Part shown: piece by piece, positions 1 to 46,796 of the stretch
How the letters are laid out: each line of letters starts with the position of its first letter
Position numbering within the stretch: the stretch's first letter is position 1
IMG/VR virus record: IMGVR_UViG_3300001213_000009
Location: 1-46,796 of that record
Origin: a virus
Strand: one strand, 5' to 3'
Length of the DNA stretch: 46,796 nt
The notes under the pieces: model-generated
Seen by the model: the letters and a program-made list of their open reading frames with translations, nothing else
Database searches by the model: none
What the model was told of the DNA's origin: nothing
Made by a program: the position numbers and the translations under genes

Positions 1-429
1 CCTATCGACATCAACAGCATGGCTGATGGTTTCGGTCAGGTTCAGCGTCACGACCTGTCGGTTGCGTTTTGCTTCTTCAACCCCCGCGATTATACGGACC
101 TGTTGAAGTGGACTCAGCAGAACATCGACCGTGAAACACAGCGCAAGCTGTTGAAGACCGGCGTTATGGGTTACCTGTGGGGCGCAACACTGCTCCAGTC
201 TCGTAAGGTTGGTTATGGTTGCGTGTACATTCTGGCTGACGCCGAGTTCCTCGGTGTTATCCCTGAGCGTATCCCGCTGACCGTCATGAGTGCTGACCGC
301 CCTGACCTCCGTCAGATTGGCTTCTCGATTTTTGAGAACCTCGGCTTCCTCGTGTTCAACCCGTCTGGCGTACAGCGTCTGACCGTCAATGGCCGCTTCG
401 TCCTCGCAGCCAACACTGGCGAGAACTAA
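1..429 (+). CDS. Major capsid protein, C-terminal part (5' end outside window)
   Basis: The reading frame is open from the first base, so the gene begins upstream; the first ATG in the window, at 19, is probably internal. The visible 142 residues run through a run beginning GVMGYLWGATLL, then VYILADAEFLGVIPERI, and end in an EN-x-GF-x-V-x-NPSGVQ stretch. This resembles the C-terminal P and A domain region of HK97-fold capsid proteins, where a short beta-rich tail follows a segment discussing no catalysis. The call is an inference from pattern, not from a database match. The gene is followed at once by a strong UUCG terminator, as expected for a highly expressed capsid gene. It could be another abundant virion protein. 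Confidence 0.5.
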   Translation, partial: PIDINSMADGFGQVQRHDLSVAFCFFNPRDYTDLLKWTQQNIDRETQRKLLKTGVMGYLWGATLLQSRKVGYGCVYILADAEFLGVIPERIPLTVMSADRPDLRQIGFSIFENLGFLVFNPSGVQRLTVNGRFVLAANTGEN

Positions 430-461
430 CCGCTAGTGTCCGCTAGGGCACAAAAATAAAA

Positions 462-488
462 GGGGCATCCTTCGGGATGCCCTTTTTG
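462..488 (+). terminator. Intrinsic terminator after the capsid-like gene
   Basis: An eight base-pair stem (463-470 with 475-482) closed by a TTCG tetraloop is followed by five T residues. It ends the transcript of the capsid-like gene and isolates the small genes that follow. Confidence 0.93.
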
Positions 489-520
489 TTGGTATTCAGA
501 ATCAGTAGTAGAGGGACATT

Positions 521-739
521 ATGGCTAACGACAACAAGCAGCCCAAGGATAACAAAGAAAGACGGCACCCGCGTACAGGTGACAAACTTACCGACCTTAC
601 GGCGGCCCTACAGAGGCGAATAACAAGGCTTCAATCTCGACTTGGTGTGGTGGACAATCCTCGCCGCGTGGATGTTATGCAACGGCACATCGCTGCTTTG
701 AATGCTCGTCTTGCAGAGTTACAAAAGCGAATAGTTTGA
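521..739 (+). CDS. Small basic protein of unknown function
   Basis: This 72-residue protein has a charged, disordered N-terminus (residues 1-25, rich in N, K, R and D) and then a helix with leucine and alanine at heptad-like spacing, where motifs ALQRRITRLQSRL and ALNARLAELQKRI repeat the same pattern. A short coiled coil or helical hairpin is likely. A weak AGAGGG site lies just upstream of the ATG. It sits alone between the capsid terminator and the Cys-rich gene at 793. No family was recognised. A small virion or scaffold accessory role would fit its place, but that is only inference. Confidence 0.65.
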   Translation: MANDNKQPKDNKERRHPRTGDKLTDLTAALQRRITRLQSRLGVVDNPRRVDVMQRHIAALNARLAELQKRIV

Positions 740-792
740 CTTTCAATCACTTCATCAGTAACACAAATACTCCTTAGACAACGAGGAACTAT

Positions 793-1470
793 ATGATACC
801 TGCACACCTGCAAAATAGGTCACTCGACCAACTGCGTTCAACCCAAGAAACCATCCGCTGCTTCCTAGTACAACCAATCGGTGAAGGTTACGAGACAGTT
901 ATCGTAACTGAAGAAGGCCAATGTGTTGGCGGCTTCAAATATCATCGCTCTGAGAAAATCCTTCGTCGGTTTCCTCTCGGTGCGAATGACTCTTACCCGA
1001 CCGACTGGATTCAGGGCGACAAGGGCTCGATGGCTCTCCCGTACTGCTCCCGCTGTGGCAACCACAACTTCTCTCCTGAGGCTCTGAAGAGGGCATCGGG
1101 CTCCAAGGGAAGGGCGTGGGAACGAGCGGACACGGGCGAACGTGCTGACAACCTCAACGACTTCGGTCCCGGTGCCATGTGGTACTTGACTTGGTACAGG
1201 AACGAAGAAACTGGAATCTACTACCACACAGGTACTGACCAGCCACCGCTTTGCGTTCGCACGCCGGGTGGGGACTGGGTAATCGACAGCCGCTGCTCGA
1301 ACTGCACGATGCCCGACGACAACGTACACAAGTGCTGGCCTCGTCGCGGTGAAGCACCGAATATCACCGTGGACAAGAGCTACGGTCCAACTTGCAACGC
1401 GGGTGGTGGAAGCATCATCAGCGGCGACTACCACGGATTTCTTCGTGAAGGGTTCCTTGTAAAGTGCTAA
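793..1470 (+). CDS. Cys-rich phage protein with conserved DSRCSNCT / GDYHGFL motifs
   Basis: The 225-residue protein contains a CSRCGNH zinc-ribbon half near residue 77. A C-terminal block follows with the motifs VIDSRCSNCT, HKCWPRRGEAPNITVDK, CNAGGGSI and GDYHGFLREG. I recall the same block in many actinophage and other phage proteins, some labelled ammonia-monooxygenase-like without functional evidence, so the label should not be trusted. The cysteines and histidine look able to bind one or two metal ions. A GAGGA site precedes the ATG by about seven bases. The gene ends just before a CAGTATTATA element and a hairpin. Function is unknown; I am confident that it is a real, conserved phage gene. 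Confidence 0.8.
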   Translation: MIPAHLQNRSLDQLRSTQETIRCFLVQPIGEGYETVIVTEEGQCVGGFKYHRSEKILRRFPLGANDSYPTDWIQGDKGSMALPYCSRCGNHNFSPEALKRASGSKGRAWERADTGERADNLNDFGPGAMWYLTWYRNEETGIYYHTGTDQPPLCVRTPGGDWVIDSRCSNCTMPDDNVHKCWPRRGEAPNITVDKSYGPTCNAGGGSIISGDYHGFLREGFLVKC

Positions 1471-1474
1471 ATCT

Positions 1475-1484
1475 CAGTATTATA
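1475..1484 (+). promoter_or_regulatory. CAGTATTATA element, possible late promoter box
   Basis: This ten-base element lies directly after a stop codon. It recurs exactly at 17135-17144 and with one change at 12203-12212, also just after genes. It resembles a -10 or T4-type late promoter box. No start site can be proven from sequence. Confidence 0.35.
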
Positions 1485-1541
1485 GGAAGGTAGGTTGTTG
1501 CTCGACTTACTTCTTGTTTCTGTCATTTACCTCCTGTACGG

Positions 1542-1569
1542 TGCCCGGTGGGTAGTTTACCATCGGGCA
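1542..1569 (+). terminator. Hairpin in the gap before the 1644 gene
   Basis: A ten base-pair stem with one G-T pair (1542-1551 with 1560-1569) encloses an eight-base loop. There is no good T run after it, so it is either a weak terminator or an RNA-stabilising hairpin. The rest of 1471-1643 holds only the CAGTATTATA element. Confidence 0.5.
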
Positions 1570-1643
1570 TTCGTATCTAAAGTACGATTTTCCCAATATA
1601 CGCCCCTTTATTGAGTATTAGCTTTAAGGAGCGGCTCCAGCCA

Positions 1644-2048
1644 ATGCAGAAATCCTATGTAGCCAAGACCACCATCAACTTTGTCGATTTTGAATTCTAT
1701 GTACGTCCCGGCGACTTGCTGGTTCACGATACTTCGAACCACAACCGCTTGACGGTATATCGGAATGGACAAATTGTGAAGGTAGTCAAACAGGGGACAC
1801 TAGGCATCGTTGCCTTCCTGAAGAACAAGTTCATCGAAGAGGTAGCTCCTGTTGCCCCTCCAGACCCTGTACAGGCGACGAAGCCTACACCTGAGCCCGT
1901 GAGACCTTCCAAAGAAGAACTCGCTGCCAAGAGGCGTAAGATGCACGGCGAAGAGGTATCTGTCAACGAACTGCCCAAGCATCTGCGGGAGATAGTAGAG
2001 TCCCGCGAAACCAAAACTGAAACTACTGTTGAATCTGCTGAGAAATAA
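1644..2048 (+). CDS. Hypothetical protein with small beta-rich N-terminal domain
   Basis: The frame is open from a TTG at 1611, but ATG 1644 was chosen because AAGGAG (1627-1632) lies upstream of it and nothing similar precedes the TTG. The 134-residue product has an N-terminal segment of about 60 residues that looks beta-rich, with motifs VRPGDLLVHD and RLTVYRNGQIVKVVKQGTL, like a small barrel. A Pro-rich linker and a charged, probably disordered C-terminus follow. It ends two bases before the HNH gene at 2051, so the two are probably co-transcribed. No family was recognised. A minor virion component is possible. Confidence 0.65.
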   Translation: MQKSYVAKTTINFVDFEFYVRPGDLLVHDTSNHNRLTVYRNGQIVKVVKQGTLGIVAFLKNKFIEEVAPVAPPDPVQATKPTPEPVRPSKEELAAKRRKMHGEEVSVNELPKHLREIVESRETKTETTVESAEK

Positions 2049-2050
2049 AT

Positions 2051-2371
2051 TTGTCCCGTACTCCTCGAACTCTCTGGATTGAGGCTATCCGTAAGTGTGA
2101 CGGTCGCTGCTGGTTTTGTGGCCGGGAAGCCAAAACAATCGACCACGCCACACCTCGGGCGAAGGGTGGCAGGAACTCCATCGACAATTTACTCCCTGCC
2201 TGTGTCTACTGTAACAACCTCAAAGGGGATATGAATATTTGTCAGTTCCGCAAATATGTTAAGGCCGTGATAGTTAGAGAGATGATTGGAAACGGGATGA
2301 TATGGGGTGGGCTGGGCGGACTCATCGTCCTTTTTTACGGGGAAGGCAATCCGAACCCGCTTAAATATTGA
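2051..2371 (+). CDS. HNH endonuclease, short free-standing type
   Basis: The 106-residue protein shows a compact HNH fold. C20-x2-C23 and C51-x2-C54 form the structural zinc pairs, D31-H32 is the catalytic start of the beta-beta-alpha-metal motif, and N46 and N55 with KGD complete it. Such enzymes nick or cut double-stranded DNA and act as homing endonucleases or packaging-associated nucleases. The start is TTG with no clear Shine-Dalgarno site, so translation may depend on the gene ending two bases upstream. After residue 77 a glycine-rich hydrophobic stretch is unusual for HNH proteins. Lone position among small genes favours a homing or accessory nuclease. Confidence 0.85.
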   Translation: MSRTPRTLWIEAIRKCDGRCWFCGREAKTIDHATPRAKGGRNSIDNLLPACVYCNNLKGDMNICQFRKYVKAVIVREMIGNGMIWGGLGGLIVLFYGEGNPNPLKY

Positions 2372-2408
2372 GTGACTATGGCTTTCTTACGATAGAGGCT
2401 ACGTCTGC

Positions 2409-3536
2409 GTGAGCGAACTGTTTTTCATGTCTATTCCATTAGGGCAGTTGTACGCCCCGATGACCAAGGTCGCCATTTCGGTCCCCGAATTGGTGGCACA
2501 GACGAATGCGTTCTCCGTGAAGCGTCGTCCGAACTGTGCAGCCACTCTGCTCGACTCGAACCCAAAGGAACTCTTCCTCCACTACAACGTGAAGTGTCAC
2601 GAGTCTTACTCCGACCCGTCCGGTCATGACGTGCGTGTTAAGTTCGACGTGTCCAAGGTGGAAGATACACAGAACGCTAACGACCTTGACGTGCAATTGA
2701 ACTGCTCTTGCCCCGCGTTTCTATACTGGGGTGCTCAGTGGAACCTCCATCAGCGCGACGGTTTGCTCGACAAGCCCCGACCGGAATTGGTGGCTCCGAC
2801 TGAGAAGCTTGACCTTCGTGGGAATTTCGTTATCTGCAAACATTGCAAGGCGGTTCTCGAACGTATCCTCCCCGCTGTTCAACACAACATCATCAACATC
2901 GTCCGCGAGAAAGAAGTTGCGAAGAACAAGGAGCAGTTGAAACACAAGGAGCCGGAGAAACTGAAGAAGAAACAGGACGAGATGAAGAAGCGTCTCGAAC
3001 TGAAGAAAATCCGCGAGACGAAGAACAAAGCAATTCAGAGGAAGCTTCTTGATGCTCTCCGTAAGCGCGAAGAGGAACAGAGCCTCCAAGAAGTTCAGCA
3101 TGATGAAGACCTCGTGCGTGCTCAAGAGGGAGAGAACCCTGAGGTAGTTGGTCGTGACCATCCAGCCACAGTGGAAACCCCGAAGACTGAAGATGTCACA
3201 AAGGAAGAACCTGAAGGCACCGAAGACTACAGGGGTATGGTGGAGCAGGAGGAGCACAAGCTTCAGCAACAGCAGCACAAGAAAATTAAGAATCAACCCC
3301 ACTTGCACAAGGGTCTCCCGTACGAGACTGAAGATGAAAAGAAACAGCATGGTCACAAGGTTCCTACAGACGACGAGTTGATTGAGGCTCTGGACACCAC
3401 TCGTAAAAAAGTGGATGAGTCCACCAAGCAGACTAGAGACTTCATTGAGCAGCAAAGAAAAAAGCGGAAGCAAACATCCTTGGAGATGTCTTTGCTGGCC
3501 GCTGTAGCGGAGAAGGACAATGCAGATAATTACTAA
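2409..3536 (+). CDS. SWIM-like zinc-binding protein with long charged coiled coil
   Basis: The 375-residue product starts at GTG 2409 with AGAGG about ten bases upstream. Residues 1-150 form a folded domain that ends in C99-x-C101 and C143-x-H145, the CxC...CxH arrangement of SWIM zinc fingers, which bind DNA or proteins. From about residue 160 to the end the chain is almost entirely Lys/Glu/Gln rich and predicted to be a long coiled coil. Its last 17 bases overlap the next gene at 3520, so the two are coupled. It lies just before tail and fibre genes, suggesting a virion or assembly protein. The SWIM call is from the Cys/His pattern only. Confidence 0.7.
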   Translation: MSELFFMSIPLGQLYAPMTKVAISVPELVAQTNAFSVKRRPNCAATLLDSNPKELFLHYNVKCHESYSDPSGHDVRVKFDVSKVEDTQNANDLDVQLNCSCPAFLYWGAQWNLHQRDGLLDKPRPELVAPTEKLDLRGNFVICKHCKAVLERILPAVQHNIINIVREKEVAKNKEQLKHKEPEKLKKKQDEMKKRLELKKIRETKNKAIQRKLLDALRKREEEQSLQEVQHDEDLVRAQEGENPEVVGRDHPATVETPKTEDVTKEEPEGTEDYRGMVEQEEHKLQQQQHKKIKNQPHLHKGLPYETEDEKKQHGHKVPTDDELIEALDTTRKKVDESTKQTRDFIEQQRKKRKQTSLEMSLLAAVAEKDNADNY

Positions 3537-3846
3537 CCTCCCCTACCCAAACCGGATTCAATGGGTTCTTGAAAACTATACCGGACCGTTTTCTCAAGAC
3601 GGGCCACTGGGTAGCTTTGACCCACGTCGTGATTTAGAGGTATACGTTGACGGGCTCCTGACCCCTGTTCATAGTTTTGTGTTTGACACAGCGAATAACC
3701 GATACCTGCTTTACATGAGTCGCAATATCAATTTGCAGGGCGTGATTCAGGTGGTTCATCACATGCCTAACCCCCCGTTTCATGCGCTGTACGCACCCCC
3801 GAGTCTTGGGTTCGGTCAAAATTTTGGAGTTCTATTCGGAAGTTAA
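3520..3846 (+). CDS. Small phage structural protein, probably tail-associated
   Basis: The 108-residue protein overlaps the preceding coding region by 17 bases. It has a beta-rich pattern with motifs DLEVYVDGLLTPV, NNRYLLYMSR and GVIQVVHHMPNPPF, ending in a Gly/Phe-rich tail. Similar short proteins are found among tail and neck genes of large phages, where they sit before fibre genes, though the exact role is not known. Its position directly before a run of fibre-like genes supports a structural role. No enzyme motif was seen. Confidence 0.65.
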   Translation: MQIITNLPYPNRIQWVLENYTGPFSQDGPLGSFDPRRDLEVYVDGLLTPVHSFVFDTANNRYLLYMSRNINLQGVIQVVHHMPNPPFHALYAPPSLGFGQNFGVLFGS

Positions 3847-3858
3847 GGAGTTTTTAGT

Positions 3859-4229
3859 ATGGCAAACGCACAGATTTCATTTGGGTCTAAACTCGGTCTG
3901 CTTAACAACGCAGCAATCGGAGAAATCTATTACGACCAACTACGCCCCTTGCTTCGCGGCGTTGCACTGTCGCCAATCCGAACGGTGTGGCAGAAACCCA
4001 CGCGGCGAATGCCATCGTGCATAACGGAGTGGGTACGGGGTCATGGTTCACAATCAAGAAGATTGACTCCTCGGCCAACGCCGTCACCCTCACAACCACG
4101 GGAGTTGGAGATACGATTGACGGGTCTTCCACTTACGCCTTGTCCGCTCAATGGAACTCGGTCACTATATTCTGTTCCATTGTAAACAACTCTTCACTGT
4201 TGCAATGGCTCATTCAAGCTAAGGTGTAA
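3859..4229 (+). CDS. Tail-type structural protein read across a -1 frameshift
   Basis: The first part (from ATG 3859, with AAGGAG upstream) reads sensibly up to QLRP and then turns into Pro/Arg/Ser nonsense to 4185. One frame back, sense resumes at once with VANPNG, then THAANAIVHNG, WFTIKKIDSSANAVTLT and DTIDGSSTYAL, a familiar pattern of phage tail-fibre-type beta domains, and continues to a stop at 4229. The switch fits C-C-C-C at 3945-3948, where a proline tRNA can slip back one base and re-pair perfectly. The joined product is about 124 residues. This is either programmed -1 frameshifting, a lost base in the sequence, or a recent mutation. No ribosome site precedes the GTG at 3987 that could start the second half alone. 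Confidence 0.7.
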
Positions 4230-4232
4230 TTC

Positions 4233-6353
4233 ATGGCGATTATTCAAGTCACGTTCGACTCATCGAAGTGGACAGCGGGAACAGGAGCCGGTAGCTCTTA
4301 CGGGAGCAACGGCTACAACGCCTCCAGTGTGTTCATGGATGCCGATGGTGTGACTGCGTGGGCATTTGAGTCGGGTGGAGCAGGATTCGCTCGTTTCAAT
4401 ATCACAACCGGGACTATGGTTCATCAGGATGCAGCCTTCGGGATACCCGGCACCGGCTTCTACTTCACCGCAGCACACCAAGGCAATGCCATTTTCCTTC
4501 AGGACGGCTCTGGTCATTACTTTGTGGTTGGAAGCAACAACAACCTGTACAAATTTCACATTGCGTCGGGAACCCCCGGAACTCTGTTGAATGGGTACGA
4601 GGTTGTTGATGCTACATTCAACCTCGCCACACTCCCCTCCTTTGTCAGTGTGGAAGATGCGTGCATATTCTCCAGCGGGGGTGTCAACTACATAGCTCTT
4701 GTGGATTACAGTTCCGGAAAGTTGTATGTCCTTGACGCGGATACGATGACTTCAGTGGGGCATTACTCAACACCTGACACAGGGCGTGGAGTACAGGTGT
4801 TCCTAGACAAGAATGGAATTCTTTGGGCAGTGTTCAATATTGGAACCGCACCTTATCTTGATGTGCGTTTGGCAAATTGGACACCCTCGAATGGGGCTAC
4901 CTCTCAAGTCCTGAACATGAACGTAGACCGAATTGTGACACACTCAACGCACGGTCTTAGGGTTCGTGTGAAAGAGGCTGTGTATGTTCCGGCTACTCAC
5001 GCGGTGATTCTGGCATCCCCAGTTACAAATGCATCGGATGTCTGTCTCATCGACATGACTGCTTGGACACTCAGCACGTATCATCCCGACGACATCAGCT
5101 TTTGGGTGAGTCAGACTTCCGCATTTCTTGGGTTAGCCGATGAAGGAGTAGAGGCTGGAACGTTGATGATTGAGGGTGCCCCCCAGTCACCAAATAATGC
5201 AGCACACGTCGGCGGTGTACTTCGCATCATCGACCCTACAACTTTGAACGTGCTGGTTGACATCAACGTTACAAGCGACATCATTGACGATACCACAATG
5301 ACGCTAACCCCGGTTCCCAATTTTGTTTATGAGGGGCAGTGGGGCATCATAGAGACCGTTCAACATAATTCGGGTAATCAACTGTATATGCAGACAACTA
5401 TCAACAACGTTGTCAACTTAGGTGCTCACAACTCTCTGCAAGGACCAACCGCTTATTTTGATTTTTACAATTGCCTCAGAGAAGCAACATGGTTGAGCGA
5501 CCCCTCCAACTCCGCGTATGTTTATCATGCGATTCAGTTGTATGGCACATATTATGAGTACAGTGCTTTTATCAACGGATATGACTCCACGGGTCATCCG
5601 GATTTTGGTGTCAATAATCCCATTCCCCAAATCCTCCGCCCCGCCAGAGTAAGCGTGAATGGAACTAGCAATTCTTACATTGAATTTTTAGCGGCACCGG
5701 GGGCTGGCGGCAACGCAGTCACAGTCTATATCGACACGAGCACCGATGGGGCACCAACCGTATCCGGGAACAATATCACTGTCCATGCTGCCACATTAAC
5801 TTTGAATGAAGTTGTTGCACAATTTCCTGTGACAACTACCTATGGTCAGGTGACGGCATCTATAACCAGTGGCAGCGGAAATGATTCATTCTACCCCGGA
5901 AACTTGCTAAATCTTATTGGAGGGGGTGATGGCCCAGCTTATAACTCAGCCTACGTTGGACCAGCATTGTTTAGCACCACGGATTTGATGTATCCCGCGT
6001 TTGCTGGTGTTGCATGGAACTCTGCTGCAAGCAAGGCTGCGGTGACTTACAGTGGTAATGGCATAGGCACCGGGAGCCCAGTGTACCTCGTTTCAACCGC
6101 TACGCCTCAAGGGTCACTTGTTGCCGTCACGGCTGCACCTAATCCAGCGACAGCCGGAGGGAATGTGACTTTGACAGCCACTATAACGGGTGCTGTGTCG
6201 GCGTTTCCCACTTCTGGAACTGTTCAATTCTATGATGGGGTCACTCCAATCGGAGCCCCGGCAAGTGTAAACGGCAGCGGACAGGCGTCCATCATCACAA
6301 CTTTTCTAGGCGGGTCACACTCAATAACCGCACGTTACAGCGGGGGTTCATAA
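4233..6353 (+). CDS. Fibre-like protein: propeller-type scaffold plus Ig-like domain (shorter paralogue)
   Basis: The 706-residue product begins three bases after the previous gene. Residues 1-350 contain repeated aromatic and Gly/Asp-rich strands (DGVTAWAFE, LYKFHI, LLNGYEVVDATF, LYVLDADTMT, LRIIDPTTLNV) like a beta-propeller. A middle region of unclear fold follows. The last 85 residues form a bacterial Ig-like domain with the hallmark GTVQFYDG and SITARYSG. The protein stops immediately after that domain. The next gene encodes a clear paralogue with the same scaffold, and the stop codon TAA is followed directly by its ATG. No signal peptide is present. A tail fibre, baseplate or capsid decoration role is inferred. 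Confidence 0.75.
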   Translation: MAIIQVTFDSSKWTAGTGAGSSYGSNGYNASSVFMDADGVTAWAFESGGAGFARFNITTGTMVHQDAAFGIPGTGFYFTAAHQGNAIFLQDGSGHYFVVGSNNNLYKFHIASGTPGTLLNGYEVVDATFNLATLPSFVSVEDACIFSSGGVNYIALVDYSSGKLYVLDADTMTSVGHYSTPDTGRGVQVFLDKNGILWAVFNIGTAPYLDVRLANWTPSNGATSQVLNMNVDRIVTHSTHGLRVRVKEAVYVPATHAVILASPVTNASDVCLIDMTAWTLSTYHPDDISFWVSQTSAFLGLADEGVEAGTLMIEGAPQSPNNAAHVGGVLRIIDPTTLNVLVDINVTSDIIDDTTMTLTPVPNFVYEGQWGIIETVQHNSGNQLYMQTTINNVVNLGAHNSLQGPTAYFDFYNCLREATWLSDPSNSAYVYHAIQLYGTYYEYSAFINGYDSTGHPDFGVNNPIPQILRPARVSVNGTSNSYIEFLAAPGAGGNAVTVYIDTSTDGAPTVSGNNITVHAATLTLNEVVAQFPVTTTYGQVTASITSGSGNDSFYPGNLLNLIGGGDGPAYNSAYVGPALFSTTDLMYPAFAGVAWNSAASKAAVTYSGNGIGTGSPVYLVSTATPQGSLVAVTAAPNPATAGGNVTLTATITGAVSAFPTSGTVQFYDGVTPIGAPASVNGSGQASIITTFLGGSHSITARYSGGS

Positions 6354-9300
6354 ATGGCGGGAGCAAGACAAATTACATTCGACCCGGAGATTTGGTCAAG
6401 TCCAAATCAGCCCGGACCCCCCGGCGTGGCTCCTAATGCGGGTGCTGATGCTTCTAATGCGTGGTTAGACAATGATGGTGCGACCGCTTGGGCTTTTGAG
6501 GCCGCCGCTGGTGGTTATGCCCATTTCGACATCAACACCGGAACCATTCTTCACGAGGATACTCTCTTCGGCCAACCCGCAAGTAGTAACGTCCTCTATT
6601 ACTCTTCCCTCATGGGAGCCGCTGTTATATGGAAACAAGATGCTGCTGGTTTCTATTACACATTATTCAAACACTCTGGTCATGTAACCATCTACAAATT
6701 TCACCTTGCAGGGTCAGGACCGATTACTCACCTATCTGTATACAAGGGGGGCAAAGGGTTTGCGGTCAACGACACTTTCAGCATTAGTGGGGGTAACAAC
6801 GACGCTGTAGGAAAAGTCCTTTCGGTGGATAGTGTCGGTGGCGTCACTCTTTCTATAATCACAACTGCTGGCACCGGATATACAGCCAAGGTCAAAAGCA
6901 CGACGACCGCCACAAGTGGTGTTGGCACAGGGTTGGTGGTCAGTATTGTCAGCAACGGACAACCCGGTACGCTCCTCAACGGGTACGAGATTATTGACGG
7001 GACTTTCGATACAGCGGTCTTCTTTGGAGGGGTCAACCCGTCGCAGAACATCGTTCTGTGGCACGGCAGCGATGGAAACAACTATCTAGGGATGGTGGAT
7101 GACTACAGTTCCAAAATGTATGTGATTAACACAGACACCATGACCCCGGCTGGATACTTTGATTGCGACCCAAGTTTCAACTACGGCGGGGCTGGTGGTT
7201 TCCAATCATTCGTGGATAAGTATGGAGCCCTTTGGGGTGTGTACGAAATCTATGGTGCTCCCAGCAATGTGAACACAGGTGTGCTTCTCTCTACTTGGAG
7301 CCCATCAAATGGGTTTCTGACTGGACCGATTGAAACCAGCACTCTTAATTTTGGCGGAACTAGCTACGCTCCAAACGACACCTTCACTGTTGACGGTGGT
7401 GGAGGTAACGCAGCAGGGACTGTTCTCACGGTTACTGGTGGGGGCGTCGTTTCCTCGTATGTCATCACGAGTTCTCTTGGAAAAACTTCATTGGACAATG
7501 GTGGGGCAAGCTACATTCCCGGCACAGCCTTCACTGTGACTACGGGTACTGGTGATGCTACGGGAGTGGTCGATACTGTTGGCGGTGGGGGTGCTGTTCT
7601 CACTTATCACATCACAGGCTTGGGCACTAGCGGTTATGCGGTGGGCACTGCGGTTCCTACTGTTATGACAACGGCACCTCTCACTGATTTCAATACAAGC
7701 ATAGGTGTCGCCGGGGCAAATTATGAAGTAGGTGACACCTTCACAGTCACTAGTGATAGTGGAGATGCGGTGGGTACTGTTCTCACTGTGGGTGGGGGTG
7801 GGTCGGTTTCAACCTACTCCATTACCGTCCACGGCACCGCTTACACAAACACAGTCGGCGCGGTGACCAGCACAGTCGTTAAACTAAAGAACTCCAACAC
7901 GAGCATCGGCAACGCGGGTACTGGCTTCCATGCGGGTGATTTTTTCTCAGTTCAAGCGGGTAACTACAGCGCGATTGGCACTGTCCTCACCGTGGGCGGT
8001 GGCGGAAATGTTCTCACCTATAATATGGCAGTTCCGGGTGACCAGTACCCCGCAAGCACAAACAACCCCACACAGGGCTCGACAATTCCGACCAATGCCA
8101 GCACCACTCTCAATAATGGTGGTGGCAGTTATGCTCCCGGAGACACCTTTGCGGTCGGCTTTGGTGGGGGTGAGCGGGGCACGGTGTCTACAGTTGATGG
8201 TAGCGGTGCGGTACTTACATACAACATTACAGGCGGCGGTCAGCCGACACAGTACAACGGAGTCATCCTTTGTGTTGCGGTAGCTCCTCTTACTAACGGT
8301 AACACCAGCCTTAATAATGGAGGACTGGATTACGCCCCCGGAGACACTTTTGCCATTGAAGCACCAGTTGGCGGCTACGGTAGTGGTGCGATTGGAACTG
8401 TGGACACGGTAAATGGAAGTGGTACGATTCTTACGTATCACATCAGCACAGCCGGGAGCGGGTATACCACAGGTACGTGCAACTCCACCACACTGACAGG
8501 TGTTGGTTTTGGTGCGACTCTCACTGCGGCCTTTAGTGGAAACGGGTTCTCTCTAAACGTGAATGCGGGAACGGGCTTGACCATTGACGTTAACAGCGGC
8601 ACGGGTTTGACTTTGAATACAACCCCGACTGGCTCCGGCTTGACGTTGAACATTGACAGCATCGGCTCTGGCACTAATTACTCATTGGCAACCGGAAAAA
8701 CTACCACAGCGACCAGTGGCGGTGGAAGCGGCTTGATGATTGACATCACTGGCCTTGCTCCGAGTGCTAACACCGTTCTTAATACACAAATTTTTTACAT
8801 CGACCCGACTGTTCACGGGCTCTCGGTTGACCCGTATGCTTACGCTGGGTATGTTCCTGCCAATCATTCCTTACTGGTTGCACAAGAACCATGGTGGCTC
8901 ACGGGTGAAGTTAGTGGCATCGCTCTACCCCACTTCTCAGGCCCGATAAGCAACGATGGATTCTTTAGTGTACCTGCAACTGTGTTGAATGTTGGCGGGG
9001 CTAACTATGCGGCGTATGACACATTCACAGTTGACGGAGGTTCTCCTCTAGCGACAGGCATCGTCATGAGTGTAGATGGCGGAGGTGCTGTGCTTACTTA
9101 CCTCTTGACTGGTGGAGTCGGCATCGCCCCAATCGCCTCAGGCGGAGCGGGGGGTGGCTACGCCCCCGGAGATACTTTCACCGTTGACCATTTGAATGGA
9201 ACAGGTACAGCGGCAACTGGCACTGTTCAAACAGTTGACGGTGGTGGTGGGGTTCTTCTCTATACGCTCACGGGGGCTGGAACCAACTACTATGTCGTCA

Positions 9301-11891
9301 CTGGAGTGACAACAACGACGACGAGCGGGGGTGGCTCCGGGCTCACGCTGAATATTGACTACCTCTCTCCGATGGGTGGGGACGGCTATGTAAAAGCAAC
9401 CGGCATCACCACGACAGCGACAAGTGGCATCGGGGTGGGGTTCACTCTCAACATCGACTTTATCACTGGGAAACGAGTCTCTTGGCACGCTGATGACCAG
9501 CGGTTGTTCTCTGTTTATTACTATGACTCCAACGTCATGGGCTTTGATGTAGGTGTGCAAAATGATGGAACTCTGATGCTGGAAGGAAATGGAGCCGACC
9601 CATTCCAAGCGGGTGGGGTGCTCAACATTGTTGACCCAACAACACTGACTGTAACTCAAACGATTGATGCCACACGAGTGATTGTTAGCGAGTCCCCTAA
9701 CATTACGGTCTTCCCCGGACCTCGTTGGTCAAACAACATTTTGGTGGGGCCTGTTTCCCTCGCGGTAAGTGATGGAGTGAATGCAACCTATACCACGACT
9801 CACAACAACATGATTGTTGGGGCACATGCCGGTGTTCAAAATATGTTGGGGGTGTCCGCCGTTGGGGGTAATGTAAACACCGTCACACCAACGGACATAA
9901 CAGTACCGGATGCAACGGCATTTACTGCACATACGCAACACCCACCGCAATTGGTGGACGGTCCTCCTTACAGTTACAACAATAGATACTCGGTTATCAG
10001 TGCTCAGGGCACAAGCTATCCGGGGTTCATGAGCTACACGTGGAGCAAGGCCAACAGTGTGGTTCTCTGTACCTACCTCTGGTGGGGAAGCCCCATCTAC
10101 ATTGTTCCAACAAATGAGCCTCTGTATGCAGCCGCCACAGGCGGCCCGGTTTCTTTGACGGTGACAACAGGCACAACCTCAACAGCCATCACGAGCATTG
10201 TAACCAACCCAGCTTATCCGAGTTCTTCAGTTCAAATTACTGCTCAAGTGACGGCGGGTTCCGGCCCGAATCCGTCGAGTGGTACAGTACAATTCTATGA
10301 TAACGTTTCTCCGATTGGGTCGCCGGTCAGTGTCAACGGTTCAGGTGTAGCTATCCTAACGACCAGCAGTTTTGCCACTGTGGGCTCTCATCCCATCACG
10401 GCTTCGTTTACAGGCGTAGGCTATAGCCCTAGTACGTCTCCATCAGTTCCTTTGTCTATTGTGAAGGCTCCAACCACTACGACTATTACCTCGTACAACA
10501 ACCCAGCGGTGGTGGGTCTTGCGATTACCTTCAGGGTGGTTGTAAATCAGCCGGATGGGGGCACGGTTACTCTAACGGATACGTTCAATAGCGTTACGAC
10601 AACACTGACAACGCTAACGCTAACTCCTAGCGGGAGCACAAGCACAGTCAATTACACAACGTCATCCCTAGCCTACGGTCTCCACACCATCACCGCGACT
10701 TACAGCGGGGATTCTACTTATAGCGGAAGCACAGGAACGGTGTTGCAGCACATCGTACATCCGAGCGATACCTATGTTTATTTGCCAAGCTTCGCTTTGG
10801 TTGGAACGTACAGCGCACAGGGAGACACTCTTCTCCCACCAGCCGCCGTGGCTGTTCTTGTTCCAACGGAGACTACGGGGTCATTCATCGTTCCTAACAC
10901 CCCACTTTTTGTCATCTGGAACACAACCAATATTTCTCAAGTGAGAATCACGGGAGACAATGGGGTCGATGCCCCTCTGGATTCCGGATTCATCATCACG
11001 GTGGGTCAGGATTCGGGTAGCTTTGAGATTCCTTCGGGATTCACGCACGACATTACTTTGACTTTCTTGGCGTATCCCAACAATATTACCAGTCCCCCTG
11101 TGGTGATAACACAGATGCTCTCAGTGGACTTTGCTTCGGGGGCCATGACAGGGATTGCCATCACTCCCTCGAACCCGACCCTTACGGCGGACTCTCTCAA
11201 CCCCTCGACCCTGATTCAAACTCAGCAGTTCGTGGCTACCGCCACTTATGAGGATAGCAGCACCGCAATTCTCCGGTCTTCGGCAGCGGTGTGGGCGTCT
11301 ACGAACACGGTGGTGGCGACTGTTAACTCTACAGGATTGGCGTCTACCACCGCCGCTGGTGCTACTACCATATCCTCCATATATGGAACATTTACAGCCA
11401 GCACACTACTGACACTTCAACTGGCCACTGTGAATAACCTTGTTATTTCAGGCCACGCTGTTCCTTGGATTGTTACTGGCACAATCAACACGATGTATTC
11501 CACACCGGGGCAGTCGAGTGGCTCCACCCCACCCGCCACTATAGCAACCACCCCCGGAAAGGTGGTAACTATTCAATATCTCTCCGGCTTGTGGACTGTG
11601 GGGGGAACGTACTCTTCTACAGATGCGAACGGTCGAACAAGTGATAATGGGCGGTCGTCAGGGGAAGCCGGTTACTATATCCCCCCGTCGTCCACTCCGG
11701 TCTACGCGCAAATGCTCATTGGGGGATTCGCTGATAGCACAGGTCAACTGGTTGCACCCCCTGTCGCCATTGGTAACCACGCTGTTTTGACAACTCCAGC
11801 AGGGGCGACCCAGTTGGTCATGGGCATGAACGACGGAACTACATGGAACGATAATGGGGGCTCCCTTACCGTGGAGTACACAGTAATTTAA
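6354..11891 (+). CDS. Giant fibre-like protein with inserted beta-repeats, Ig-like domains and C-terminal LecA-like lectin module
   Basis: The 1845-residue product shares its scaffold with the 706-residue neighbour (AWAFEAAAGG, YKFHL, LLNGYEIIDGTF, MYVINTDTMT, LNIVDPTTLTV). Three blocks are inserted into it, at about residues 125-202, 325-800 and 880-1040. They are built from about nine copies of a 60-70 residue repeat with core YAPGDTFTV-x-GG, GTVLTV-GGGG-VLTY and TTTATSGGGSGL. Two Ig-like domains follow (about 1278-1468), then a group-2-like Ig domain (about 1596-1690). The last 150 residues match the PA-IL (LecA) galactose-lectin pattern, with an IGGFA strand, a PVAIGNH strand and LVMGMNDGT-x-NDNGGSL. 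This suggests a receptor-binding tail fibre or spike that ends in a sugar-binding head. Confidence 0.8.
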   Translation: MAGARQITFDPEIWSSPNQPGPPGVAPNAGADASNAWLDNDGATAWAFEAAAGGYAHFDINTGTILHEDTLFGQPASSNVLYYSSLMGAAVIWKQDAAGFYYTLFKHSGHVTIYKFHLAGSGPITHLSVYKGGKGFAVNDTFSISGGNNDAVGKVLSVDSVGGVTLSIITTAGTGYTAKVKSTTTATSGVGTGLVVSIVSNGQPGTLLNGYEIIDGTFDTAVFFGGVNPSQNIVLWHGSDGNNYLGMVDDYSSKMYVINTDTMTPAGYFDCDPSFNYGGAGGFQSFVDKYGALWGVYEIYGAPSNVNTGVLLSTWSPSNGFLTGPIETSTLNFGGTSYAPNDTFTVDGGGGNAAGTVLTVTGGGVVSSYVITSSLGKTSLDNGGASYIPGTAFTVTTGTGDATGVVDTVGGGGAVLTYHITGLGTSGYAVGTAVPTVMTTAPLTDFNTSIGVAGANYEVGDTFTVTSDSGDAVGTVLTVGGGGSVSTYSITVHGTAYTNTVGAVTSTVVKLKNSNTSIGNAGTGFHAGDFFSVQAGNYSAIGTVLTVGGGGNVLTYNMAVPGDQYPASTNNPTQGSTIPTNASTTLNNGGGSYAPGDTFAVGFGGGERGTVSTVDGSGAVLTYNITGGGQPTQYNGVILCVAVAPLTNGNTSLNNGGLDYAPGDTFAIEAPVGGYGSGAIGTVDTVNGSGTILTYHISTAGSGYTTGTCNSTTLTGVGFGATLTAAFSGNGFSLNVNAGTGLTIDVNSGTGLTLNTTPTGSGLTLNIDSIGSGTNYSLATGKTTTATSGGGSGLMIDITGLAPSANTVLNTQIFYIDPTVHGLSVDPYAYAGYVPANHSLLVAQEPWWLTGEVSGIALPHFSGPISNDGFFSVPATVLNVGGANYAAYDTFTVDGGSPLATGIVMSVDGGGAVLTYLLTGGVGIAPIASGGAGGGYAPGDTFTVDHLNGTGTAATGTVQTVDGGGGVLLYTLTGAGTNYYVVTGVTTTTTSGGGSGLTLNIDYLSPMGGDGYVKATGITTTATSGIGVGFTLNIDFITGKRVSWHADDQRLFSVYYYDSNVMGFDVGVQNDGTLMLEGNGADPFQAGGVLNIVDPTTLTVTQTIDATRVIVSESPNITVFPGPRWSNNILVGPVSLAVSDGVNATYTTTHNNMIVGAHAGVQNMLGVSAVGGNVNTVTPTDITVPDATAFTAHTQHPPQLVDGPPYSYNNRYSVISAQGTSYPGFMSYTWSKANSVVLCTYLWWGSPIYIVPTNEPLYAAATGGPVSLTVTTGTTSTAITSIVTNPAYPSSSVQITAQVTAGSGPNPSSGTVQFYDNVSPIGSPVSVNGSGVAILTTSSFATVGSHPITASFTGVGYSPSTSPSVPLSIVKAPTTTTITSYNNPAVVGLAITFRVVVNQPDGGTVTLTDTFNSVTTTLTTLTLTPSGSTSTVNYTTSSLAYGLHTITATYSGDSTYSGSTGTVLQHIVHPSDTYVYLPSFALVGTYSAQGDTLLPPAAVAVLVPTETTGSFIVPNTPLFVIWNTTNISQVRITGDNGVDAPLDSGFIITVGQDSGSFEIPSGFTHDITLTFLAYPNNITSPPVVITQMLSVDFASGAMTGIAITPSNPTLTADSLNPSTLIQTQQFVATATYEDSSTAILRSSAAVWASTNTVVATVNSTGLASTTAAGATTISSIYGTFTASTLLTLQLATVNNLVISGHAVPWIVTGTINTMYSTPGQSSGSTPPATIATTPGKVVTIQYLSGLWTVGGTYSSTDANGRTSDNGRSSGEAGYYIPPSSTPVYAQMLIGGFADSTGQLVAPPVAIGNHAVLTTPAGATQLVMGMNDGTTWNDNGGSLTVEYTVI

Positions 11892-11957
11892 AAAATACTG
11901 GAATATGAAGTTACTCTATAGGGCGTATATTTTGCCCATCTACAGGAGAAAAACAAA

Positions 11958-12179
11958 ATGGCTAAGAAAATTGCACAGGTAGACGCTCAGGCGATGAACT
12001 CGTTGTACGCTTCCGAACTCACCAAGTCCGGTGTTAAGTTTGCTGCGGCTGACGAAAAGGGAGCCCCGCATGACCCTCAGGCTTTTGAGGACCACGCCGA
12101 GTATCTCGAAACTTTGAAGTCTGTTATGGCAGAAGACAACAAGACTGATTTCAGTCCGAATGACCCTGTGCAGGATTGA
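11958..12179 (+). CDS. Small acidic protein of unknown function
   Basis: This 73-residue protein has a clear AGGAG site upstream of its ATG. It is acidic toward the C-terminus and predicted mostly helical. No domain, Cys cluster or membrane segment is seen. An AT-rich gap (11892-11957) before it could hold a promoter, but no convincing pair of boxes was found. A position directly after a very large fibre gene would suit a fibre chaperone or assembly factor, but nothing in the sequence shows it. Confidence 0.65.
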   Translation: MAKKIAQVDAQAMNSLYASELTKSGVKFAAADEKGAPHDPQAFEDHAEYLETLKSVMAEDNKTDFSPNDPVQD

Positions 12180-12199
12180 AGTCGAGAAAATTTTGACTT

Positions 12200-12509
12200 T
12201 CACAGTATTAGATTCACAGCGTTTGGGTATGCAGGGTGCCCAATAGCCTTGCTGACAATTGCGTCCCTAACCTCAGGACGTTTCCACATATCCGAAGCCG
12301 CGATGGCTATTTTGTCGCGGGTGGCTAGACCACGCCTCTTTGGGGTGTTTACGCATCGAAGCATACAGGTGAGAACCTGTGCGACCTCGCTTAAATTGGT
12401 ACTTGGCGTCAGACATTTTGTCCTGAAGATACTTCTTCAGGTTGGTGCCTTTGTGTTGCCCAACGTAATACTTACCCGTAACTGAATTGACGATTAGATA
12501 GATGAACAT
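12200..12509 (-). pseudogene. GIY-YIG homing endonuclease remnant, N-terminal half, reversed
   Basis: Reading from ATG 12509 with AGAGG upstream, the product starts FIYLIVNS and YYVGQHKG, the two signature strands of a GIY-YIG nuclease, and runs to SHLYASMRKHPKEAW (about residue 60). Normally the catalytic Glu helix and the GYN motif should follow, but they are absent here. Instead the frame runs into a short tail. One frame over, a homing-enzyme C-terminal style segment appears (TRDKIAIAASDMWKRPEV). The missing middle and C-terminus are found just next door on the opposite strand at 12502-13045. The gene is therefore a broken piece, and no active nuclease is expected from it alone. Confidence 0.7.
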
Positions 12510-13045
12510 AAAGTGCCTCTCTATCCACGCCCTTCTTTCTGGTGTCCAAACGAGAGCAGAACTTGACCGCTGGGAGCAGTTCTTCATCGCTCTGTTCAAG
12601 TCGAGAGACCCCAAGTTTGGTTACAACATTTGCAAGGGCGGAGAAGGCTTCAGTGGCTCTCACAGTCAAGGCAGTAATTGCACGCAACGCCCAAGGCCCC
12701 ACAGAGGAGACTCGTAAAAAGTTGATTGACTCCCACACAGGGCTTACTCGCAGCCTAGAATCCCGCGAGAAACAAAGACTGACTATCACAGGAGCTAACA
12801 ACCACTTCTACGGCAGGACTCACTCAGAAGAAACTCTCGCCCAAACTAGAAAGCCGATTCGCTGTGTAACCACGGGTGATGTATTCCCTTCACTTTTGCA
12901 AGCGGCTCAGTGGGCCGGTTGGAATGGAGGGGGTTCAGGGAACCTATCACGGGCACTTAAGGGTAAAGGAAATTTTCTCGGTAAACATTTTGAATACGTT
13001 CAACAACTTTCCAAGCCTATTATAGGTGAAATGCATGGTCTCTAA
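12502..13045 (+). pseudogene. GIY-YIG homing endonuclease remnant, middle and C-terminal part, frameshifted
   Basis: The first frame (12502 to about 12690) encodes ELDRWEQFFIALF, carrying the catalytic Glu, and GYNICKGGEGF, carrying the conserved Asn. These belong to a GIY-YIG catalytic domain that lacks its N-terminal strands here. The sense then moves to another frame (about 12690-13045) with GPTEETRKKLIDS, NNHFYGRTHSEET and a DNA-binding tail with GDVFPSLLQAAQWAGW, like the modular NUMOD-type tails of homing enzymes. So one frameshift lies inside, near 12690-12705, and the N-terminal half lies on the other strand (12200-12509). The 3' end overlaps the start of the next gene by 11 bases. 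The pattern suggests inversion plus decay of an inserted homing gene. Confidence 0.7.
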
Positions 13046-14738
13046 GTTTTCTCATCTCATTCAAGTGGGTCGAATAGTTAACACCGTTGACGGCGGGGTT
13101 TTTCGCGTTACGTCTAAAATCGCATCCGCCGAGGGGATTAAGTTCCGCCTTGCCGACTTGCAGGGTAAGCCCGTTCCAACACCCGCTGACTTTCGTCCCA
13201 TCAGCCCAGCCCTTGCACGCTTCGCGGCGTGGATACGGCTGGCCTATAACAAGGACTTCGATTTGTATGTCAAGGCATACATCGAAGCGGCAGGACTGCC
13301 CATTGACCCAGCAATGAATTGGTCGAGATTCTTCGCGGCTAGGGTTGCCCCCAAGTTGATGTCCAAGGACCCGGAGATTCAGGATGAGGCAATTCACCAG
13401 ATTATCATCAAGACTCTGGTGGAACGCAACGCTCTGACCAATTTTCACGAGTCCATCAAAAAGTTTCCCCAACGCATTCAGGATTTGCCTCTCGACAAAC
13501 AGGTCAGCACCTTCCTGATGCAGACGTTCAATTGGCGTATTCGTGAGGCTAACGACTACATCAAGAACTTCATCTTCCAAGACGAAACCAATTCCATGTG
13601 GGCTGAAGGTGATAGCGAGGATGCAGATGTCAACATTCTCGATAGCGCCGAAAGCACCACAGGCGGGGATGCATACGACGCGGTTAACGCCGACGTTGAT
13701 GTGGCTCACTTCCGCAAGGGTTTCGAAAAATTCCTTGACGAGAAGTTCCGCACCGAAACTGTGCAGCAGTATCTTGCTTTGTTCGACCTCATCTATGCTC
13801 ACTTGAAAGAGGGAGACGTTCCGGGTTCTGGTGCCACAACCCGCAGGGCTCCAATCGGAGTCAGAGAGAATGAAGAGGGCAGACAACTAGGCGTGGGACA
13901 GGCCGAGACGATTGAAAAGGAGATTCCTACTCTGTTTAGTGAGTGGAAAGAACTGACGAATTCTGCCAAGTCTCACTCGTGGTTCAAGGTGCTCTTCACC
14001 AACCTGCCCAAAATTATCGACACTTACATCTCCAAGCATTTGAATGACGAAGAGGTCAGCCCGTTCGTTGACATCATGCGTCAGATTGGTATCGACCAGA
14101 AGGAACAAACCCCTGAGTTGCAGCCCATTGGGGTTGGCGAAGGTGCCGGGGACATCGGTGAACTTGCCGAGTTAGCTCCTCTCGCGGCTGTAGCCTCGAA
14201 GAGTGCTGCTCAGTGGGAAGTTCCAAAGTGCAAGGGATGCGGAAGACAGGATGTATCCGATTGCCTCGCATGTCATGAGAAATTCTGCAACGATTGCATT
14301 CTCACTCATCACGCGAACAACCCAAGTCACGACCGCGTGGCTTCAAAGGCAGCGGCCTTCCATTACATCAACGGGTCTCAGCACAAGCTTGGTGGGTGCT
14401 CCATCTGCAAGAAAGCAGAGCTAGGCGAAACCACCAACGGCAATGATGACCAACCAGTTTTTGTTGATGCCCCCAAAGACCACATCGGTCTCACTCCTCC
14501 AGAGATGCAGGACTTCATCGCGGATTGTATTGGCTCTGGCCTGTACGAACAAGTTGGTGAACCCTACTTTAGCTGGCAGGGATGTGACTACTGCAAGGGC
14601 GGCGGCGGCGGAGACGTTACCGACTGCAAGGGCTATCGCAACCTACAAGATGCTCAGGCTCCGAATCGTGAGGAACTTGAGTATGAATTCCGGCTTTGCA
14701 ATGAATGCCTGTACAAGCTGGTCTATGGGGAAGAATAA
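13035..14738 (+). CDS. Large virion-type protein with B-box-like zinc finger near the C-terminus
   Basis: ATG 13035 (567 residues) is preferred to GTG 13026 because AGGTG lies six bases before it. Residues 1-220 are helical, with FAAWIRLAYN and IQDEAIHQIIIKTLVER, and look faintly like a sigma-factor region 2, though not enough for a call. Residues 399-433 carry a B-box-like zinc finger: C-x2-C, C-x2-C, C-x2-C, then HH and a final H. Two further Cys pairs follow at the C-terminus. The segments AVASKSAA and RVASKAAA flank the zinc finger, the same S-K-x-A linker seen in the 905- and 1376-residue proteins. A packaged internal or structural protein is inferred. The stop abuts the next ATG. Confidence 0.65.
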   Translation: MVSKFSHLIQVGRIVNTVDGGVFRVTSKIASAEGIKFRLADLQGKPVPTPADFRPISPALARFAAWIRLAYNKDFDLYVKAYIEAAGLPIDPAMNWSRFFAARVAPKLMSKDPEIQDEAIHQIIIKTLVERNALTNFHESIKKFPQRIQDLPLDKQVSTFLMQTFNWRIREANDYIKNFIFQDETNSMWAEGDSEDADVNILDSAESTTGGDAYDAVNADVDVAHFRKGFEKFLDEKFRTETVQQYLALFDLIYAHLKEGDVPGSGATTRRAPIGVRENEEGRQLGVGQAETIEKEIPTLFSEWKELTNSAKSHSWFKVLFTNLPKIIDTYISKHLNDEEVSPFVDIMRQIGIDQKEQTPELQPIGVGEGAGDIGELAELAPLAAVASKSAAQWEVPKCKGCGRQDVSDCLACHEKFCNDCILTHHANNPSHDRVASKAAAFHYINGSQHKLGGCSICKKAELGETTNGNDDQPVFVDAPKDHIGLTPPEMQDFIADCIGSGLYEQVGEPYFSWQGCDYCKGGGGGDVTDCKGYRNLQDAQAPNREELEYEFRLCNECLYKLVYGEE

Positions 14739-15509
14739 ATGGCTGAACCAGTAGCAACTCCGGCAACACCTGATGTAACGGAGCCACAACAACAGAATCC
14801 AGCACTCGCCCCTCAGCGTCCGGGGCAGGGTGCGGCGGTTGTGATTTCAGAACCTCAAGAGCAGGAGAAGCATACGATTCCACCAGAGATTCCGTACCCG
14901 AGATACCACATGGCTGTGCTCGAAGCATCGGCCAAGTTCTCATCCTCTGATGTTGCGGAGTATTGGGACTTGGCATCGTTCGACACTCGTCAACAGATTG
15001 TCCATCGCAGCGGATTGCGTGGGATGAATGAAAGACAGCAAATCGAACAACTCATCACCGGAAAGGGCGGCCCGAAACAGTTCACTGACAAGGAAGCCTA
15101 CGAGATAGCCGGTACCCCGTGGAAGCAGTTGACCATCGGCATCAAGATGGAACTCATACAGACGGTGTACAACTTCATGGGTTACGGGATGGAAAACTTG
15201 GGAGACTCAGTACCCGAGTTGGATGACGAAAGCAAAGCGGAGTTGAAGAGCATGGGAATTATCGCCAAGAACGCCCGTGGTGGATGGAAGCGCATCTCCA
15301 TGAACACTGTGCAGAGCGATGACAACCGTTTCACCATCACTCAGATTGACCCGACACGACGCTCGAAGTGGTTCCTTCTAAAAGACATGGAAACTGGAGA
15401 GTCCTACGAGGAAACCACGATGACGGGTGCCAAGAAGAAGGCCAAACAAATAGCGGGTGTAGAAGAATCTCAGGAGTCCATGGTAGCTCTGGAGGATGAA
15501 CTCCTCTGA
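14739..15509 (+). CDS. Hypothetical virion-region protein
   Basis: The ATG follows directly after the preceding TAA. The first 45 residues are Pro/Gln/Thr-rich and probably disordered. A helical, folded core spans about residues 50-190. A beta-rich C-terminal part contains RFTITQIDPTRRSKWFLL and an acidic end. No catalytic or metal-binding signature is seen. It lies between two Cys-rich, linker-bearing genes and is probably co-transcribed with them. No family was recognised. Confidence 0.65.
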   Translation: MAEPVATPATPDVTEPQQQNPALAPQRPGQGAAVVISEPQEQEKHTIPPEIPYPRYHMAVLEASAKFSSSDVAEYWDLASFDTRQQIVHRSGLRGMNERQQIEQLITGKGGPKQFTDKEAYEIAGTPWKQLTIGIKMELIQTVYNFMGYGMENLGDSVPELDDESKAELKSMGIIAKNARGGWKRISMNTVQSDDNRFTITQIDPTRRSKWFLLKDMETGESYEETTMTGAKKKAKQIAGVEESQESMVALEDELL

Positions 15510-15600
15510 ATTTCCCGATTATGACGAGAAACCCGTAACCAACGAAGTTGCGGTAAAGAATGCGTCGGGAAGTGCTTACAGTGAATGGATTAGAAATTGA
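15496..15600 (+). CDS. Possible 34-residue peptide bridging two genes
   Basis: A short frame of 34 codons starts at ATG 15496 inside the end of the previous gene and stops at 15600. The previous stop is only 14 bases into it, and it overlaps TTG 15597, an alternative start of the next gene, in a TTGA arrangement. GGAGG touches the ATG with no spacing, which is poor for initiation, so re-initiation would be needed. It may be real or just an open stretch. Confidence 0.3.
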   Translation: MNSSEFPDYDEKPVTNEVAVKNASGSAYSEWIRN

Positions 15601-15647
15601 ATTTCAAACATCTAATTAGAACTGCGAAATTGGCAGTGGAGGATACC

Positions 15648-16472
15648 ATGGCTCGACCGATTCAAGAAAAGACACAATCAAAATGGGCACGCCTACGTCA
15701 AGTAGCTACTGAAGAGCCCAAAGAAGCTGACTCGGCGATTGCTGAAGTCGCGGAGGCTCTCGGCACGATGGCCGATGCCCTTTCCAATCTTCGCGAGAAC
15801 CTCGACCTGATTGAAGCGCCGAAGACGGCCAACATCAAGGTTCGCATCGCGACGGCTCGTAAGTACGCGACCGCGTTTCGTCGTATCGCCGAAGATACCC
15901 CGGAGATTGTTGCGGGTGCCATCAGCGAAGTTTATCACAGTCTTGATGACGTAGCTGGTGCTTTTGAAAATCTCGCTGAGAATCTCGGCGTCGAACTTAG
16001 TCTGACTCCTGCCGAGGAAGCTATCGGCGAAGAAGGCAAAGCTGAGTTGGAAGGCGAGTGGGGAGCAGAGGAGCCTGAGTCAGGCGAGTCAGGCGCCGCA
16101 CCGGCTGAAGAGAAGCTTGATGCAGAACTCGAAAAGGAAGCTGGGTCACAAGAGTGGACTAGCGACCGCGACGAGGAAGGCCAACCGAAAAGCCCAGTCA
16201 TCGCCGCCGCTACTTGCTCTCAATGCAGTGCTGGTCACGAAGACCCGAAGAAGCCCGGTTTCTGCAAGCGTCATGGCAAGCGTATCAAGAAGGAAAAGAA
16301 AGCTGATGGTTCCGCTGCGTTCATCTCCGACCGCGACAATGCCGCCAAGCCTGAGGCTCCAGCCAAGCTAGACATTCCTGAGGCCCAAGGCGAAACTGAA
16401 GTGGGCAAGGCCGCTGCCAAGCGTGCCGCTGTTCGCGACCGCATCGCCAAGCGTTGGGGCGTTCAACTCTAA
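15648..16472 (+). CDS. Helical acidic protein with C-terminal zinc-like Cys/His cluster
   Basis: ATG 15648 is chosen because TGGAGGA lies five to six bases upstream; the frame is also open from TTG 15597. The product has 274 residues. Its first 130 are strongly helical with SNLREN, FRRIAED and FENLAENLG repeats, two related helical hairpins suggesting a duplicated unit. An acidic low-complexity stretch follows. Then CSQCSAGHED, GFCKRHGKR forms a small Cys/His cluster, flanked by the repeated phrase SDRD and by KKADGSAA and AAKRAA, which match the S-K-x-A linker type. A virion or internal protein is inferred. Confidence 0.65.
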   Translation: MARPIQEKTQSKWARLRQVATEEPKEADSAIAEVAEALGTMADALSNLRENLDLIEAPKTANIKVRIATARKYATAFRRIAEDTPEIVAGAISEVYHSLDDVAGAFENLAENLGVELSLTPAEEAIGEEGKAELEGEWGAEEPESGESGAAPAEEKLDAELEKEAGSQEWTSDRDEEGQPKSPVIAAATCSQCSAGHEDPKKPGFCKRHGKRIKKEKKADGSAAFISDRDNAAKPEAPAKLDIPEAQGETEVGKAAAKRAAVRDRIAKRWGVQL

Positions 16473-16511
16473 AGACGTTCGTGTATTCATGAGACTCGTT
16501 GGAGGCTAACT

Positions 16512-17111
16512 ATGGATTCAACCATTTCCTATAAAGGCTATCGCCGGGGAGACTCGGCGCAGGGAGCCTATGACTTCTACCGTAACAACGGGGATACGAC
16601 TCAGGACATGTACGATTATTCTCCCTATCTGAGGGAGATTGCTCAGGGTAACATCCTTGAAATTGGCACAGCCTATGGAATCTCTACAGCGTCATTCCTG
16701 TGTGGAGTGGAGGAGCGCGGAGGACATGTCTACACCGTAGATGTTGATGCGTACTGTGGTGAACTCTACCCCGGCCATCCACAGTTGACGTTCATCCAAG
16801 CCAACAGTGTCACGCAGCCTGAAACCATAAAACAAGCAATCCCCCAGTCGTTGGATGTACTTTTTATAGATGGTGACCATCACTACGAATCAATAACTTC
16901 TGATTTGGAAAACTTCTATCCACTGCTTCGCTCTGGAGGATTGATTGTCCTGCATGATGTTGACCCGTGCCCCGCCGTAGTGCCACACATCACGGTGCAT
17001 GACCCATGGGAACCCGCACGCGCCATGAATGATTTTGTGTTGGCTCACCCAACTTGGTCTCTTGAGATTAAGAAAGGACGATACGGTTTGGGAGTAATTG
17101 TTCGGGGGTAG
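16512..17111 (+). CDS. SAM-dependent methyltransferase, Methyltransf_24 type
   Basis: The 199-residue protein has the class I methyltransferase fold: motif I ILEIGTAYGISTASF at residues 48-62 for binding S-adenosylmethionine, then VYTVDVDA (motif II acidic residue), DVLFIDGDHHY at 115-125 and GGLIVLHDV at 142-150. This pattern is typical of small-molecule or sugar methyltransferases that sit in glycan gene clusters. A second enzyme of the same type lies in the sugar cassette at 30358. TTGGAGG stands upstream of the ATG. Likely substrate is a sugar on a glycan, by analogy only. Confidence 0.85.
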   Translation: MDSTISYKGYRRGDSAQGAYDFYRNNGDTTQDMYDYSPYLREIAQGNILEIGTAYGISTASFLCGVEERGGHVYTVDVDAYCGELYPGHPQLTFIQANSVTQPETIKQAIPQSLDVLFIDGDHHYESITSDLENFYPLLRSGGLIVLHDVDPCPAVVPHITVHDPWEPARAMNDFVLAHPTWSLEIKKGRYGLGVIVRG

Positions 17112-17134
17112 TGGACTTTAAATTATCGACTTCA

Positions 17135-17148
17135 CAGTATTATAAATA
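17135..17148 (+). promoter_or_regulatory. CAGTATTATA element containing TATAAATA
   Basis: The element repeats the ten bases seen at 1475-1484 and, with its flank, contains TATAAATA, the classic T4 late -10 box. It lies just after the methyltransferase gene and 50 bases before a hairpin, with no plus-strand gene to drive until 18476, so its role is open. Confidence 0.35.
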
Positions 17149-17196
17149 GAACGCTTGCGTTCCACCTCTCAAGCCATGGGGTGTCTCCTGTAGAAC

Positions 17197-17228
17197 ACCG
17201 CCGCTCTGTCCTGTGATGGAGCGGCGGT
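17197..17228. terminator. Hairpin between convergent genes
   Basis: A perfect ten base-pair stem (17197-17206 with 17219-17228) lies between the plus-strand methyltransferase and the minus-strand integrase. It probably stops transcripts from both sides, although T runs on either side are short. Confidence 0.65.
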
Positions 17229-17234
17229 CTCCGT

Positions 17235-17804
17235 TTAGGCGGCTGCAAAAATCTCAGTCACCTTGTCCACCATGTAATCGGTCGCCTCATCGCTGATGTC
17301 GAGATACATCTGTGTCACTTTCAAATCCTCGTGACCGAGGAACTTTGAGATAAGAGGAACGGGCACGCCACGCTTGTACATAATTGTCGCTCCCGTCTTA
17401 CGCCAACGATGCAGGTTGAATCCCGTGAGCCCGTCACGCTTGGCAATCGCTTGACACTTCTTGAGGAAGTGTCCCTCAACATGACCGAAGGTGTTGGGGA
17501 ACAGTAGGTCGTGTTCCTGCTTGCCTTCGCAGTACACCTTCAGCTTCTCCATCACTTCCGGTTGAAGGGCAAGCGGTCCGGTCAAGCGGTGCGGGGTCGG
17601 AAGATTCCCATGCCTCGTTGGTTCATGGTGGACATAGCGGTCGGATTTGAGGCGAGTGCGAAGGAATCGTCTGTAACGCTCCCAGTACCCTTGGTCAACT
17701 TGATTGAGCGGAGTGATGCCGTCGAACTCCAGCATGTAGCCAAGGCGGTGAGTGTATGCGTTGAGCGTCTTGGGTGACGCACCATACCCGTGAATTGGGG
17801 GCAC
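17235..17804 (-). CDS. Tyrosine recombinase (integrase), lacking first catalytic box
   Basis: The minus-strand frame starts at GTG 17804 and gives 189 residues. The C-terminal half has the box II signature H132-x-x-R135, LGH with H158 and the nucleophile Y167, in FLGHEDLKVTQMYLD. The N-terminal 50 residues look like the core-binding helical domain. Between them, where about 100 residues with the first catalytic arginine should be, only a short linker is found. Family members usually have 300 to 400 residues, so this one has lost part of the catalytic domain and is probably inactive or a relic. Its apparent start lies inside a terminator hairpin at 17799-17826. It might still act as a DNA-binding protein. 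Confidence 0.75.
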   Translation of the reverse strand: MPPIHGYGASPKTLNAYTHRLGYMLEFDGITPLNQVDQGYWERYRRFLRTRLKSDRYVHHEPTRHGNLPTPHRLTGPLALQPEVMEKLKVYCEGKQEHDLLFPNTFGHVEGHFLKKCQAIAKRDGLTGFNLHRWRKTGATIMYKRGVPVPLISKFLGHEDLKVTQMYLDISDEATDYMVDKVTEIFAAA

Positions 17805-17826
17805 CTTATGGGTGCCCTCCCTTTTT
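17799..17826 (+). terminator. Intrinsic terminator over the 5' end of the integrase
   Basis: A seven to eight base-pair stem (17799-17805 with 17811-17817) is followed by CCTCCCTTTTT on the plus strand. No plus-strand gene ends just before it; it overlaps the integrase start codon, so it may have arrived with a rearrangement that truncated that gene. Confidence 0.65.
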
Positions 17827-17853
17827 GGTGCTGAAAATAATTTTCCAGAATAC

Positions 17854-17883
17854 TAGCCAAAACCAAGTACACCCCGGTATACT
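17854..17883 (+). promoter_or_regulatory. Phage promoter P1 (TAGCCA-N18-TATACT)
   Basis: Boxes lie at 17854-17859 and 17878-17883, with an A/T-rich stretch before. The predicted start is 17890, the first base of the structured non-coding region. No open frame follows, so this copy appears to drive an RNA. Confidence 0.8.
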
Positions 17884-17889
17884 GTAACT

Positions 17890-18400
17890 AGAGACCGGAA
17901 GGGCTTCATAAGAAGTGGCTCCGGGCGGGGGTTTGGCGGAACCCTTTAACAAAATCCGCCGTTTTATGGGGAGCATGGTTGCCTGAGCTATCGAGGGTGT
18001 ACAACCACGTTAGTTTGGTCGTGGGTCTGATTCCCACACGTCCCCACCAAAATTTGACAAGACGGCGGGTAAGAGTCCTACTGTCCGAAAGGGTGGTGCC
18101 CAATGTTCGGTGGTGAGCCTATCCAGTAATGGATACAGCATCATGGTAGCGTAACGTTGCGTTACTCACCACCTGTAGTCGGCGGAGGCAGGGACTCCTT
18201 AAGGGGGAACGCAGTTGCAACTGATAGCCCTCGGCGTAAAGCTTTGCTCCAATGTTTGTCTGGTGTATCGCTGGACGAGCCCCAACCAGATTGGCTCGAT
18301 TACACTGGATGATTCAGTTTCGGGGAAGGAATGAAGGAGTCCGCAGTATGGCATGGCCGTGAGGCGTAGCCATCCGACACGGCTTACCACCTTCCCCGAG
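17890..18400 (+). ncRNA. Structured non-coding RNA region, about 510 bases
   Basis: No convincing gene is present on either strand between promoters P1 and P2. The stretch is packed with perfect stems: 17895-17899 with 17920-17924; 17935-17940 with 17955-17960; 18073-18078 with 18192-18197, which encloses 18085-18089/18106-18110, 18109-18117/18165-18173 (nine pairs) and inner hairpins 18120-18125/18130-18135 and 18151-18156/18160-18165; 18263-18267/18301-18305 around 18276-18281/18293-18298; and 18321-18329/18390-18398 (nine pairs). This multi-branched layout and the dedicated promoter suggest one or more large phage RNAs, comparable in scale to the ROOL and GOLLD classes, although I see no sequence match to them. 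There is no clear terminator. Confidence 0.55.
17968..18049 (+). other. tRNA-like 3' half within the RNA region
   Basis: The stretch starts GGGGA and ends TCCCCACCA. It includes a five-pair stem GTGGG/CCCAC (18021-18025 with 18033-18037) around a seven-base loop TCTGATT, like a T arm with two bases swapped from the usual TTCGATT. Acceptor pairing holds for five pairs and fails for two, and no proper anticodon arm forms. It is either a decayed tRNA, a tRNA-like part of the larger RNA, or an attachment site copied from a host tRNA 3' end. Confidence 0.35.
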
Positions 18401-18439
18401 AATCCTCTCAGACCCCCTCAAAAAATTCCCAAAAAATAC

Positions 18440-18469
18440 TAGCCAATCTTGTGTATCCTCCCGTATACT
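18440..18469 (+). promoter_or_regulatory. Phage promoter P2 (TAGCCA-N18-TATACT)
   Basis: Boxes lie at 18440-18445 and 18464-18469. The ATG of the next gene begins exactly seven bases after the -10 box, so the mRNA should start at the start codon. Confidence 0.82.
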
Positions 18470-18475
18470 ACGAGC

Positions 18476-18739
18476 ATGAACAACAATATTGTGTTCGTCG
18501 TAGAAATTCCGCTGACTGAGAAGAACAACGTCGTCACCTACAACGTCAGTAAAGACGCCGGTTTGAAGGTGAAAGATGTGACTAACCAACTACGTGAAGC
18601 GGTCGAAGCCGCCTTTCCGGGCATCGAAGGGGTGCAGGTACGCTGCCGTCAAAACCCCGATTGGCACGAGATTATGCGCCAACGAGAGGCTTCCAAGAAT
18701 CGCTCCGGCTTCTTTCAGAGGGTGTTTGGGAGAGCCTAA
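18476..18739 (+). CDS. Small phage protein from a leaderless mRNA
   Basis: ATG 18476 is chosen because it lies at the predicted transcription start of P2; the upstream in-frame start at 18449 falls inside the promoter. The product has 87 residues. It opens with a beta strand IVFVVEIPLT, then a helical stretch with VTNQLREAVEAAFPGIEGVQV and ends in basic residues. The alternation of strand, helix and strand suggests a small ferredoxin-like or RAGNYA-type fold, but no family was recognised. No Shine-Dalgarno site exists before it. Confidence 0.7.
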   Translation: MNNNIVFVVEIPLTEKNNVVTYNVSKDAGLKVKDVTNQLREAVEAAFPGIEGVQVRCRQNPDWHEIMRQREASKNRSGFFQRVFGRA

Positions 18740-18769
18740 ATTTAATTTTTGGGAATTTTCGAGAATGGG

Positions 18770-18799
18770 TAGCCAAAACCACAGAGGTTGAGGTATTAT
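18770..18799 (+). promoter_or_regulatory. Phage promoter P3 (TAGCCA-N18-TATTAT variant)
   Basis: TAGCCA at 18770-18775 and TATTAT at 18794-18799 keep the same 18-base spacing. Unlike the other protein-coding copies no start codon lies seven bases on; a leader of about 75 bases leads to the gene at 18882. Confidence 0.65.
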
Positions 18800-18881
18800 G
18801 ATTCTCACAGGGAAGTAAAGGCGGGGAGTGGCGCAATGGCGCAACGCAAAGACGAGCGTATCGTCCGAGGGAGAAGAAGTG

Positions 18882-19748
18882 ATGAGTAAATTTTGGGAAA
18901 ACGATAATGGTAAAACGCAACGTTACATTGAGACCATCACCCCCGCGATTGCGCGAGAGTTGATTGACAATCTTGATGTACGACTGGCTGCTGACGGCCT
19001 TCTTCGCCGTCCCGTAAACCGGGCGCGGGTGAAGATGTATGCCGAGATGATTCGGCGTGGCGAGTGGGAGCCCATGCTCTCGCAGATTCACTTAACCGGC
19101 AAGGGTGCAGCCCTAAACGGCCAGCATCGTTTGCTTGGCGTCATTGACGCCGACAAGTCCATCACTTGCGATGTGGTGAAGAATACGCCACCCGAGTGGT
19201 ACGACCGTTTCGACACCGGCCACCGCACCCATGAGGACAACATCACCATCAGCGGTGCTGCCGACCCCCGCATCAAGAAGTCCCTCATTCCTCTGGTGTA
19301 CGCCAGCTTCAATGGCACCATCCGCTCCTACAAGGTTGATGAAGTCCCTCCGACCGTCGTCAAGGAAATCTCCCGTGACTACGAAAAGGAACTGGACACG
19401 GCCATTGCCTTTGCGAAGGGGTCAGACTTCAAGCCCATCTTCGTCGCCTTCATGTACTTCCACTTGAACCGGGTTGGCTATCTGAAGAAGTGCCTGCCTT
19501 TCCTCCAGCAGTTCAAGGACGGCACGAACCTGTCGAAGTCTGACCCTGCGTATAAGCTGCGGAGGCAGATTCAGGTGCTCAGCCGCAACATCCGCAATAA
19601 GGAATTGTTGGCGAAGCTGTTTCACATTTGCAACCGCATCGTCAACGATGAACCGATTGGCAATCTCATCGCCGACTGGAAGTACACCATCGAAAAGAAG
19701 CAGCCGAAGACGACCAAGAAGCATAAGGCATTCGCCGCCCACGCTTAG
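18882..19748 (+). CDS. ParB/Srx-fold phage protein
   Basis: ATG 18882 with GGGAGAAG upstream is preferred to GTG 18828. The 288-residue product contains the motif ALNGQHRLLGVIDADKSI followed by YDRFDTGHRTHEDN. These are hallmarks of phage proteins with a ParB/sulfiredoxin-like core (a GQHR loop and a downstream D-x-G-x-R-T). The N-terminal 80 residues are helical with VKMYAEMIRRGEWEP, and the C-terminal part is helical and basic. The role in phages is not established; relatives are found in early or middle regions and may bind nucleotides or DNA. A perfect inverted repeat lies directly after the gene. Confidence 0.75.
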   Translation: MSKFWENDNGKTQRYIETITPAIARELIDNLDVRLAADGLLRRPVNRARVKMYAEMIRRGEWEPMLSQIHLTGKGAALNGQHRLLGVIDADKSITCDVVKNTPPEWYDRFDTGHRTHEDNITISGAADPRIKKSLIPLVYASFNGTIRSYKVDEVPPTVVKEISRDYEKELDTAIAFAKGSDFKPIFVAFMYFHLNRVGYLKKCLPFLQQFKDGTNLSKSDPAYKLRRQIQVLSRNIRNKELLAKLFHICNRIVNDEPIGNLIADWKYTIEKKQPKTTKKHKAFAAHA

Positions 19749-19759
19749 CCGCAAACCAT

Positions 19760-19798
19760 GGTACCAGTGTTGAACATGGGGTGTACAGCACTGGTACC
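19760..19798 (+). repeat. Perfect ten-base inverted repeat between genes
   Basis: GGTACCAGTG (19760-19769) and CACTGGTACC (19789-19798) are exact reverse complements separated by 19 bases. There is no T run, so a simple terminator is unlikely. It lies 38 bases before the start of the AT-hook-like gene and could be an operator or an mRNA hairpin. Confidence 0.75.
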
Positions 19799-19835
19799 TC
19801 AACTTAAGTACCGACCTATCGCTAGGAGAAAGAAA

Positions 19836-20897
19836 ATGACAAAGGTTGGAAGACCACGCAAAGTCGTAGAGGTTCCTACAGAGGGGCCCCTTAGCAAGTT
19901 CGAGGACAAGTTTGAACTTACCGCCTACACCGAAAAGTACATGCGGTACTCGACGTTGAAGCACCTGCTTGACACCCGCATTGACGCCGCTGCCAACGAA
20001 ACCTTCGTCAAGGAACTGATTGCGAAGTGGGGCGGAGACAAGTCTCGGGCGCTTGAAGACCTCTTCAAGTATCCGATTGAGGCAACTGGCGACGGCGTTC
20101 TTGTAGTTGGCCGTGCTGCTGCTCGTGCCTACGCAAACATCCTCACCACCCGTGACGACCCTGACCCCGAAATTCCAATCCTGACCTACGACAACATTCC
20201 CAACTACGACAAGTTGAGCGACAACGAGAAGTTGGGTCTACGTCTGTATGCCATGAAGCGCGACCATCGCGACGACGACATGCGTCGTGGCTTGAGCGAA
20301 CAGGACAAGCTGTGGAACATCCGCCAGTTCGTTTCTCAAGGCTGGAGCAAGGAACGTGTTCTGTCTGCGGCTGCTGAGATTGGCATCGCTGAGTGGAAGG
20401 CCGAAGACCTTTACCGCAAGGCGAAGAATAGCATCACGAACATCGCCATCGCCAACGTCCGCAAGGAAATGGCCGAACTCCGGACTGCGAAGAAGCCGGT
20501 CAACGTGGACAAGCTGTGCGAGAAGCACGGTCTCGACTCGAAGAAGTATTCGGACTCGATTGTCAACCCGCAGCGTCGTGGGGCACGGACAGCGGCTCTC
20601 AACAACTTGGTCAAGAAGCAGCGTTGGATTGCCAAGTCCCCGGCCAAGACACCGTTCTCCGGTGGCACTCCGCAGAGCCTTGCGAACGGCAACCTCGACT
20701 GGTACCGCCGCTCCGTTCAGGACATGCTCGACCCCGGCGAGAAGGCGTTGTCGGGTGAAACGTTCCTCGCTCTGACTCGCCAGCACTTCGCTGCTGCCGC
20801 TGCCGCTGCCAAGTTTTGGGGTGATGCTCTCAGCCGTGCGGAGGCCGAGGTTCTCAAGTTGGGCTCGACACGCAAGGTTCGTGCAGCCACGGTATAA
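19836..20897 (+). CDS. DNA-binding protein with N-terminal AT-hook-like motif
   Basis: ATG 19836 with AGGAG upstream is chosen over ATG 19758, which lies in the inverted repeat. The product has 353 residues. KVGRPRKVVEV at the N-terminus matches the GRP core of AT hooks. The middle is helical with RDDDMRRGLSEQDKLWN, WSKERVLSAAAEIGI, a probable helix-turn-helix (KPVNVDKLCEKHGLD and KYSDSIVNPQRRG), and the C-terminus is alanine-rich. Its place after a ParB-like gene suggests DNA segregation, replication or regulation, but the sequence does not settle which. It ends before a strong UUCG terminator. Confidence 0.65.
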   Translation: MTKVGRPRKVVEVPTEGPLSKFEDKFELTAYTEKYMRYSTLKHLLDTRIDAAANETFVKELIAKWGGDKSRALEDLFKYPIEATGDGVLVVGRAAARAYANILTTRDDPDPEIPILTYDNIPNYDKLSDNEKLGLRLYAMKRDHRDDDMRRGLSEQDKLWNIRQFVSQGWSKERVLSAAAEIGIAEWKAEDLYRKAKNSITNIAIANVRKEMAELRTAKKPVNVDKLCEKHGLDSKKYSDSIVNPQRRGARTAALNNLVKKQRWIAKSPAKTPFSGGTPQSLANGNLDWYRRSVQDMLDPGEKALSGETFLALTRQHFAAAAAAAKFWGDALSRAEAEVLKLGSTRKVRAATV

Positions 20898-20919
20898 CGG
20901 TCGTCCGCAACATTCTACA

Positions 20920-20946
20920 GGGCTCCCTTCGGGGAGCCTTCCTTTT
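20920..20946 (+). terminator. Intrinsic terminator with UUCG loop
   Basis: A seven base-pair stem (20921-20927 with 20932-20938) closed by TTCG is followed by TTCCTTTTG. It ends the ParB-like/AT-hook unit. Confidence 0.88.
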
Positions 20947-20993
20947 GGGTATTAGCTATAGAGTCTACTACCTGAAAGGTATCCTATACCCTA

Positions 20994-22058
20994 GTGAAGT
21001 GTCATCAACGCAAAATCAGAGAAGCAGCGGCCCTCACAGAGATTGACGACCCCGAAGCGTTGGAAGCCGCTAAGGACATCAAGAATGCTGTCGTTCGTGA
21101 AATTGACCGCAAGACCGCTGAGTCTGTTATCCTGAAATATGAGTGGTTGGGTAACATGGGCAACTCGGCTCGTTACTTCGGCATCTACTTCAAACATCCT
21201 ACCACAGGTTCTGAGTATCTTGCCGGGGTCAACTGCTTCGGGCATCCGGGTTCTATATCCATCAATCAAATCTGTGGCAAGGAACACGTCGAAAAAATTT
21301 ACTGGTTGGCACGCGGGGCCTGCGTTCATTTCGCTCACCCCCATGCGGGTAGTCTACTTACCACTGAGGCTTGTAAGTTATTCGGAAAACCGTGGAAGAC
21401 TCGCGATGGGAAAGACATGCCAGCTAAGTTTGTATTTGTGGCTACAGCGGACAGTGACGCCGGAGAATGTGGTACAATTTATCAAGCTTGCAATTGGTTT
21501 TATGTGGGCAAGACAACCTCTGACCGGATGTTTCTCAAGGATGGTATGCCAAAGGAATTAGCTAAGAGTTATCGTGTGTTGGTTAAGGGTCCGTTGCGTA
21601 ATCGCACGGGTCGGGTGGAAACCGCAGACCCGGACGGTCGGCGTCACTTCCTGATTGATGGCGAGAAATACTACTGCGGAGACACATTGCCTGACGGCTG
21701 TAACCTCGTCGGCTCCCCGGCGTATCCATTCAAGGTCAAAGCGAAGTATGGAAAGACCATGAAGGAAGCGGAAGCGAATCGGTTGAAAGAAATTCTAGCT
21801 GAAGGTTGGAAGCCAATTCCGGGAAATCCAAAATATATGTACTGCGGAATCTACTCCGATGGTACCATCAAGGGTAAGAAGCAACGGAAGGAACTCATCG
21901 AAGCTTTGAAGAACCACAAGATGAAGGGCAAGGATTTTCTTCCATACCCAAAGCGTAAAGATGCGGCCAAGCACACGGGTGTGACGGCAGACATGCTCAG
22001 CAATGAGTCCACCGCCGAGGGCGGGGTTCAAGTCCCCGAGGCCGCTCCAAGCCTATAG
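20994..22058 (+). CDS. Mom-like DNA-modification (acyltransferase-type) protein
   Basis: The 354-residue product shows the core of phage Mom-type proteins: ILKYEWLG near residue 50, an aromatic GIYFKH strand, EYLAGVNCFGHPG, WLARGACVHFAHPHAGS and YADS-like FVATADSDAGECGTIYQACNWFYVGK. Mu Mom is an adenine-modifying enzyme of GNAT ancestry that hides phage DNA from restriction. Family members are usually 200 to 250 residues, and this one has an extra basic C-terminal 100 residues. The start is GTG with no Shine-Dalgarno site, but TATCCT and TATACC boxes stand just upstream, so a leaderless mRNA is possible. Substrate and product cannot be told from sequence. Confidence 0.65.
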   Translation: MKCHQRKIREAAALTEIDDPEALEAAKDIKNAVVREIDRKTAESVILKYEWLGNMGNSARYFGIYFKHPTTGSEYLAGVNCFGHPGSISINQICGKEHVEKIYWLARGACVHFAHPHAGSLLTTEACKLFGKPWKTRDGKDMPAKFVFVATADSDAGECGTIYQACNWFYVGKTTSDRMFLKDGMPKELAKSYRVLVKGPLRNRTGRVETADPDGRRHFLIDGEKYYCGDTLPDGCNLVGSPAYPFKVKAKYGKTMKEAEANRLKEILAEGWKPIPGNPKYMYCGIYSDGTIKGKKQRKELIEALKNHKMKGKDFLPYPKRKDAAKHTGVTADMLSNESTAEGGVQVPEAAPSL

Positions 22059-22067
22059 GAGCCACCG

Positions 22068-22523
22068 ATGAACCGCAGAGTATACTTCATCATCGCCATA
22101 CTGTCTGTTGTATACTTCCTCGCGGCGAAGGCCCTCCTCATCTACAACCAACACACCATTGAAAGCCTTGGTGCCGAAGTTCGCATCGACTGGCCCACAG
22201 CCCAACTCCCGCCCTGCTCTGCGAACGTTAAGGTCAACTGTACCCTGTCTCTCAACATCGTAGCGTACCGGCAGGATGGTGCCATGCTAACTGTGGCTCG
22301 TGCTCTGCCCCCAACGGCCACGGGTGTGGAAGCCATAATGCCTGAGGGGCTCTACGATATTTGGGTAACGGCTTCCGGGCGTGACTCCAGCGGGAACTTC
22401 ACCGTGATGCTCTCGTCTATCAAGGCAATCGAAATCACACGTGAGGGGAGCAAATCTTCCGACGACCCCGCCCCGGTGGATACTCCTGCCCCGGCTGGTG
22501 ACCCCACCTTGGACAAGACCTAA
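22068..22523 (+). CDS. Membrane-anchored protein with extracellular beta domain
   Basis: The 151-residue product has TAGGAGCC upstream of the ATG. Residues 5-26 form one hydrophobic segment after two arginines, typical of an inner-membrane signal anchor with the C-terminus outside. The part outside carries a Cys pair (PPCSANVKVNC), a beta-sandwich-like pattern with LSLNIVAYRQDG and LYDIWVTASGRDS, like a fibronectin type III or phage tail-type fold. The tail is Pro/Asp-rich. A role at the host envelope, such as superinfection exclusion or lysis control, is conceivable but not shown. Confidence 0.65.
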   Translation: MNRRVYFIIAILSVVYFLAAKALLIYNQHTIESLGAEVRIDWPTAQLPPCSANVKVNCTLSLNIVAYRQDGAMLTVARALPPTATGVEAIMPEGLYDIWVTASGRDSSGNFTVMLSSIKAIEITREGSKSSDDPAPVDTPAPAGDPTLDKT

Positions 22524-22541
22524 AATAAATTACCTGAAAAC

Positions 22542-22571
22542 TAGCCAAACCTTCGGTATGTTCCGTATACT
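22542..22571 (+). promoter_or_regulatory. Phage promoter P4 (TAGCCA-N18-TATACT)
   Basis: Boxes lie at 22542-22547 and 22566-22571. The next ATG is exactly seven bases after the -10 box, predicting a leaderless transcript. Confidence 0.82.
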
Positions 22572-22577
22572 GTAGGT

Positions 22578-22985
22578 ATGAAGACCTTGCAGATTACCAA
22601 GTCCAAGATTCTGATGTCCAAACACGATGGCATCGAGTGTGGCTACTACGTTGACCACAAGGTTTATGGCATCCTTCCCGGTTGCCGTAAGGAACAGCTT
22701 CTCTCCATCACGGCTATGACCGGCTACGTTTGGGTCAAGGCTCTGTTCAGCTACAACGGTAACGCCCACGTCCGCCCGTCTGACTGGCTGGCACTGGTCA
22801 AGGACTCCCCGGTCGAAGCCGAGCGTGTGTACCATGACTCCAACAAGCTGGAAATCACCCTTGAACTGGTGGAATTGGCTCGTCGTCAGGCGTCCCGCGT
22901 GGCCGACTGCCCCGCTATCCATGACACGACCCACGTTCGCCCCGGCTATGAGCCCACGTTTGACGAAATGACGAGGAAAGCATGA
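22578..22985 (+). CDS. Hypothetical protein from a leaderless mRNA
   Basis: The 135-residue protein starts at the predicted start site of P4 and has no Shine-Dalgarno site. The first half looks beta-rich with KSKILMSKHDGIECGYYVDHKVYGIL and a KEQLLSI helix; the second half is helical and charged. No motif was recognised. Its TGA overlaps the ATG of the next small membrane gene in an ATGA junction, so the two are coupled. Confidence 0.7.
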   Translation: MKTLQITKSKILMSKHDGIECGYYVDHKVYGILPGCRKEQLLSITAMTGYVWVKALFSYNGNAHVRPSDWLALVKDSPVEAERVYHDSNKLEITLELVELARRQASRVADCPAIHDTTHVRPGYEPTFDEMTRKA

Positions 22986-23134
22986 AAATTACCATCAACC
23001 CATTTGCGGTACTTGGCGGTCTGCTGGCTTGGCACTGGTTCGGATTCCACATGCTCATCGTTTTGGTTCTGGTAACCAGTAAGCTGACCCTTGAAGACGA
23101 CTCGGACTTCGGGTTCATAATCACTTTATGGTAA
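22982..23134 (+). CDS. Small membrane protein (50 residues)
   Basis: The gene overlaps the previous stop by ATGA. Residues 8-32 form one hydrophobic stretch (AVLGGLLAWHWFGFHMLIVL), so a single membrane helix is likely, followed by an acidic segment and a short hydrophobic end. The coupled start and clear membrane profile support a real gene. Function is unknown. Confidence 0.6.
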   Translation: MKITINPFAVLGGLLAWHWFGFHMLIVLVLVTSKLTLEDDSDFGFIITLW

Positions 23135-23151
23135 AATAATTTCTCAAAAAC

Positions 23152-23181
23152 TAGCCAAACTGGTGGTGTCGCCGGTATACT
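23152..23181 (+). promoter_or_regulatory. Phage promoter P5 (TAGCCA-N18-TATACT)
   Basis: Boxes lie at 23152-23157 and 23176-23181. A GTG stands exactly seven bases after the -10 box (23188), but a GGAGG with an ATG at 23203 follows closely, so either start could be used. Confidence 0.82.
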
Positions 23182-23202
23182 AGATGTGTGGAGGATTCAC
23201 CC

Positions 23203-23457
23203 ATGCTGAACGAGACCAGAGCAAGGCGTATCGCGAACCAGAAGCTGGCTGCAATGCCCGTCTACCACCCGTTCATCCCCACCGCCGACATCGACAACAT
23301 CCTGACCTCCGTGGGTCTCAATGCCATGGAACCTGCCATCTGGTGCGGACGCGAAGGACGCAGCAACGAGCAGGTCGGCCCCAAGTCGCACCTGACCATC
23401 ACGTGGTACAAGATGGAAGTGACCGGCGTCTACGAAATCGTCGCCTACGTATCCTAA
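23203..23457 (+). CDS. Hypothetical small protein
   Basis: ATG 23203 has GGAGG eight bases upstream (84 residues). An in-frame GTG at 23188 lies at the predicted transcription start and would give 89 residues. The protein has a helical N-terminus and a C-terminal beta hairpin (LTITWYKMEVTGVYEIVAYVS). Function unknown. The next gene follows with its own strong AAGGAGGG site. Confidence 0.68.
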   Translation: MLNETRARRIANQKLAAMPVYHPFIPTADIDNILTSVGLNAMEPAIWCGREGRSNEQVGPKSHLTITWYKMEVTGVYEIVAYVS

Positions 23458-23467
23458 GGAGGGCTTT

Positions 23468-23721
23468 GTGAGCAAAGTTACGGCAGCAACCATCAACAAA
23501 GCCCTCAGGCCAATGGCTACGCCTACTTCACTGACGGCAACGCCCCACTCTGGCCTGAATCCGGTGTTTACGTCAATCGAATCTCTGATATTCCTGACTT
23601 GCAATTCTGGTTGGATGCTCATTCCCGGCTGTCGGCGGCTTACGAAAACTCCCGCCTCCCGGCTGACCCGGATAATGACCCCACCGCCCCCATCAAAATC
23701 TTCTTCACCCGAAAGGATTGA
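23468..23721 (+). pseudogene. Phage small protein with internal deletion and frameshift
   Basis: GTG 23468 has AAGGAGGG five bases upstream and begins SKVTAATINKAL, a start I know from a conserved phage protein of about 75 residues. The natural continuation, NGYAYFTDGNAPLWPESGVYV, is present but in the frame one base earlier, and about a dozen residues normally found between the two parts are missing. So an out-of-frame deletion near 23505-23512 broke the gene, or a frameshift restores it. The downstream frame runs to a stop at 23721, three bases before the next gene. Confidence 0.6.
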
Positions 23722-23723
23722 TT

Positions 23724-24056
23724 ATGCCTTCTGCCAATCTGCAATCCGCAATGGACGCCCTGCGAGTTCTCAACCACGAGGAACTCACTGCCATTATGCC
23801 TTTCTACAAAAACCTGCTTTCGTTGAACCGTCGCGTGGCCGCAGCCGAGGCCGTCATGTCCCTCAAGGCTGGCGACCAAGTACGCCTCCACGGTATCCGC
23901 CCCAAGCACATGAACGGCTCTGAGGGTGAGGTCATTTCCGTCAAGCAGACCCGCGTTCTGGTCAAGTTTCCCGGCACCAAGTGGGCGTATGGCGTCACTG
24001 TCCCGGCAACCTGCCTGACCCTGATTGAGAATAAGGCGAAGTCGGCAACGGCGTAA
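23724..24056 (+). CDS. Protein with KOW/SH3-like beta barrel
   Basis: ATG 23724 follows AAAGGA by six bases (110 residues). The N-terminal 45 residues are helical. The C-terminal part, AGDQVRLHGIRPKHMNGSEG then EVISVKQTRVLVKF, shows the strand and glycine pattern of small SH3/KOW barrels that bind nucleic acid or ribosomes. Nothing else identifies it. It lies between two small genes and just before promoter P6. Confidence 0.7.
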   Translation: MPSANLQSAMDALRVLNHEELTAIMPFYKNLLSLNRRVAAAEAVMSLKAGDQVRLHGIRPKHMNGSEGEVISVKQTRVLVKFPGTKWAYGVTVPATCLTLIENKAKSATA

Positions 24057-24073
24057 ATTTTTCTTCCAAAAAC

Positions 24074-24103
24074 TAGCCAAACCCGTGTCATGCCCGGTAT
24101 ACT
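24074..24103 (+). promoter_or_regulatory. Phage promoter P6 (TAGCCA-N18-TATACT)
   Basis: Boxes lie at 24074-24079 and 24098-24103. The ATG at 24110 is exactly seven bases after the -10 box. Confidence 0.82.
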
Positions 24104-24109
24104 ATGAGC

Positions 24110-24442
24110 ATGGCACGGATAACGGTACGCCCGGTAGGAGTTCGCAACGCAGATGTTTCTCACTGTGCAATCTGTGGGAGCAAACGGTCGGCAGGGTACG
24201 GTACGTGCATCAACTTCTGCCAGTGGATTCTGCCCGGATGGGTGGGCTACAACGCGGTGCTGAAAGAGACTGCATTTCTTGATGCTCGTGCTTTGCCGCT
24301 GGCAAAGCTGCACAAGTGGAACCCGGAGACGAAACGCATTCACGCTCCGTCGTTCCCCAAATTGGTAGCCGCTGCCCGTGCGTTGGGTTGGGGTGGCGAT
24401 ACGGCGGCGATGAGCCAGCCAGTCTTTGTGGAGGTTCGGTAA
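24110..24442 (+). CDS. Hypothetical Cys-containing protein, leaderless
   Basis: ATG 24110 lies at the predicted start of the P6 transcript; an in-frame ATG six bases earlier would be upstream of that point. The 110-residue protein has Cys residues in CAICGSKRSAGYGTC plus one more, perhaps a zinc site, and a helical C-terminus with FPKLVAAARALGWGG. Function unknown. The next start codon follows its stop directly. Confidence 0.7.
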   Translation: MARITVRPVGVRNADVSHCAICGSKRSAGYGTCINFCQWILPGWVGYNAVLKETAFLDARALPLAKLHKWNPETKRIHAPSFPKLVAAARALGWGGDTAAMSQPVFVEVR

Positions 24443-24613
24443 ATGGAATTCACGAATGCGGAGAAAATCATCTTGTTGTCGGCACTGGCTCTCGACACCT
24501 CTACCACTAAGGATGCGGTGAAACGTAACCCCTCACTCATTGATGTGGCCGAGAAGCGACTGGCTATTATCGAACCGCTCATTGAAAAAATCACAGCCTC
24601 GGTGGGGGTGTAG
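24443..24613 (+). CDS. Short helical protein (56 residues)
   Basis: The ATG comes directly after the previous TAA. The product is predicted helical with LLSALALDTST and RLAIIEPLIEKI. No domain is seen. Direct coupling to the previous gene supports it being translated. Confidence 0.55.
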   Translation: MEFTNAEKIILLSALALDTSTTKDAVKRNPSLIDVAEKRLAIIEPLIEKITASVGV

Positions 24614-24676
24614 CGTGGACAACCGGGCAGGGTTCTTTTGGAGACTGCCGAGTCGCACAGTGTATAGGAGCGCAAA

Positions 24677-25222
24677 ATGCTCGTCCAAATAGCGAACGAA
24701 CTCAACCTCAACCCGACGATGTGCAAAGTTTGCAAGGGCAATTGCTGCTCCCGACAACCGGGCATTACACACCCAAGCCAGTGGGGCAAGACGCCCAATG
24801 AGATTCTCCAGAACTTGGCAGATGTGCTTTCGGTGAAGCCCTCGCGTTGGGCGATTGACTGGTGGGAGGGTGACACTGAGCCATCGTACGAGTTGGACGA
24901 CGTGTACTTTGTTCGCCCCGCCGCAAGAGGCGGTCACCACATGTTTCATGGGGCTGGACGAAACGCCCCTTGCGTGTTCCTTGCTGACCACGGCTGCACG
25001 TTGAAGCCCCATGCTCGACCGAGCCAGTGCTTGGACCTGATTCCAGCGATGAAGGACGACAGGTATCATTGCACTCACGTTGAGGGTGGCAGCAAGGAAG
25101 ATTACGCTCGTGCGTGGCGTCCATACCAGAAGGAAATTCTGGAGGCCGCGAAGCAAGCCGGGTTCACCCCGGACGACCGGGAGACGGATTACGTTCCACC
25201 ATTTTGGGAATTTGAATTCTGA
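24677..25222 (+). CDS. YkgJ-like Cys-cluster protein
   Basis: The 181-residue protein has TAGGAGCG before its ATG. C16-x2-C19-x3-CC (23-24) near the start and CVFLADHGCTL followed by RPSQC later match the YkgJ family layout, which is predicted to hold a metal, probably iron or zinc. Members are often annotated as Fe-S or zinc-chelating proteins without known reactions. A His-Met-Phe-His motif sits between the two Cys groups. No neighbour explains its role. Confidence 0.75.
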   Translation: MLVQIANELNLNPTMCKVCKGNCCSRQPGITHPSQWGKTPNEILQNLADVLSVKPSRWAIDWWEGDTEPSYELDDVYFVRPAARGGHHMFHGAGRNAPCVFLADHGCTLKPHARPSQCLDLIPAMKDDRYHCTHVEGGSKEDYARAWRPYQKEILEAAKQAGFTPDDRETDYVPPFWEFEF

Positions 25223-25233
25223 AAGGGGATTTT

Positions 25234-25395
25234 ATGCAACTGTCTCAAGTGGAAAAGTCAGTCATTGTCACCGCCCTCCAACAGGACATCGTGTCCGACC
25301 GGAAGGCCGCAGAGGATAATCCGGCACTCGCGGGTTACGTCGAACGCAACGTCAAGTTCCGCGAGGAACTCATCGCCAAGTTGGAGGCAAACTGA
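25234..25395 (+). CDS. Small helical protein (53 residues)
   Basis: GAAAGGGG lies before the ATG. The product is almost all helix, with charged residues and no motif. Its TGA shares one base with the next ATG (TGATG), so translation is coupled. Confidence 0.6.
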   Translation: MQLSQVEKSVIVTALQQDIVSDRKAAEDNPALAGYVERNVKFREELIAKLEAN

Positions 25396-25700
25396 TGCTG
25401 TTGCAAATTCCTGACATTCCGAACAAATGCAACGCCTTCACCGTGACTCTCCCGATTCTGCCCCGGCAGAAAGGGGAATCGGTCATGCCTGATGAGAAGA
25501 AACTTACGCGGGGCGACCTCTACCTCGCTCCGCCGAGCCAATACGCTAAGCCGCCCATTCCGCCCCGGTACCCACCGTCGCTGACTGTGTACGCGGTTAT
25601 CATGGTGGTAATGGCCGTTGTCATGTTCTTCAGTGGTGCCGCCGCTCACAGCATGGTAGAGAATTTGCAGCATACAATTCAGAAGACTCTTGGGAGATAA
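25395..25700 (+). CDS. Single-pass membrane protein with Pro-rich region
   Basis: The 101-residue protein has a hydrophobic helix at about residues 66-85 (YAVIMVVMAVVMFFSG). The first 60 residues contain a Pro-rich stretch (PPSQYAKPPIPPRYPPS). It may also be translated from an internal Met at residue 31. One membrane helix and a short basic tail suggest a small envelope protein. Function unknown. Confidence 0.6.
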   Translation: MLLQIPDIPNKCNAFTVTLPILPRQKGESVMPDEKKLTRGDLYLAPPSQYAKPPIPPRYPPSLTVYAVIMVVMAVVMFFSGAAAHSMVENLQHTIQKTLGR

Positions 25701-25705
25701 AGGTC

Positions 25706-25882
25706 ATGGCAAGGAAGCGTAAAGACGTGTTCAGCAAGGTTTCGCAGGTCAAGAAAATGTCCCGCGAAGCTATCGGTTCCGTGCCTTCGACCAAGGTTGT
25801 CCCTCAGGGTAAGGACAGAGCGACAAAGCAAACCACCAAGCACCCGAAGAGGGCGATTGAGAAAGAGATTGAAGGAGAATGA
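25706..25882 (+). CDS. Small very basic protein (58 residues)
   Basis: The ATG starts six bases after the previous stop, with AAAGG close by. The product is highly Lys/Arg-rich (MARKRKDVFSKV, KHPKRAIEKE) and could bind nucleic acid. Its TGA overlaps the ATG of the next frame in ATGA. Confidence 0.5.
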   Translation: MARKRKDVFSKVSQVKKMSREAIGSVPSTKVVPQGKDRATKQTTKHPKRAIEKEIEGE

Positions 25883-25995
25883 AAAAGCCACTGCCAAAGA
25901 AAGTAGCGGCCCCGGAAAAACCGAAGCCGCCTAAGCACGACTTGTTGCACATCAAAGTCCCGGTTCATCACTTGCCCTGCTTGTATCAGGGTTAA
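25879..25995 (+). CDS. Short basic Pro-rich peptide (38 residues)
   Basis: This frame starts in an ATGA overlap with AAGGAG almost adjacent. The product is Lys/Pro-rich with two His-containing hydrophobic patches. Its stop overlaps the stop of the minus-strand gene at 25992, so the two converge. A real gene is plausible but unproven. Confidence 0.4.
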   Translation: MKKPLPKKVAAPEKPKPPKHDLLHIKVPVHHLPCLYQG

Positions 25996-26684
25996 CGATT
26001 CGCCCTCGACACAAACATGTGTCCAAAGTTGGGGTCTTCTATATTCATGCGAAACTGGCCGAGAATGGACGGGTCGCTGCGATATAGGTGACCCATTTTT
26101 TGTGCCTTGCGTTTTGAAAATCCAATACCAACCGGGCTCACTTTGTCGATAAGAGAATGCACCCAAGCCGCTGTGGCGGCTTCCTTGCCATCCTTAGAGT
26201 CCATGAGAGCCTTCGATGCCCGAGACATTGCCCGACGCACGTCAGGCCGGTGTAGGCCAAAGTGAAGGGCAACCTGCTGGAAGTTTCGACACCGAACGTA
26301 CTCCATAATCACCTTTGAAAGCGGAGCCTTCTCCAGCGAGTTCTCCAGCCCAGCCTTCTCCAAAATCTCATGTAACAATTCTTCCGTGGGCTCCCCGCCG
26401 ACGAGCAGGAATGTGCCGAGCGTCTTGACTGCCATCCGGATTCGGAAGCTGCAAACGGTCTGTGTGGATTTGTGGATGAGTGCGAGTGTGTTCTGAGTCT
26501 TGCTGAGGAGATAGTACGAGAGGAGTAGTTCTTGGTCTTCCTTTTTCAAGAAGCGAAGTGTCTTCAGGAAACGGTCGAAGTTGTCTGAAATAAAACTCAA
26601 TATGTCCTCCTCTGCGAGGTCCGCTTGAGTCTCAAGGCTGATGGTCGTGGCACCTTCTAGCTGTTCGTCCTCATCCAGAAGCAT
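25992..26684 (-). CDS. HTH protein resembling sigma-70-type factors
   Basis: The 230-residue minus-strand product has an acidic N-terminus, then FLKKEDQELLLSYYLLSKTQ followed by a TQT motif, an arrangement like the helix-turn-helix of sigma region 4 (LxxEDQELL...LSKTQ...T). A second helical block contains FQQVALHFGLHRPDVRRAMS, which also looks like an HTH. So it may be a phage transcription regulator. I see no full region 2. The start is ATG 26684; no good Shine-Dalgarno site precedes it. It converges with the small plus-strand genes and sits next to a GIY-YIG gene on the same strand. Confidence 0.55.
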   Translation of the reverse strand: MLLDEDEQLEGATTISLETQADLAEEDILSFISDNFDRFLKTLRFLKKEDQELLLSYYLLSKTQNTLALIHKSTQTVCSFRIRMAVKTLGTFLLVGGEPTEELLHEILEKAGLENSLEKAPLSKVIMEYVRCRNFQQVALHFGLHRPDVRRAMSRASKALMDSKDGKEAATAAWVHSLIDKVSPVGIGFSKRKAQKMGHLYRSDPSILGQFRMNIEDPNFGHMFVSRANR

Positions 26685-26727
26685 TGCACGGGCACTTGTA
26701 ATAGAGTCGAAATAGGGTGTGTTTTCG

Positions 26728-27375
26728 CTAATTTGACACCTCCGTGGTTGCGGCTTTTCTGGCCTTCCACCACTTAGAAATTGTTAAAGAATGCTTGCGA
26801 CGTTCTTCAGGGTCGCTGTAGCGTTCGAGTAGTTGTTTACGCGACAGTTCAGCCCGATTTTGTCGAGCCTCTTCAGTCCAGCCAGTTTTCATCGAGGTTT
26901 GAATTTTCTTACGTTCTTCGGGGTCCGCCCACCTTGCTCTGTTTTTGTTTCCTGCGGCGGTCGTACCCTTCTTGGTGTCGGAAGCGGAGAATTTGTAGTA
27001 GTCTCCACGAACCTTTCGGGCTACCCATGCTTGGCGTAGTTTCGCTTTGGTTTCTTCGGAAGTGGTCGCAGCCCAAGCATCTGTCGATGAGTTATAGCCA
27101 AACTCTCGGTCAGCGGCTTGTAGTCGGAGTATCCAAGCGTGTTCACGGGCACGAAGCCAGATAGGGTCGTCAACAACTTCGAGAACAATAAACTCAAAGT
27201 TGTTGACCCCATATCCATTCCACGCCGACTGTAAATGCGTGTTAGGGTGTTTCCCGACTTTCAATTTGGCTATGTGGTGATACTTGCGACGAGCTAGGTT
27301 ATCGGTGCTGCCAACATACACCTTCCCGTTGACCAAGTTCACCCAACCATAGATTCCTGCCTGTTTTTCCATCAT
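26728..27375 (-). CDS. GIY-YIG homing endonuclease
   Basis: From ATG 27375 (215 residues; TTG 27384 in the same frame is less likely) the N-terminus reads AGIYGWVNLVNGKVYVGSTD, the full GIY...YVG signature, with the following catalytic Arg (NLARRKYHH), a Glu (RAREHAWILRLQ) and a GYN motif (FGYNSS). All key residues of an active domain are present. The C-terminal half is basic, with repeated ADPEER and SDPEERRKHS units of a DNA-binding linker type found in free-standing homing enzymes. It cuts double-stranded DNA at a target allele lacking the gene. It is inserted between the HTH gene and a fibre-like gene. Confidence 0.9.
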   Translation of the reverse strand: MMEKQAGIYGWVNLVNGKVYVGSTDNLARRKYHHIAKLKVGKHPNTHLQSAWNGYGVNNFEFIVLEVVDDPIWLRAREHAWILRLQAADREFGYNSSTDAWAATTSEETKAKLRQAWVARKVRGDYYKFSASDTKKGTTAAGNKNRARWADPEERKKIQTSMKTGWTEEARQNRAELSRKQLLERYSDPEERRKHSLTISKWWKARKAATTEVSN

Positions 27376-27479
27376 TATTGACAAATTCTCTTTTTGATGT
27401 ACTCTGGTATTAAGGCAACGTGTGTCTATCGCCCGTCTACTCTACCCAGTAATACTAGGTAACTGTACTTTTGAGCATG

Positions 27480-27508
27480 AAAAAAGCGGCCCCGGAGGCC
27501 GCTTTTTT
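27480..27508. terminator. Bidirectional terminator
   Basis: Six A residues, a six base-pair stem GCGGCC/GGCCGC with a five-base loop and six T residues form a symmetrical terminator that works on both strands. It ends the minus-strand fibre-like gene at 27529. Confidence 0.92.
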
Positions 27509-27528
27509 CGAGTTGAACTGTACCTGAG

Positions 27529-28281
27529 TTACTTCAAGGCCACCGCAACTACACCACCAGTGTACTTGAGGGCATTGAGGAACCCAGCGTTGGCTGTGGC
27601 ACCTGAGGTTACGCGGGTTTGAACCACGAAGTGGCTCGAACCATTATGCAGTGTCGAAGAGAACTGTTGGACCGAGTTGGAATCTGTGATGAGTGTCGAG
27701 CTATCCATGAGGACACCAACCTCGATGATGAGACCAGCTACAGCCGAAGTTGTGAAGAGGCTGGCACCGATTGGTGTCACCGCAGTTGCACCGACCTTGC
27801 CGTGCTTATCCACCCCCGTGGTTACACCGGCAACTTCGAATGCCTGAACATGGATGCCGCCATCGAATACTGGGCGACCCTGAGTCAGTGGGGGAGAAAG
27901 AACCTCATCAGTGTAGAATGCACCGACCGAGACACTCTGAGCACCAACGGTCACGGCAGCGTTACTGACATAGATATACGCACTGGGAAAATACCCAGCC
28001 GCATCAGGAACGTTGAGCAGCGGTGGTGAGTTGTAAGCATCTTGTGAAATGCCGACAAGGCTATCTACGAGATTGTAGACAGTGCCCTTGTCGTCGGTGA
28101 TAGTAGGAGCCGTGGTTTTCGAAGCAATGTCGCCAAATGCATACGGGTAACCACTCTTTTGTGCTTCCACTACGACAGCGATGTAGCTGCCAGCGGTAGT
28201 TTTGCTAGGCAGTGTAGCCTTAAGGGGCTCAACCTGATATGCTGCCGAGTTCTTGACGTGCTGAAGAATTGAAAGTGCCAT
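27529..28281 (-). CDS. Fibre-like or decoration protein
   Basis: The 250-residue product has AGAGGAG upstream of its ATG. Its sequence is rich in Ala, Val, Thr, Ser and Gly in alternating strands (SYIAVVVEAQKSG, LIIEVGVLMDSSTL, GFLNALKYTGGVVAVALK), with no long helices or Cys, as in phage fibre or capsid-decoration beta-sandwiches. The opening LQHVKNSAAYQVEPLKATLPS resembles exposed surface proteins of other phages. It is transcribed opposite to the sugar cassette next door, together with two similar genes at 36123 and 36876. Function as a receptor-binding or glycosylated protein is inferred. Confidence 0.6.
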   Translation of the reverse strand: MALSILQHVKNSAAYQVEPLKATLPSKTTAGSYIAVVVEAQKSGYPYAFGDIASKTTAPTITDDKGTVYNLVDSLVGISQDAYNSPPLLNVPDAAGYFPSAYIYVSNAAVTVGAQSVSVGAFYTDEVLSPPLTQGRPVFDGGIHVQAFEVAGVTTGVDKHGKVGATAVTPIGASLFTTSAVAGLIIEVGVLMDSSTLITDSNSVQQFSSTLHNGSSHFVVQTRVTSGATANAGFLNALKYTGGVVAVALK

Positions 28282-28382
28282 TGGAGGCTCCTCTTGAAGA
28301 GATGTTTCTACTTATAGTGCCCGTAGTCGAAAAAATTCGGGTATTTACTGGATGTATGCGTGTGTCTTTCATAGAGGGTTTG

Positions 28383-28889
28383 ATGTTCGTTTATTTGATT
28401 ACCAACCTAGTTAACGGCAAATACTATGTGGGCAAGACGAGCAGTAAGCTCGTACAAAGGTGGAGTTCCCACAAACATGCGGCCATCAAAGACCGGGGCG
28501 TCCTATATCAAGCAATGCGAGAGTACGGTGTTGAAAATTTCGATATTACTGTACTTTCTGAGGTCAAAGATACCATAACAATGAATCAATTGGAGGTTAT
28601 TTGGATTATCGCTCTCCGTTCTTATGACCCCGAAGTTGGTTACAACAACAAAATGGGAGGAGGGGGTAGGAAGGTAAGCAACTGGCTGGATAGCTATAGA
28701 GGAGCCTACCTGAGACAACGCAGCGAGAGGATGAAAGCAAGATGGCGAAACCCTGAGTTTAGAAAGAGGATGACAGGGGAAGGCAATCCCAATTTTGGTA
28801 AGGGCCTATTGGGGGCGGATAACCCGATGTATGGGAAATCCCGGCCAGATTTGGCTGAGTGGAATAGGAAGCGAGGCTCGTCTGTCTAG
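28383..28889 (+). CDS. GIY-YIG homing endonuclease at the head of the sugar cassette
   Basis: ATG 28383 has AGAGGG upstream (168 residues); the long extension from 28269 has no signature. FVYLITNLVNGKYYVGKTS is the GIY-YIG start, W-S-S-H-K the following basic stretch, QLEVIWIIALR the catalytic Glu helix and GYNNKMGGG the Asn motif. The C-terminus holds two copies of the NUMOD3 signature (NPNFGKG, NPMYGKS). All key residues look intact. The gene overlaps the next by about 59 bases and may have displaced its start codon. Confidence 0.9.
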   Translation: MFVYLITNLVNGKYYVGKTSSKLVQRWSSHKHAAIKDRGVLYQAMREYGVENFDITVLSEVKDTITMNQLEVIWIIALRSYDPEVGYNNKMGGGGRKVSNWLDSYRGAYLRQRSERMKARWRNPEFRKRMTGEGNPNFGKGLLGADNPMYGKSRPDLAEWNRKRGSSV

Positions 28890-29535
28890 CCTTGTCTCGT
28901 GTATCACTCCGACTTTCAATCGCCGCGAGTTCTGGCCTCGATGCATTGAGTGCTTTCAGCGTCAGGACTACCCCGATTTGGAGTGGGTCATTGTTGATGA
29001 TGGCACAGACCCCATCAAAGATTTGCTCCCCTCTGACCCACGCATACGCTACCATCATGAACTCCCAAAACGAAACCATGGGGAGAAAATGAACCGCTGC
29101 TGCGAACTTGCGAAGGGTGAATTCGTGATAGTTTTCGATGACGACGACTGGTACGCCCCTGACCGGATAACCCGACAGGTTGCACCCTTCGCCGACCCGA
29201 ACGTGCTCGTGACCGGGACTAGCCGCCTTTATTACTATCTGCACGGCACCAAACAGGCTTATCGTTACCATAACTGGACACAGGTACCGTGGCTGGCTGC
29301 TTTCGCTTTGCGTAAGTCAGTGTGGGAGAATCGGAAATTCGACCCCCTGCGATGCGGGGCAGACACATCCATGATAAAGAGCATCCCGCCCAACCAGCGA
29401 GGAGACCTAAATGACCTCTCCCTATTGGTTGCTTCCCTGCACCCAAATAATGCTTCCGCCAAAAATCTACCTAACGCTTCCTTTATTGAAACACCGTGGG
29501 AAGAGATTGAAGGGATTACAAAGGGCACCCTATGA
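28831..29535 (+). CDS. Glycosyltransferase family 2 (GT-A fold)
   Basis: The natural N-terminus of this enzyme should be around LVSCITPTFNRREF (residue 21 here), but no ATG, GTG or TTG lies there. The frame is open back to ATG 28831, inside the homing gene. The GT2 signatures are VDDG (residues 55-58) and FDDDDWY (102-108), where the aspartates bind a nucleotide sugar through a metal. The C-terminal part has an acceptor-side helix pattern. It is the first of eight sugar genes. Its TGA overlaps the ATG of the next in ATGA. It probably transfers a sugar onto a protein or lipid-linked glycan. Confidence 0.8.
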   Translation: MGNPGQIWLSGIGSEARLSSLVSCITPTFNRREFWPRCIECFQRQDYPDLEWVIVDDGTDPIKDLLPSDPRIRYHHELPKRNHGEKMNRCCELAKGEFVIVFDDDDWYAPDRITRQVAPFADPNVLVTGTSRLYYYLHGTKQAYRYHNWTQVPWLAAFALRKSVWENRKFDPLRCGADTSMIKSIPPNQRGDLNDLSLLVASLHPNNASAKNLPNASFIETPWEEIEGITKGTL

Positions 29536-30365
29536 GTGACTTGATTGTGGGCACAATACAGAATTACGATTGGCCGCAAGTTCGAGCGTACGCGGTGTCG
29601 TTGGTAAGGTCGGGATTCACGGGCGCTAAGATTCTGTTTACGAATAACATAACTAGTTCAGCGAGGGTGAACCTCTCCCAACTCGGATTTAACCTTATTG
29701 ACTTCGTGTGCGATGACCGAGACGGGTTCATTATTCGAGGCCGGTTCTCCCCGGTAGTTGATTTCCTGAAAGCAAACCACCAGAACTTTCGCTACGTCGT
29801 TTGGAGTGACATCAGGGATGTTGTCTTTCAAACTAATCCCTCTTCTTGGCTGGAGAATAACTTAGGGAACCACCAGCTACTGGCTGCGAAAGAGTGTTGG
29901 AAGATTCGTGACGAGGGTTGTAACGATAAATGGGCCAAGGAAACGGTTAGTGCTGAAGACTACGTGTGGCTACGAGAAGAAGAGGCTTGCTGTGGTGGCA
30001 CGTTAGCTGGCACCTCTTCTGTGATGAGCGCGTTCCTCACTGGCATCTACGAAATTGTCTCCAACTCATCTCTGGCAAATGACCAAGCCGCTTTGAATTA
30101 CCTGCTCCGAGTGCCTCCCTTTAAAGAAGTTGTGCGAGTTCCCAGCATGGAAGAAGGCTTCGCGGTGATGTGTGCGGCGTTCCACTCCCCGACTTTTGAC
30201 AGCTATATCAACCCAAATATACCCCTGACGGACAGCACGCCGATATTTGATAAAACTTCCGGGACAATTTACGCTCCTGACTCCTACAGACCTTTCTCCA
30301 TTGTTCATCAGTACGATAGAGATTCATCTTGGACACCCATTATTGAGGACAAATATCTTGGTTAA
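29532..30365 (+). CDS. Putative glycosyltransferase with DxRD motif
   Basis: The 277-residue product overlaps the previous gene by four bases. Near residue 91 the motif WSDIRDVVFQ has the Asp-x-Arg-Asp pattern found in a family of GT-A-like enzymes that modify surface glycans, set after a strand-helix start (LIVGTIQNY...ILFTNNI). The Trp/Asp-rich parts further on would shape an acceptor site. There is no clear DxD elsewhere. The sugar is unknown. It is coupled with neighbours by overlapping stops and starts. Confidence 0.7.
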   Translation: MSDLIVGTIQNYDWPQVRAYAVSLVRSGFTGAKILFTNNITSSARVNLSQLGFNLIDFVCDDRDGFIIRGRFSPVVDFLKANHQNFRYVVWSDIRDVVFQTNPSSWLENNLGNHQLLAAKECWKIRDEGCNDKWAKETVSAEDYVWLREEEACCGGTLAGTSSVMSAFLTGIYEIVSNSSLANDQAALNYLLRVPPFKEVVRVPSMEEGFAVMCAAFHSPTFDSYINPNIPLTDSTPIFDKTSGTIYAPDSYRPFSIVHQYDRDSSWTPIIEDKYLG

Positions 30366-30909
30366 TGTCGATAAAGCACTACAATTGCGCGGCATCCACT
30401 CCAGTGGGGCGGTGTACTACCCGTGGCTGGCCGAACAGGCAAGTACCCGCAAACTCATCGCGGAAGTGGGGTCATGGATGGGTGGCAGTGCGCGTGCCAT
30501 GGCGGACAATACCTCCGGCACCGTCTACTGCATTGACCCATGGACGGTAACCCCTGAGATGTATGGGGACTCCGACTACCAAGCCCATAAGGCCGACCCC
30601 AATTGGCTCTTTGATGGATTCACCCACAACATGGAAGGCTTAACCAACTATCGAGCGGTGCGGATGCTATCCGTTCAAGCAGCGGAGTTCGTAAAGAACC
30701 AAGGGTTGAAATTTGACATGATATTTATCGACGCCTGTCATGAGTACGAGAGTGTCAAACAGGACATCCTCGCATGGCGTCCCTTGTTAGCAGATGGCGG
30801 TCTATTCTGCGGACATGATTGGGGTTTTCAAGGTGTAACACAGGCGGTAACAGAACTAATTCCCGGAGCATATCCGGTTGGTGCGGATTCTATTTGGAGG
30901 GCAGCATGA
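30358..30909 (+). CDS. SAM-dependent methyltransferase, Methyltransf_24 type
   Basis: The likely start is TTG 30358, nine bases after a GAGG and overlapping the previous stop (183 residues); the longer frame from 30247 has no support. IAEVGSWMGGSARAMAD at residues 34-50 binds SAM, VYCIDPW follows as motif II, then FDMIFIDACHEYESVKQD and GGLFCGHDW. This is the family seen also at 16512, usual in sugar clusters where it methylates a terminal sugar. The TGA overlaps the ATG of the epimerase gene in ATGA. Confidence 0.85.
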   Translation: MVNVDKALQLRGIHSSGAVYYPWLAEQASTRKLIAEVGSWMGGSARAMADNTSGTVYCIDPWTVTPEMYGDSDYQAHKADPNWLFDGFTHNMEGLTNYRAVRMLSVQAAEFVKNQGLKFDMIFIDACHEYESVKQDILAWRPLLADGGLFCGHDWGFQGVTQAVTELIPGAYPVGADSIWRAA

Positions 30910-31889
30910 AGAAGATACTTATAACAGGTGGGTTTGGATTTATTGGCTCACACTTGACCGAGAGATTGCTACAAGAGCCGAACAACCAAGTTCACGTGGT
31001 GGACAGCCTAATCACGAGCCCCATCGACGTAGGCTTGTTTGTGAAGCAATTGGAGTACGCCGAACGATTGACTTATGACATCTGCACGATACGGGAGTTT
31101 TTCGCTCGTCCGGAGGTTCCCGAGTTCGATGAAATATATCACCTAGCTTCGGTCGTCGGCCCGGTTGGTGTCTTGAAATATGGTGGTGTAATCCTACGGG
31201 ATATGGTTGGGGACGCCTATGACCTTATCAACTATTCGCTAAAGCGAAAGATAAAACTCACCGATGTGTCCACCAGTGAAGTCTACGGTGGCGGAAAGAA
31301 CGGCTACTGCTGCGAGACCGACTCGATGATTGTTCCAGCTAAAATCTCCGTTCGATTGGAGTATGCGGTTAGCAAGCTGGCTTGTGAAATTGCTTTAGTG
31401 AATACCTGTCGCACCTCTGACCTGCACGCCACATTGGTTAGACCGTTCAACGTTGCCGGTCCAAGACAGGCTACCGATGGGGGATTCGTATTGCCCCGCT
31501 TTATCAATCAAGCCCTAGCGGGGCAACCGCTAACGGTGTATGGAGAGGGCATCAGTGTTCGAGCGTTCACTGACGTGAAGGACATTGTAGATGGAATTAT
31601 CCGCACGATGAACTACGGAAGGTCAGGAGAAGCCTATAACATCGGCAACCCAGCCAACAAGACCACCATCCTTGACTTGGCTCAGAGGGTCATTGCGGTC
31701 ACGGGCAGCGATAGTGAAATCACGTTTGTTGACCCGAAGACGTTGTGGGGACCGCTGTTCGAAGAAGCAAGCGATAAGTATCCGGACGCTGACCGGGCAA
31801 TCACTGAACTAGGCTGGCACCCCCAAGCGGGGTTGGATACCATTATTCGTGATAGTGTGGAGTACATCCGCTCCGGACGACGGGACTAA
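30906..31889 (+). CDS. NAD-dependent epimerase/dehydratase (nucleotide sugar)
   Basis: The 327-residue product is an extended short-chain dehydrogenase. GGFGFIG (residues 8-14) binds NAD, STSEVYG (122-128) gives the catalytic Ser/Thr, and YAVSK (Y153, K157) completes the active site. RPFNVAGPRQ and RAFTDVKDI are typical of UDP- or GDP-sugar epimerases and dehydratases. It probably makes the nucleotide sugar used by the cassette's transferases; the exact sugar cannot be decided. The start codon overlaps the preceding stop. Confidence 0.9.
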   Translation: MKKILITGGFGFIGSHLTERLLQEPNNQVHVVDSLITSPIDVGLFVKQLEYAERLTYDICTIREFFARPEVPEFDEIYHLASVVGPVGVLKYGGVILRDMVGDAYDLINYSLKRKIKLTDVSTSEVYGGGKNGYCCETDSMIVPAKISVRLEYAVSKLACEIALVNTCRTSDLHATLVRPFNVAGPRQATDGGFVLPRFINQALAGQPLTVYGEGISVRAFTDVKDIVDGIIRTMNYGRSGEAYNIGNPANKTTILDLAQRVIAVTGSDSEITFVDPKTLWGPLFEEASDKYPDADRAITELGWHPQAGLDTIIRDSVEYIRSGRRD

Positions 31890-31890
31890 T

Positions 31891-32646
31891 ATGAAAGTTC
31901 TTATCACGGTAAGCAGTTGGGTTGGGGCTGCGACCAATGGTGAAAATCAGGCGATGCGGGAGACATTCCTAAAGGATGCTCCCGCCTATCCCGGCTTGGA
32001 GTACAGGTTCTTCATTGGTGATGGGTTACCCACGGGCGACGATGAAACCGCTTTGTTCGCATCATTCGATGCTTCCGCTCCGGGCTACCGGAACAAGGCT
32101 ATCGCCGGGATGCGGACAGCCCAAACCACGTATATTCCAAAAGAGGATGAGGTCATCCTACCCAACACACCGGATGACTACGCTCGACTCTGTTACAAAG
32201 TCCGAGGACAGTTTCGTTGGGCATTGGAGCATGGATTTGATTACACCTTTCAAGTCGGTTCAGACATCTACATTGTATTGAAACGCTTGATGGAGAGCGG
32301 ATTTGAGGCTCATGACTACGTGGGCAAGACTTGTGGCGTTCACCCCTTGGTGGGTAATCATTACGCTGGGGGCGGCGGGTACTGGTTGAGTAAGAAAGCC
32401 TTGCAACACGTCGTGGACCAGCCTGTGACGTTTTGGGCTGAAGACCTGTGGGTGGGTTCTATCATGTCCAAGAACAACATTGGTCTTCACATAGACCCAA
32501 GATACGCAGTGGACTACCCCGAACTCCCACACCGAGACAATGACATCATCACGTCTCATCTTGGAATTCACAACGGGGTTTTTGGAAAATATGACCCCAA
32601 AATAATGTATGAGGTACACGCGGCATTTGAAAGAGAGAATCTATGA
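31891..32646 (+). CDS. Galactosyltransferase-like (GT31-type) enzyme
   Basis: ATG 31891 directly follows the epimerase TAA by one base (251 residues). The pattern DDYARLCYKVRGQFRWALEH, then YTFQVGSDIYIVL with Asp at residue 125, resembles GT31-type beta-1,3-transferases, in which a Y..L..K helix precedes the DxD-like metal site. GYWLSKKALQHVV and FWAEDLWVGSI fit the acceptor side. It is coupled to the next gene by an ATGA overlap. It likely adds galactose-type sugar; the assignment is by motif only. Confidence 0.75.
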   Translation: MKVLITVSSWVGAATNGENQAMRETFLKDAPAYPGLEYRFFIGDGLPTGDDETALFASFDASAPGYRNKAIAGMRTAQTTYIPKEDEVILPNTPDDYARLCYKVRGQFRWALEHGFDYTFQVGSDIYIVLKRLMESGFEAHDYVGKTCGVHPLVGNHYAGGGGYWLSKKALQHVVDQPVTFWAEDLWVGSIMSKNNIGLHIDPRYAVDYPELPHRDNDIITSHLGIHNGVFGKYDPKIMYEVHAAFERENL

Positions 32647-33371
32647 AAGATGTGACCGCGCTTGTTAAAGCCTTCCTTCGGGACGATTACTTGTTCGATT
32701 GTGTCCGGTCTCTTCGAGAGACATATCCCGAGATTCATATTATCGTTGCTGACGATGGCAACTCCTCGGATGAGAAAGAGGAGCAGTTGCGACAGCTTGG
32801 TGTCAGCAAGTACATTCGATTGCCATTCAACTCAGGACTCAGTGTTGGAAGAAATGCAATGGTGGATGCTTGCGATACACCGTATTTACTATTATGTGAT
32901 GACGACCTACTGTTTACTTCTGAAACTCGCATTGAAAACCTCCGCCGTCTCATGGACATTTCAGACATAGCCTCCGGGGCGTTCCTGAATTATGGGACTG
33001 AGGTATTTAACTACGAGATGAATCTCAATCAAGGGGAGGGGAGATTCTGGTTATCCAATGTTACTTGGCCCCCCTTCTCTGACTATGAAGGCGTTCGGTA
33101 CGGGAAGTGTGACCTAACGCACAACATTTTTGTGGCAGACACGGAAGTGATTCGCCGAATTCGTTGGGAGCCCAACATCAAGGTACGTTATGAGCACGAA
33201 GATTTTTTCATGTCAGCTAAACTGCAAGGAGCAAGCGTGGTGTACTGTCCGGATGTTTTAGTGTTGCACAAGAAGCAAGGGTACCCAGCATCCTCGGAGT
33301 ATGCTTCCCATCGTTGGGATGACGCCCCCTCACGCGAGGCGTTCATTGCAAAGTGGGGGTTTATATGGTAA
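32643..33371 (+). CDS. Glycosyltransferase family 2, paralogue of the fused enzyme's C-half
   Basis: The 242-residue protein has DDG (ADDGN, residues 36-40) and CDDD (85-88), the GT2 nucleotide and metal sites, and later WLSNVTWPPF, YEHEDFF and CPDVLVLHKK. It is related along its length to residues 245-500 of the 34290 protein, down to the first DNA bases of the two frames. Its start overlaps the previous stop (ATGA), and its own stop overlaps the next gene's start by seven bases. Confidence 0.85.
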   Translation: MKDVTALVKAFLRDDYLFDCVRSLRETYPEIHIIVADDGNSSDEKEEQLRQLGVSKYIRLPFNSGLSVGRNAMVDACDTPYLLLCDDDLLFTSETRIENLRRLMDISDIASGAFLNYGTEVFNYEMNLNQGEGRFWLSNVTWPPFSDYEGVRYGKCDLTHNIFVADTEVIRRIRWEPNIKVRYEHEDFFMSAKLQGASVVYCPDVLVLHKKQGYPASSEYASHRWDDAPSREAFIAKWGFIW

Positions 33372-34288
33372 AGAACTATAGCCTTCGATTGATTTCAAAC
33401 AATAAGCCTGATACCCCGTCAGGTATTTGTTCAAGCAACCAAATGATTGCATGGGGACTGTGGTCAGAGTTTTCCAAACACCCTCACGTCACGTTGTCCT
33501 ACTACAACGACTCGCAGGGTCAGGGGGGTTGGGCTTCCGGCGAACAGAGCTTCAATGAACTCCCTGAGGTTGACTTCACCCTCATTCATACCTATGCCCC
33601 GGTTACGATTTTTACAGAAGCCAAGAAGAAAACGAAGCATGAAGTGATGTGGTTATCCGAACTGCCATACACTGGGATGGACCACAATTTCACATTCCTC
33701 CCCTCTACTTGGTCTGAGCAAGTCCCGTTACCAATTCTGCGGGATTTGATAGAAGAATACACGATTGCGGAGAAGACACCGGGAAGCATCCTGCTTGACC
33801 ACAGCATTCCTCGTCAATTTGCAAACTATGCCAACTGGTCGGGACGATTGTTAGAGTGGTTGGCCCCAACACATGTCGCACGTCAGGTATGCCAGCAACG
33901 TCGCGTTGAGTGGGAGTCGGATGAAGACCGGAATATTCCAGAGTGGGTGTCCAGTTTGTTTCCAGTTCCCTACCCGAAGTTTTTGAAAGCTACCGCATCT
34001 TTCGAGACTTTTATTATGACGCACCCCGGCACCTATGAGCACCAAATCATAGATATGGTGGCTAGGGGAATTCGCGTGTTAGTTCCAGTTGAAGGCGGTT
34101 TACCGTTTGCTCCTCAGGATACGATAAACCGATTGGGGTTAGAGACATTTGCAACACGAGAGGGTTTACTATCGTTGCTAAACTCCCCAGCCAGTAAACC
34201 CCCATTTAGTTTTGACTCGTGTACTTCGATGCCAGAGATGGTGGCGACAGTAGACCAACACTGTCAGCAGTGCTTAAAGGGGGATTAA
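33365..34288 (+). CDS. Probable glycosyltransferase of GT-B type
   Basis: The 307-residue product starts in a seven-base overlap with the previous gene. The first part has a TPSGICSSNQMIAWGLWSEF start, like GT-B enzymes with a Gly-rich first loop, and the last part has GTYEHQIIDMVARGIRVLVP and PFAPQDTINRL, like the acceptor- or donor-binding domain of GT-B enzymes. The fold is inferred and no exact family was recognised. It stands among GT2-type genes as the only likely GT-B member. Confidence 0.55.
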   Translation: MVKNYSLRLISNNKPDTPSGICSSNQMIAWGLWSEFSKHPHVTLSYYNDSQGQGGWASGEQSFNELPEVDFTLIHTYAPVTIFTEAKKKTKHEVMWLSELPYTGMDHNFTFLPSTWSEQVPLPILRDLIEEYTIAEKTPGSILLDHSIPRQFANYANWSGRLLEWLAPTHVARQVCQQRRVEWESDEDRNIPEWVSSLFPVPYPKFLKATASFETFIMTHPGTYEHQIIDMVARGIRVLVPVEGGLPFAPQDTINRLGLETFATREGLLSLLNSPASKPPFSFDSCTSMPEMVATVDQHCQQCLKGD

Positions 34289-34289
34289 C

Positions 34290-36020
34290 ATGTTGGACGA
34301 GATGCAGGGATTGTGGGTGGGCGACCGGCTATCCCCGTTGGAGCAGGTATCCATTCGTTCGTTCCTTCGTCAAGGACACCCCTTCACTCTGTATACGTAT
34401 GGGGAGGTCGCTGGTGTGCCTGAAGGCACGAAGCTGGTTAACGCTGAGGAAATTCTGCCTAAATCGCAGTTCGACCCCGCCAAGTTTTCTTCATTGGGGG
34501 CTTTTTCGGACTTCTTCCGCCATAAACTTCTCCTCGAAAAAGGGGGTTGGTGGGTGGACATAGATACGGTCTGCCTGAAGCCTTTTCAATTTGATTCACC
34601 TTTTGTATTTTCCTCTGAATTCTTGGCGGATGGTTGCACTCCTCATACCAACTCAGGGAACATTAAAGTCCCAGCCAACAGTGAGATTGAGAAGTATATT
34701 TGGGAAGAGTGTTTGAAAACTGACCCTTCAAATATAACGTGGGGCGCGGTTGGACCGGCTCTGGTGTCGCGTGCCGTTGAGAAGTTCGACCTAATGCAAT
34801 ACGTTCAATCGCCTGAGGTGTTTTGTCCTGTGTCATGGTGGGATGTGCAAACCCTGATTGACCCCATGAAGTCACTTAATGTTAAAGAAACAACACGTGC
34901 CATTCACTTGTGGGGTGAGATGTGGAGTCGCAAGGGGATGGACAAAACCACGTTCCGGCTTGGAAGCCCGTATGAACGATTGCATCGGATGTCATTTCAA
35001 GGATACATGCCAACCGAGTCGATGGAAGATGTGACCGCTCTGGTTAAAACCTTCTTGCGGGATAAATCATTATTCCACTATGTTCAAACCTTGAAGGAGC
35101 AGCATCCTAAGATTCACATTATTGTCGCGGACGATGGCAACTGCTCAACTGAGAAGGAACAGAAGTTGCTGAGCATGGGCGTTGACCGTTATATTCAGCT
35201 TCCATGGAATGTGGGGTTGTCAGCGGGGCGCAACACCCTGTTGGATGCTTGCGAGACGCCCTTCGCACTTTTCGGCGATGACGACTTCAGTTTTGACGCC
35301 AACTCCCATCTTGAAAATTTGCGCTTGTTGATGGCCGTATCCGACATCGCGGCTGGTCGCGTTCTTCAAAAGGGAGAGCACGGCTATGTGAAGAGGGGTG
35401 AGTGGCTCAATTTTGGTGGGGACTTAAAAGAAATCGGAGGGAAGATGTACCACGTCCCCCTGTCGGGCAAGCTTCAAACATATCAGGGAATCCTTTATGA
35501 GAAACTTGACCTCCCATTGAATTTTTTTATTGGACGAGTGGACGTTTTGAGACAGGTCAAATGGGATGTTGCCTTGAAGGTGGGATACGAGCATGAAGAT
35601 TTCTTTTTGAGAACAAAAGAAGCCAACCTGAGGGTGGTTATCTGCCCGGATGTCGCGGCCAACCATCAAGAGGTGGATGAACTCAACCCTGAGTACACGA
35701 AAGTCCGGACTGACTACACACAATATTATCAGTATTTCACTGAAAAGTGGGGACGCACGCCCGGTCAGCCTTTGGCTATCAGTCCAACGCCCCCTCCTCC
35801 CGCCCCATTAGAAATTCAACCCGCTGGGCCGATACCGAATTGGAATAAGCATTTTCTGGATAATAAAGTTCAGATGTTGTTTCATAAGTTCAGGTATGCG
35901 GTAGCCACCATCCCCAAGTCGGCGCACTACAAGCAACTGTGCAAGATATACCCTGAACATCTTGAAGAAGTAGTGGACACGCCAGAAGGCCGTCGTATCA
36001 TATTTGTAGTGGAGAGATGA
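34290..36020 (+). CDS. Two-domain glycosyltransferase: GT32-like N-half fused to GT2-like C-half
   Basis: The 576-residue protein begins LWVGDRLSPLEQVSIRSFLRQ and has GGWWVDIDT (D90-I-D92) as its metal site, as in GT32 enzymes. After a Trp-rich region a second enzyme starts at Met245 with MEDVTALVKTF, an exact parallel to the start of the 32643 protein (MKDVTALVKAF). It has DDGN and DDDF sites and a GYEHEDFF motif. A Pro-rich linker and a C-terminal 90-residue region follow. So a duplicated copy of the GT2 gene was joined to a GT32 gene, giving an enzyme that could add two sugars. Confidence 0.82.
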   Translation: MLDEMQGLWVGDRLSPLEQVSIRSFLRQGHPFTLYTYGEVAGVPEGTKLVNAEEILPKSQFDPAKFSSLGAFSDFFRHKLLLEKGGWWVDIDTVCLKPFQFDSPFVFSSEFLADGCTPHTNSGNIKVPANSEIEKYIWEECLKTDPSNITWGAVGPALVSRAVEKFDLMQYVQSPEVFCPVSWWDVQTLIDPMKSLNVKETTRAIHLWGEMWSRKGMDKTTFRLGSPYERLHRMSFQGYMPTESMEDVTALVKTFLRDKSLFHYVQTLKEQHPKIHIIVADDGNCSTEKEQKLLSMGVDRYIQLPWNVGLSAGRNTLLDACETPFALFGDDDFSFDANSHLENLRLLMAVSDIAAGRVLQKGEHGYVKRGEWLNFGGDLKEIGGKMYHVPLSGKLQTYQGILYEKLDLPLNFFIGRVDVLRQVKWDVALKVGYEHEDFFLRTKEANLRVVICPDVAANHQEVDELNPEYTKVRTDYTQYYQYFTEKWGRTPGQPLAISPTPPPPAPLEIQPAGPIPNWNKHFLDNKVQMLFHKFRYAVATIPKSAHYKQLCKIYPEHLEEVVDTPEGRRIIFVVER

Positions 36021-36025
36021 TAGAT

Positions 36026-36069
36026 GGGTGGCGACCCATGTTGTTGCTTCGCCGTCTGACCCGCCACCC
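36026..36069 (+). terminator. Hairpin after the sugar cassette
   Basis: GGGTGGC (36026-36032) pairs with GCCACCC (36063-36069) around a 30-base loop. There is no T run. It stands between the end of the cassette and the convergent minus-strand fibre gene and may stop transcription weakly. Confidence 0.4.
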
Positions 36070-36122
36070 TTGGTGTCTAAGCCGAACACGAGTCCGACTA
36101 TATCAATTGACCGGCGAAAGTG

Positions 36123-36872
36123 TTATCCCAACTGTCCAAATAAGTAAGCCTTGGTTGTCAGGGTTTGAATATTGTTATCCTTGCGAACGCGAATGAAGTT
36201 ATAAACCAAGTTTGATGGGCTCCAAATCGCTTGATGAGTAGCTGAGTCATAGATTAACGCCGCTTCATTATCTGCCAACGGGGGTGAAGCGGTGGTATTC
36301 GAAATGATGTCGGGGGATGTGACGTTAATTCCAGCGTTGGGGGAACCTGTGGTGTTTGACACAGGAACCACAACTCCACTGCTGACTAGATTCTTCAAGA
36401 TAAACGGGCTAAATTGCAAAGGTGAGATAACGGCGTTGTCTTCCAGATTTTGGAGCGTTTCAGTGTTGGTTACCTTGCTGATATAGACGTTCCAACCCCT
36501 TGCATACCCACCCGCGTCTTTGGCCGGAGCCGCTACGGTTAAGAGGTTACCTGCAAGTACAGTCAAGCTGGCTTCAGGGCTGGGGGTGGTCTCACCAGCG
36601 GTGGTGACGAACGTGGTTTTCACAAAGTAGGTCGTGTTTGTAGCCACACCGGCAAGCCCGTCGGTGGGCGTGTATTGACCGAGCGTAGGAATTAACGGGG
36701 CAGCGATATTAGCCCCATCCGTCATCACAGTGGGGTCATTTGAAACCTCAATCCAAACGTGGCCCTCTATTCCTGTGATGTGGATAGAATAGCACTGCCA
36801 GATACTGATGTCCCGCCAAACTCCATTAGCGGCGTTCTGCGAATTGAAGATGAGGTTATTTGCTGTAAGCAT
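36123..36872 (-). CDS. Fibre-like structural protein with fibronectin-type part
   Basis: The 249-residue minus-strand product has many alternating hydrophobic strands. The part YFVKTTFVTTAGETTPSPEAS followed by LLTVAAPA and ARGWNVYIS matches the fibronectin type III pattern used in phage fibres and baseplates. Ends are flexible. It is translated just after the gene at 36876 on the same strand, three bases apart, so the two are co-transcribed. A tail-fibre or surface role is inferred. Confidence 0.6.
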   Translation of the reverse strand: MLTANNLIFNSQNAANGVWRDISIWQCYSIHITGIEGHVWIEVSNDPTVMTDGANIAAPLIPTLGQYTPTDGLAGVATNTTYFVKTTFVTTAGETTPSPEASLTVLAGNLLTVAAPAKDAGGYARGWNVYISKVTNTETLQNLEDNAVISPLQFSPFILKNLVSSGVVVPVSNTTGSPNAGINVTSPDIISNTTASPPLADNEAALIYDSATHQAIWSPSNLVYNFIRVRKDNNIQTLTTKAYLFGQLG

Positions 36873-36875
36873 GGT

Positions 36876-37484
36876 TTACTCCTCCGTCCAATCAATCCAA
36901 ACATCAAAATACGTTTGGCTTGTAGGCGATTCCCCCGGACTGGTACGAATAACTAGATACTCGCCGGTTCCTTGAAGGGTTGGTTGTTTCGTTAGGGCAT
37001 CGCCAAATGCGAAATATGCGGATTGAGTCGCGGGGTTGTTCGTGTTCATGTATATTCTCGCGGCACGAAAATCTGCAACTATAGTCCCAATAGTTGGCGC
37101 GGTGCTTCCCGTCCAGTATGTCACGGTAGCTGTTGCGTTAGCGTCTGTTGTATCAAATTTAGCAGCCGGGGCTGTGGTGGGGGCTCCTCCCGTTGCACCG
37201 GAACTATACCGGCTTATCATAATGTCAACCGGGTTGGTCGTCGGATAACCACCGGAGGGGCACATGTTGCACACCGCAACTTTGGTAATTTTAATGGTCT
37301 TGGTTGCACTACCTTGGATTTGAAGCAACGGGGAGTACCCAAGCAACCCGGTTATTGCAACGGAGTAAGTTGCTTTTAGGGTACCACTAGGCATGGACGT
37401 GACATTGACATCCAAGGACCCACCAGTGGAATTAAGAGCGTTGCCGTTTGAATCGTTAATCTGCACCGGCCAAACACATGACAT
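36876..37484 (-). CDS. Fibre-like or capsid-surface protein
   Basis: The 202-residue product has AGAGGA upstream of its ATG. It is Thr/Ala/Gly-rich and beta-rich, with CNMCPSGGYPTT as the only cysteines, and strands such as TYSVAITGLLG and EYLVIRTSPGES. It resembles small surface proteins of phages. It is transcribed opposite to the HNH gene on its right. Function unknown beyond a probable structural role. Confidence 0.6.
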   Translation of the reverse strand: MSCVWPVQINDSNGNALNSTGGSLDVNVTSMPSGTLKATYSVAITGLLGYSPLLQIQGSATKTIKITKVAVCNMCPSGGYPTTNPVDIMISRYSSGATGGAPTTAPAAKFDTTDANATATVTYWTGSTAPTIGTIVADFRAARIYMNTNNPATQSAYFAFGDALTKQPTLQGTGEYLVIRTSPGESPTSQTYFDVWIDWTEE

Positions 37485-37600
37485 AAATGATTCCTCTGAT
37501 TATTAAGTCCATAGTTGCTGTATTTCCTGACTTTCAAAGGACGTAGTTAGAATACCTCAATGAAAGCAGGGTACAGAATGGGACGAGACCAGTTGTTGAT

Positions 37601-38173
37601 TTGGTTGGCAAACGATTTGGAAGGTTGACAGTGCTGGGTCGCGATAACACCGCCCCCCGAGGTCAGGGACTTGTGGCTGTGTGGCTAGTAATGTGTGATT
37701 GTGGGAAGAGTAAAACAGTAAGCGGGAGAAGTCTTACTAAAAAACTCACTCGAAGTTGTGGTTGTCTCCGGTCGGAGCCCAAGAAAGATAGGAGTCAAAA
37801 ACAAAGTATCGACCGGGTGCGAAACTATGGACCTGCCAAGTCGTTCCTCCGTTTGTATAAATACCAAGCTGCACAGAGGGGGAATGAATGGGGTATCACT
37901 GAGGAAAGGTTCCTTGAGTTAATCAAACAGCACTGCCATTACTGCGACTCGGCTCCCGTATTCACTCCTTGGATTCAGCGCATTCATTTATCTTTTGCGG
38001 CGAATGGGATTGACCGTATGGATAACTCCAAGGGTTATGTGGAGGGTAATGTTGTGGCGTGTTGCAAGATTTGCAATCGCTCCAAGTTAAATATGAAATA
38101 CGCAGACTTCCTTAGTTACCTAGAGGGTTTGATTGAAAAAAGGGGTAGTTGCTGGGAAATTTCCCGACTATGA
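37601..38173 (+). CDS. HNH homing endonuclease, N-terminus disturbed
   Basis: The protein (190 residues from TTG 37601) has KRFGRLTVL and CDCG...SCGC, a zinc module often found at the front of free-standing HNH homing enzymes. The HNH part is CHYC, then GIDRMDNSKGYVEGN, CCKICNRSK, with the expected H/N/Asp and zinc cysteines. Upstream, the natural start GTRPVVDLVGKR is in frame but lacks an ATG. The only ATG with a ribosome-type site (37578) is in another frame, so a one-base change may have moved it. It lies between fibre-like and virion-protein genes. Confidence 0.75.
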   Translation: MVGKRFGRLTVLGRDNTAPRGQGLVAVWLVMCDCGKSKTVSGRSLTKKLTRSCGCLRSEPKKDRSQKQSIDRVRNYGPAKSFLRLYKYQAAQRGNEWGITEERFLELIKQHCHYCDSAPVFTPWIQRIHLSFAANGIDRMDNSKGYVEGNVVACCKICNRSKLNMKYADFLSYLEGLIEKRGSCWEISRL

Positions 38174-38199
38174 ACCACCTAGATAGAGGTACCCGAGAA

Positions 38200-38514
38200 A
38201 TGAAACTTCGTGCTAGTACATCATTTGGACTGGGTGGGTCGAAGACCACCGAATCTGTCTTCTCCAAAAACCACTTCTCCTCGGAGACAAAGCTGTCTAC
38301 GGAGGTCAAGTCGAAGATTGCTTCGATGGGCCTGAACCGTGTCGCCGGTAATGCATATATCTGCGAGAGTGACAAGGATTTCTGGCAGGTTAAAGGCAAT
38401 AAAGTGGTGAGGTTGGTGGTAGATGAGGTTGACACAGGCCAGAGCCTATCCGCCGCCCCCTCCAACGACCCGGCGAACTTCTTGGCTGGCATTCTGGATG
38501 ATTTGACATTTTGA
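38200..38514 (+). CDS. Small protein of unknown function
   Basis: The 104-residue product starts at ATG 38200; a longer in-frame start exists at 38149. The middle has a beta pattern, NAYICESDKDFWQVKGNKVVRL, and the C-terminus LAGILDDLTF is a short helix, like small virion proteins. It lies between homing endonuclease material on both sides, so it may be a real gene that homing elements entered around. No family was recognised. Confidence 0.55.
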   Translation: MKLRASTSFGLGGSKTTESVFSKNHFSSETKLSTEVKSKIASMGLNRVAGNAYICESDKDFWQVKGNKVVRLVVDEVDTGQSLSAAPSNDPANFLAGILDDLTF

Positions 38515-38542
38515 TGATTATCTATCGAACTATCAAAAGGAT

Positions 38543-38785
38543 TTGTGGGCTTCTCGACCAGACTCTGAAAAGGATAATATACGAGAACACCTATCTTCAA
38601 TTTGTGCGCTTGGTGGTAGAGCTACATTAGGAAGAAGGCGGACGCCAGAAGAACGGGCCGCCATTAGTCAAGGAAGAAAAGGCAAGGGTCGCCCCCAATC
38701 TTCCGAGGTCAGAGCAAAAATAGCGGCTACTTTACGCGGTCGGAAGAAACTGGCTGTTGTAGCTGTTGAAGAAACTAGGGGATAA
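38543..38785 (+). CDS. Homing-endonuclease-like tail, possibly a remnant
   Basis: The 80-residue frame from TTG 38543 has RRRTPEERAAISQGRKGKG and SSEVRAKIAATLRGRKK, repeats of the NUMOD-type tails of homing enzymes that wrap around DNA. A catalytic domain is missing; upstream the same frame runs on to about 38510 without a start. It is probably the leftover tail of a homing enzyme, or a short protein made of such repeats. It lies two bases before the 905-residue gene. Confidence 0.5.
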   Translation: MWASRPDSEKDNIREHLSSICALGGRATLGRRRTPEERAAISQGRKGKGRPQSSEVRAKIAATLRGRKKLAVVAVEETRG

Positions 38786-38787
38786 CC

Positions 38788-41505
38788 ATGGCAGACACAC
38801 CGAAGTATTCCAGCATCATTGATGAATTTCTCGACTCTCGTGAACCAGATTGGAAAGACTTGGGGTTAAAAGACGCCAAGAAATCTGGAGATGAGTGGCT
38901 ATCCAAAACTCATGATGAGGCCGATGCCCTTCTTGAAGAACTGGCTGGTGCGTCTAAGCACACCGCCGTCCCGCCGACCAGCAAGGGTGCGACTCTCCAG
39001 AACCGTATGCTCGATAAAGAGAACGCTGCCCCTCGCATGGGCTCAGGCCGTACAGCACAGGCCCGGACAGCCGGTAATGGCAGTGAGGATGACTCGCTCG
39101 TGGAAGAAATTACCGAAAGCTTCGAAGAAGCTGCCAAGAGTGGCAGGGTTGAGAAGAAGCACCGCTCCGACGCTGAGATTAAGAACTACGTCAAGCAGCT
39201 TCTGAATCAAGGTGTTCCACCGGCCAAGGTCGCGGCCCAACTGAGTAAGTTGGCTGAACTTGAACTGTTCAACCACCAGATGGGTACTCGCTATCTTCAG
39301 GACAACGCCGGTCTCATTGGTATGGCTTACATGGAGCCCAACACCTTCATGGATAAGCAGAACCCGAACTACGAGCGTAAAACCGCCTATAGCTTCAACT
39401 CCGTTTCCGAGCAGAAGCAACAACAGGAAGCCGGTGGGGTCGTAAGTCAGATTCGTCCCGGCGACCGCGTGACCATCACTACCTCACATGGTCAGGAAAT
39501 GACCGGCAGGGCGGTTATGTACAACGCTCAGCAACAGTGCTGGGTTCTTAACATGGGCGGCAAGCATGGCACACCGGGCATCGCCGATGAAACAAACATC
39601 GTCAAGGTCCGCAAGGCACCGTCGAAGCGTGCGGCTAATCCAGCGGGATTATTTGTTGGAAACAAAGCGTGGGAGTCAGTACCCCCACAACGCTCCGGAT
39701 ATTATGAAGAGAACCCGCCCGATGACTGGGAAGAGTGTGGGCAGTGCGAGTGCTATCACCCCGCTGGTTTCACCGGGGATTGCCGCGATGACATAAACCG
39801 TTGGCCTTCTGACGAATCTATTGCCGCTATGACAACACAAGCCCCGAATGAGCACATGGCTGCGGTGGGTGACACCGGCTGGGCTGAAGGTGAGAACACT
39901 GAAGCGAAGCCGACACCCGTTATCTTCCGCAAGTGGAAGGACACGGGCGACATCCTAGCTCTGTTCCCCTATGACTTGGGAACCGACAGTCCTTACACAT
40001 GCAGCAGCTATGAGCATGTCGGACAGCACGGTGCCGCCGACCCACGCGGGTGCATCCAACAGACGAAGCCAGCAAAGCCAGAAGAGTACGCTGCCCTTAA
40101 GGCTGAACTCGAAAGCCTCGGCTACAAGCTGAAGCCGATGAGCCGTCTTCAGTATGATGCCCTCTTGAGTCGTGAAAATCAACTCAAGCAGTACCACTCA
40201 AATGATGTACCGGAAGCCAACGATGGAATGCAGACCGTTGAGCCGGGATACAAGAGCACGACCTTCAGTCTCGATGATGAGGAAGCACCGAAGCAAGCTT
40301 CCAGTCAGGATTGCGTTCGTCAAGCAAAGACATGGAAGGCCGCAGGTATCCAGCCACGTGCAAAATCCGTCAAGCAGATTACTGCTTGCGAAGGATGCAC
40401 GTACTTCAAGAAGAATGGTGGCTCCAAGACCTGTGGACTATATGGTCTACCTGTTATCTCTAATGCCAAGGAATTGACCTCAATAGTCAATAAGTTGACC
40501 GCTGGCGTCCCGGCATCTTCGAAGAGGGCCGCGTTGGTGCAGATTGCCAACCGCACCCAAGAGCATAACCCCATTGCCAAGGCCGCTTCCTCTGAAGCAC
40601 CGTTTGTGCATCAGTCCTCGTTCACCAAGGAACGTCAGTTCGGTTTTGCCGAGCCTGACCACTTCAGTGGCTCATTGGTTCAAAAGCTTCACACAGCCGG
40701 TCATTCTCTGAAGGCTATCAGCGAAGCCGCTGATAAGAAGTATGGTGCGCTCGAAGCCTCCAAGGGCATCCGTGAATTCCTCGCCGCACTCCGCAAGGAG
40801 AAGGGCAAGATTGTCATGGCGAAGGCCGACGCTGATTACCTCAAAAAAATCGGTATTCACAATGAGGCGATTGTCGGTGCATCGAAGTGTGCATCATGCA
40901 AGAGCCACGACGGCAAGCAAGTTCGCAAGGCCGCTTCTAGTGAGATGGTGACACGTGCCCCTGAGACCTTTGTGGAATCCACACTGGGTGGGATTCGCGC
41001 TTCACATCACACAACCACGGCTCACTTTGACTCCGCCGCTGTAGCTAAGCTGCACACTGCGGGTCACAACATTGACAAAATCTTCAAGGCGGCTTCTGCC
41101 AAGTACGGTTCGGCACAGGCCAGCAAGGCAGTTCGCGATTGGGCAAACAATCTCAAGAACACCAACACCAAGATTGCCCTGTCACAGATTGACTGCACCA
41201 CGCTGAAGAAGATGGGCGTCAAGCTGGGTTCGCAGAACGCCATTGTTGGTGCGGAGAAGTGTGGCTCATGCAACTACCGCAATGGTATGCACTGTGGTTT
41301 GACGGGTGGCACGCTGCTCAGCTTTCCCGGCATGAACAAGGTTACATCAAACAAGAAGGTTGCCTCGGGTGCCCCGGAAGACGGTCGCTCGATTCTGAAG
41401 GAGTTTGACCTGATGGGTAGTTCTGCTCAGGCCGACATTGATATGAAGGCTCCAGACCGCGCTGAAATTCAGATGGGTTCGAAGCCGGATGCAGGGGAGA
41501 TTTAA
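38788..41505 (+). CDS. Large mosaic virion-type protein with Cys modules (905 residues)
   Basis: AGGGGA precedes the ATG. The chain looks like beads: a helical N-terminal 210 residues; a small barrel with IRPGDRVTITTSHGQ (about 221-275); a Cys group CGQCECYHP; a phage domain with PVIFRKWKDTGDILALFPYD and CSSYEHVGQHG (about 376-452); then C-x2-C...CGL modules at CEGCTYF, KCASC and KCGSC. Residues 628-712 and 749-838 are two copies of one unit (KLHTAGH-x-K-x-A-A and KKIG/KKMG). Between modules are SKRAANPAG, SSKRAAL, AKAASSE and KAASSE linkers. The domain near 376 is found as a small separate protein in other phages. A packaged or structural protein is inferred. Confidence 0.7.
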   Translation: MADTPKYSSIIDEFLDSREPDWKDLGLKDAKKSGDEWLSKTHDEADALLEELAGASKHTAVPPTSKGATLQNRMLDKENAAPRMGSGRTAQARTAGNGSEDDSLVEEITESFEEAAKSGRVEKKHRSDAEIKNYVKQLLNQGVPPAKVAAQLSKLAELELFNHQMGTRYLQDNAGLIGMAYMEPNTFMDKQNPNYERKTAYSFNSVSEQKQQQEAGGVVSQIRPGDRVTITTSHGQEMTGRAVMYNAQQQCWVLNMGGKHGTPGIADETNIVKVRKAPSKRAANPAGLFVGNKAWESVPPQRSGYYEENPPDDWEECGQCECYHPAGFTGDCRDDINRWPSDESIAAMTTQAPNEHMAAVGDTGWAEGENTEAKPTPVIFRKWKDTGDILALFPYDLGTDSPYTCSSYEHVGQHGAADPRGCIQQTKPAKPEEYAALKAELESLGYKLKPMSRLQYDALLSRENQLKQYHSNDVPEANDGMQTVEPGYKSTTFSLDDEEAPKQASSQDCVRQAKTWKAAGIQPRAKSVKQITACEGCTYFKKNGGSKTCGLYGLPVISNAKELTSIVNKLTAGVPASSKRAALVQIANRTQEHNPIAKAASSEAPFVHQSSFTKERQFGFAEPDHFSGSLVQKLHTAGHSLKAISEAADKKYGALEASKGIREFLAALRKEKGKIVMAKADADYLKKIGIHNEAIVGASKCASCKSHDGKQVRKAASSEMVTRAPETFVESTLGGIRASHHTTTAHFDSAAVAKLHTAGHNIDKIFKAASAKYGSAQASKAVRDWANNLKNTNTKIALSQIDCTTLKKMGVKLGSQNAIVGAEKCGSCNYRNGMHCGLTGGTLLSFPGMNKVTSNKKVASGAPEDGRSILKEFDLMGSSAQADIDMKAPDRAEIQMGSKPDAGEI

Positions 41506-42029
41506 TGACTGGTAACAAAAACACCAGTGGTATGGAGATAGATGACGACGGCAACGTAGTTGTCTATGAATCCGAACGCGACAAGGAACGCCGCTTCCGC
41601 AAAGAGCGTCTGGAGAGTATTCGTGAATGTATCACGGACACTAACTACGACCCCTCTGCTGCAAGCCGCTTGATTGCGATTGAGATTGCCAGAGTTGCTG
41701 AAGACTTGGGTGACTGTATGGGCGATGGCCCGATGGACACTATCAAGTTGAAGATTTATGAACAGCAACTGAAAGCTTTGCGTGAACTTGGTAAGCAGCT
41801 AACTGATGCGGACACCTTGAGCAAGAAGGACGTGCTCAACTTTGACGGACCGAAGTTTCAGTACGTACTCGGCATCATCGTTGACAATTTCTTGCAGTCG
41901 TTGAAGGAAGCAGGAGTACCGGAAGACCTTCGGGCAAGCATCATGAAACATTACCGTGACCGTATGCAGATGAGTGAACAAATCATTCGCAAGGAAACGG
42001 CACGAATCGACTCTAATAAGTCTAAGTAA
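41505..42029 (+). CDS. Helical virion-region protein
   Basis: The 174-residue product shares the last A of the previous TAA as its first base (TAATG), so it is coupled. It is highly charged and helical, with KERRFRKERLESIREC, ASRLIAIEIARVAEDLGD and FQYVLGIIVDNFLQSLKEAG. The shape would suit a small terminase subunit or an internal scaffold, but no HTH was found and the assignment stays open. Confidence 0.6.
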   Translation: MTGNKNTSGMEIDDDGNVVVYESERDKERRFRKERLESIRECITDTNYDPSAASRLIAIEIARVAEDLGDCMGDGPMDTIKLKIYEQQLKALRELGKQLTDADTLSKKDVLNFDGPKFQYVLGIIVDNFLQSLKEAGVPEDLRASIMKHYRDRMQMSEQIIRKETARIDSNKSK

Positions 42030-42039
42030 GGGGAATCAA

Positions 42040-45000
42040 ATGGCCGCAAGCGGAAACAGTATCGCGTTGAAATCATTCCAGTCCTTCGCTGTAAATGAAG
42101 GACTCCTCGCAAAAGTGGTCGAAGCCGTAAAGGCTGGCGAGAAAGAAGCCCGTACGTCTGGCGACATCAAGTCCTTCGAGGTCTTCTACAAGGGCTTTCG
42201 TCAGAATATCGCCATTGGCCGTATCTACATTGTCCCCGTCAAGGTGTGCAACAACTTCAAGAACTTCCCGATTTCCCTGCTCTACGGGACGGTCGTTCGC
42301 GAATTGAACCTCGGTGAAGAGGTTGCTGACTTGATTGAAAAGAAAATCGGCGAGACCGAGTTTGACGAGTATTCGCAACTCGATGTCCAGCGGATTAAGG
42401 ACACCCTGTTCAAGGACGCCGAGTCTGAGGAGTATCGCTCCTTGGTCTTGTTTGCCCCGAATTGGTCAAACATCCGCGAGTACATCGTGTTCAAGTTCAC
42501 AGGAGACGACGAGAAGCTTTCGAACCTGCTTCGTCACCAGATTTTCTCCGCCTACTTCAACCCCGCTGTGTCCGGTGCGTTCGACGCCCTTATGACCAAC
42601 GTGGACACCAACAAGATGGACTTGACAGACATCACCCCCAAGCTGACCTACCCCTTCATCACGGAGAATCCGCTGAAGGCGTATCCTGACCTGCAAAAGA
42701 CAGGCGGATGGTCGAAGCCTAAGGTGTTCCTCACTGCTAAGACGGCGGACGCCATTACTAAGGAAGTTCTCGACCCGCAAGAGTTGAATGTGTTTGAGGC
42801 TTTGGACTCCGCTCTCACGGAAGTGACGATGCCTGAGACACAGGGTATGGATGAAGTCGCTGACTTCAAGGGCCCGGATGGTTCTAACCATGGCAACGCT
42901 GAGACCCCTCAGATTGATGGTGAACAGCCGACGACCGCCGACTTAAAGGATGACTCAGGTGCGTCCACTGGTCTCCGCCGTCGCCCTGATTATGGCGAGA
43001 AGGACAGCTTCACTTCTGAGATGAATGAAGCGAACAGTAAGGGTGCCTCCGCTAAGACAGCGAAGTTTGACTATAGTGCAACAAACTGCCCTGACTGTGG
43101 TAATCAGCTTGATGCCTTCAAGACGTGTCCTGCCGCCGATGCAAAATCTGGCCGTCAGTTCTGTGGTAAGGGAAAAGAAGTTCCTAACCTGCATCTGTGG
43201 GGTGGGGGCGGCGGTTCTGTCGCTCCAAAGAAGGGAATTCAGAACGAGCAACAGCCAGCCCGTACTATGGTTGGTTCTACGAAGAAGGCCGACACCGCTG
43301 ACAACCCGGCAAACGAAAAGGGTGGAGCCGGAGCCATCGAAGTAAAGACGGATAAGGAAATCGCGGTAACAGCCGGTTTCGACCGTAACGCAACTGTGTG
43401 CCCCGATTGTGGTAAGGAATTGGACGGCTTCAAAATTTGCCGCGATGCCAAGGGCGGTGGTCAGTTCTGTGGCGTTCAATCCGGTGCCCCATCCCCAAAC
43501 CTATACCTCGGGGATTTTTACAAGGACGCACCGCAGAAGGGCATCCAACGTGAACCCAATGCGTCTCGTCGTGTTGGTTCAGCCAAGACAGCGGAAGTCG
43601 ATATGGGTCAGGTACCCTCGCAGCAGGATAGGGCTGATGTAAAACCATCTGACAAGACCCCAGTCAACACTGTGACGTTCCGTGCGGGTGCTGCGGGTGA
43701 AGGCAAGGGCATCGTATTCGGATACCACATGCCAACAGGCCACTTCGGCAAGCGTGAATTGAAGTTTGAATGGCCGATAGAAGAAGCCACCTATCGTCGC
43801 ATGATTAAGCCGTTCGTTGACCGCAAGGATAGCAACGGTGCTTTCGATGCCTTCCAGAAGTTGACGGGAGGCAAGATGGCCTGTGCCCCGTTCGAAACCC
43901 CGTTCACTAATGTTGGGCCGGGAACTGCTGCACATGACAATGCTGAGAAGGCGATTGCTGTGAAGGTGGATACCATCTCTCAGAAGGGCGACGTTGAGGC
44001 CAACAGTCCCATTGGTATTGAATTGGATGAAACCGGATTGCCGGTTCACGAAAAGATTGCACGCGAGATTTGGCGTGGGGTTGATGACAACGGCGGTTAC
44101 GTCGCGATGTCCACCAAAGCCAAGGCCGCTGCTGATAAGCGTGAAGCCGAATTGGACAAGAAGTACGCCGGTCGCAAGAAGGCTGACGTGGCTTTGACTG
44201 AGGAAAGCATTTGGGCGGGCATCACCGAGGAATTCGGTGAGGCTCCTCAGGTGGAACTCCCCGGTGAAGGTGACAGCAAGCCCACTGAGTCCCTCCCTGA
44301 GACAATGACAAGTGAGAAACCGGAAGAAGCTAAGGCGGTTACTGAAAAGGAAATCGACAAGGCTGAACCTAAGTCCGACCGTCCGAAGTCCAAGATGTTT
44401 GGTAAGGGTGAGGGCGATAATAAGGAAGAGCCGAAGGAAGAAAAGAAAGAAGAGACCAAGGAAGCTTCCAGCAAAACCGCTCTCCTCTACATGAACGATT
44501 ACGACATTCAGATGGCACAGCAGATACTGGGCAGCGACCCGGTTCTCGGACCGGCGATTCGTTTCCTTAATGAGTTCCGTAATGAAGTTAATGAGCACTC
44601 CGATGGTTGGGCGTACTGGTCTGCTCCCCTTAAGGCCGCTGCTCAACTGATGACTCTTATTCAGACCGGCGTCAACGCCCGTCGCGAAGGTAAGGCTCAC
44701 GGTGTAACGGTTGACAACTTGAAGAGGGCAATGGCACCCATCAAGGCGTTCATGACTCGTCGTGGTCTGGCTGCTGGTATGCAGATGCCAAAGCTGGCTG
44801 TTAAGAAGAATGCAGCCGAGATTCAGCCGGATATGGCTGAGGCGAAATCAGAAGTTGTTAGCCCGGATACTGTGGACGCCGACATTAAGCAGCCCACCGA
44901 GTCCGTCGAGGAAGCCGCCAAGTTCGCCGCTGTGGAGCGTACAGGCGACACCAATGCAACTGAACAGTACGCGGGTGAGCATGGTTGCCGTACGTATGAG

Positions 45001-46170
45001 AATGGCAAAGTATGCATGAAGCCTGAAGCTGTCATTCATGATGGCCGCAAGTATTGCGAGAAACATCGCCCCTCTGAAAGCAAGAAGAAAAAGGCGGATT
45101 TGGGGGCGACTTCCAAGGGTCGTGGGTTTGGTAATTACGTACGGGGTGAGGAGATTCATGACTTCACCAACGTACACACTGGAGACTTGCTCTTGGAGCA
45201 TTCTAACCAGTTCGACGCGGACAATACAATCTTGGTCAGCAAGGATGAATTTCCCGAGGCCCCTAATAGCCGCATTTGGGCACACTTCGTAAATCCTGAA
45301 GATTGGGAAGAGCGTTGGGGAGAAGATTTCTGTATTTGGGCACACGAACTTGGAAACAAGAAAACCGGCATCGAACTGTGGAGGGCAGGTAACACTCCTG
45401 AATTCTCCGAAGCCGATAAGATTGGACTCAATGGGCTTGGAGTTACAGGTAGTTCGAAGAAGAAAGCCGATGTAAGTAGTGACATCTCTGAAGCGAAGTC
45501 GGAAGTGGTCAGCCCCGACACGGTTGACAGCGACATCAAGCAGTCCACTGAGTCAGTTGAACAGGCCGCAAAGGTTGCATACGGGGAAGAGACGGTTTAC
45601 TCTCCTGACACTTTGCAACTCGCGCAGCGTCTCATTGACTCCGGTGATGATATTGCCTACGACGTAGCTGCCAACGATGGTCAGATTTTTGACAATGTGA
45701 AGGGCATGGAATGGTTTGTCAAGGCCGTCGCTGAAGAAATCGCTGGCAACGAAGACACGGTTCGTGAGTATCTCGACAACGAACCCTTTCTCACTCGTAT
45801 GGAACATGGTGTGGACTACAGTGGCGGGGTTATCGCCGCTGCTGGCGATGAGAATGATGAAGCGGTAGAGATGGGTTTGGGAGATGGCGACTTGGCTGAC
45901 CCCGCTGCCAATCTTCCCAAGGTAACCGCAGCATCCAAGACTGCTGAAGCGTACTACACCAGTAGGAACTTCAAGACCAAGAAGGATTTGGCTCAAGCGG
46001 TCGCAAACGGTAAGCAAATCACTGTGTACGACCCCGGTCAAGGTATGGGTGGAGAAGCTGAGCCACCACTAAACGGAACAGTAAGTGTGGCCGGACCTCA
46101 CTATCCGGAGCCACATCGCTGGTACAGTCGTGTAACCCTTTCTAACGGAATCATTGTCGGAGTCAAGTAA
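42040..46170 (+). CDS. Giant mosaic virion-type protein of 1376 residues
   Basis: AAGGGG precedes ATG 42040; the frame from 41974 is too long by 22 residues. Residues 1-280 form one folded domain. Then come two near-identical zinc modules (CPDCG...FCG at 350-377 and 453-478), a region with PTGHFGKRELKFEWP, an acidic coil, a helical part with YDIQMAQQIL, a Cys/His cluster GCRTYENGKVCMK...YCEKH (981-1009), a domain with WAHFVNPEDWEERWGEDF, and a C-terminal phage domain with ITVYDPGQG and GPHYPEPHRWYSRV (1311-1376). A 33-residue linker is duplicated at about 932-966 and 1149-1181. Some ten S/A-K-x-A joints separate the modules. Confidence 0.7.
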   Translation: MAASGNSIALKSFQSFAVNEGLLAKVVEAVKAGEKEARTSGDIKSFEVFYKGFRQNIAIGRIYIVPVKVCNNFKNFPISLLYGTVVRELNLGEEVADLIEKKIGETEFDEYSQLDVQRIKDTLFKDAESEEYRSLVLFAPNWSNIREYIVFKFTGDDEKLSNLLRHQIFSAYFNPAVSGAFDALMTNVDTNKMDLTDITPKLTYPFITENPLKAYPDLQKTGGWSKPKVFLTAKTADAITKEVLDPQELNVFEALDSALTEVTMPETQGMDEVADFKGPDGSNHGNAETPQIDGEQPTTADLKDDSGASTGLRRRPDYGEKDSFTSEMNEANSKGASAKTAKFDYSATNCPDCGNQLDAFKTCPAADAKSGRQFCGKGKEVPNLHLWGGGGGSVAPKKGIQNEQQPARTMVGSTKKADTADNPANEKGGAGAIEVKTDKEIAVTAGFDRNATVCPDCGKELDGFKICRDAKGGGQFCGVQSGAPSPNLYLGDFYKDAPQKGIQREPNASRRVGSAKTAEVDMGQVPSQQDRADVKPSDKTPVNTVTFRAGAAGEGKGIVFGYHMPTGHFGKRELKFEWPIEEATYRRMIKPFVDRKDSNGAFDAFQKLTGGKMACAPFETPFTNVGPGTAAHDNAEKAIAVKVDTISQKGDVEANSPIGIELDETGLPVHEKIAREIWRGVDDNGGYVAMSTKAKAAADKREAELDKKYAGRKKADVALTEESIWAGITEEFGEAPQVELPGEGDSKPTESLPETMTSEKPEEAKAVTEKEIDKAEPKSDRPKSKMFGKGEGDNKEEPKEEKKEETKEASSKTALLYMNDYDIQMAQQILGSDPVLGPAIRFLNEFRNEVNEHSDGWAYWSAPLKAAAQLMTLIQTGVNARREGKAHGVTVDNLKRAMAPIKAFMTRRGLAAGMQMPKLAVKKNAAEIQPDMAEAKSEVVSPDTVDADIKQPTESVEEAAKFAAVERTGDTNATEQYAGEHGCRTYENGKVCMKPEAVIHDGRKYCEKHRPSESKKKKADLGATSKGRGFGNYVRGEEIHDFTNVHTGDLLLEHSNQFDADNTILVSKDEFPEAPNSRIWAHFVNPEDWEERWGEDFCIWAHELGNKKTGIELWRAGNTPEFSEADKIGLNGLGVTGSSKKKADVSSDISEAKSEVVSPDTVDSDIKQSTESVEQAAKVAYGEETVYSPDTLQLAQRLIDSGDDIAYDVAANDGQIFDNVKGMEWFVKAVAEEIAGNEDTVREYLDNEPFLTRMEHGVDYSGGVIAAAGDENDEAVEMGLGDGDLADPAANLPKVTAASKTAEAYYTSRNFKTKKDLAQAVANGKQITVYDPGQGMGGEAEPPLNGTVSVAGPHYPEPHRWYSRVTLSNGIIVGVK

Positions 46171-46796
46171 ATGGTATCCAAGCCCTTTTGTGAATGCGAA
46201 GCACAATTCTGTCCGCATCAAGCGGCTGGTTGCTCCAATCCGCCTGTAGGCAAGGCGGACATCATGACTTTCCACATGAATCTTTGCAACGACTGCTTTC
46301 AGCGTCACAGTGAATATTCACCCGGTGATGTGTCATGGCTCAAGCTTGGCATTCATGCAAGCCAGAAGGAAGCAATGATTACGAGCGACACACAGCTTGA
46401 AACTCTCCAAGAAGTTCCAGCGGGAGAAGCGCAGAAAGATGACCTCGCGGTCAACTCTCACCCGGCAGATGGTGCCGAAGGTGGAGCCCCCGTGCTTGAT
46501 GGTGAACTCCATCACACCGAGCGTCCCAATGTAAACGCGATGCGTGAAGCCATTGAGACTCAGGATGAGATGGAAGTCGGAAAGCCTGTTGATGTGAAGC
46601 AAGAGGAAATCGAGGCCGAAGGCACCGAGAAAGAAGTCACCGTGGAAAAGGGTAGCGGCACACAAATCATTATCAACATCGCTGGCAAGAAGAAGGAACT
46701 AGGGTTCACCAATCTCGCTACTGCTCAGGCGTTCATCAAGGAAGCCTCCGTGAGATTCGGAAAGAAATTTGCAGTGCTCAGTCGCCCTGACCAGTG
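46171..46796 (+). CDS. Cys-rich virion-region protein, 3' end outside window
   Basis: The ATG directly follows the TAA of the previous gene and the frame is open to the end of the window (208 residues seen). The first 60 residues hold a cluster of Cys and His (CECEAQFCPHQ, CSNPPVG, LCNDCFQRH), likely a zinc-binding module. A long acidic linker follows, and a folded end with QIIINIAGKKKEL and TAQAFIKEASVRFGKKFAVL. It belongs to the same mosaic virion block. It was easy to overlook because no stop lies inside the window. Confidence 0.65.
   Translation, partial: MVSKPFCECEAQFCPHQAAGCSNPPVGKADIMTFHMNLCNDCFQRHSEYSPGDVSWLKLGIHASQKEAMITSDTQLETLQEVPAGEAQKDDLAVNSHPADGAEGGAPVLDGELHHTERPNVNAMREAIETQDEMEVGKPVDVKQEEIEAEGTEKEVTVEKGSGTQIIINIAGKKKELGFTNLATAQAFIKEASVRFGKKFAVLSRPDQ

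What the first reader, a model, noticed from the sequence alone, without database searches (positions are those of the whole stretch)
6354..11891. Repeat blocks inserted at three loops of a duplicated fibre scaffold
Aligning the 706- and 1845-residue paralogues by eye, the extra length is not at the ends only. After YKFHL and before GTLLNGY, after the W-SPSNG strand, and before the DGTLM strand, blocks of a 60-70 residue beta repeat (YAPGDTFTV...VLTY...TTATSGGGSGL) are placed between matching flanks. Each block ends in a similar TTTATSG segment. This suggests a mobile or expanding repeat that grows out of loops of one scaffold, which could vary receptor binding.
Basis: partly seen in the sequence, partly recalled or inferred. 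Interest (0 to 1): 0.7.

Follow-up and report, generated by a model that had tools for sequence, protein, structure and literature searches.

The report
Propeller fibre with barrel-domain loop inserts
A large soil phage carries two neighbouring copies of a propeller-shaped virion protein, and in one copy three loops have been filled with chains of a small barrel domain like the one phage T4 displays on its tail sheath; this is a clear case of known phage domain shuffling in an unusual arrangement.

Summary
An unsupervised alignment of the 706-aa (A) and 1845-aa (B) proteins gives four matching scaffold blocks (32-45% identical) separated by three B-only inserts of 81, 483 and about 175 residues (score 443; shuffles -10 +/- 9). 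All three inserts are one repeat family when tested block against block; nine units, 1 + 6 + 2.

The scaffold's N-terminal half models as a beta-propeller; the inserts appear to sit in strand c-d hairpins of three blades. The repeat is most likely related to the outward-facing domain I of T4-type tail-sheath protein gp18: profile hits in gp18 residues 102-152 and a cyanophage sheath, and a weak structural match to the same region.

The phage is a fragment of a jumbo myophage group related to Tunturi_5. Ongoing mobility or expansion is not supported: units are only 28-60% identical and there is no tandem DNA array. A divergent relative (L010) lacks insert 1, favouring gain in B. Receptor binding is plausible but untested.

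Verdict: a new variant of a known kind (promiscuous virion domains inserted in adhesin-like proteins).

The parts
4233..6353 (+). Paralogue A (706 aa): scaffold A1-402 (4233-5438) without the repeat inserts, then A-specific stretch, then an Ig-like domain
6354..11891 (+). Paralogue B (1845 aa): the same scaffold with three repeat inserts, then Ig-like array and C-terminal modules
6354..6710 (+). B scaffold block S1 (B1-119), 39% identical to A1-111
6711..6953 (+). Insert 1 (B120-200): one complete repeat unit (core 6729-6932), ending in STTTATSG
6954..7313 (+). B scaffold block S2 (B201-320), 45% identical to A112-221
7314..8762 (+). Insert 2 (B321-803): six units at 7338-7475, 7482-7688, 7692-7892, 7896-8099, 8103-8297, 8301-8516, then a degenerate C-terminal half ending in KTTTATSG
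8763..8927 (+). B scaffold block S3 (B804-858), 32% identical to A222-272
8928..9452 (+). Insert 3 (B859-1033, edges uncertain by 10-15 residues): two units at 8979-9116 and 9135-9341 plus an extra C-terminal half with ITTTATSG
9453..9836 (+). B scaffold block S4 (B1034-1161), about 33% identical to A273-402
10200..10454 (+). Ig-like domain Big_3_5 in B (B1283-1367); a second, weaker copy follows. The equivalent domain in A is at 6126-6347
10770..11126 (+). C-terminal module B1473-1591, recurrent in fibre-region ORFs of related phages
11151..11390 (+). Ig-like domain Big_2 (B1600-1679)
5643..5927 (+). A-specific module (A471-565) with no counterpart in B: paralogue A also has an addition, of another kind
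   Evidence: no database match

Best explanation
A and B are tandem paralogues of an exposed virion protein, most likely a tail-fibre or baseplate adhesin, of a jumbo myophage that probably infects Acidobacteriota. Their common N-terminal scaffold is a beta-propeller, probably of seven blades. In B, three strand c-d hairpins (blades 2, 4 and 5 by my count) have been extended by 1, 6 and 2 copies of a small beta-barrel domain related to domain I of the T4 tail-sheath protein gp18, itself an outward-facing insertion domain. Insertion at hairpins leaves the propeller core intact and would place all three chains on one face, as spacers or extra surface-binding modules. They arose by insertion followed by old tandem duplication and divergence. 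Shown: paralogy, three insert sites, one repeat family, age of the copies. Supported but not proven: propeller fold, gp18 domain I relationship, gain in B rather than loss in A. Inferred: hairpin positions, same face, binding or reach function.
For: Three inserts between aligned flanks of one family. Propeller: Foldseek top hits, best E 2e-4, probability 1.00; VIA-align Z up to 7.7 over residues 1-217. gp18 domain I: PDB profile hits to three sheath proteins; only T4 match lies in gp18 residues 102-152, E 3e-4; S-CAM3 sheath E 1.8e-6; forward profile against reversed control; PF22639 at E 5e-4 on the window; superposition on gp18 99-177. Domain I is an exposed insertion domain in T4 (PMC3004832). 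L010 lacks insert 1. Syntenic genes in Tunturi_5 are annotated tail fibres.
Against: Both AlphaFold models are of low confidence (mean pLDDT 41.5 and 61.3). The gp18 link is weak by each single test: PF22639 is below its cut-off, PDB E-values are 0.07-0.3, and VIA Z of about 3.6 ties with unrelated six-stranded barrels. Foldseek of the repeat found nothing significant. Only one outgroup, and only for site 1. Nothing shows where on the virion the proteins sit.
Confidence: 0.62

Rival explanations
1. Inserts are ancestral and were lost in A: the ancestor of A and B already had repeat-filled loops, and A is the trimmed copy.
For: The units are old (28-60% identical), so an ancient origin is possible; only one outgroup exists.
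Against: L010, a divergent scaffold relative, runs through site 1 without an insert; loss would need three clean excisions that leave the hairpins alignable.
Confidence: 0.2
2. The repeats are an actively mobile or expanding element that varies receptor binding.
For: Three separate loops hold the same family, with one site expanded to six units; insert 3 units resemble insert 2 units about as much as those resemble each other.
Against: Copies 28-60% identical, no tandem DNA array, no mobility domain in the inserts, ordinary composition; no pair of near relatives with different counts was found.
Confidence: 0.12
3. The repeat is an unrelated Gly/Thr-rich beta repeat, and the similarity to gp18 domain I is convergence on a common barrel or low-complexity pattern.
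For: Sequence scores are modest and Gly/Thr-rich; structural Z of about 3.6 ties with other six-stranded barrels.
Against: Sequence and structure independently converge on the same residues of several sheath proteins; reversed-profile control is empty below E 1.5.
Confidence: 0.25
4. A and B are not tail fibres but other exposed virion proteins, such as head decorations or neck fibres, and the barrels are decoration with no role in host binding.
For: The genes lie a few kilobases after the major head protein; PHROG hits of single units include head decoration and head closure proteins.
Against: Tunturi_5 genes in this region are annotated tail fibres; the C-terminal module recurs in large fibre-region ORFs. 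Annotation is not experimental.
Confidence: 0.25

Closest known systems
T4 gp18 tail-sheath domain I (Pfam PF22639 Gp18_dom_I)
   Same: Profile match to gp18 102-152, weak superposition on 99-177, exposed domain inserted in another domain
   Different: There it is one copy in a sheath protein; here nine copies in three loops of an adhesin-like protein; below the Pfam cut-off
Propeller-bearing phage proteins: phi11 RBP (Gp45), phiKZ gp131C, PRD1 P2 (PMC4901313)
   Same: Beta-propeller as the body of a putative host-recognition protein; phiKZ is also a large myophage
   Different: No comparable repeat-filled hairpins are described in the passages read; no sequence relationship was found here
BACON tandem repeats in crAss-like phages (PMC6949934)
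   Same: Tandem beta domains in tail-associated phage proteins, spread by duplication and domain transfer
   Different: Different domain family; here the copies sit in internal loops of a scaffold
Domain mosaicism of phage receptor-binding proteins (PMC10684548)
   Same: Unrelated virion proteins share homologous domains through shuffling
   Different: A survey of the general process; this exact arrangement was not looked up there
Tunturiibacter phage Tunturi_5 tail-fibre region
   Same: Same major head protein lineage (74% identity) followed by large genes annotated as tail fibres
   Different: No detectable scaffold or repeat match in Tunturi_5

Membership tests
Gp18_dom_I (T4 tail sheath domain I) | Match to PF22639 above the curated cut-off | tested here: not met
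   Best 15.7 bits against cut-off 27; E 5e-4 on the window
Gp18_dom_I (T4 tail sheath domain I) | Sequence similarity to domain I of solved sheath proteins | tested here: met
   Only T4 match is gp18 102-152, E 3e-4; S-CAM3 sheath E 1.8e-6; reversed control empty. PDB-wide E 0.07-0.3
Gp18_dom_I (T4 tail sheath domain I) | Six-stranded barrel topology | tested here: inconclusive
   Model of low confidence; VIA Z 3.6 to 3foa 99-177, tied with unrelated barrels
Beta-propeller | Closed ring of four-stranded blades | tested here: inconclusive
   Propellers fill the hit list for residues 1-217, but the model is of low confidence and the C-terminal blades are not resolved
Phage tail fibre / receptor-binding protein | Located on the tail and binds the host surface | not testable with these tools
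   Only synteny with annotated tail fibres
Mobile or recently expanding repeat | Near-identical copies, tandem DNA array or mobility gene in the inserts | tested here: not met
   Copies 28-60% identical; no tandem DNA array; no mobility domain in the inserts

The most novel reading that the evidence does not exclude
The gp18 domain I barrel is a general loop-passenger module of tailed-phage virions that repeatedly enters equivalent strand c-d hairpins of a propeller adhesin and is then duplicated there, giving phages a way to extend or change surface contacts without touching the scaffold core.
Probability: 0.3. Interest if true: 0.6.

Novelty: new variant of a known kind. Interest (0 to 1): 0.43.

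Why it matters
It gives a side-by-side pair, empty and filled, of the same virion scaffold, and ties an anonymous Gly/Thr-rich phage repeat to a structurally known outward-facing sheath domain. If it holds, many unnamed repeats in soil and marine phage fibres could be annotated, and the effect of loop-inserted barrels on adsorption could be tested directly.

Tried and rejected
(1) Direct searches for relatives of A or B: none in 50,697 phage records, none in IMG/VR by several patterns, none in prokaryote genomes. (2) Repeat pattern YAPGDTFTV in IMG/VR: three marine phage fibre-like contigs only. (3) PHROGs and NCBIfam on A and B: no informative match. (4) Foldseek of the repeat against PDB and BFVD: nothing significant, though the weak BFVD hits include several baseplate wedges and two tail sheaths. 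(5) Looking for the repeat-bearing region of the G007 ORF in sister contigs without the repeat: no homologue found. (6) Multiple alignment of blades to place the inserts in one column was not clean, so hairpin placement rests on predicted strands and motif reading. (7) Composition as a sign of recent import: inserts 0.52-0.56 G+C against 0.49-0.53 elsewhere, not distinctive. (8) Negative whole-record searches with the scaffold profile also missed the known weak L010 homologue, so they exclude only close relatives. (9) A first global MAFFT alignment misplaced the later blocks because of the repeats; replaced by the long-gap alignment.

Full report
Setting. The window is a whole 46.8-kb IMG/VR virus record with no tRNA. 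Its first ORF is the end of a major head protein, 74% identical to that of the 309-kb Tunturiibacter phage Tunturi_5 and 36% to Bacillus phage G. Eighty IMG/VR loci carry head proteins about 92-98% identical. So this is a fragment of a jumbo myophage group, probably of Acidobacteriota (PMC11924767). In Tunturi_5 the genes after the head protein include several annotated as tail fibres.

The observation. Leave-one-block-out profiles show that the three inserts are one family. Nine units pass threshold: one in insert 1, six in insert 2, two in insert 3. Read from the sequence, a complete unit is about 80 residues, with an N-terminal half (GGxxYxxGDTFTV..GTVxTVxGGGxVLTYxIT) and a C-terminal half (TTTATSGGGSGLTLNID). 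Insert 1 is one complete unit. The first units of inserts 2 and 3 are shortened, and every block closes with a C-terminal half.

Scaffold. AlphaFold2 on A with four partial relatives gave low confidence overall (mean pLDDT 41.5) but a regular run of blade-like strands over residues 33-274. Foldseek against PDB returned beta-propellers at the top (best E 2e-4, probability 1.00), and VIA-align agreed over residues 1-217. Reading the strands and turns, inserts 1 and 2 fall between the third and fourth strands of blades 2 and 4. Insert 3 falls at the end of the third strand of blade 5, with uncertain edges. This placement is an inference, as is the conclusion that all three chains leave from one face.

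Repeat identity. A profile built only from the window units finds the T4 tail-sheath protein gp18 at residues 102-152 as its only T4 match (E 3e-4), and the tail sheath of cyanophage S-CAM3 twice (E 1.8e-6 and 1e-4). Three of five PDB sequence hits are sheath domain I, and PF22639 Gp18_dom_I finds the window at E 5e-4, below its cut-off. In a common database gp18 scores E 0.0044 and the next unrelated ORF 3.2; the reversed profile has nothing below 1.5. The best-modelled unit superposes on gp18 99-177, though with a modest Z. Domain I (98-188) is a six-stranded barrel that is itself inserted in domain II and protrudes from the tail (PMC3004832). The same kind of unit occurs in marine phage fibre-like proteins (L085-L087), in a 2856-residue ORF of a related jumbo phage (G007) and, as a run, in a 1609-residue ORF of a 635-kb uncultured phage.

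History. Units are 28-60% identical in protein and 39-56% in DNA; inserts do not differ in composition; no tandem DNA array is detected. So insertion and duplication are old. Units of insert 3 resemble units of insert 2 about as much as insert 2 units resemble each other, which fits spread between loops from a shared stock but gives no direction. L010, the only other scaffold relative found (hhalign E 5.5e-5), runs through site 1 without an insert, which favours gain in B; its contig ends before sites 2 and 3 can be compared. Paralogue A has a different extra module (A471-565) elsewhere, so the scaffold seems generally tolerant of additions.

Other modules. B carries an Ig-like array and a module (B1473-1591) that recurs in the fibre region of many related phages, sometimes in its own small ORF. 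No repeat and no scaffold relative other than L010 was found near the head-protein gene in these loci, 35 of which hold at least 9.5 kb downstream. This marks the region as modular and fast-changing, with the caveat that gene order may differ and distant relatives can be missed.

Judgement. The mobile-repeat reading goes too far. The best account is a known process, promiscuous virion domains shuffled into adhesin-like proteins (PMC10684548; PMC6949934), with an unusual arrangement and a new, still provisional link to a known sheath domain.

Noticed in passing
3859-4229: A short gene just upstream of A seems split between two reading frames (3859-4185 and 3987-4229), either a sequencing error, a real disruption or a recoding site.
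   Followed up: partly
L047 14059-17586 (also L051, L052): A large ORF in the fibre region of a related phage carries an ice-binding-like domain (PF11999, E 6e-24).
   Followed up: no
L034 14165-16648: An ORF in the fibre region of another related phage carries an intein-like insert with Hint and LAGLIDADG-like parts.
   Followed up: no
12542-13045, 28269-28889, 37601-38173: Three homing-endonuclease-like ORFs in the window, of GIY-YIG or HNH/endonuclease VII type by PHROG match.
   Followed up: no
20994-22058 and 28795-36020: A Mom-like DNA modification protein and a run with a nucleotide-sugar epimerase and glycosyltransferases.
   Followed up: no
L102 3298-8124 (LR745206): A 635-kb uncultured phage has a protein of FNGG/WNDG-type short repeats interrupted by a run of the same barrel-like units: another possible scaffold-plus-insert case.
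   Followed up: partly
5643-5927: Paralogue A carries its own roughly 95-residue module with no counterpart in B and no database match.
   Followed up: partly

Follow-up and report, generated by a model that had tools for sequence, protein, structure and literature searches.

The window and its joint-bearing genes

The window is a 46.8-kb virus fragment from IMG/VR (record IMGVR_UViG_3300001213_000009, positions 1 to 46,796). Judged by its sequence relationships, it derives from the genome of a jumbo myovirus related to Tunturiibacter phage Tunturi_5, a cultured jumbo myovirus of 308.7 kb with an Acidobacteriota host. The end of the major capsid protein (MCP) gene lies at its start, and four genes further downstream encode proteins with recurring short joints:

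1..429, + strand: end of the MCP gene; identity to the MCPs of IMG/VR loci (many peat and soil contigs) 95-98%
13035..14738, + strand: head-type protein with joints; related to gp345 of Tunturi_5, N-terminal half
15648..16472, + strand: protein with joints; related to gp345 of Tunturi_5, C-terminal part
38788..41505, + strand: modular protein with joints, orthologous to gp348 of Tunturi_5 (by tblastn)
42040..46170, + strand: modular protein of 1376 aa, ortholog of Tunturi_5 gp350 (annotated DarB-like)

The proteins are named here by the starts of their genes. In tblastn, the 13035 protein showed 28.5% identity to Tunturi_5 gp345 over residues 4-180 (E 2e-12), and the 42040 protein showed 45.5% identity to gp350 over residues 7-255 (E 2e-64). 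The 15648 protein, whose gene has a possible TTG start at 15597, was 39-47% identical to gp345-type C-terminal regions. The gp345 protein is encoded by one gene in Tunturi_5, whereas its counterpart in the window is split over two genes (13035 and 15648). The gp345, gp348 and gp350 proteins were found to carry the same K-x-A motif as their window relatives, but were shorter and contained other modules. In Tunturi_5, gp328 is annotated as 'DNA ejection protein', gp350 as 'DarB-like' and gp345 as 'virion structural protein'; the text of the Tunturi_5 paper (PMC11924767) contains no virion mass spectrometry. Pfam and PHROGs searches found almost nothing in the four joint-bearing proteins beyond weak zinc ribbons and phrog_22197, and likewise almost nothing in their long relatives.

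Several other features of the window were noted. A sugar-modification block (NAD-dependent epimerase, glycosyltransferases) was present at 30819-36020, between two head-type gene groups. A small protein at 2051-2371 appeared HNH endonuclease-like by eye, and an ORF at 12542-13045, overlapping the start of the 13035 gene, resembled a homing-endonuclease remnant, also by eye. The partial gene at 46171-46796 contained a zinc-type N-terminus and a K-x-A-S sequence (FIKEA↓SVRF, the arrow marking the bond), and its later part shared 71% and 63% identity with the genes that come after the 42040 orthologs in loci L021 and L018, respectively.

The K-x-A motif in the window and its relatives

The predicted sites in the window, with the predicted bond marked by an arrow, were as follows:

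13116..13124, + strand: SKIA↓SAEG, 13035 gene; Tunturi_5 gp345 has AKSA↓SPDG at the matching place (by eye)
14199..14207, + strand: ASKSA↓AQWE, 13035 gene; immediately 5' of a Cys-rich (zinc-type) module
14346..14354, + strand: ASKAA↓AFHY, 13035 gene; immediately 3' of the Cys-rich module
39625..39633, + strand: PSKRA↓ANPA, 38788 gene; opens a two-module insertion missing in L018
40291..40299, + strand: APKQA↓SSQD, 38788 gene; closes the two-module insertion
40522..40530, + strand: SSKRA↓ALVQ, 38788 gene; kept in close orthologs
40579..40587, + strand: IAKAA↓SSEA, 38788 gene; kept in close orthologs
40927..40935, + strand: VRKAA↓SSEM, 38788 gene
41356..41364, + strand: NKKVA↓SGAP, 38788 C-terminal tail; K-x-A kept in several orthologs
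42739..42747, + strand: TAKTA↓DAIT, 42040 gene; close to where the conserved N-terminal domain ends
43054..43062, + strand: SAKTA↓KFDY, 42040 gene; 5' of zinc ribbon 1
43282..43290, + strand: STKKA↓DTAD, 42040 gene; separates zinc ribbons 1 and 2
43585..43593, + strand: SAKTA↓EVDM, 42040 gene; 3' of zinc ribbon 2
44176..44184, + strand: GRKKA↓DVAL, 42040 gene; 5' of a conserved segment common to gp350 (NKTADVPL in Tunturi_5)
44473..44481, + strand: SSKTA↓LLYM, 42040 gene; free-standing homologous genes begin 1-3 residues from the bond
44920..44928, + strand: AAKFA↓AVER, 42040 gene; 5' of a zinc module, residues ~973-1010
45088..45096, + strand: KKKKA↓DLGA, 42040 gene; 3' of the ~973-1010 zinc module
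45460..45468, + strand: SKKKA↓DVSS, 42040 gene
45571..45579, + strand: AAKVA↓YGEE, 42040 gene; 3' of a repeated spacer
45937..45945, + strand: ASKTA↓EAYY, 42040 gene; a free-standing Pseudomonas phage Lucjan homolog begins one residue later

All the joints quoted in the first-pass annotation were found in the genes to which it had assigned them. Its count of about twenty, ten of them in the 1376-residue protein, was close to ours: [S/A]-K-x-A occurred 21 times in the four proteins, including 9 times in the 1376-aa protein. In composition-preserving shuffles 5.2 occurrences were expected (p <= 5e-4); the 20 other proteins of the window contained 5, against 3.6 expected. The wider pattern [S/A/T]-K-x-A occurred 25 times in the four proteins (6.8 expected), 11 of them in the 1376-aa protein. 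For the core motif K-x-A-[S/A/D/E], 32 occurrences were found in the four proteins (9.7 expected) and 6 in the 20 others (6.6 expected). The 42040 and 38788 proteins contained 14 and 10 occurrences of the core motif, where 4.1 and 3.0 were expected, respectively. The 15648 protein taken alone, with 4 strict sites against 1.8 expected, was not significant (p = 0.09).

K, A, S and E are abundant in the four proteins, and the motif might arise by chance or from composition in disordered proteins with much Lys and Ala. The composition-preserving shuffles speak against this, as do the control patterns A-x-K, K-x-x-A and K-x-S, which were found without enrichment in the four proteins (observed/expected 30/29.2, 33/29.2 and 8/15.8, respectively). 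Reversed, shifted and shuffled-composition controls were flat or nearly flat, and we regard a purely compositional origin as very improbable.

When every residue pair at spacings 1-5 was listed without bias, K-x-A ranked second in the four proteins, behind the zinc CxxC spacing. It ranked first in the phage G head genes, which were chosen by gene order alone, and in the Tunturi_5 set, which was partly chosen by the motif itself. The method was checked on SPN3US substrates, where VA, A-x-E, A-x-x-S and ES, all parts of the known motif, were found in the top eight and K-x-A was null.

The joints had also been described as lying almost always between a disordered stretch and a folded module, and this held in part. 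In the AF2 model of the 38788 protein, 6-7 of the 10 strict sites were at pLDDT <50, but so were 63% of all residues. The use of this model for placing the joints between domains was dropped because the model was too poor (mean pLDDT 47.7). K-x-A matches were present in predicted helices of the 38788 protein at residues 150, 157 and 770, and matches inside such predicted helical domains may be left uncut.

Across the relatives, the K-x-A motif is concentrated in proteins of predicted head type, including the protease described below. Among 332 mechanically called ORFs of Tunturi_5, the largest excesses were found in gp328, gp350, gp348 and gp332, followed by a small ORF at 221597-222013 and gp345. 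The ORFs of 185 loci were then grouped by crude single-linkage clustering into 43 families. The highest family z was 29, in gp332 (the gene after the protease), followed by 14.5 in 38788/gp348, 12.8 in 13035+15648/gp345, 12.6 in 42040/gp350, 12.4 in the protease and 10.4 in the gp328-330 group. The MCP family (5.7) was in the top group together with two smaller families. The tail sheath (1.4), like the majority of the remaining families, was at background, and the median of the 43 families was 0.34. These z-scores are inflated because the family members are related; the ranking is still clear. K-x-A was found near 'LLxK' N-termini in the gp330 group, but no common N-terminal targeting peptide was established there.

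The head maturation protease and the MCP cut site

The gene order in Tunturi_5 is gp331 (head maturation protease), gp332, gp333 and gp334 (MCP), so that the protease gene is near the core/scaffold gene and the MCP gene. A head maturation protease is also encoded upstream of the MCP in many soil contigs. Since bases 1-429 of the window are the end of the MCP gene, the window begins within that gene and lies just 3' of the protease-gp332-MCP block, and from the order in Tunturi_5 and the soil contigs the protease of the window phage is expected a few kilobases upstream. The first-pass annotation had left it as a question whether a prohead protease gene lies outside the window; such a gene is present in the relatives, and that of the window phage itself would lie beyond the record.

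Relatives of the protease were encoded by >300 viral contigs. Tunturi_5 gp331 matched phrog_18299 (E 4e-13), and the clade protease profile matched phage G gp19 with an hhalign probability of 98%. Fold matches of the protease model (pLDDT 72) in BFVD included prohead serine proteases, COG3740 and G gp19 (E 7e-13). No match was found among solved structures in PDB fold and profile searches, and no profile similarity to T4 gp21 was detected. An invariant S-M-G-C and invariant His residues were present in 34 protease sequences, in which this Ser and a His are the putative catalytic residues. K-x-A was found at residues 5-7 in 34/34 aligned sequences, and [K/R]-x-A-[S/A/D/E] was found in the otherwise variable C-terminal tail in 30/34. 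AF2 gave a confident core with tails at pLDDT <50. These disordered tails with K-x-A resemble the C-terminal tail of SPN3US gp245, which is autocleaved (PMC10052503).

The gene directly before the protease in relatives can encode a protein of 1700-2570 aa with scattered K-x-A (L145:118-5319, L056:1671-7667, L097:2175-9890), for which no Pfam or PHROGs match was found. Tunturi_5 gp330, at the same place, contained only 169 aa. A stretch of the L145 protein, LYHVT...GEGEIYAI, resembles an ADP-ribosyltransferase-type domain by eye.

The position of the cut was set from the MCP. The phage G MCP has a precursor of 282 aa and a mature form of 255 aa, from N-terminal sequencing data (PMC5646251, Table 1), which places the cut after residue 27, in GRVALA↓QAMANP. 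The phage G MCP (gp27) belongs to the MCP family of the clade (6wkk, E 3e-57), and the relatives of the window MCP were aligned with it and with Tunturi_5 gp334. The sites aligned to the phage G cut were GRQKLA↓ASLG in Tunturi_5 and GRNKLA↓ASMT in LR745208, and the aligned positions contained Lys in 60/62 and Ala in 62/62 MCPs. As the measured phage G N-terminus aligns to K-L-A↓A-S of the clade, the cut was set after Ala. The measured phage G site itself has Ala, not Lys, at P3, so that the preference for Lys rests on the statistics.

The published motifs of three such systems have Glu at P1: [L/I]-x-E in T4, [S/A/G]-x-E in phiKZ and A-x-E in SPN3US. The motif enriched here has Ala at P1 and thus departs from the T4 gp21 and phiKZ gp175 type. 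The specificity is best read as Lys at P3 and Ala at P1, as far as the alignments and counts indicate. A prohead protease with K-x-A specificity was not found described in a literature search with partial coverage. The T4 gp21 system is alike in the gene order protease, core/scaffold gene and MCP, in its short three-residue motif, and in its cleaved internal head proteins (substrates gp22, IPI-III, Alt and gp23), several of which are ejected in T4. It differs in that each T4 internal protein has its own gene and a short propeptide. The phiKZ gp175 and SPN3US gp245 systems also belong to jumbo phages, in which many head proteins are cleaved, a propeptide has several sites and the protease is processed at its C-terminus, but their substrates have propeptides, not strings of swappable modules. 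Phage G shares the protease family (gp19), the MCP family, an MCP cut after Ala and K-x-A enrichment in its head genes, whereas its MCP differs at P3 as described above. Counterparts of the 42040, 38788 and 13035 proteins were not found in phage G by tblastn.

The first-pass suggestion that the joints could be protease sites is thus well supported, by the protease upstream of the MCP in relatives, by the concentration of the motif in head-type proteins, the protease among them, and by the aligned, measured MCP N-terminus. We consider the joints to be probably (about 0.8) cleavage sites of the phage's own prohead serine protease, which would cut modular head-internal precursors. The enzyme, whose gene would lie beyond the window, a short distance 5' of that for the MCP, would cut after the Ala of K-x-A, the next residue preferably being S, A, D or E. 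The four window proteins would be head-internal proteins made as modular precursors. After their entry into the prohead, maturation would bring cuts at several of their joints. Modules and linkers freed in this way would then stay in the head or leave it, and ejection of modules together with the DNA could follow. We infer that every joint is cut and that modules are retained and injected.

Bxz1-like, E3-like and Phrappuccino actinobacteriophages encode a related protease whose total length, with a long extension at the C-terminus, is 850-1370 aa (L186:12013-16122, L187:8638-11325, L188:8753-11311). In the actinobacteriophages with related proteases K-x-A was moderate (z 3.1), below R-x-A (4.4), and the position aligned to the phage G cut reads R-L-G↓Q. 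The K-x-A rule was therefore not extended to this group.

Modules between the joints

Two of the modules in the 42040 protein were found as separate genes in other phages:

44482..44814, + strand: module (phrog_22197); small genes of their own in phages of Microbacterium and Arthrobacter
45946..46167, + strand: C-terminal module; separate 70-aa gene in Pseudomonas phage Lucjan, 47% identity

Residues 816-909 of the 42040 protein matched Pumpernickel gp23 from its first codon, and also BruhMoment gp101, whereas the Lucjan gene matched residues 1306-1373. The starts of the free-standing genes fall one to three residues past the predicted bonds SKTA↓L (P1' 815) and SKTA↓E (P1' 1303). In the 38788 protein, the module at residues 376-467 corresponds to Mic1_53, with no joint directly before it. 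Zinc ribbon 1 of the 42040 protein was a Zn_ribbon_6 match at residues 347-379, under the Pfam cut-off. The first-pass annotation had suggested that many small zinc modules might be released; some of the predicted pieces are zinc modules, but others are non-zinc modules or acidic linkers. A spacer, SEAKSEVVSPDTVDxDIKQxTESVExAAK, was present twice in the 42040 protein, at residues 926-963 and 1144-1180, and spacers related to this repeat were also present in the gp345-type proteins of L149 and L141.

Modules were also found to move. The 38788 ortholog in L018 contained APKKSSSNDC in place of the two modules that the window has between SKRA↓A and PKQA↓SSQDC. The window module at residues 285-349 was at the C-terminus in the L016 ortholog. 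In L018 the ~973-1010 zinc module preceded the 815 module, and in Tunturi_5 gp328 it was close to the N-terminus. Ortholog insertions of >=40 residues had ends <=5 residues from a site in 19/76 cases, against 8.0 expected, and both ends <=10 residues from a site in 6, against 1.8 expected. For modules shared across families, 28 boundaries were <=6 residues from a site (19.5 expected), a weak excess, with little beyond 6.

The insertion ends and the occurrence of modules in different protein families would also fit joints that are only linkers or recombination hot spots, that is, flexible hinges that aid domain shuffling and are not cleaved. However, the protease, a single-domain protein, also has the motif at its disordered ends, as does the MCP at the aligned processing site, and domain shuffling was seen in neither place. 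The flat or nearly flat shuffled-composition and reversed-motif controls also count against hinges, and we consider them an unlikely explanation.

If the joints are protease sites, two outcomes would agree with the data. The proteins could be cargo polyproteins, with modules set free for injection, or they could hold precursor regions that are shredded and discarded, as in T4 gp22. In the second case, the protease would mainly shred scaffold-like or propeptide regions in the style of T4 gp22 and SPN3US gp53, with most fragments discarded. The strongest enrichment was in gp332, the gene after the protease, which is the place of the scaffold gene 22 in T4; T4 core proteins (PMC9026906) and SPN3US propeptides (PMC10052503) are cut at several sites; and the AF2 model of the 38788 protein has long low-confidence stretches between joints. 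Such shredding is a serious possibility, at somewhat less than even odds. On the other side, modules can be recognised in the 42040 and 38788 proteins. Three of these are genes of their own in other phages, and in orthologs some modules between joints have moved or are absent. Recognisable, movable modules are not the content expected of waste scaffold; they suggest processed cargo polyproteins. Module content would favour the cargo outcome for 42040 and 38788, and the discard outcome for gp332. We tentatively propose, well short of even odds, that this large clade of soil jumbo phages packs its heads with cargo polyproteins. Their small, interchangeable modules, of which many would be zinc-binding and some have separate genes in other phages, would be cut apart inside the head by a prohead protease of a new, K-x-A specificity and then injected.

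Cleavage after K-x-A would give a concrete, testable rule for an uncharacterised group of jumbo phages, the relatives of G and Tunturi_5, by which processed head proteins and candidate injected factors could be read from sequence. With Ala at P1 and Lys at P3, the specificity would differ from that of the well-studied proteases of T4, phiKZ and SPN3US, which have Glu at P1. As Tunturi_5 can be cultured, the question is open to direct test. If the modules are released and injected, this would be a new way to deliver many small proteins from one gene, and new injected factors could evolve in a simple way, by the gain of a module flanked by joints.

Follow-up and report, generated by a model that had tools for sequence, protein, structure and literature searches.

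A candidate large structured non-coding RNA with a conserved, probably pseudoknotted core and a tRNA-like module in two phage lineages

Introduction

The two ornate phage RNA classes whose structures have been solved are GOLLD and ROOL; their function is given as unknown (PMC12286853), and both are described as forming RNA-only cages (PMC12286853, PMC6582537). GOLLD RNAs are large molecules of phages and prophages that combine a conserved region with a variable part, sometimes hold a tRNA or pseudo-tRNA inside the gene, and are often found near tRNA islands (PMC12286853, PMC6582537). ROOL (RF03087, whose model has 574 positions) is likewise of phage origin, and a pseudoknotted fold and a variable linker are among the features given for it (PMC12286853).

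The locus analysed here lies in a linear virus record of 46,796 bases, the whole of which is hereafter called the window. The region very probably encodes a non-coding RNA of ~530 nt, made from its own phage promoter, belonging to a class unmatched in Rfam and found in two phage lineages; no description of this RNA was found in the open-licence literature searched. A sequence-only reading of the same DNA had inferred a large structured RNA, possibly of a new class, a proposal supported here as far as one homologue allows. With GOLLD this RNA shares the phage origin, the conserved and variable parts and the link with tRNAs, and with ROOL the size, the probable pseudoknot and the variable linker; it differs from GOLLD in its length, ~530–660 nt here versus more than 800 nt in many GOLLD members.

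Results

Promoter and predicted start of the RNA

The region had been proposed to begin seven bases after a phage promoter, and this was borne out: a TATACT −10 box is found at 17878–17883, with TAGCCA at 17854, 17890 is the seventh base after the −10 box, and the promoter type recurs across the phage group. A scan of 17700–18600 returned two promoter-like and two terminator-like sites versus shuffle means of 0.9 and 1.0; the weight therefore rests not on the scan but on the recurrence of the motif, which is repeated with fixed spacing both in the window and in records from related phages. The class, common to the phage group, consists of TAGCCAA, 17 nt and TATACT (TATTAT at 18770) with an A/T-rich part upstream, and is seen in the window at 17854, 18440, 18770, 22542, 23152 and 24074. 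The predicted promoters of the window RNA and of its homologue in the phage record G007 (see below) are of this same repeated class.

Among 43 distinct matches to the promoter, 32 have a frame of at least 45 aa beginning within the next 26 nt; since a start codon often follows these promoters after only a few bases, a large share of the transcripts may have almost no leader. Three of the 43 have no frame of at least 45 aa within 160 nt, namely that of the G007 homologue, one in L050, where tRNA genes follow, and one in G003 (L034). At the promoter of the window RNA the nearest frame is a 45-aa TTG frame, 95 nt on.

Stems and predicted fold

The three stems named in the sequence-only reading are all present, exactly in place: two of nine pairs, now included in stems 1 and 2 (Table 1), and a proposed closing stem in which GAGTCC at 18073–18078 faces GGACTC at 18192–18197 (6/6 pairs). 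Within a span of 150 nt, perfect stems of 9 bp or more number three versus 0.20 in shuffles, with 2/1000 shuffles reaching three; these are the two nine-pair stems and the complementarity of 18192–18200 with 18334–18342, which had not been named before. For stems of at least 8 bp the count is three versus 0.8 (37/1000 shuffles), for at least 7 bp six versus 3.0 (87/1000), and for at least 6 bp 20 versus 12.2 (27/1000 having as many).

Folding of 17890–18425 gave an MFE of −211.5 kcal/mol (z −3.99), a value as low as which was found in 0/100 shuffles. The minus strand of the region also folds better than chance (z −2.95, 1/100 shuffles as low), as is expected from hairpins. When 346 sliding windows covering both strands of the contig were compared, a single one, 17153–17688, just upstream, had a lower energy per base, and after correction for G+C content 2/338 windows elsewhere were as low (residual z −2.9). 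The fold of the G007 RNA had a z of −2.06, with 0/20 shuffles as low. The proposed closing stem exists in the window but is not kept in the homologue, where no GAGTCC occurs among the first 120 nt, and its 3′ bases (18192–18197) fall within the conserved 18192–18200/18334–18342 complementarity.

Table 1. Features of the RNA locus in window coordinates.
Feature	Position	Strand	Remarks
Intrinsic terminator of upstream unit	17797–17826	+	Stem 17797–17819, then CCTTTTT; terminator scan
Phage promoter TAGCCA-18-TATACT	17854–17883	+	Motif recurs in phage group
Large structured RNA	17890–18417	+	Probable extent, from predicted start to 3′ strand of predicted closing helix
5′ hairpin CCGGA...TCCGG	17895–17924	+	MFE structure; no counterpart identified in homologue
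Predicted closing helix, 5′ strand GGGGGTTTGG	17927–17936	+	MFE structure; pairs with 18408–18417; absent from G007 fold
12-pair helix round tRNA-like piece	17954–18070	+	17954–17965/18059–18070; MFE structure; window only
tRNA-like module	17967–18049	+	Acceptor-like stem 17967–17972/18041–18046; ACCA 18046–18049; T-arm-like hairpin 18021–18037
CCAATGTT, first copy	18100–18107	+	Kept in homologue (alignment)
Stem 1	18109–18173	+	18109–18117 (GGTGGTGAG) with 18165–18173 (CTCACCACC), 9/9 pairs; shortened in G007, where one U-A pair becomes C-G
Conserved core block A	18167–18256	+	81/91 aligned columns identical to G007 (89%)
Long-range 9-bp helix, 5′ strand GGACTCCTT	18192–18200	+	Partner 18334–18342; invariant
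Core hairpin GGGGG/CCCTC with inner stem	18203–18232	+	Read by eye
CCAATGTT, second copy	18249–18256	+	Kept in homologue (alignment)
Variable linker, block A to stem 2	18257–18319	+	63 nt; in G007 240 nt, holding a predicted tRNA
Stem 2	18320–18399	+	18320–18329/18390–18399, 10 pairs, including 18321–18329 (CGGGGAAGG) with 18390–18398 (CCTTCCCCG), 9/9 pairs; 4 pairs doubly changed in G007, 0 broken
Conserved core block B	18329–18390	+	59/62 bases identical to G007 (95%); internal hairpin 18348–18373 with GUGA loop
Long-range 9-bp helix, 3′ strand AAGGAGTCC	18334–18342	+	Invariant; crosses stem 2
Predicted closing helix, 3′ strand TCAGACCCCC	18408–18417	+	MFE structure

A homologous RNA at a syntenic place

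Plain similarity searches with the window RNA, and likewise with the G007 RNA, found no homologue in phages or plasmids. With the promoter as bait, 20 stretches in 15 records were obtained, and among the 13 of them previously unsearched five gave matches at E ≤ 10, two being strong (G007, E 2.9e-28; G018, E 5.2e-28) and the other three short and weak (best E 0.09). As the G007 and G018 RNAs are identical, they are counted as one independent homologue. Homologues of the window genes upstream of the RNA (12542–16472) lie upstream of the G007 RNA, with 52–67% protein identity, and side-by-side comparison shows that the terminator keeps both its place and its sequence ahead of the promoter of the homologue, the stretch 17791–17863, which comprises the terminator and part of the promoter, being 80% identical. 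These upstream gene homologues, together with the conserved terminator and promoter, support orthology of the window and G007/G018 RNAs, which lie at a syntenic place. The flanking gene 14739–15509 is clear only in G007 and G018 among the 18 other records, both of which carry the RNA, and G008 shows a marginal match to it (E 0.002).

Further searching with models of the core left 16 of the 18 searched records without a match, most of them not clearly covering the locus, and the core models R1 and R2 found no new member there or in a set of 43 sources. Two weaker R1 matches correspond to the opposite strand of known loci, that is, to a hairpin read backwards, and an R2 match at 9285–9367 of the window was rejected as chance. 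A block B pattern matched the two known records and L080, the latter by chance, in viral contigs, and gave four matches in genome contigs, none of which (0/4) matched the core models; the single match of a T-arm pattern, inside an apparent coding gene, was also discarded as chance. When proteins served as bait in viral contigs, a 905-aa protein retrieved four relatives, all without the RNA, and two others retrieved no relative; another bait protein returned 16 distant methyltransferase loci, uninformative for the RNA.

Regarding the wider neighbourhood, in both phages Mom-like DNA modification genes follow the RNA at a distance of 2.0–2.6 kb (window 20994–22058; L077:1468–2064), and such a gene is present in exactly the three of 19 records with the RNA, an association that is not independent evidence because the same three records alone clearly carry the flanking gene. 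An aminoacyl-tRNA feeding the Mom-like enzyme was considered and dropped for lack of support. The nearest named phage for two window proteins is Tunturi_5, a phage of an acidobacterium, while a third protein is closer to other phages; an acidobacterial host may be guessed at. The record G003, a 98-kb relative, contains a CRISPR-like array (L033:17738–18513, about 57738–58513 of G003:C1) with 13 copies of the 36-nt repeat GTTGGATTCAGCCTTCAAATCCAGTAAGTCTACAGG, which in one half recur at exact 66-nt intervals, separated by unique spacers of 30 nt, and in the other half are irregular; no spacer matches beyond 12–14 nt were found elsewhere in the related loci compared.

Conserved core and covariation

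Sequence conservation between the window and G007 is concentrated in blocks A and B of the core (Table 1), the latter including 42 consecutive identical bases, while matches in the coding flanks are 67–77% identical as DNA and 52–67% as protein. The two copies of CCAATGTT are kept as well; no perfect partner for them was noticed in the RNA, and they are possibly sites of protein or intermolecular contact. In the long linker of G007, two near-identical units of ~31 nt, GTTTAAG..CC.GGCAACAAGGTT..CGCCCTGC, were read by eye after the tRNA (L077:4290–4390), bounded by an 8-bp stem TGGCGGCG/CGCCGCCA.

Compensatory changes were looked for in the stems of the sequence-only reading. The stem 18321–18329/18390–18398 came through this check in the one homologue, four of the ten pairs of stem 2 being doubly changed with none broken: reading window/G007, the changes are G-C/C-G, A-U/U-A, A-U/G-C and G-C/A-U, and the six remaining pairs are unchanged. 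When the partner strand was slid by 1–3 columns, two-sided changes fell to zero. Column shuffles reached the stem-2 covariation values in 32/500 cases, two distinct rows giving little power. The stem 18109–18117/18165–18173 fared less well and is only partly kept, since in G007 it is reduced to a hairpin of fewer pairs, in which one pair has changed on both sides and which competes with another pairing. In the hairpin 18203–18232, comparison with G007 shows one one-sided compatible change (G.U/A-U), one two-sided change and one broken pair in the inner stem.

Complementarity of 9 bp between the two blocks was reached in 1.3% of block B shuffles. As the helix 18192–18200/18334–18342 crosses stem 2, the core would probably be pseudoknotted; both strands of this helix being invariant, the pseudoknot is read from complementarity and position, and is unproven by covariation.

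Coding potential

The absence of a convincing gene, as previously claimed, was confirmed. The frames on the same strand inside the RNA region reach 45 and 51 aa, those of the minus strand inside or overlapping it have 44–65 aa, and a longer one on that strand, of 91 aa (18314–18589), runs antisense to the downstream gene. Codon changes between the two phages amount to three silent and three replacing in the plus frame of block A; in the minus frames of this block to none silent and seven replacing in one, and five silent and two replacing in the other; and in the two open minus frames of block B to none silent and three replacing, and one silent and two replacing. The block A frame with five silent changes measures 45 codons between its stops in each phage and is unalike outside the block; in general, block A frames with silent changes span 44–60 codons with nothing in common outside it, and block B frames, of 27–99 codons, are also unalike outside theirs. 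None of the four frames examined (0/4) spans both conserved blocks in both phages, and a conserved protein frame, which would have counted against the sequence-only reading, is thus not seen. Given that the frames are short, unalike outside the blocks and never continuous across both blocks in both phages, we conclude that selection acts on the nucleic acid.

The tRNA-like module

The tRNA-like part claimed near the start of the region comprises a CCA end and a hairpin resembling a T-arm, in a piece that is uncalled by ARAGORN and near noise in Rfam. At default settings ARAGORN recognised no tRNA genes in the 46,796-base window, this piece included, and no cloverleaf is recognisable in it; the only match shown from the tRNA/tmRNA clan of Rfam is beta_tmRNA at 18014–18061 (7.2 bits, E 7.4), and no Rfam family matched at gathering score across the window. 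The module is probably a degenerate or divergent tRNA, or a pseudo-tRNA.

In G007, a near-canonical tRNA is predicted at 19512–19388, mostly within the 240-nt linker that joins block A to stem 2, with acceptor stem, D-arm, anticodon stem and T-arm. ARAGORN called it at default with introns allowed, where 0/200 shuffles were called; at the 90% and 80% thresholds 11/200 and 175/200 shuffles, respectively, were called too, and without introns the tRNA is uncalled. Its anticodon loop has 45 nt (7 nt plus a 38-nt "intron" in ARAGORN terms), which makes it unlikely to decode as it stands. Its best match in the Rfam clan is tmRNA (11.3 bits, E 0.031; gathering 47). The tRNA-like piece is thus upstream of the core in the window, whose 63-nt linker is without a tRNA, and between the blocks in G007, and these differing places suggest a movable module.

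Islands of 6 to 14 tRNA genes were detected in four of the 19 loci scanned, all from relatives with the promoter class (L046, 14 genes; L049, 6; L050, 9; L058, 14). A tRNA-Pyl (CUA anticodon) was called in L050 and a tRNA-SeC (UCA anticodon) in L058, which are possibly suppressors.

Discussion

The predicted RNA gene is well supported by sequence. On balance, and with moderate confidence, it is best explained as an undescribed large phage RNA formed by a rigid core and a movable tRNA module, GOLLD/ROOL-like in its design.

The leading alternative, although an unlikely one, is that of a decoy for factors handling tRNA or tmRNA, in which the core would do no more than stabilise a tRNA-like domain, and this domain would titrate a host factor in infected cells, be it EF-Tu, SmpB, an aminoacyl-tRNA synthetase or an anticodon nuclease of a defence system. 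The presence of a tRNA-like piece in both RNAs, at different places, is in line with it, and the altered anticodon loop of a G007 tRNA unlikely to decode is suggestive; moreover, tmRNA models are the best Rfam clan matches of both pieces, and a tag-less tmRNA form of phage DS6A is reported to inhibit host tmRNA in E. coli (PMC11915505). On the contrary, it is the core that is conserved, whereas the tRNA-like piece differs in position and sequence between the phages; a decoy has no obvious need for 150 nt of strongly conserved core, and the window piece is unrecognisable as a tRNA.

A long structured 5′ leader regulating the downstream gene in cis appears improbable. Such a role would be consistent with the same-strand frame found directly downstream of the RNA in both phages, and with the terminator scan of 17700–18600, which found no terminator behind the window RNA. 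Nonetheless, the downstream genes differ, an 84-aa frame in the window versus, in G007, a 410-aa protein that matches DruA below threshold (E 0.0021); a separate promoter of the repeated class stands before the 84-aa gene, at 18440–18469, and the fold of the G007 sequence places a long hairpin with a T-rich tail ahead of the next gene.

More improbable is a ribozyme-like element or a relative of group I introns, a reading suggested by the helices 18192–18200/18334–18342 and 18320–18329/18390–18399, which cross with a hairpin between them. The succession of one strand of the long-range helix, hairpins, the first strand of stem 2, the second long-range strand, a hairpin and the second strand of stem 2 is that of the P3-P7/P8 core of group I introns; a GIY-YIG/NUMOD3 gene also lies near the RNA in G007 (L077:446–1495). 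P7 of group I introns is, however, conserved, unlike stem 2, a plain 10-bp helix free in sequence; Rfam scans of the window and G007 RNAs gave no match to intron families at E ≤ 10, and the RNA is intergenic, with its own promoter and no exons to join, so the intron reading was dropped as unsupported.

A degenerate or divergent phage tmRNA gene is highly improbable, despite weak matches to tmRNA models and, as in tmRNAs (RF00023, RF01850, RF04321), a tRNA-like domain within a larger RNA, here a probably pseudoknotted one. A related phage record (L051, IMGVR_UViG_3300029915_000731) does encode a permuted tmRNA on its minus strand at 11301–11523 (RF04321, 49.7 bits with a gathering score of 47), with an apparent tag, ANEFAMAAAA, read by eye. 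For the RNAs under study, in contrast, scores are far under gathering (7.2 bits of 84 in the window, 11.3 of 47 in G007), RF04321 matches neither of them, and no Rfam tmRNA match covers core block A or B. ARAGORN at default called no tmRNA in the window RNA or the scanned loci, and at a 50% threshold its tmRNA calls fell on inconsistent parts and strands, with "tag not identified" in the outputs shown; in addition, there is no consistent tag frame, and the tRNA-like domain is not fixed in place.

Least credible is that there is no RNA gene, the region holding instead stems formed by chance, a small protein gene that escaped recognition or an attachment site for the integrase next to it, since, against the open frames across each block in both phages, the five-silent, two-replacing minus frame through block A as a point for coding, and the integrase-like short frame alongside in the window (17235–17804), stand the shortness and dissimilarity of these frames outside the blocks, with none of those examined spanning both, the two-sided changes in stem 2, and the conservation of the core in G007, whose upstream neighbour matches phrog_1128 and is not an integrase, the attachment-site reading having been dropped as unsupported.

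Returning to the large phage RNA with a rigid core and a movable tRNA module, its working would involve a rigid RNA scaffold of several domains, pseudoknotted in its core, presumably made in quantity during infection and possibly self-associating, in whose variable parts the tRNA-like module might be carried or displayed as cargo or bait. The two-sequence alignment names helices open to testing.

As to the known classes, the earlier remark that the region has no sequence match to ROOL or GOLLD agrees with the Rfam scans, and the likeness serves as no more than an analogy. No GOLLD match at E ≤ 10 was found in whole-Rfam scans of the window and G007 RNAs, run without a GOLLD positive control, and ROOL RF03087 matched 0/19 records at E ≤ 10, a threshold at which 0/14 controls matched either. 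A tRNA in the variable linker, a trait of some GOLLD RNAs, is predicted in G007, while the weak piece of the window lies outside its linker, and the trait speaks for an RNA that works like GOLLD and not for membership. A conserved, rigid core with variable parts, a tRNA or pseudo-tRNA, phages with tRNA islands and an own promoter resemble the plan of GOLLD and, in part, of ROOL, and from this resemblance we infer a scaffold RNA. That it works like these ornate phage RNAs is put forward tentatively, with somewhat less than even confidence, and its self-assembly would be a guess by analogy. Rather doubtful, taken as a whole, is the further picture of a new natural RNA architecture beside GOLLD and ROOL, an RNA-only phage assembly in which a near-invariant pseudoknotted core would hold variably placed tRNA-like cargo and present non-decoding tRNAs, such as the one with the 45-nt anticodon loop, as decoys or protected cargo. 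Another class would offer a further comparison for the purpose of the tRNA insert, and a class with the GOLLD/ROOL plan and no sequence similarity to them would suggest convergent use of large RNAs and tRNAs in phages.
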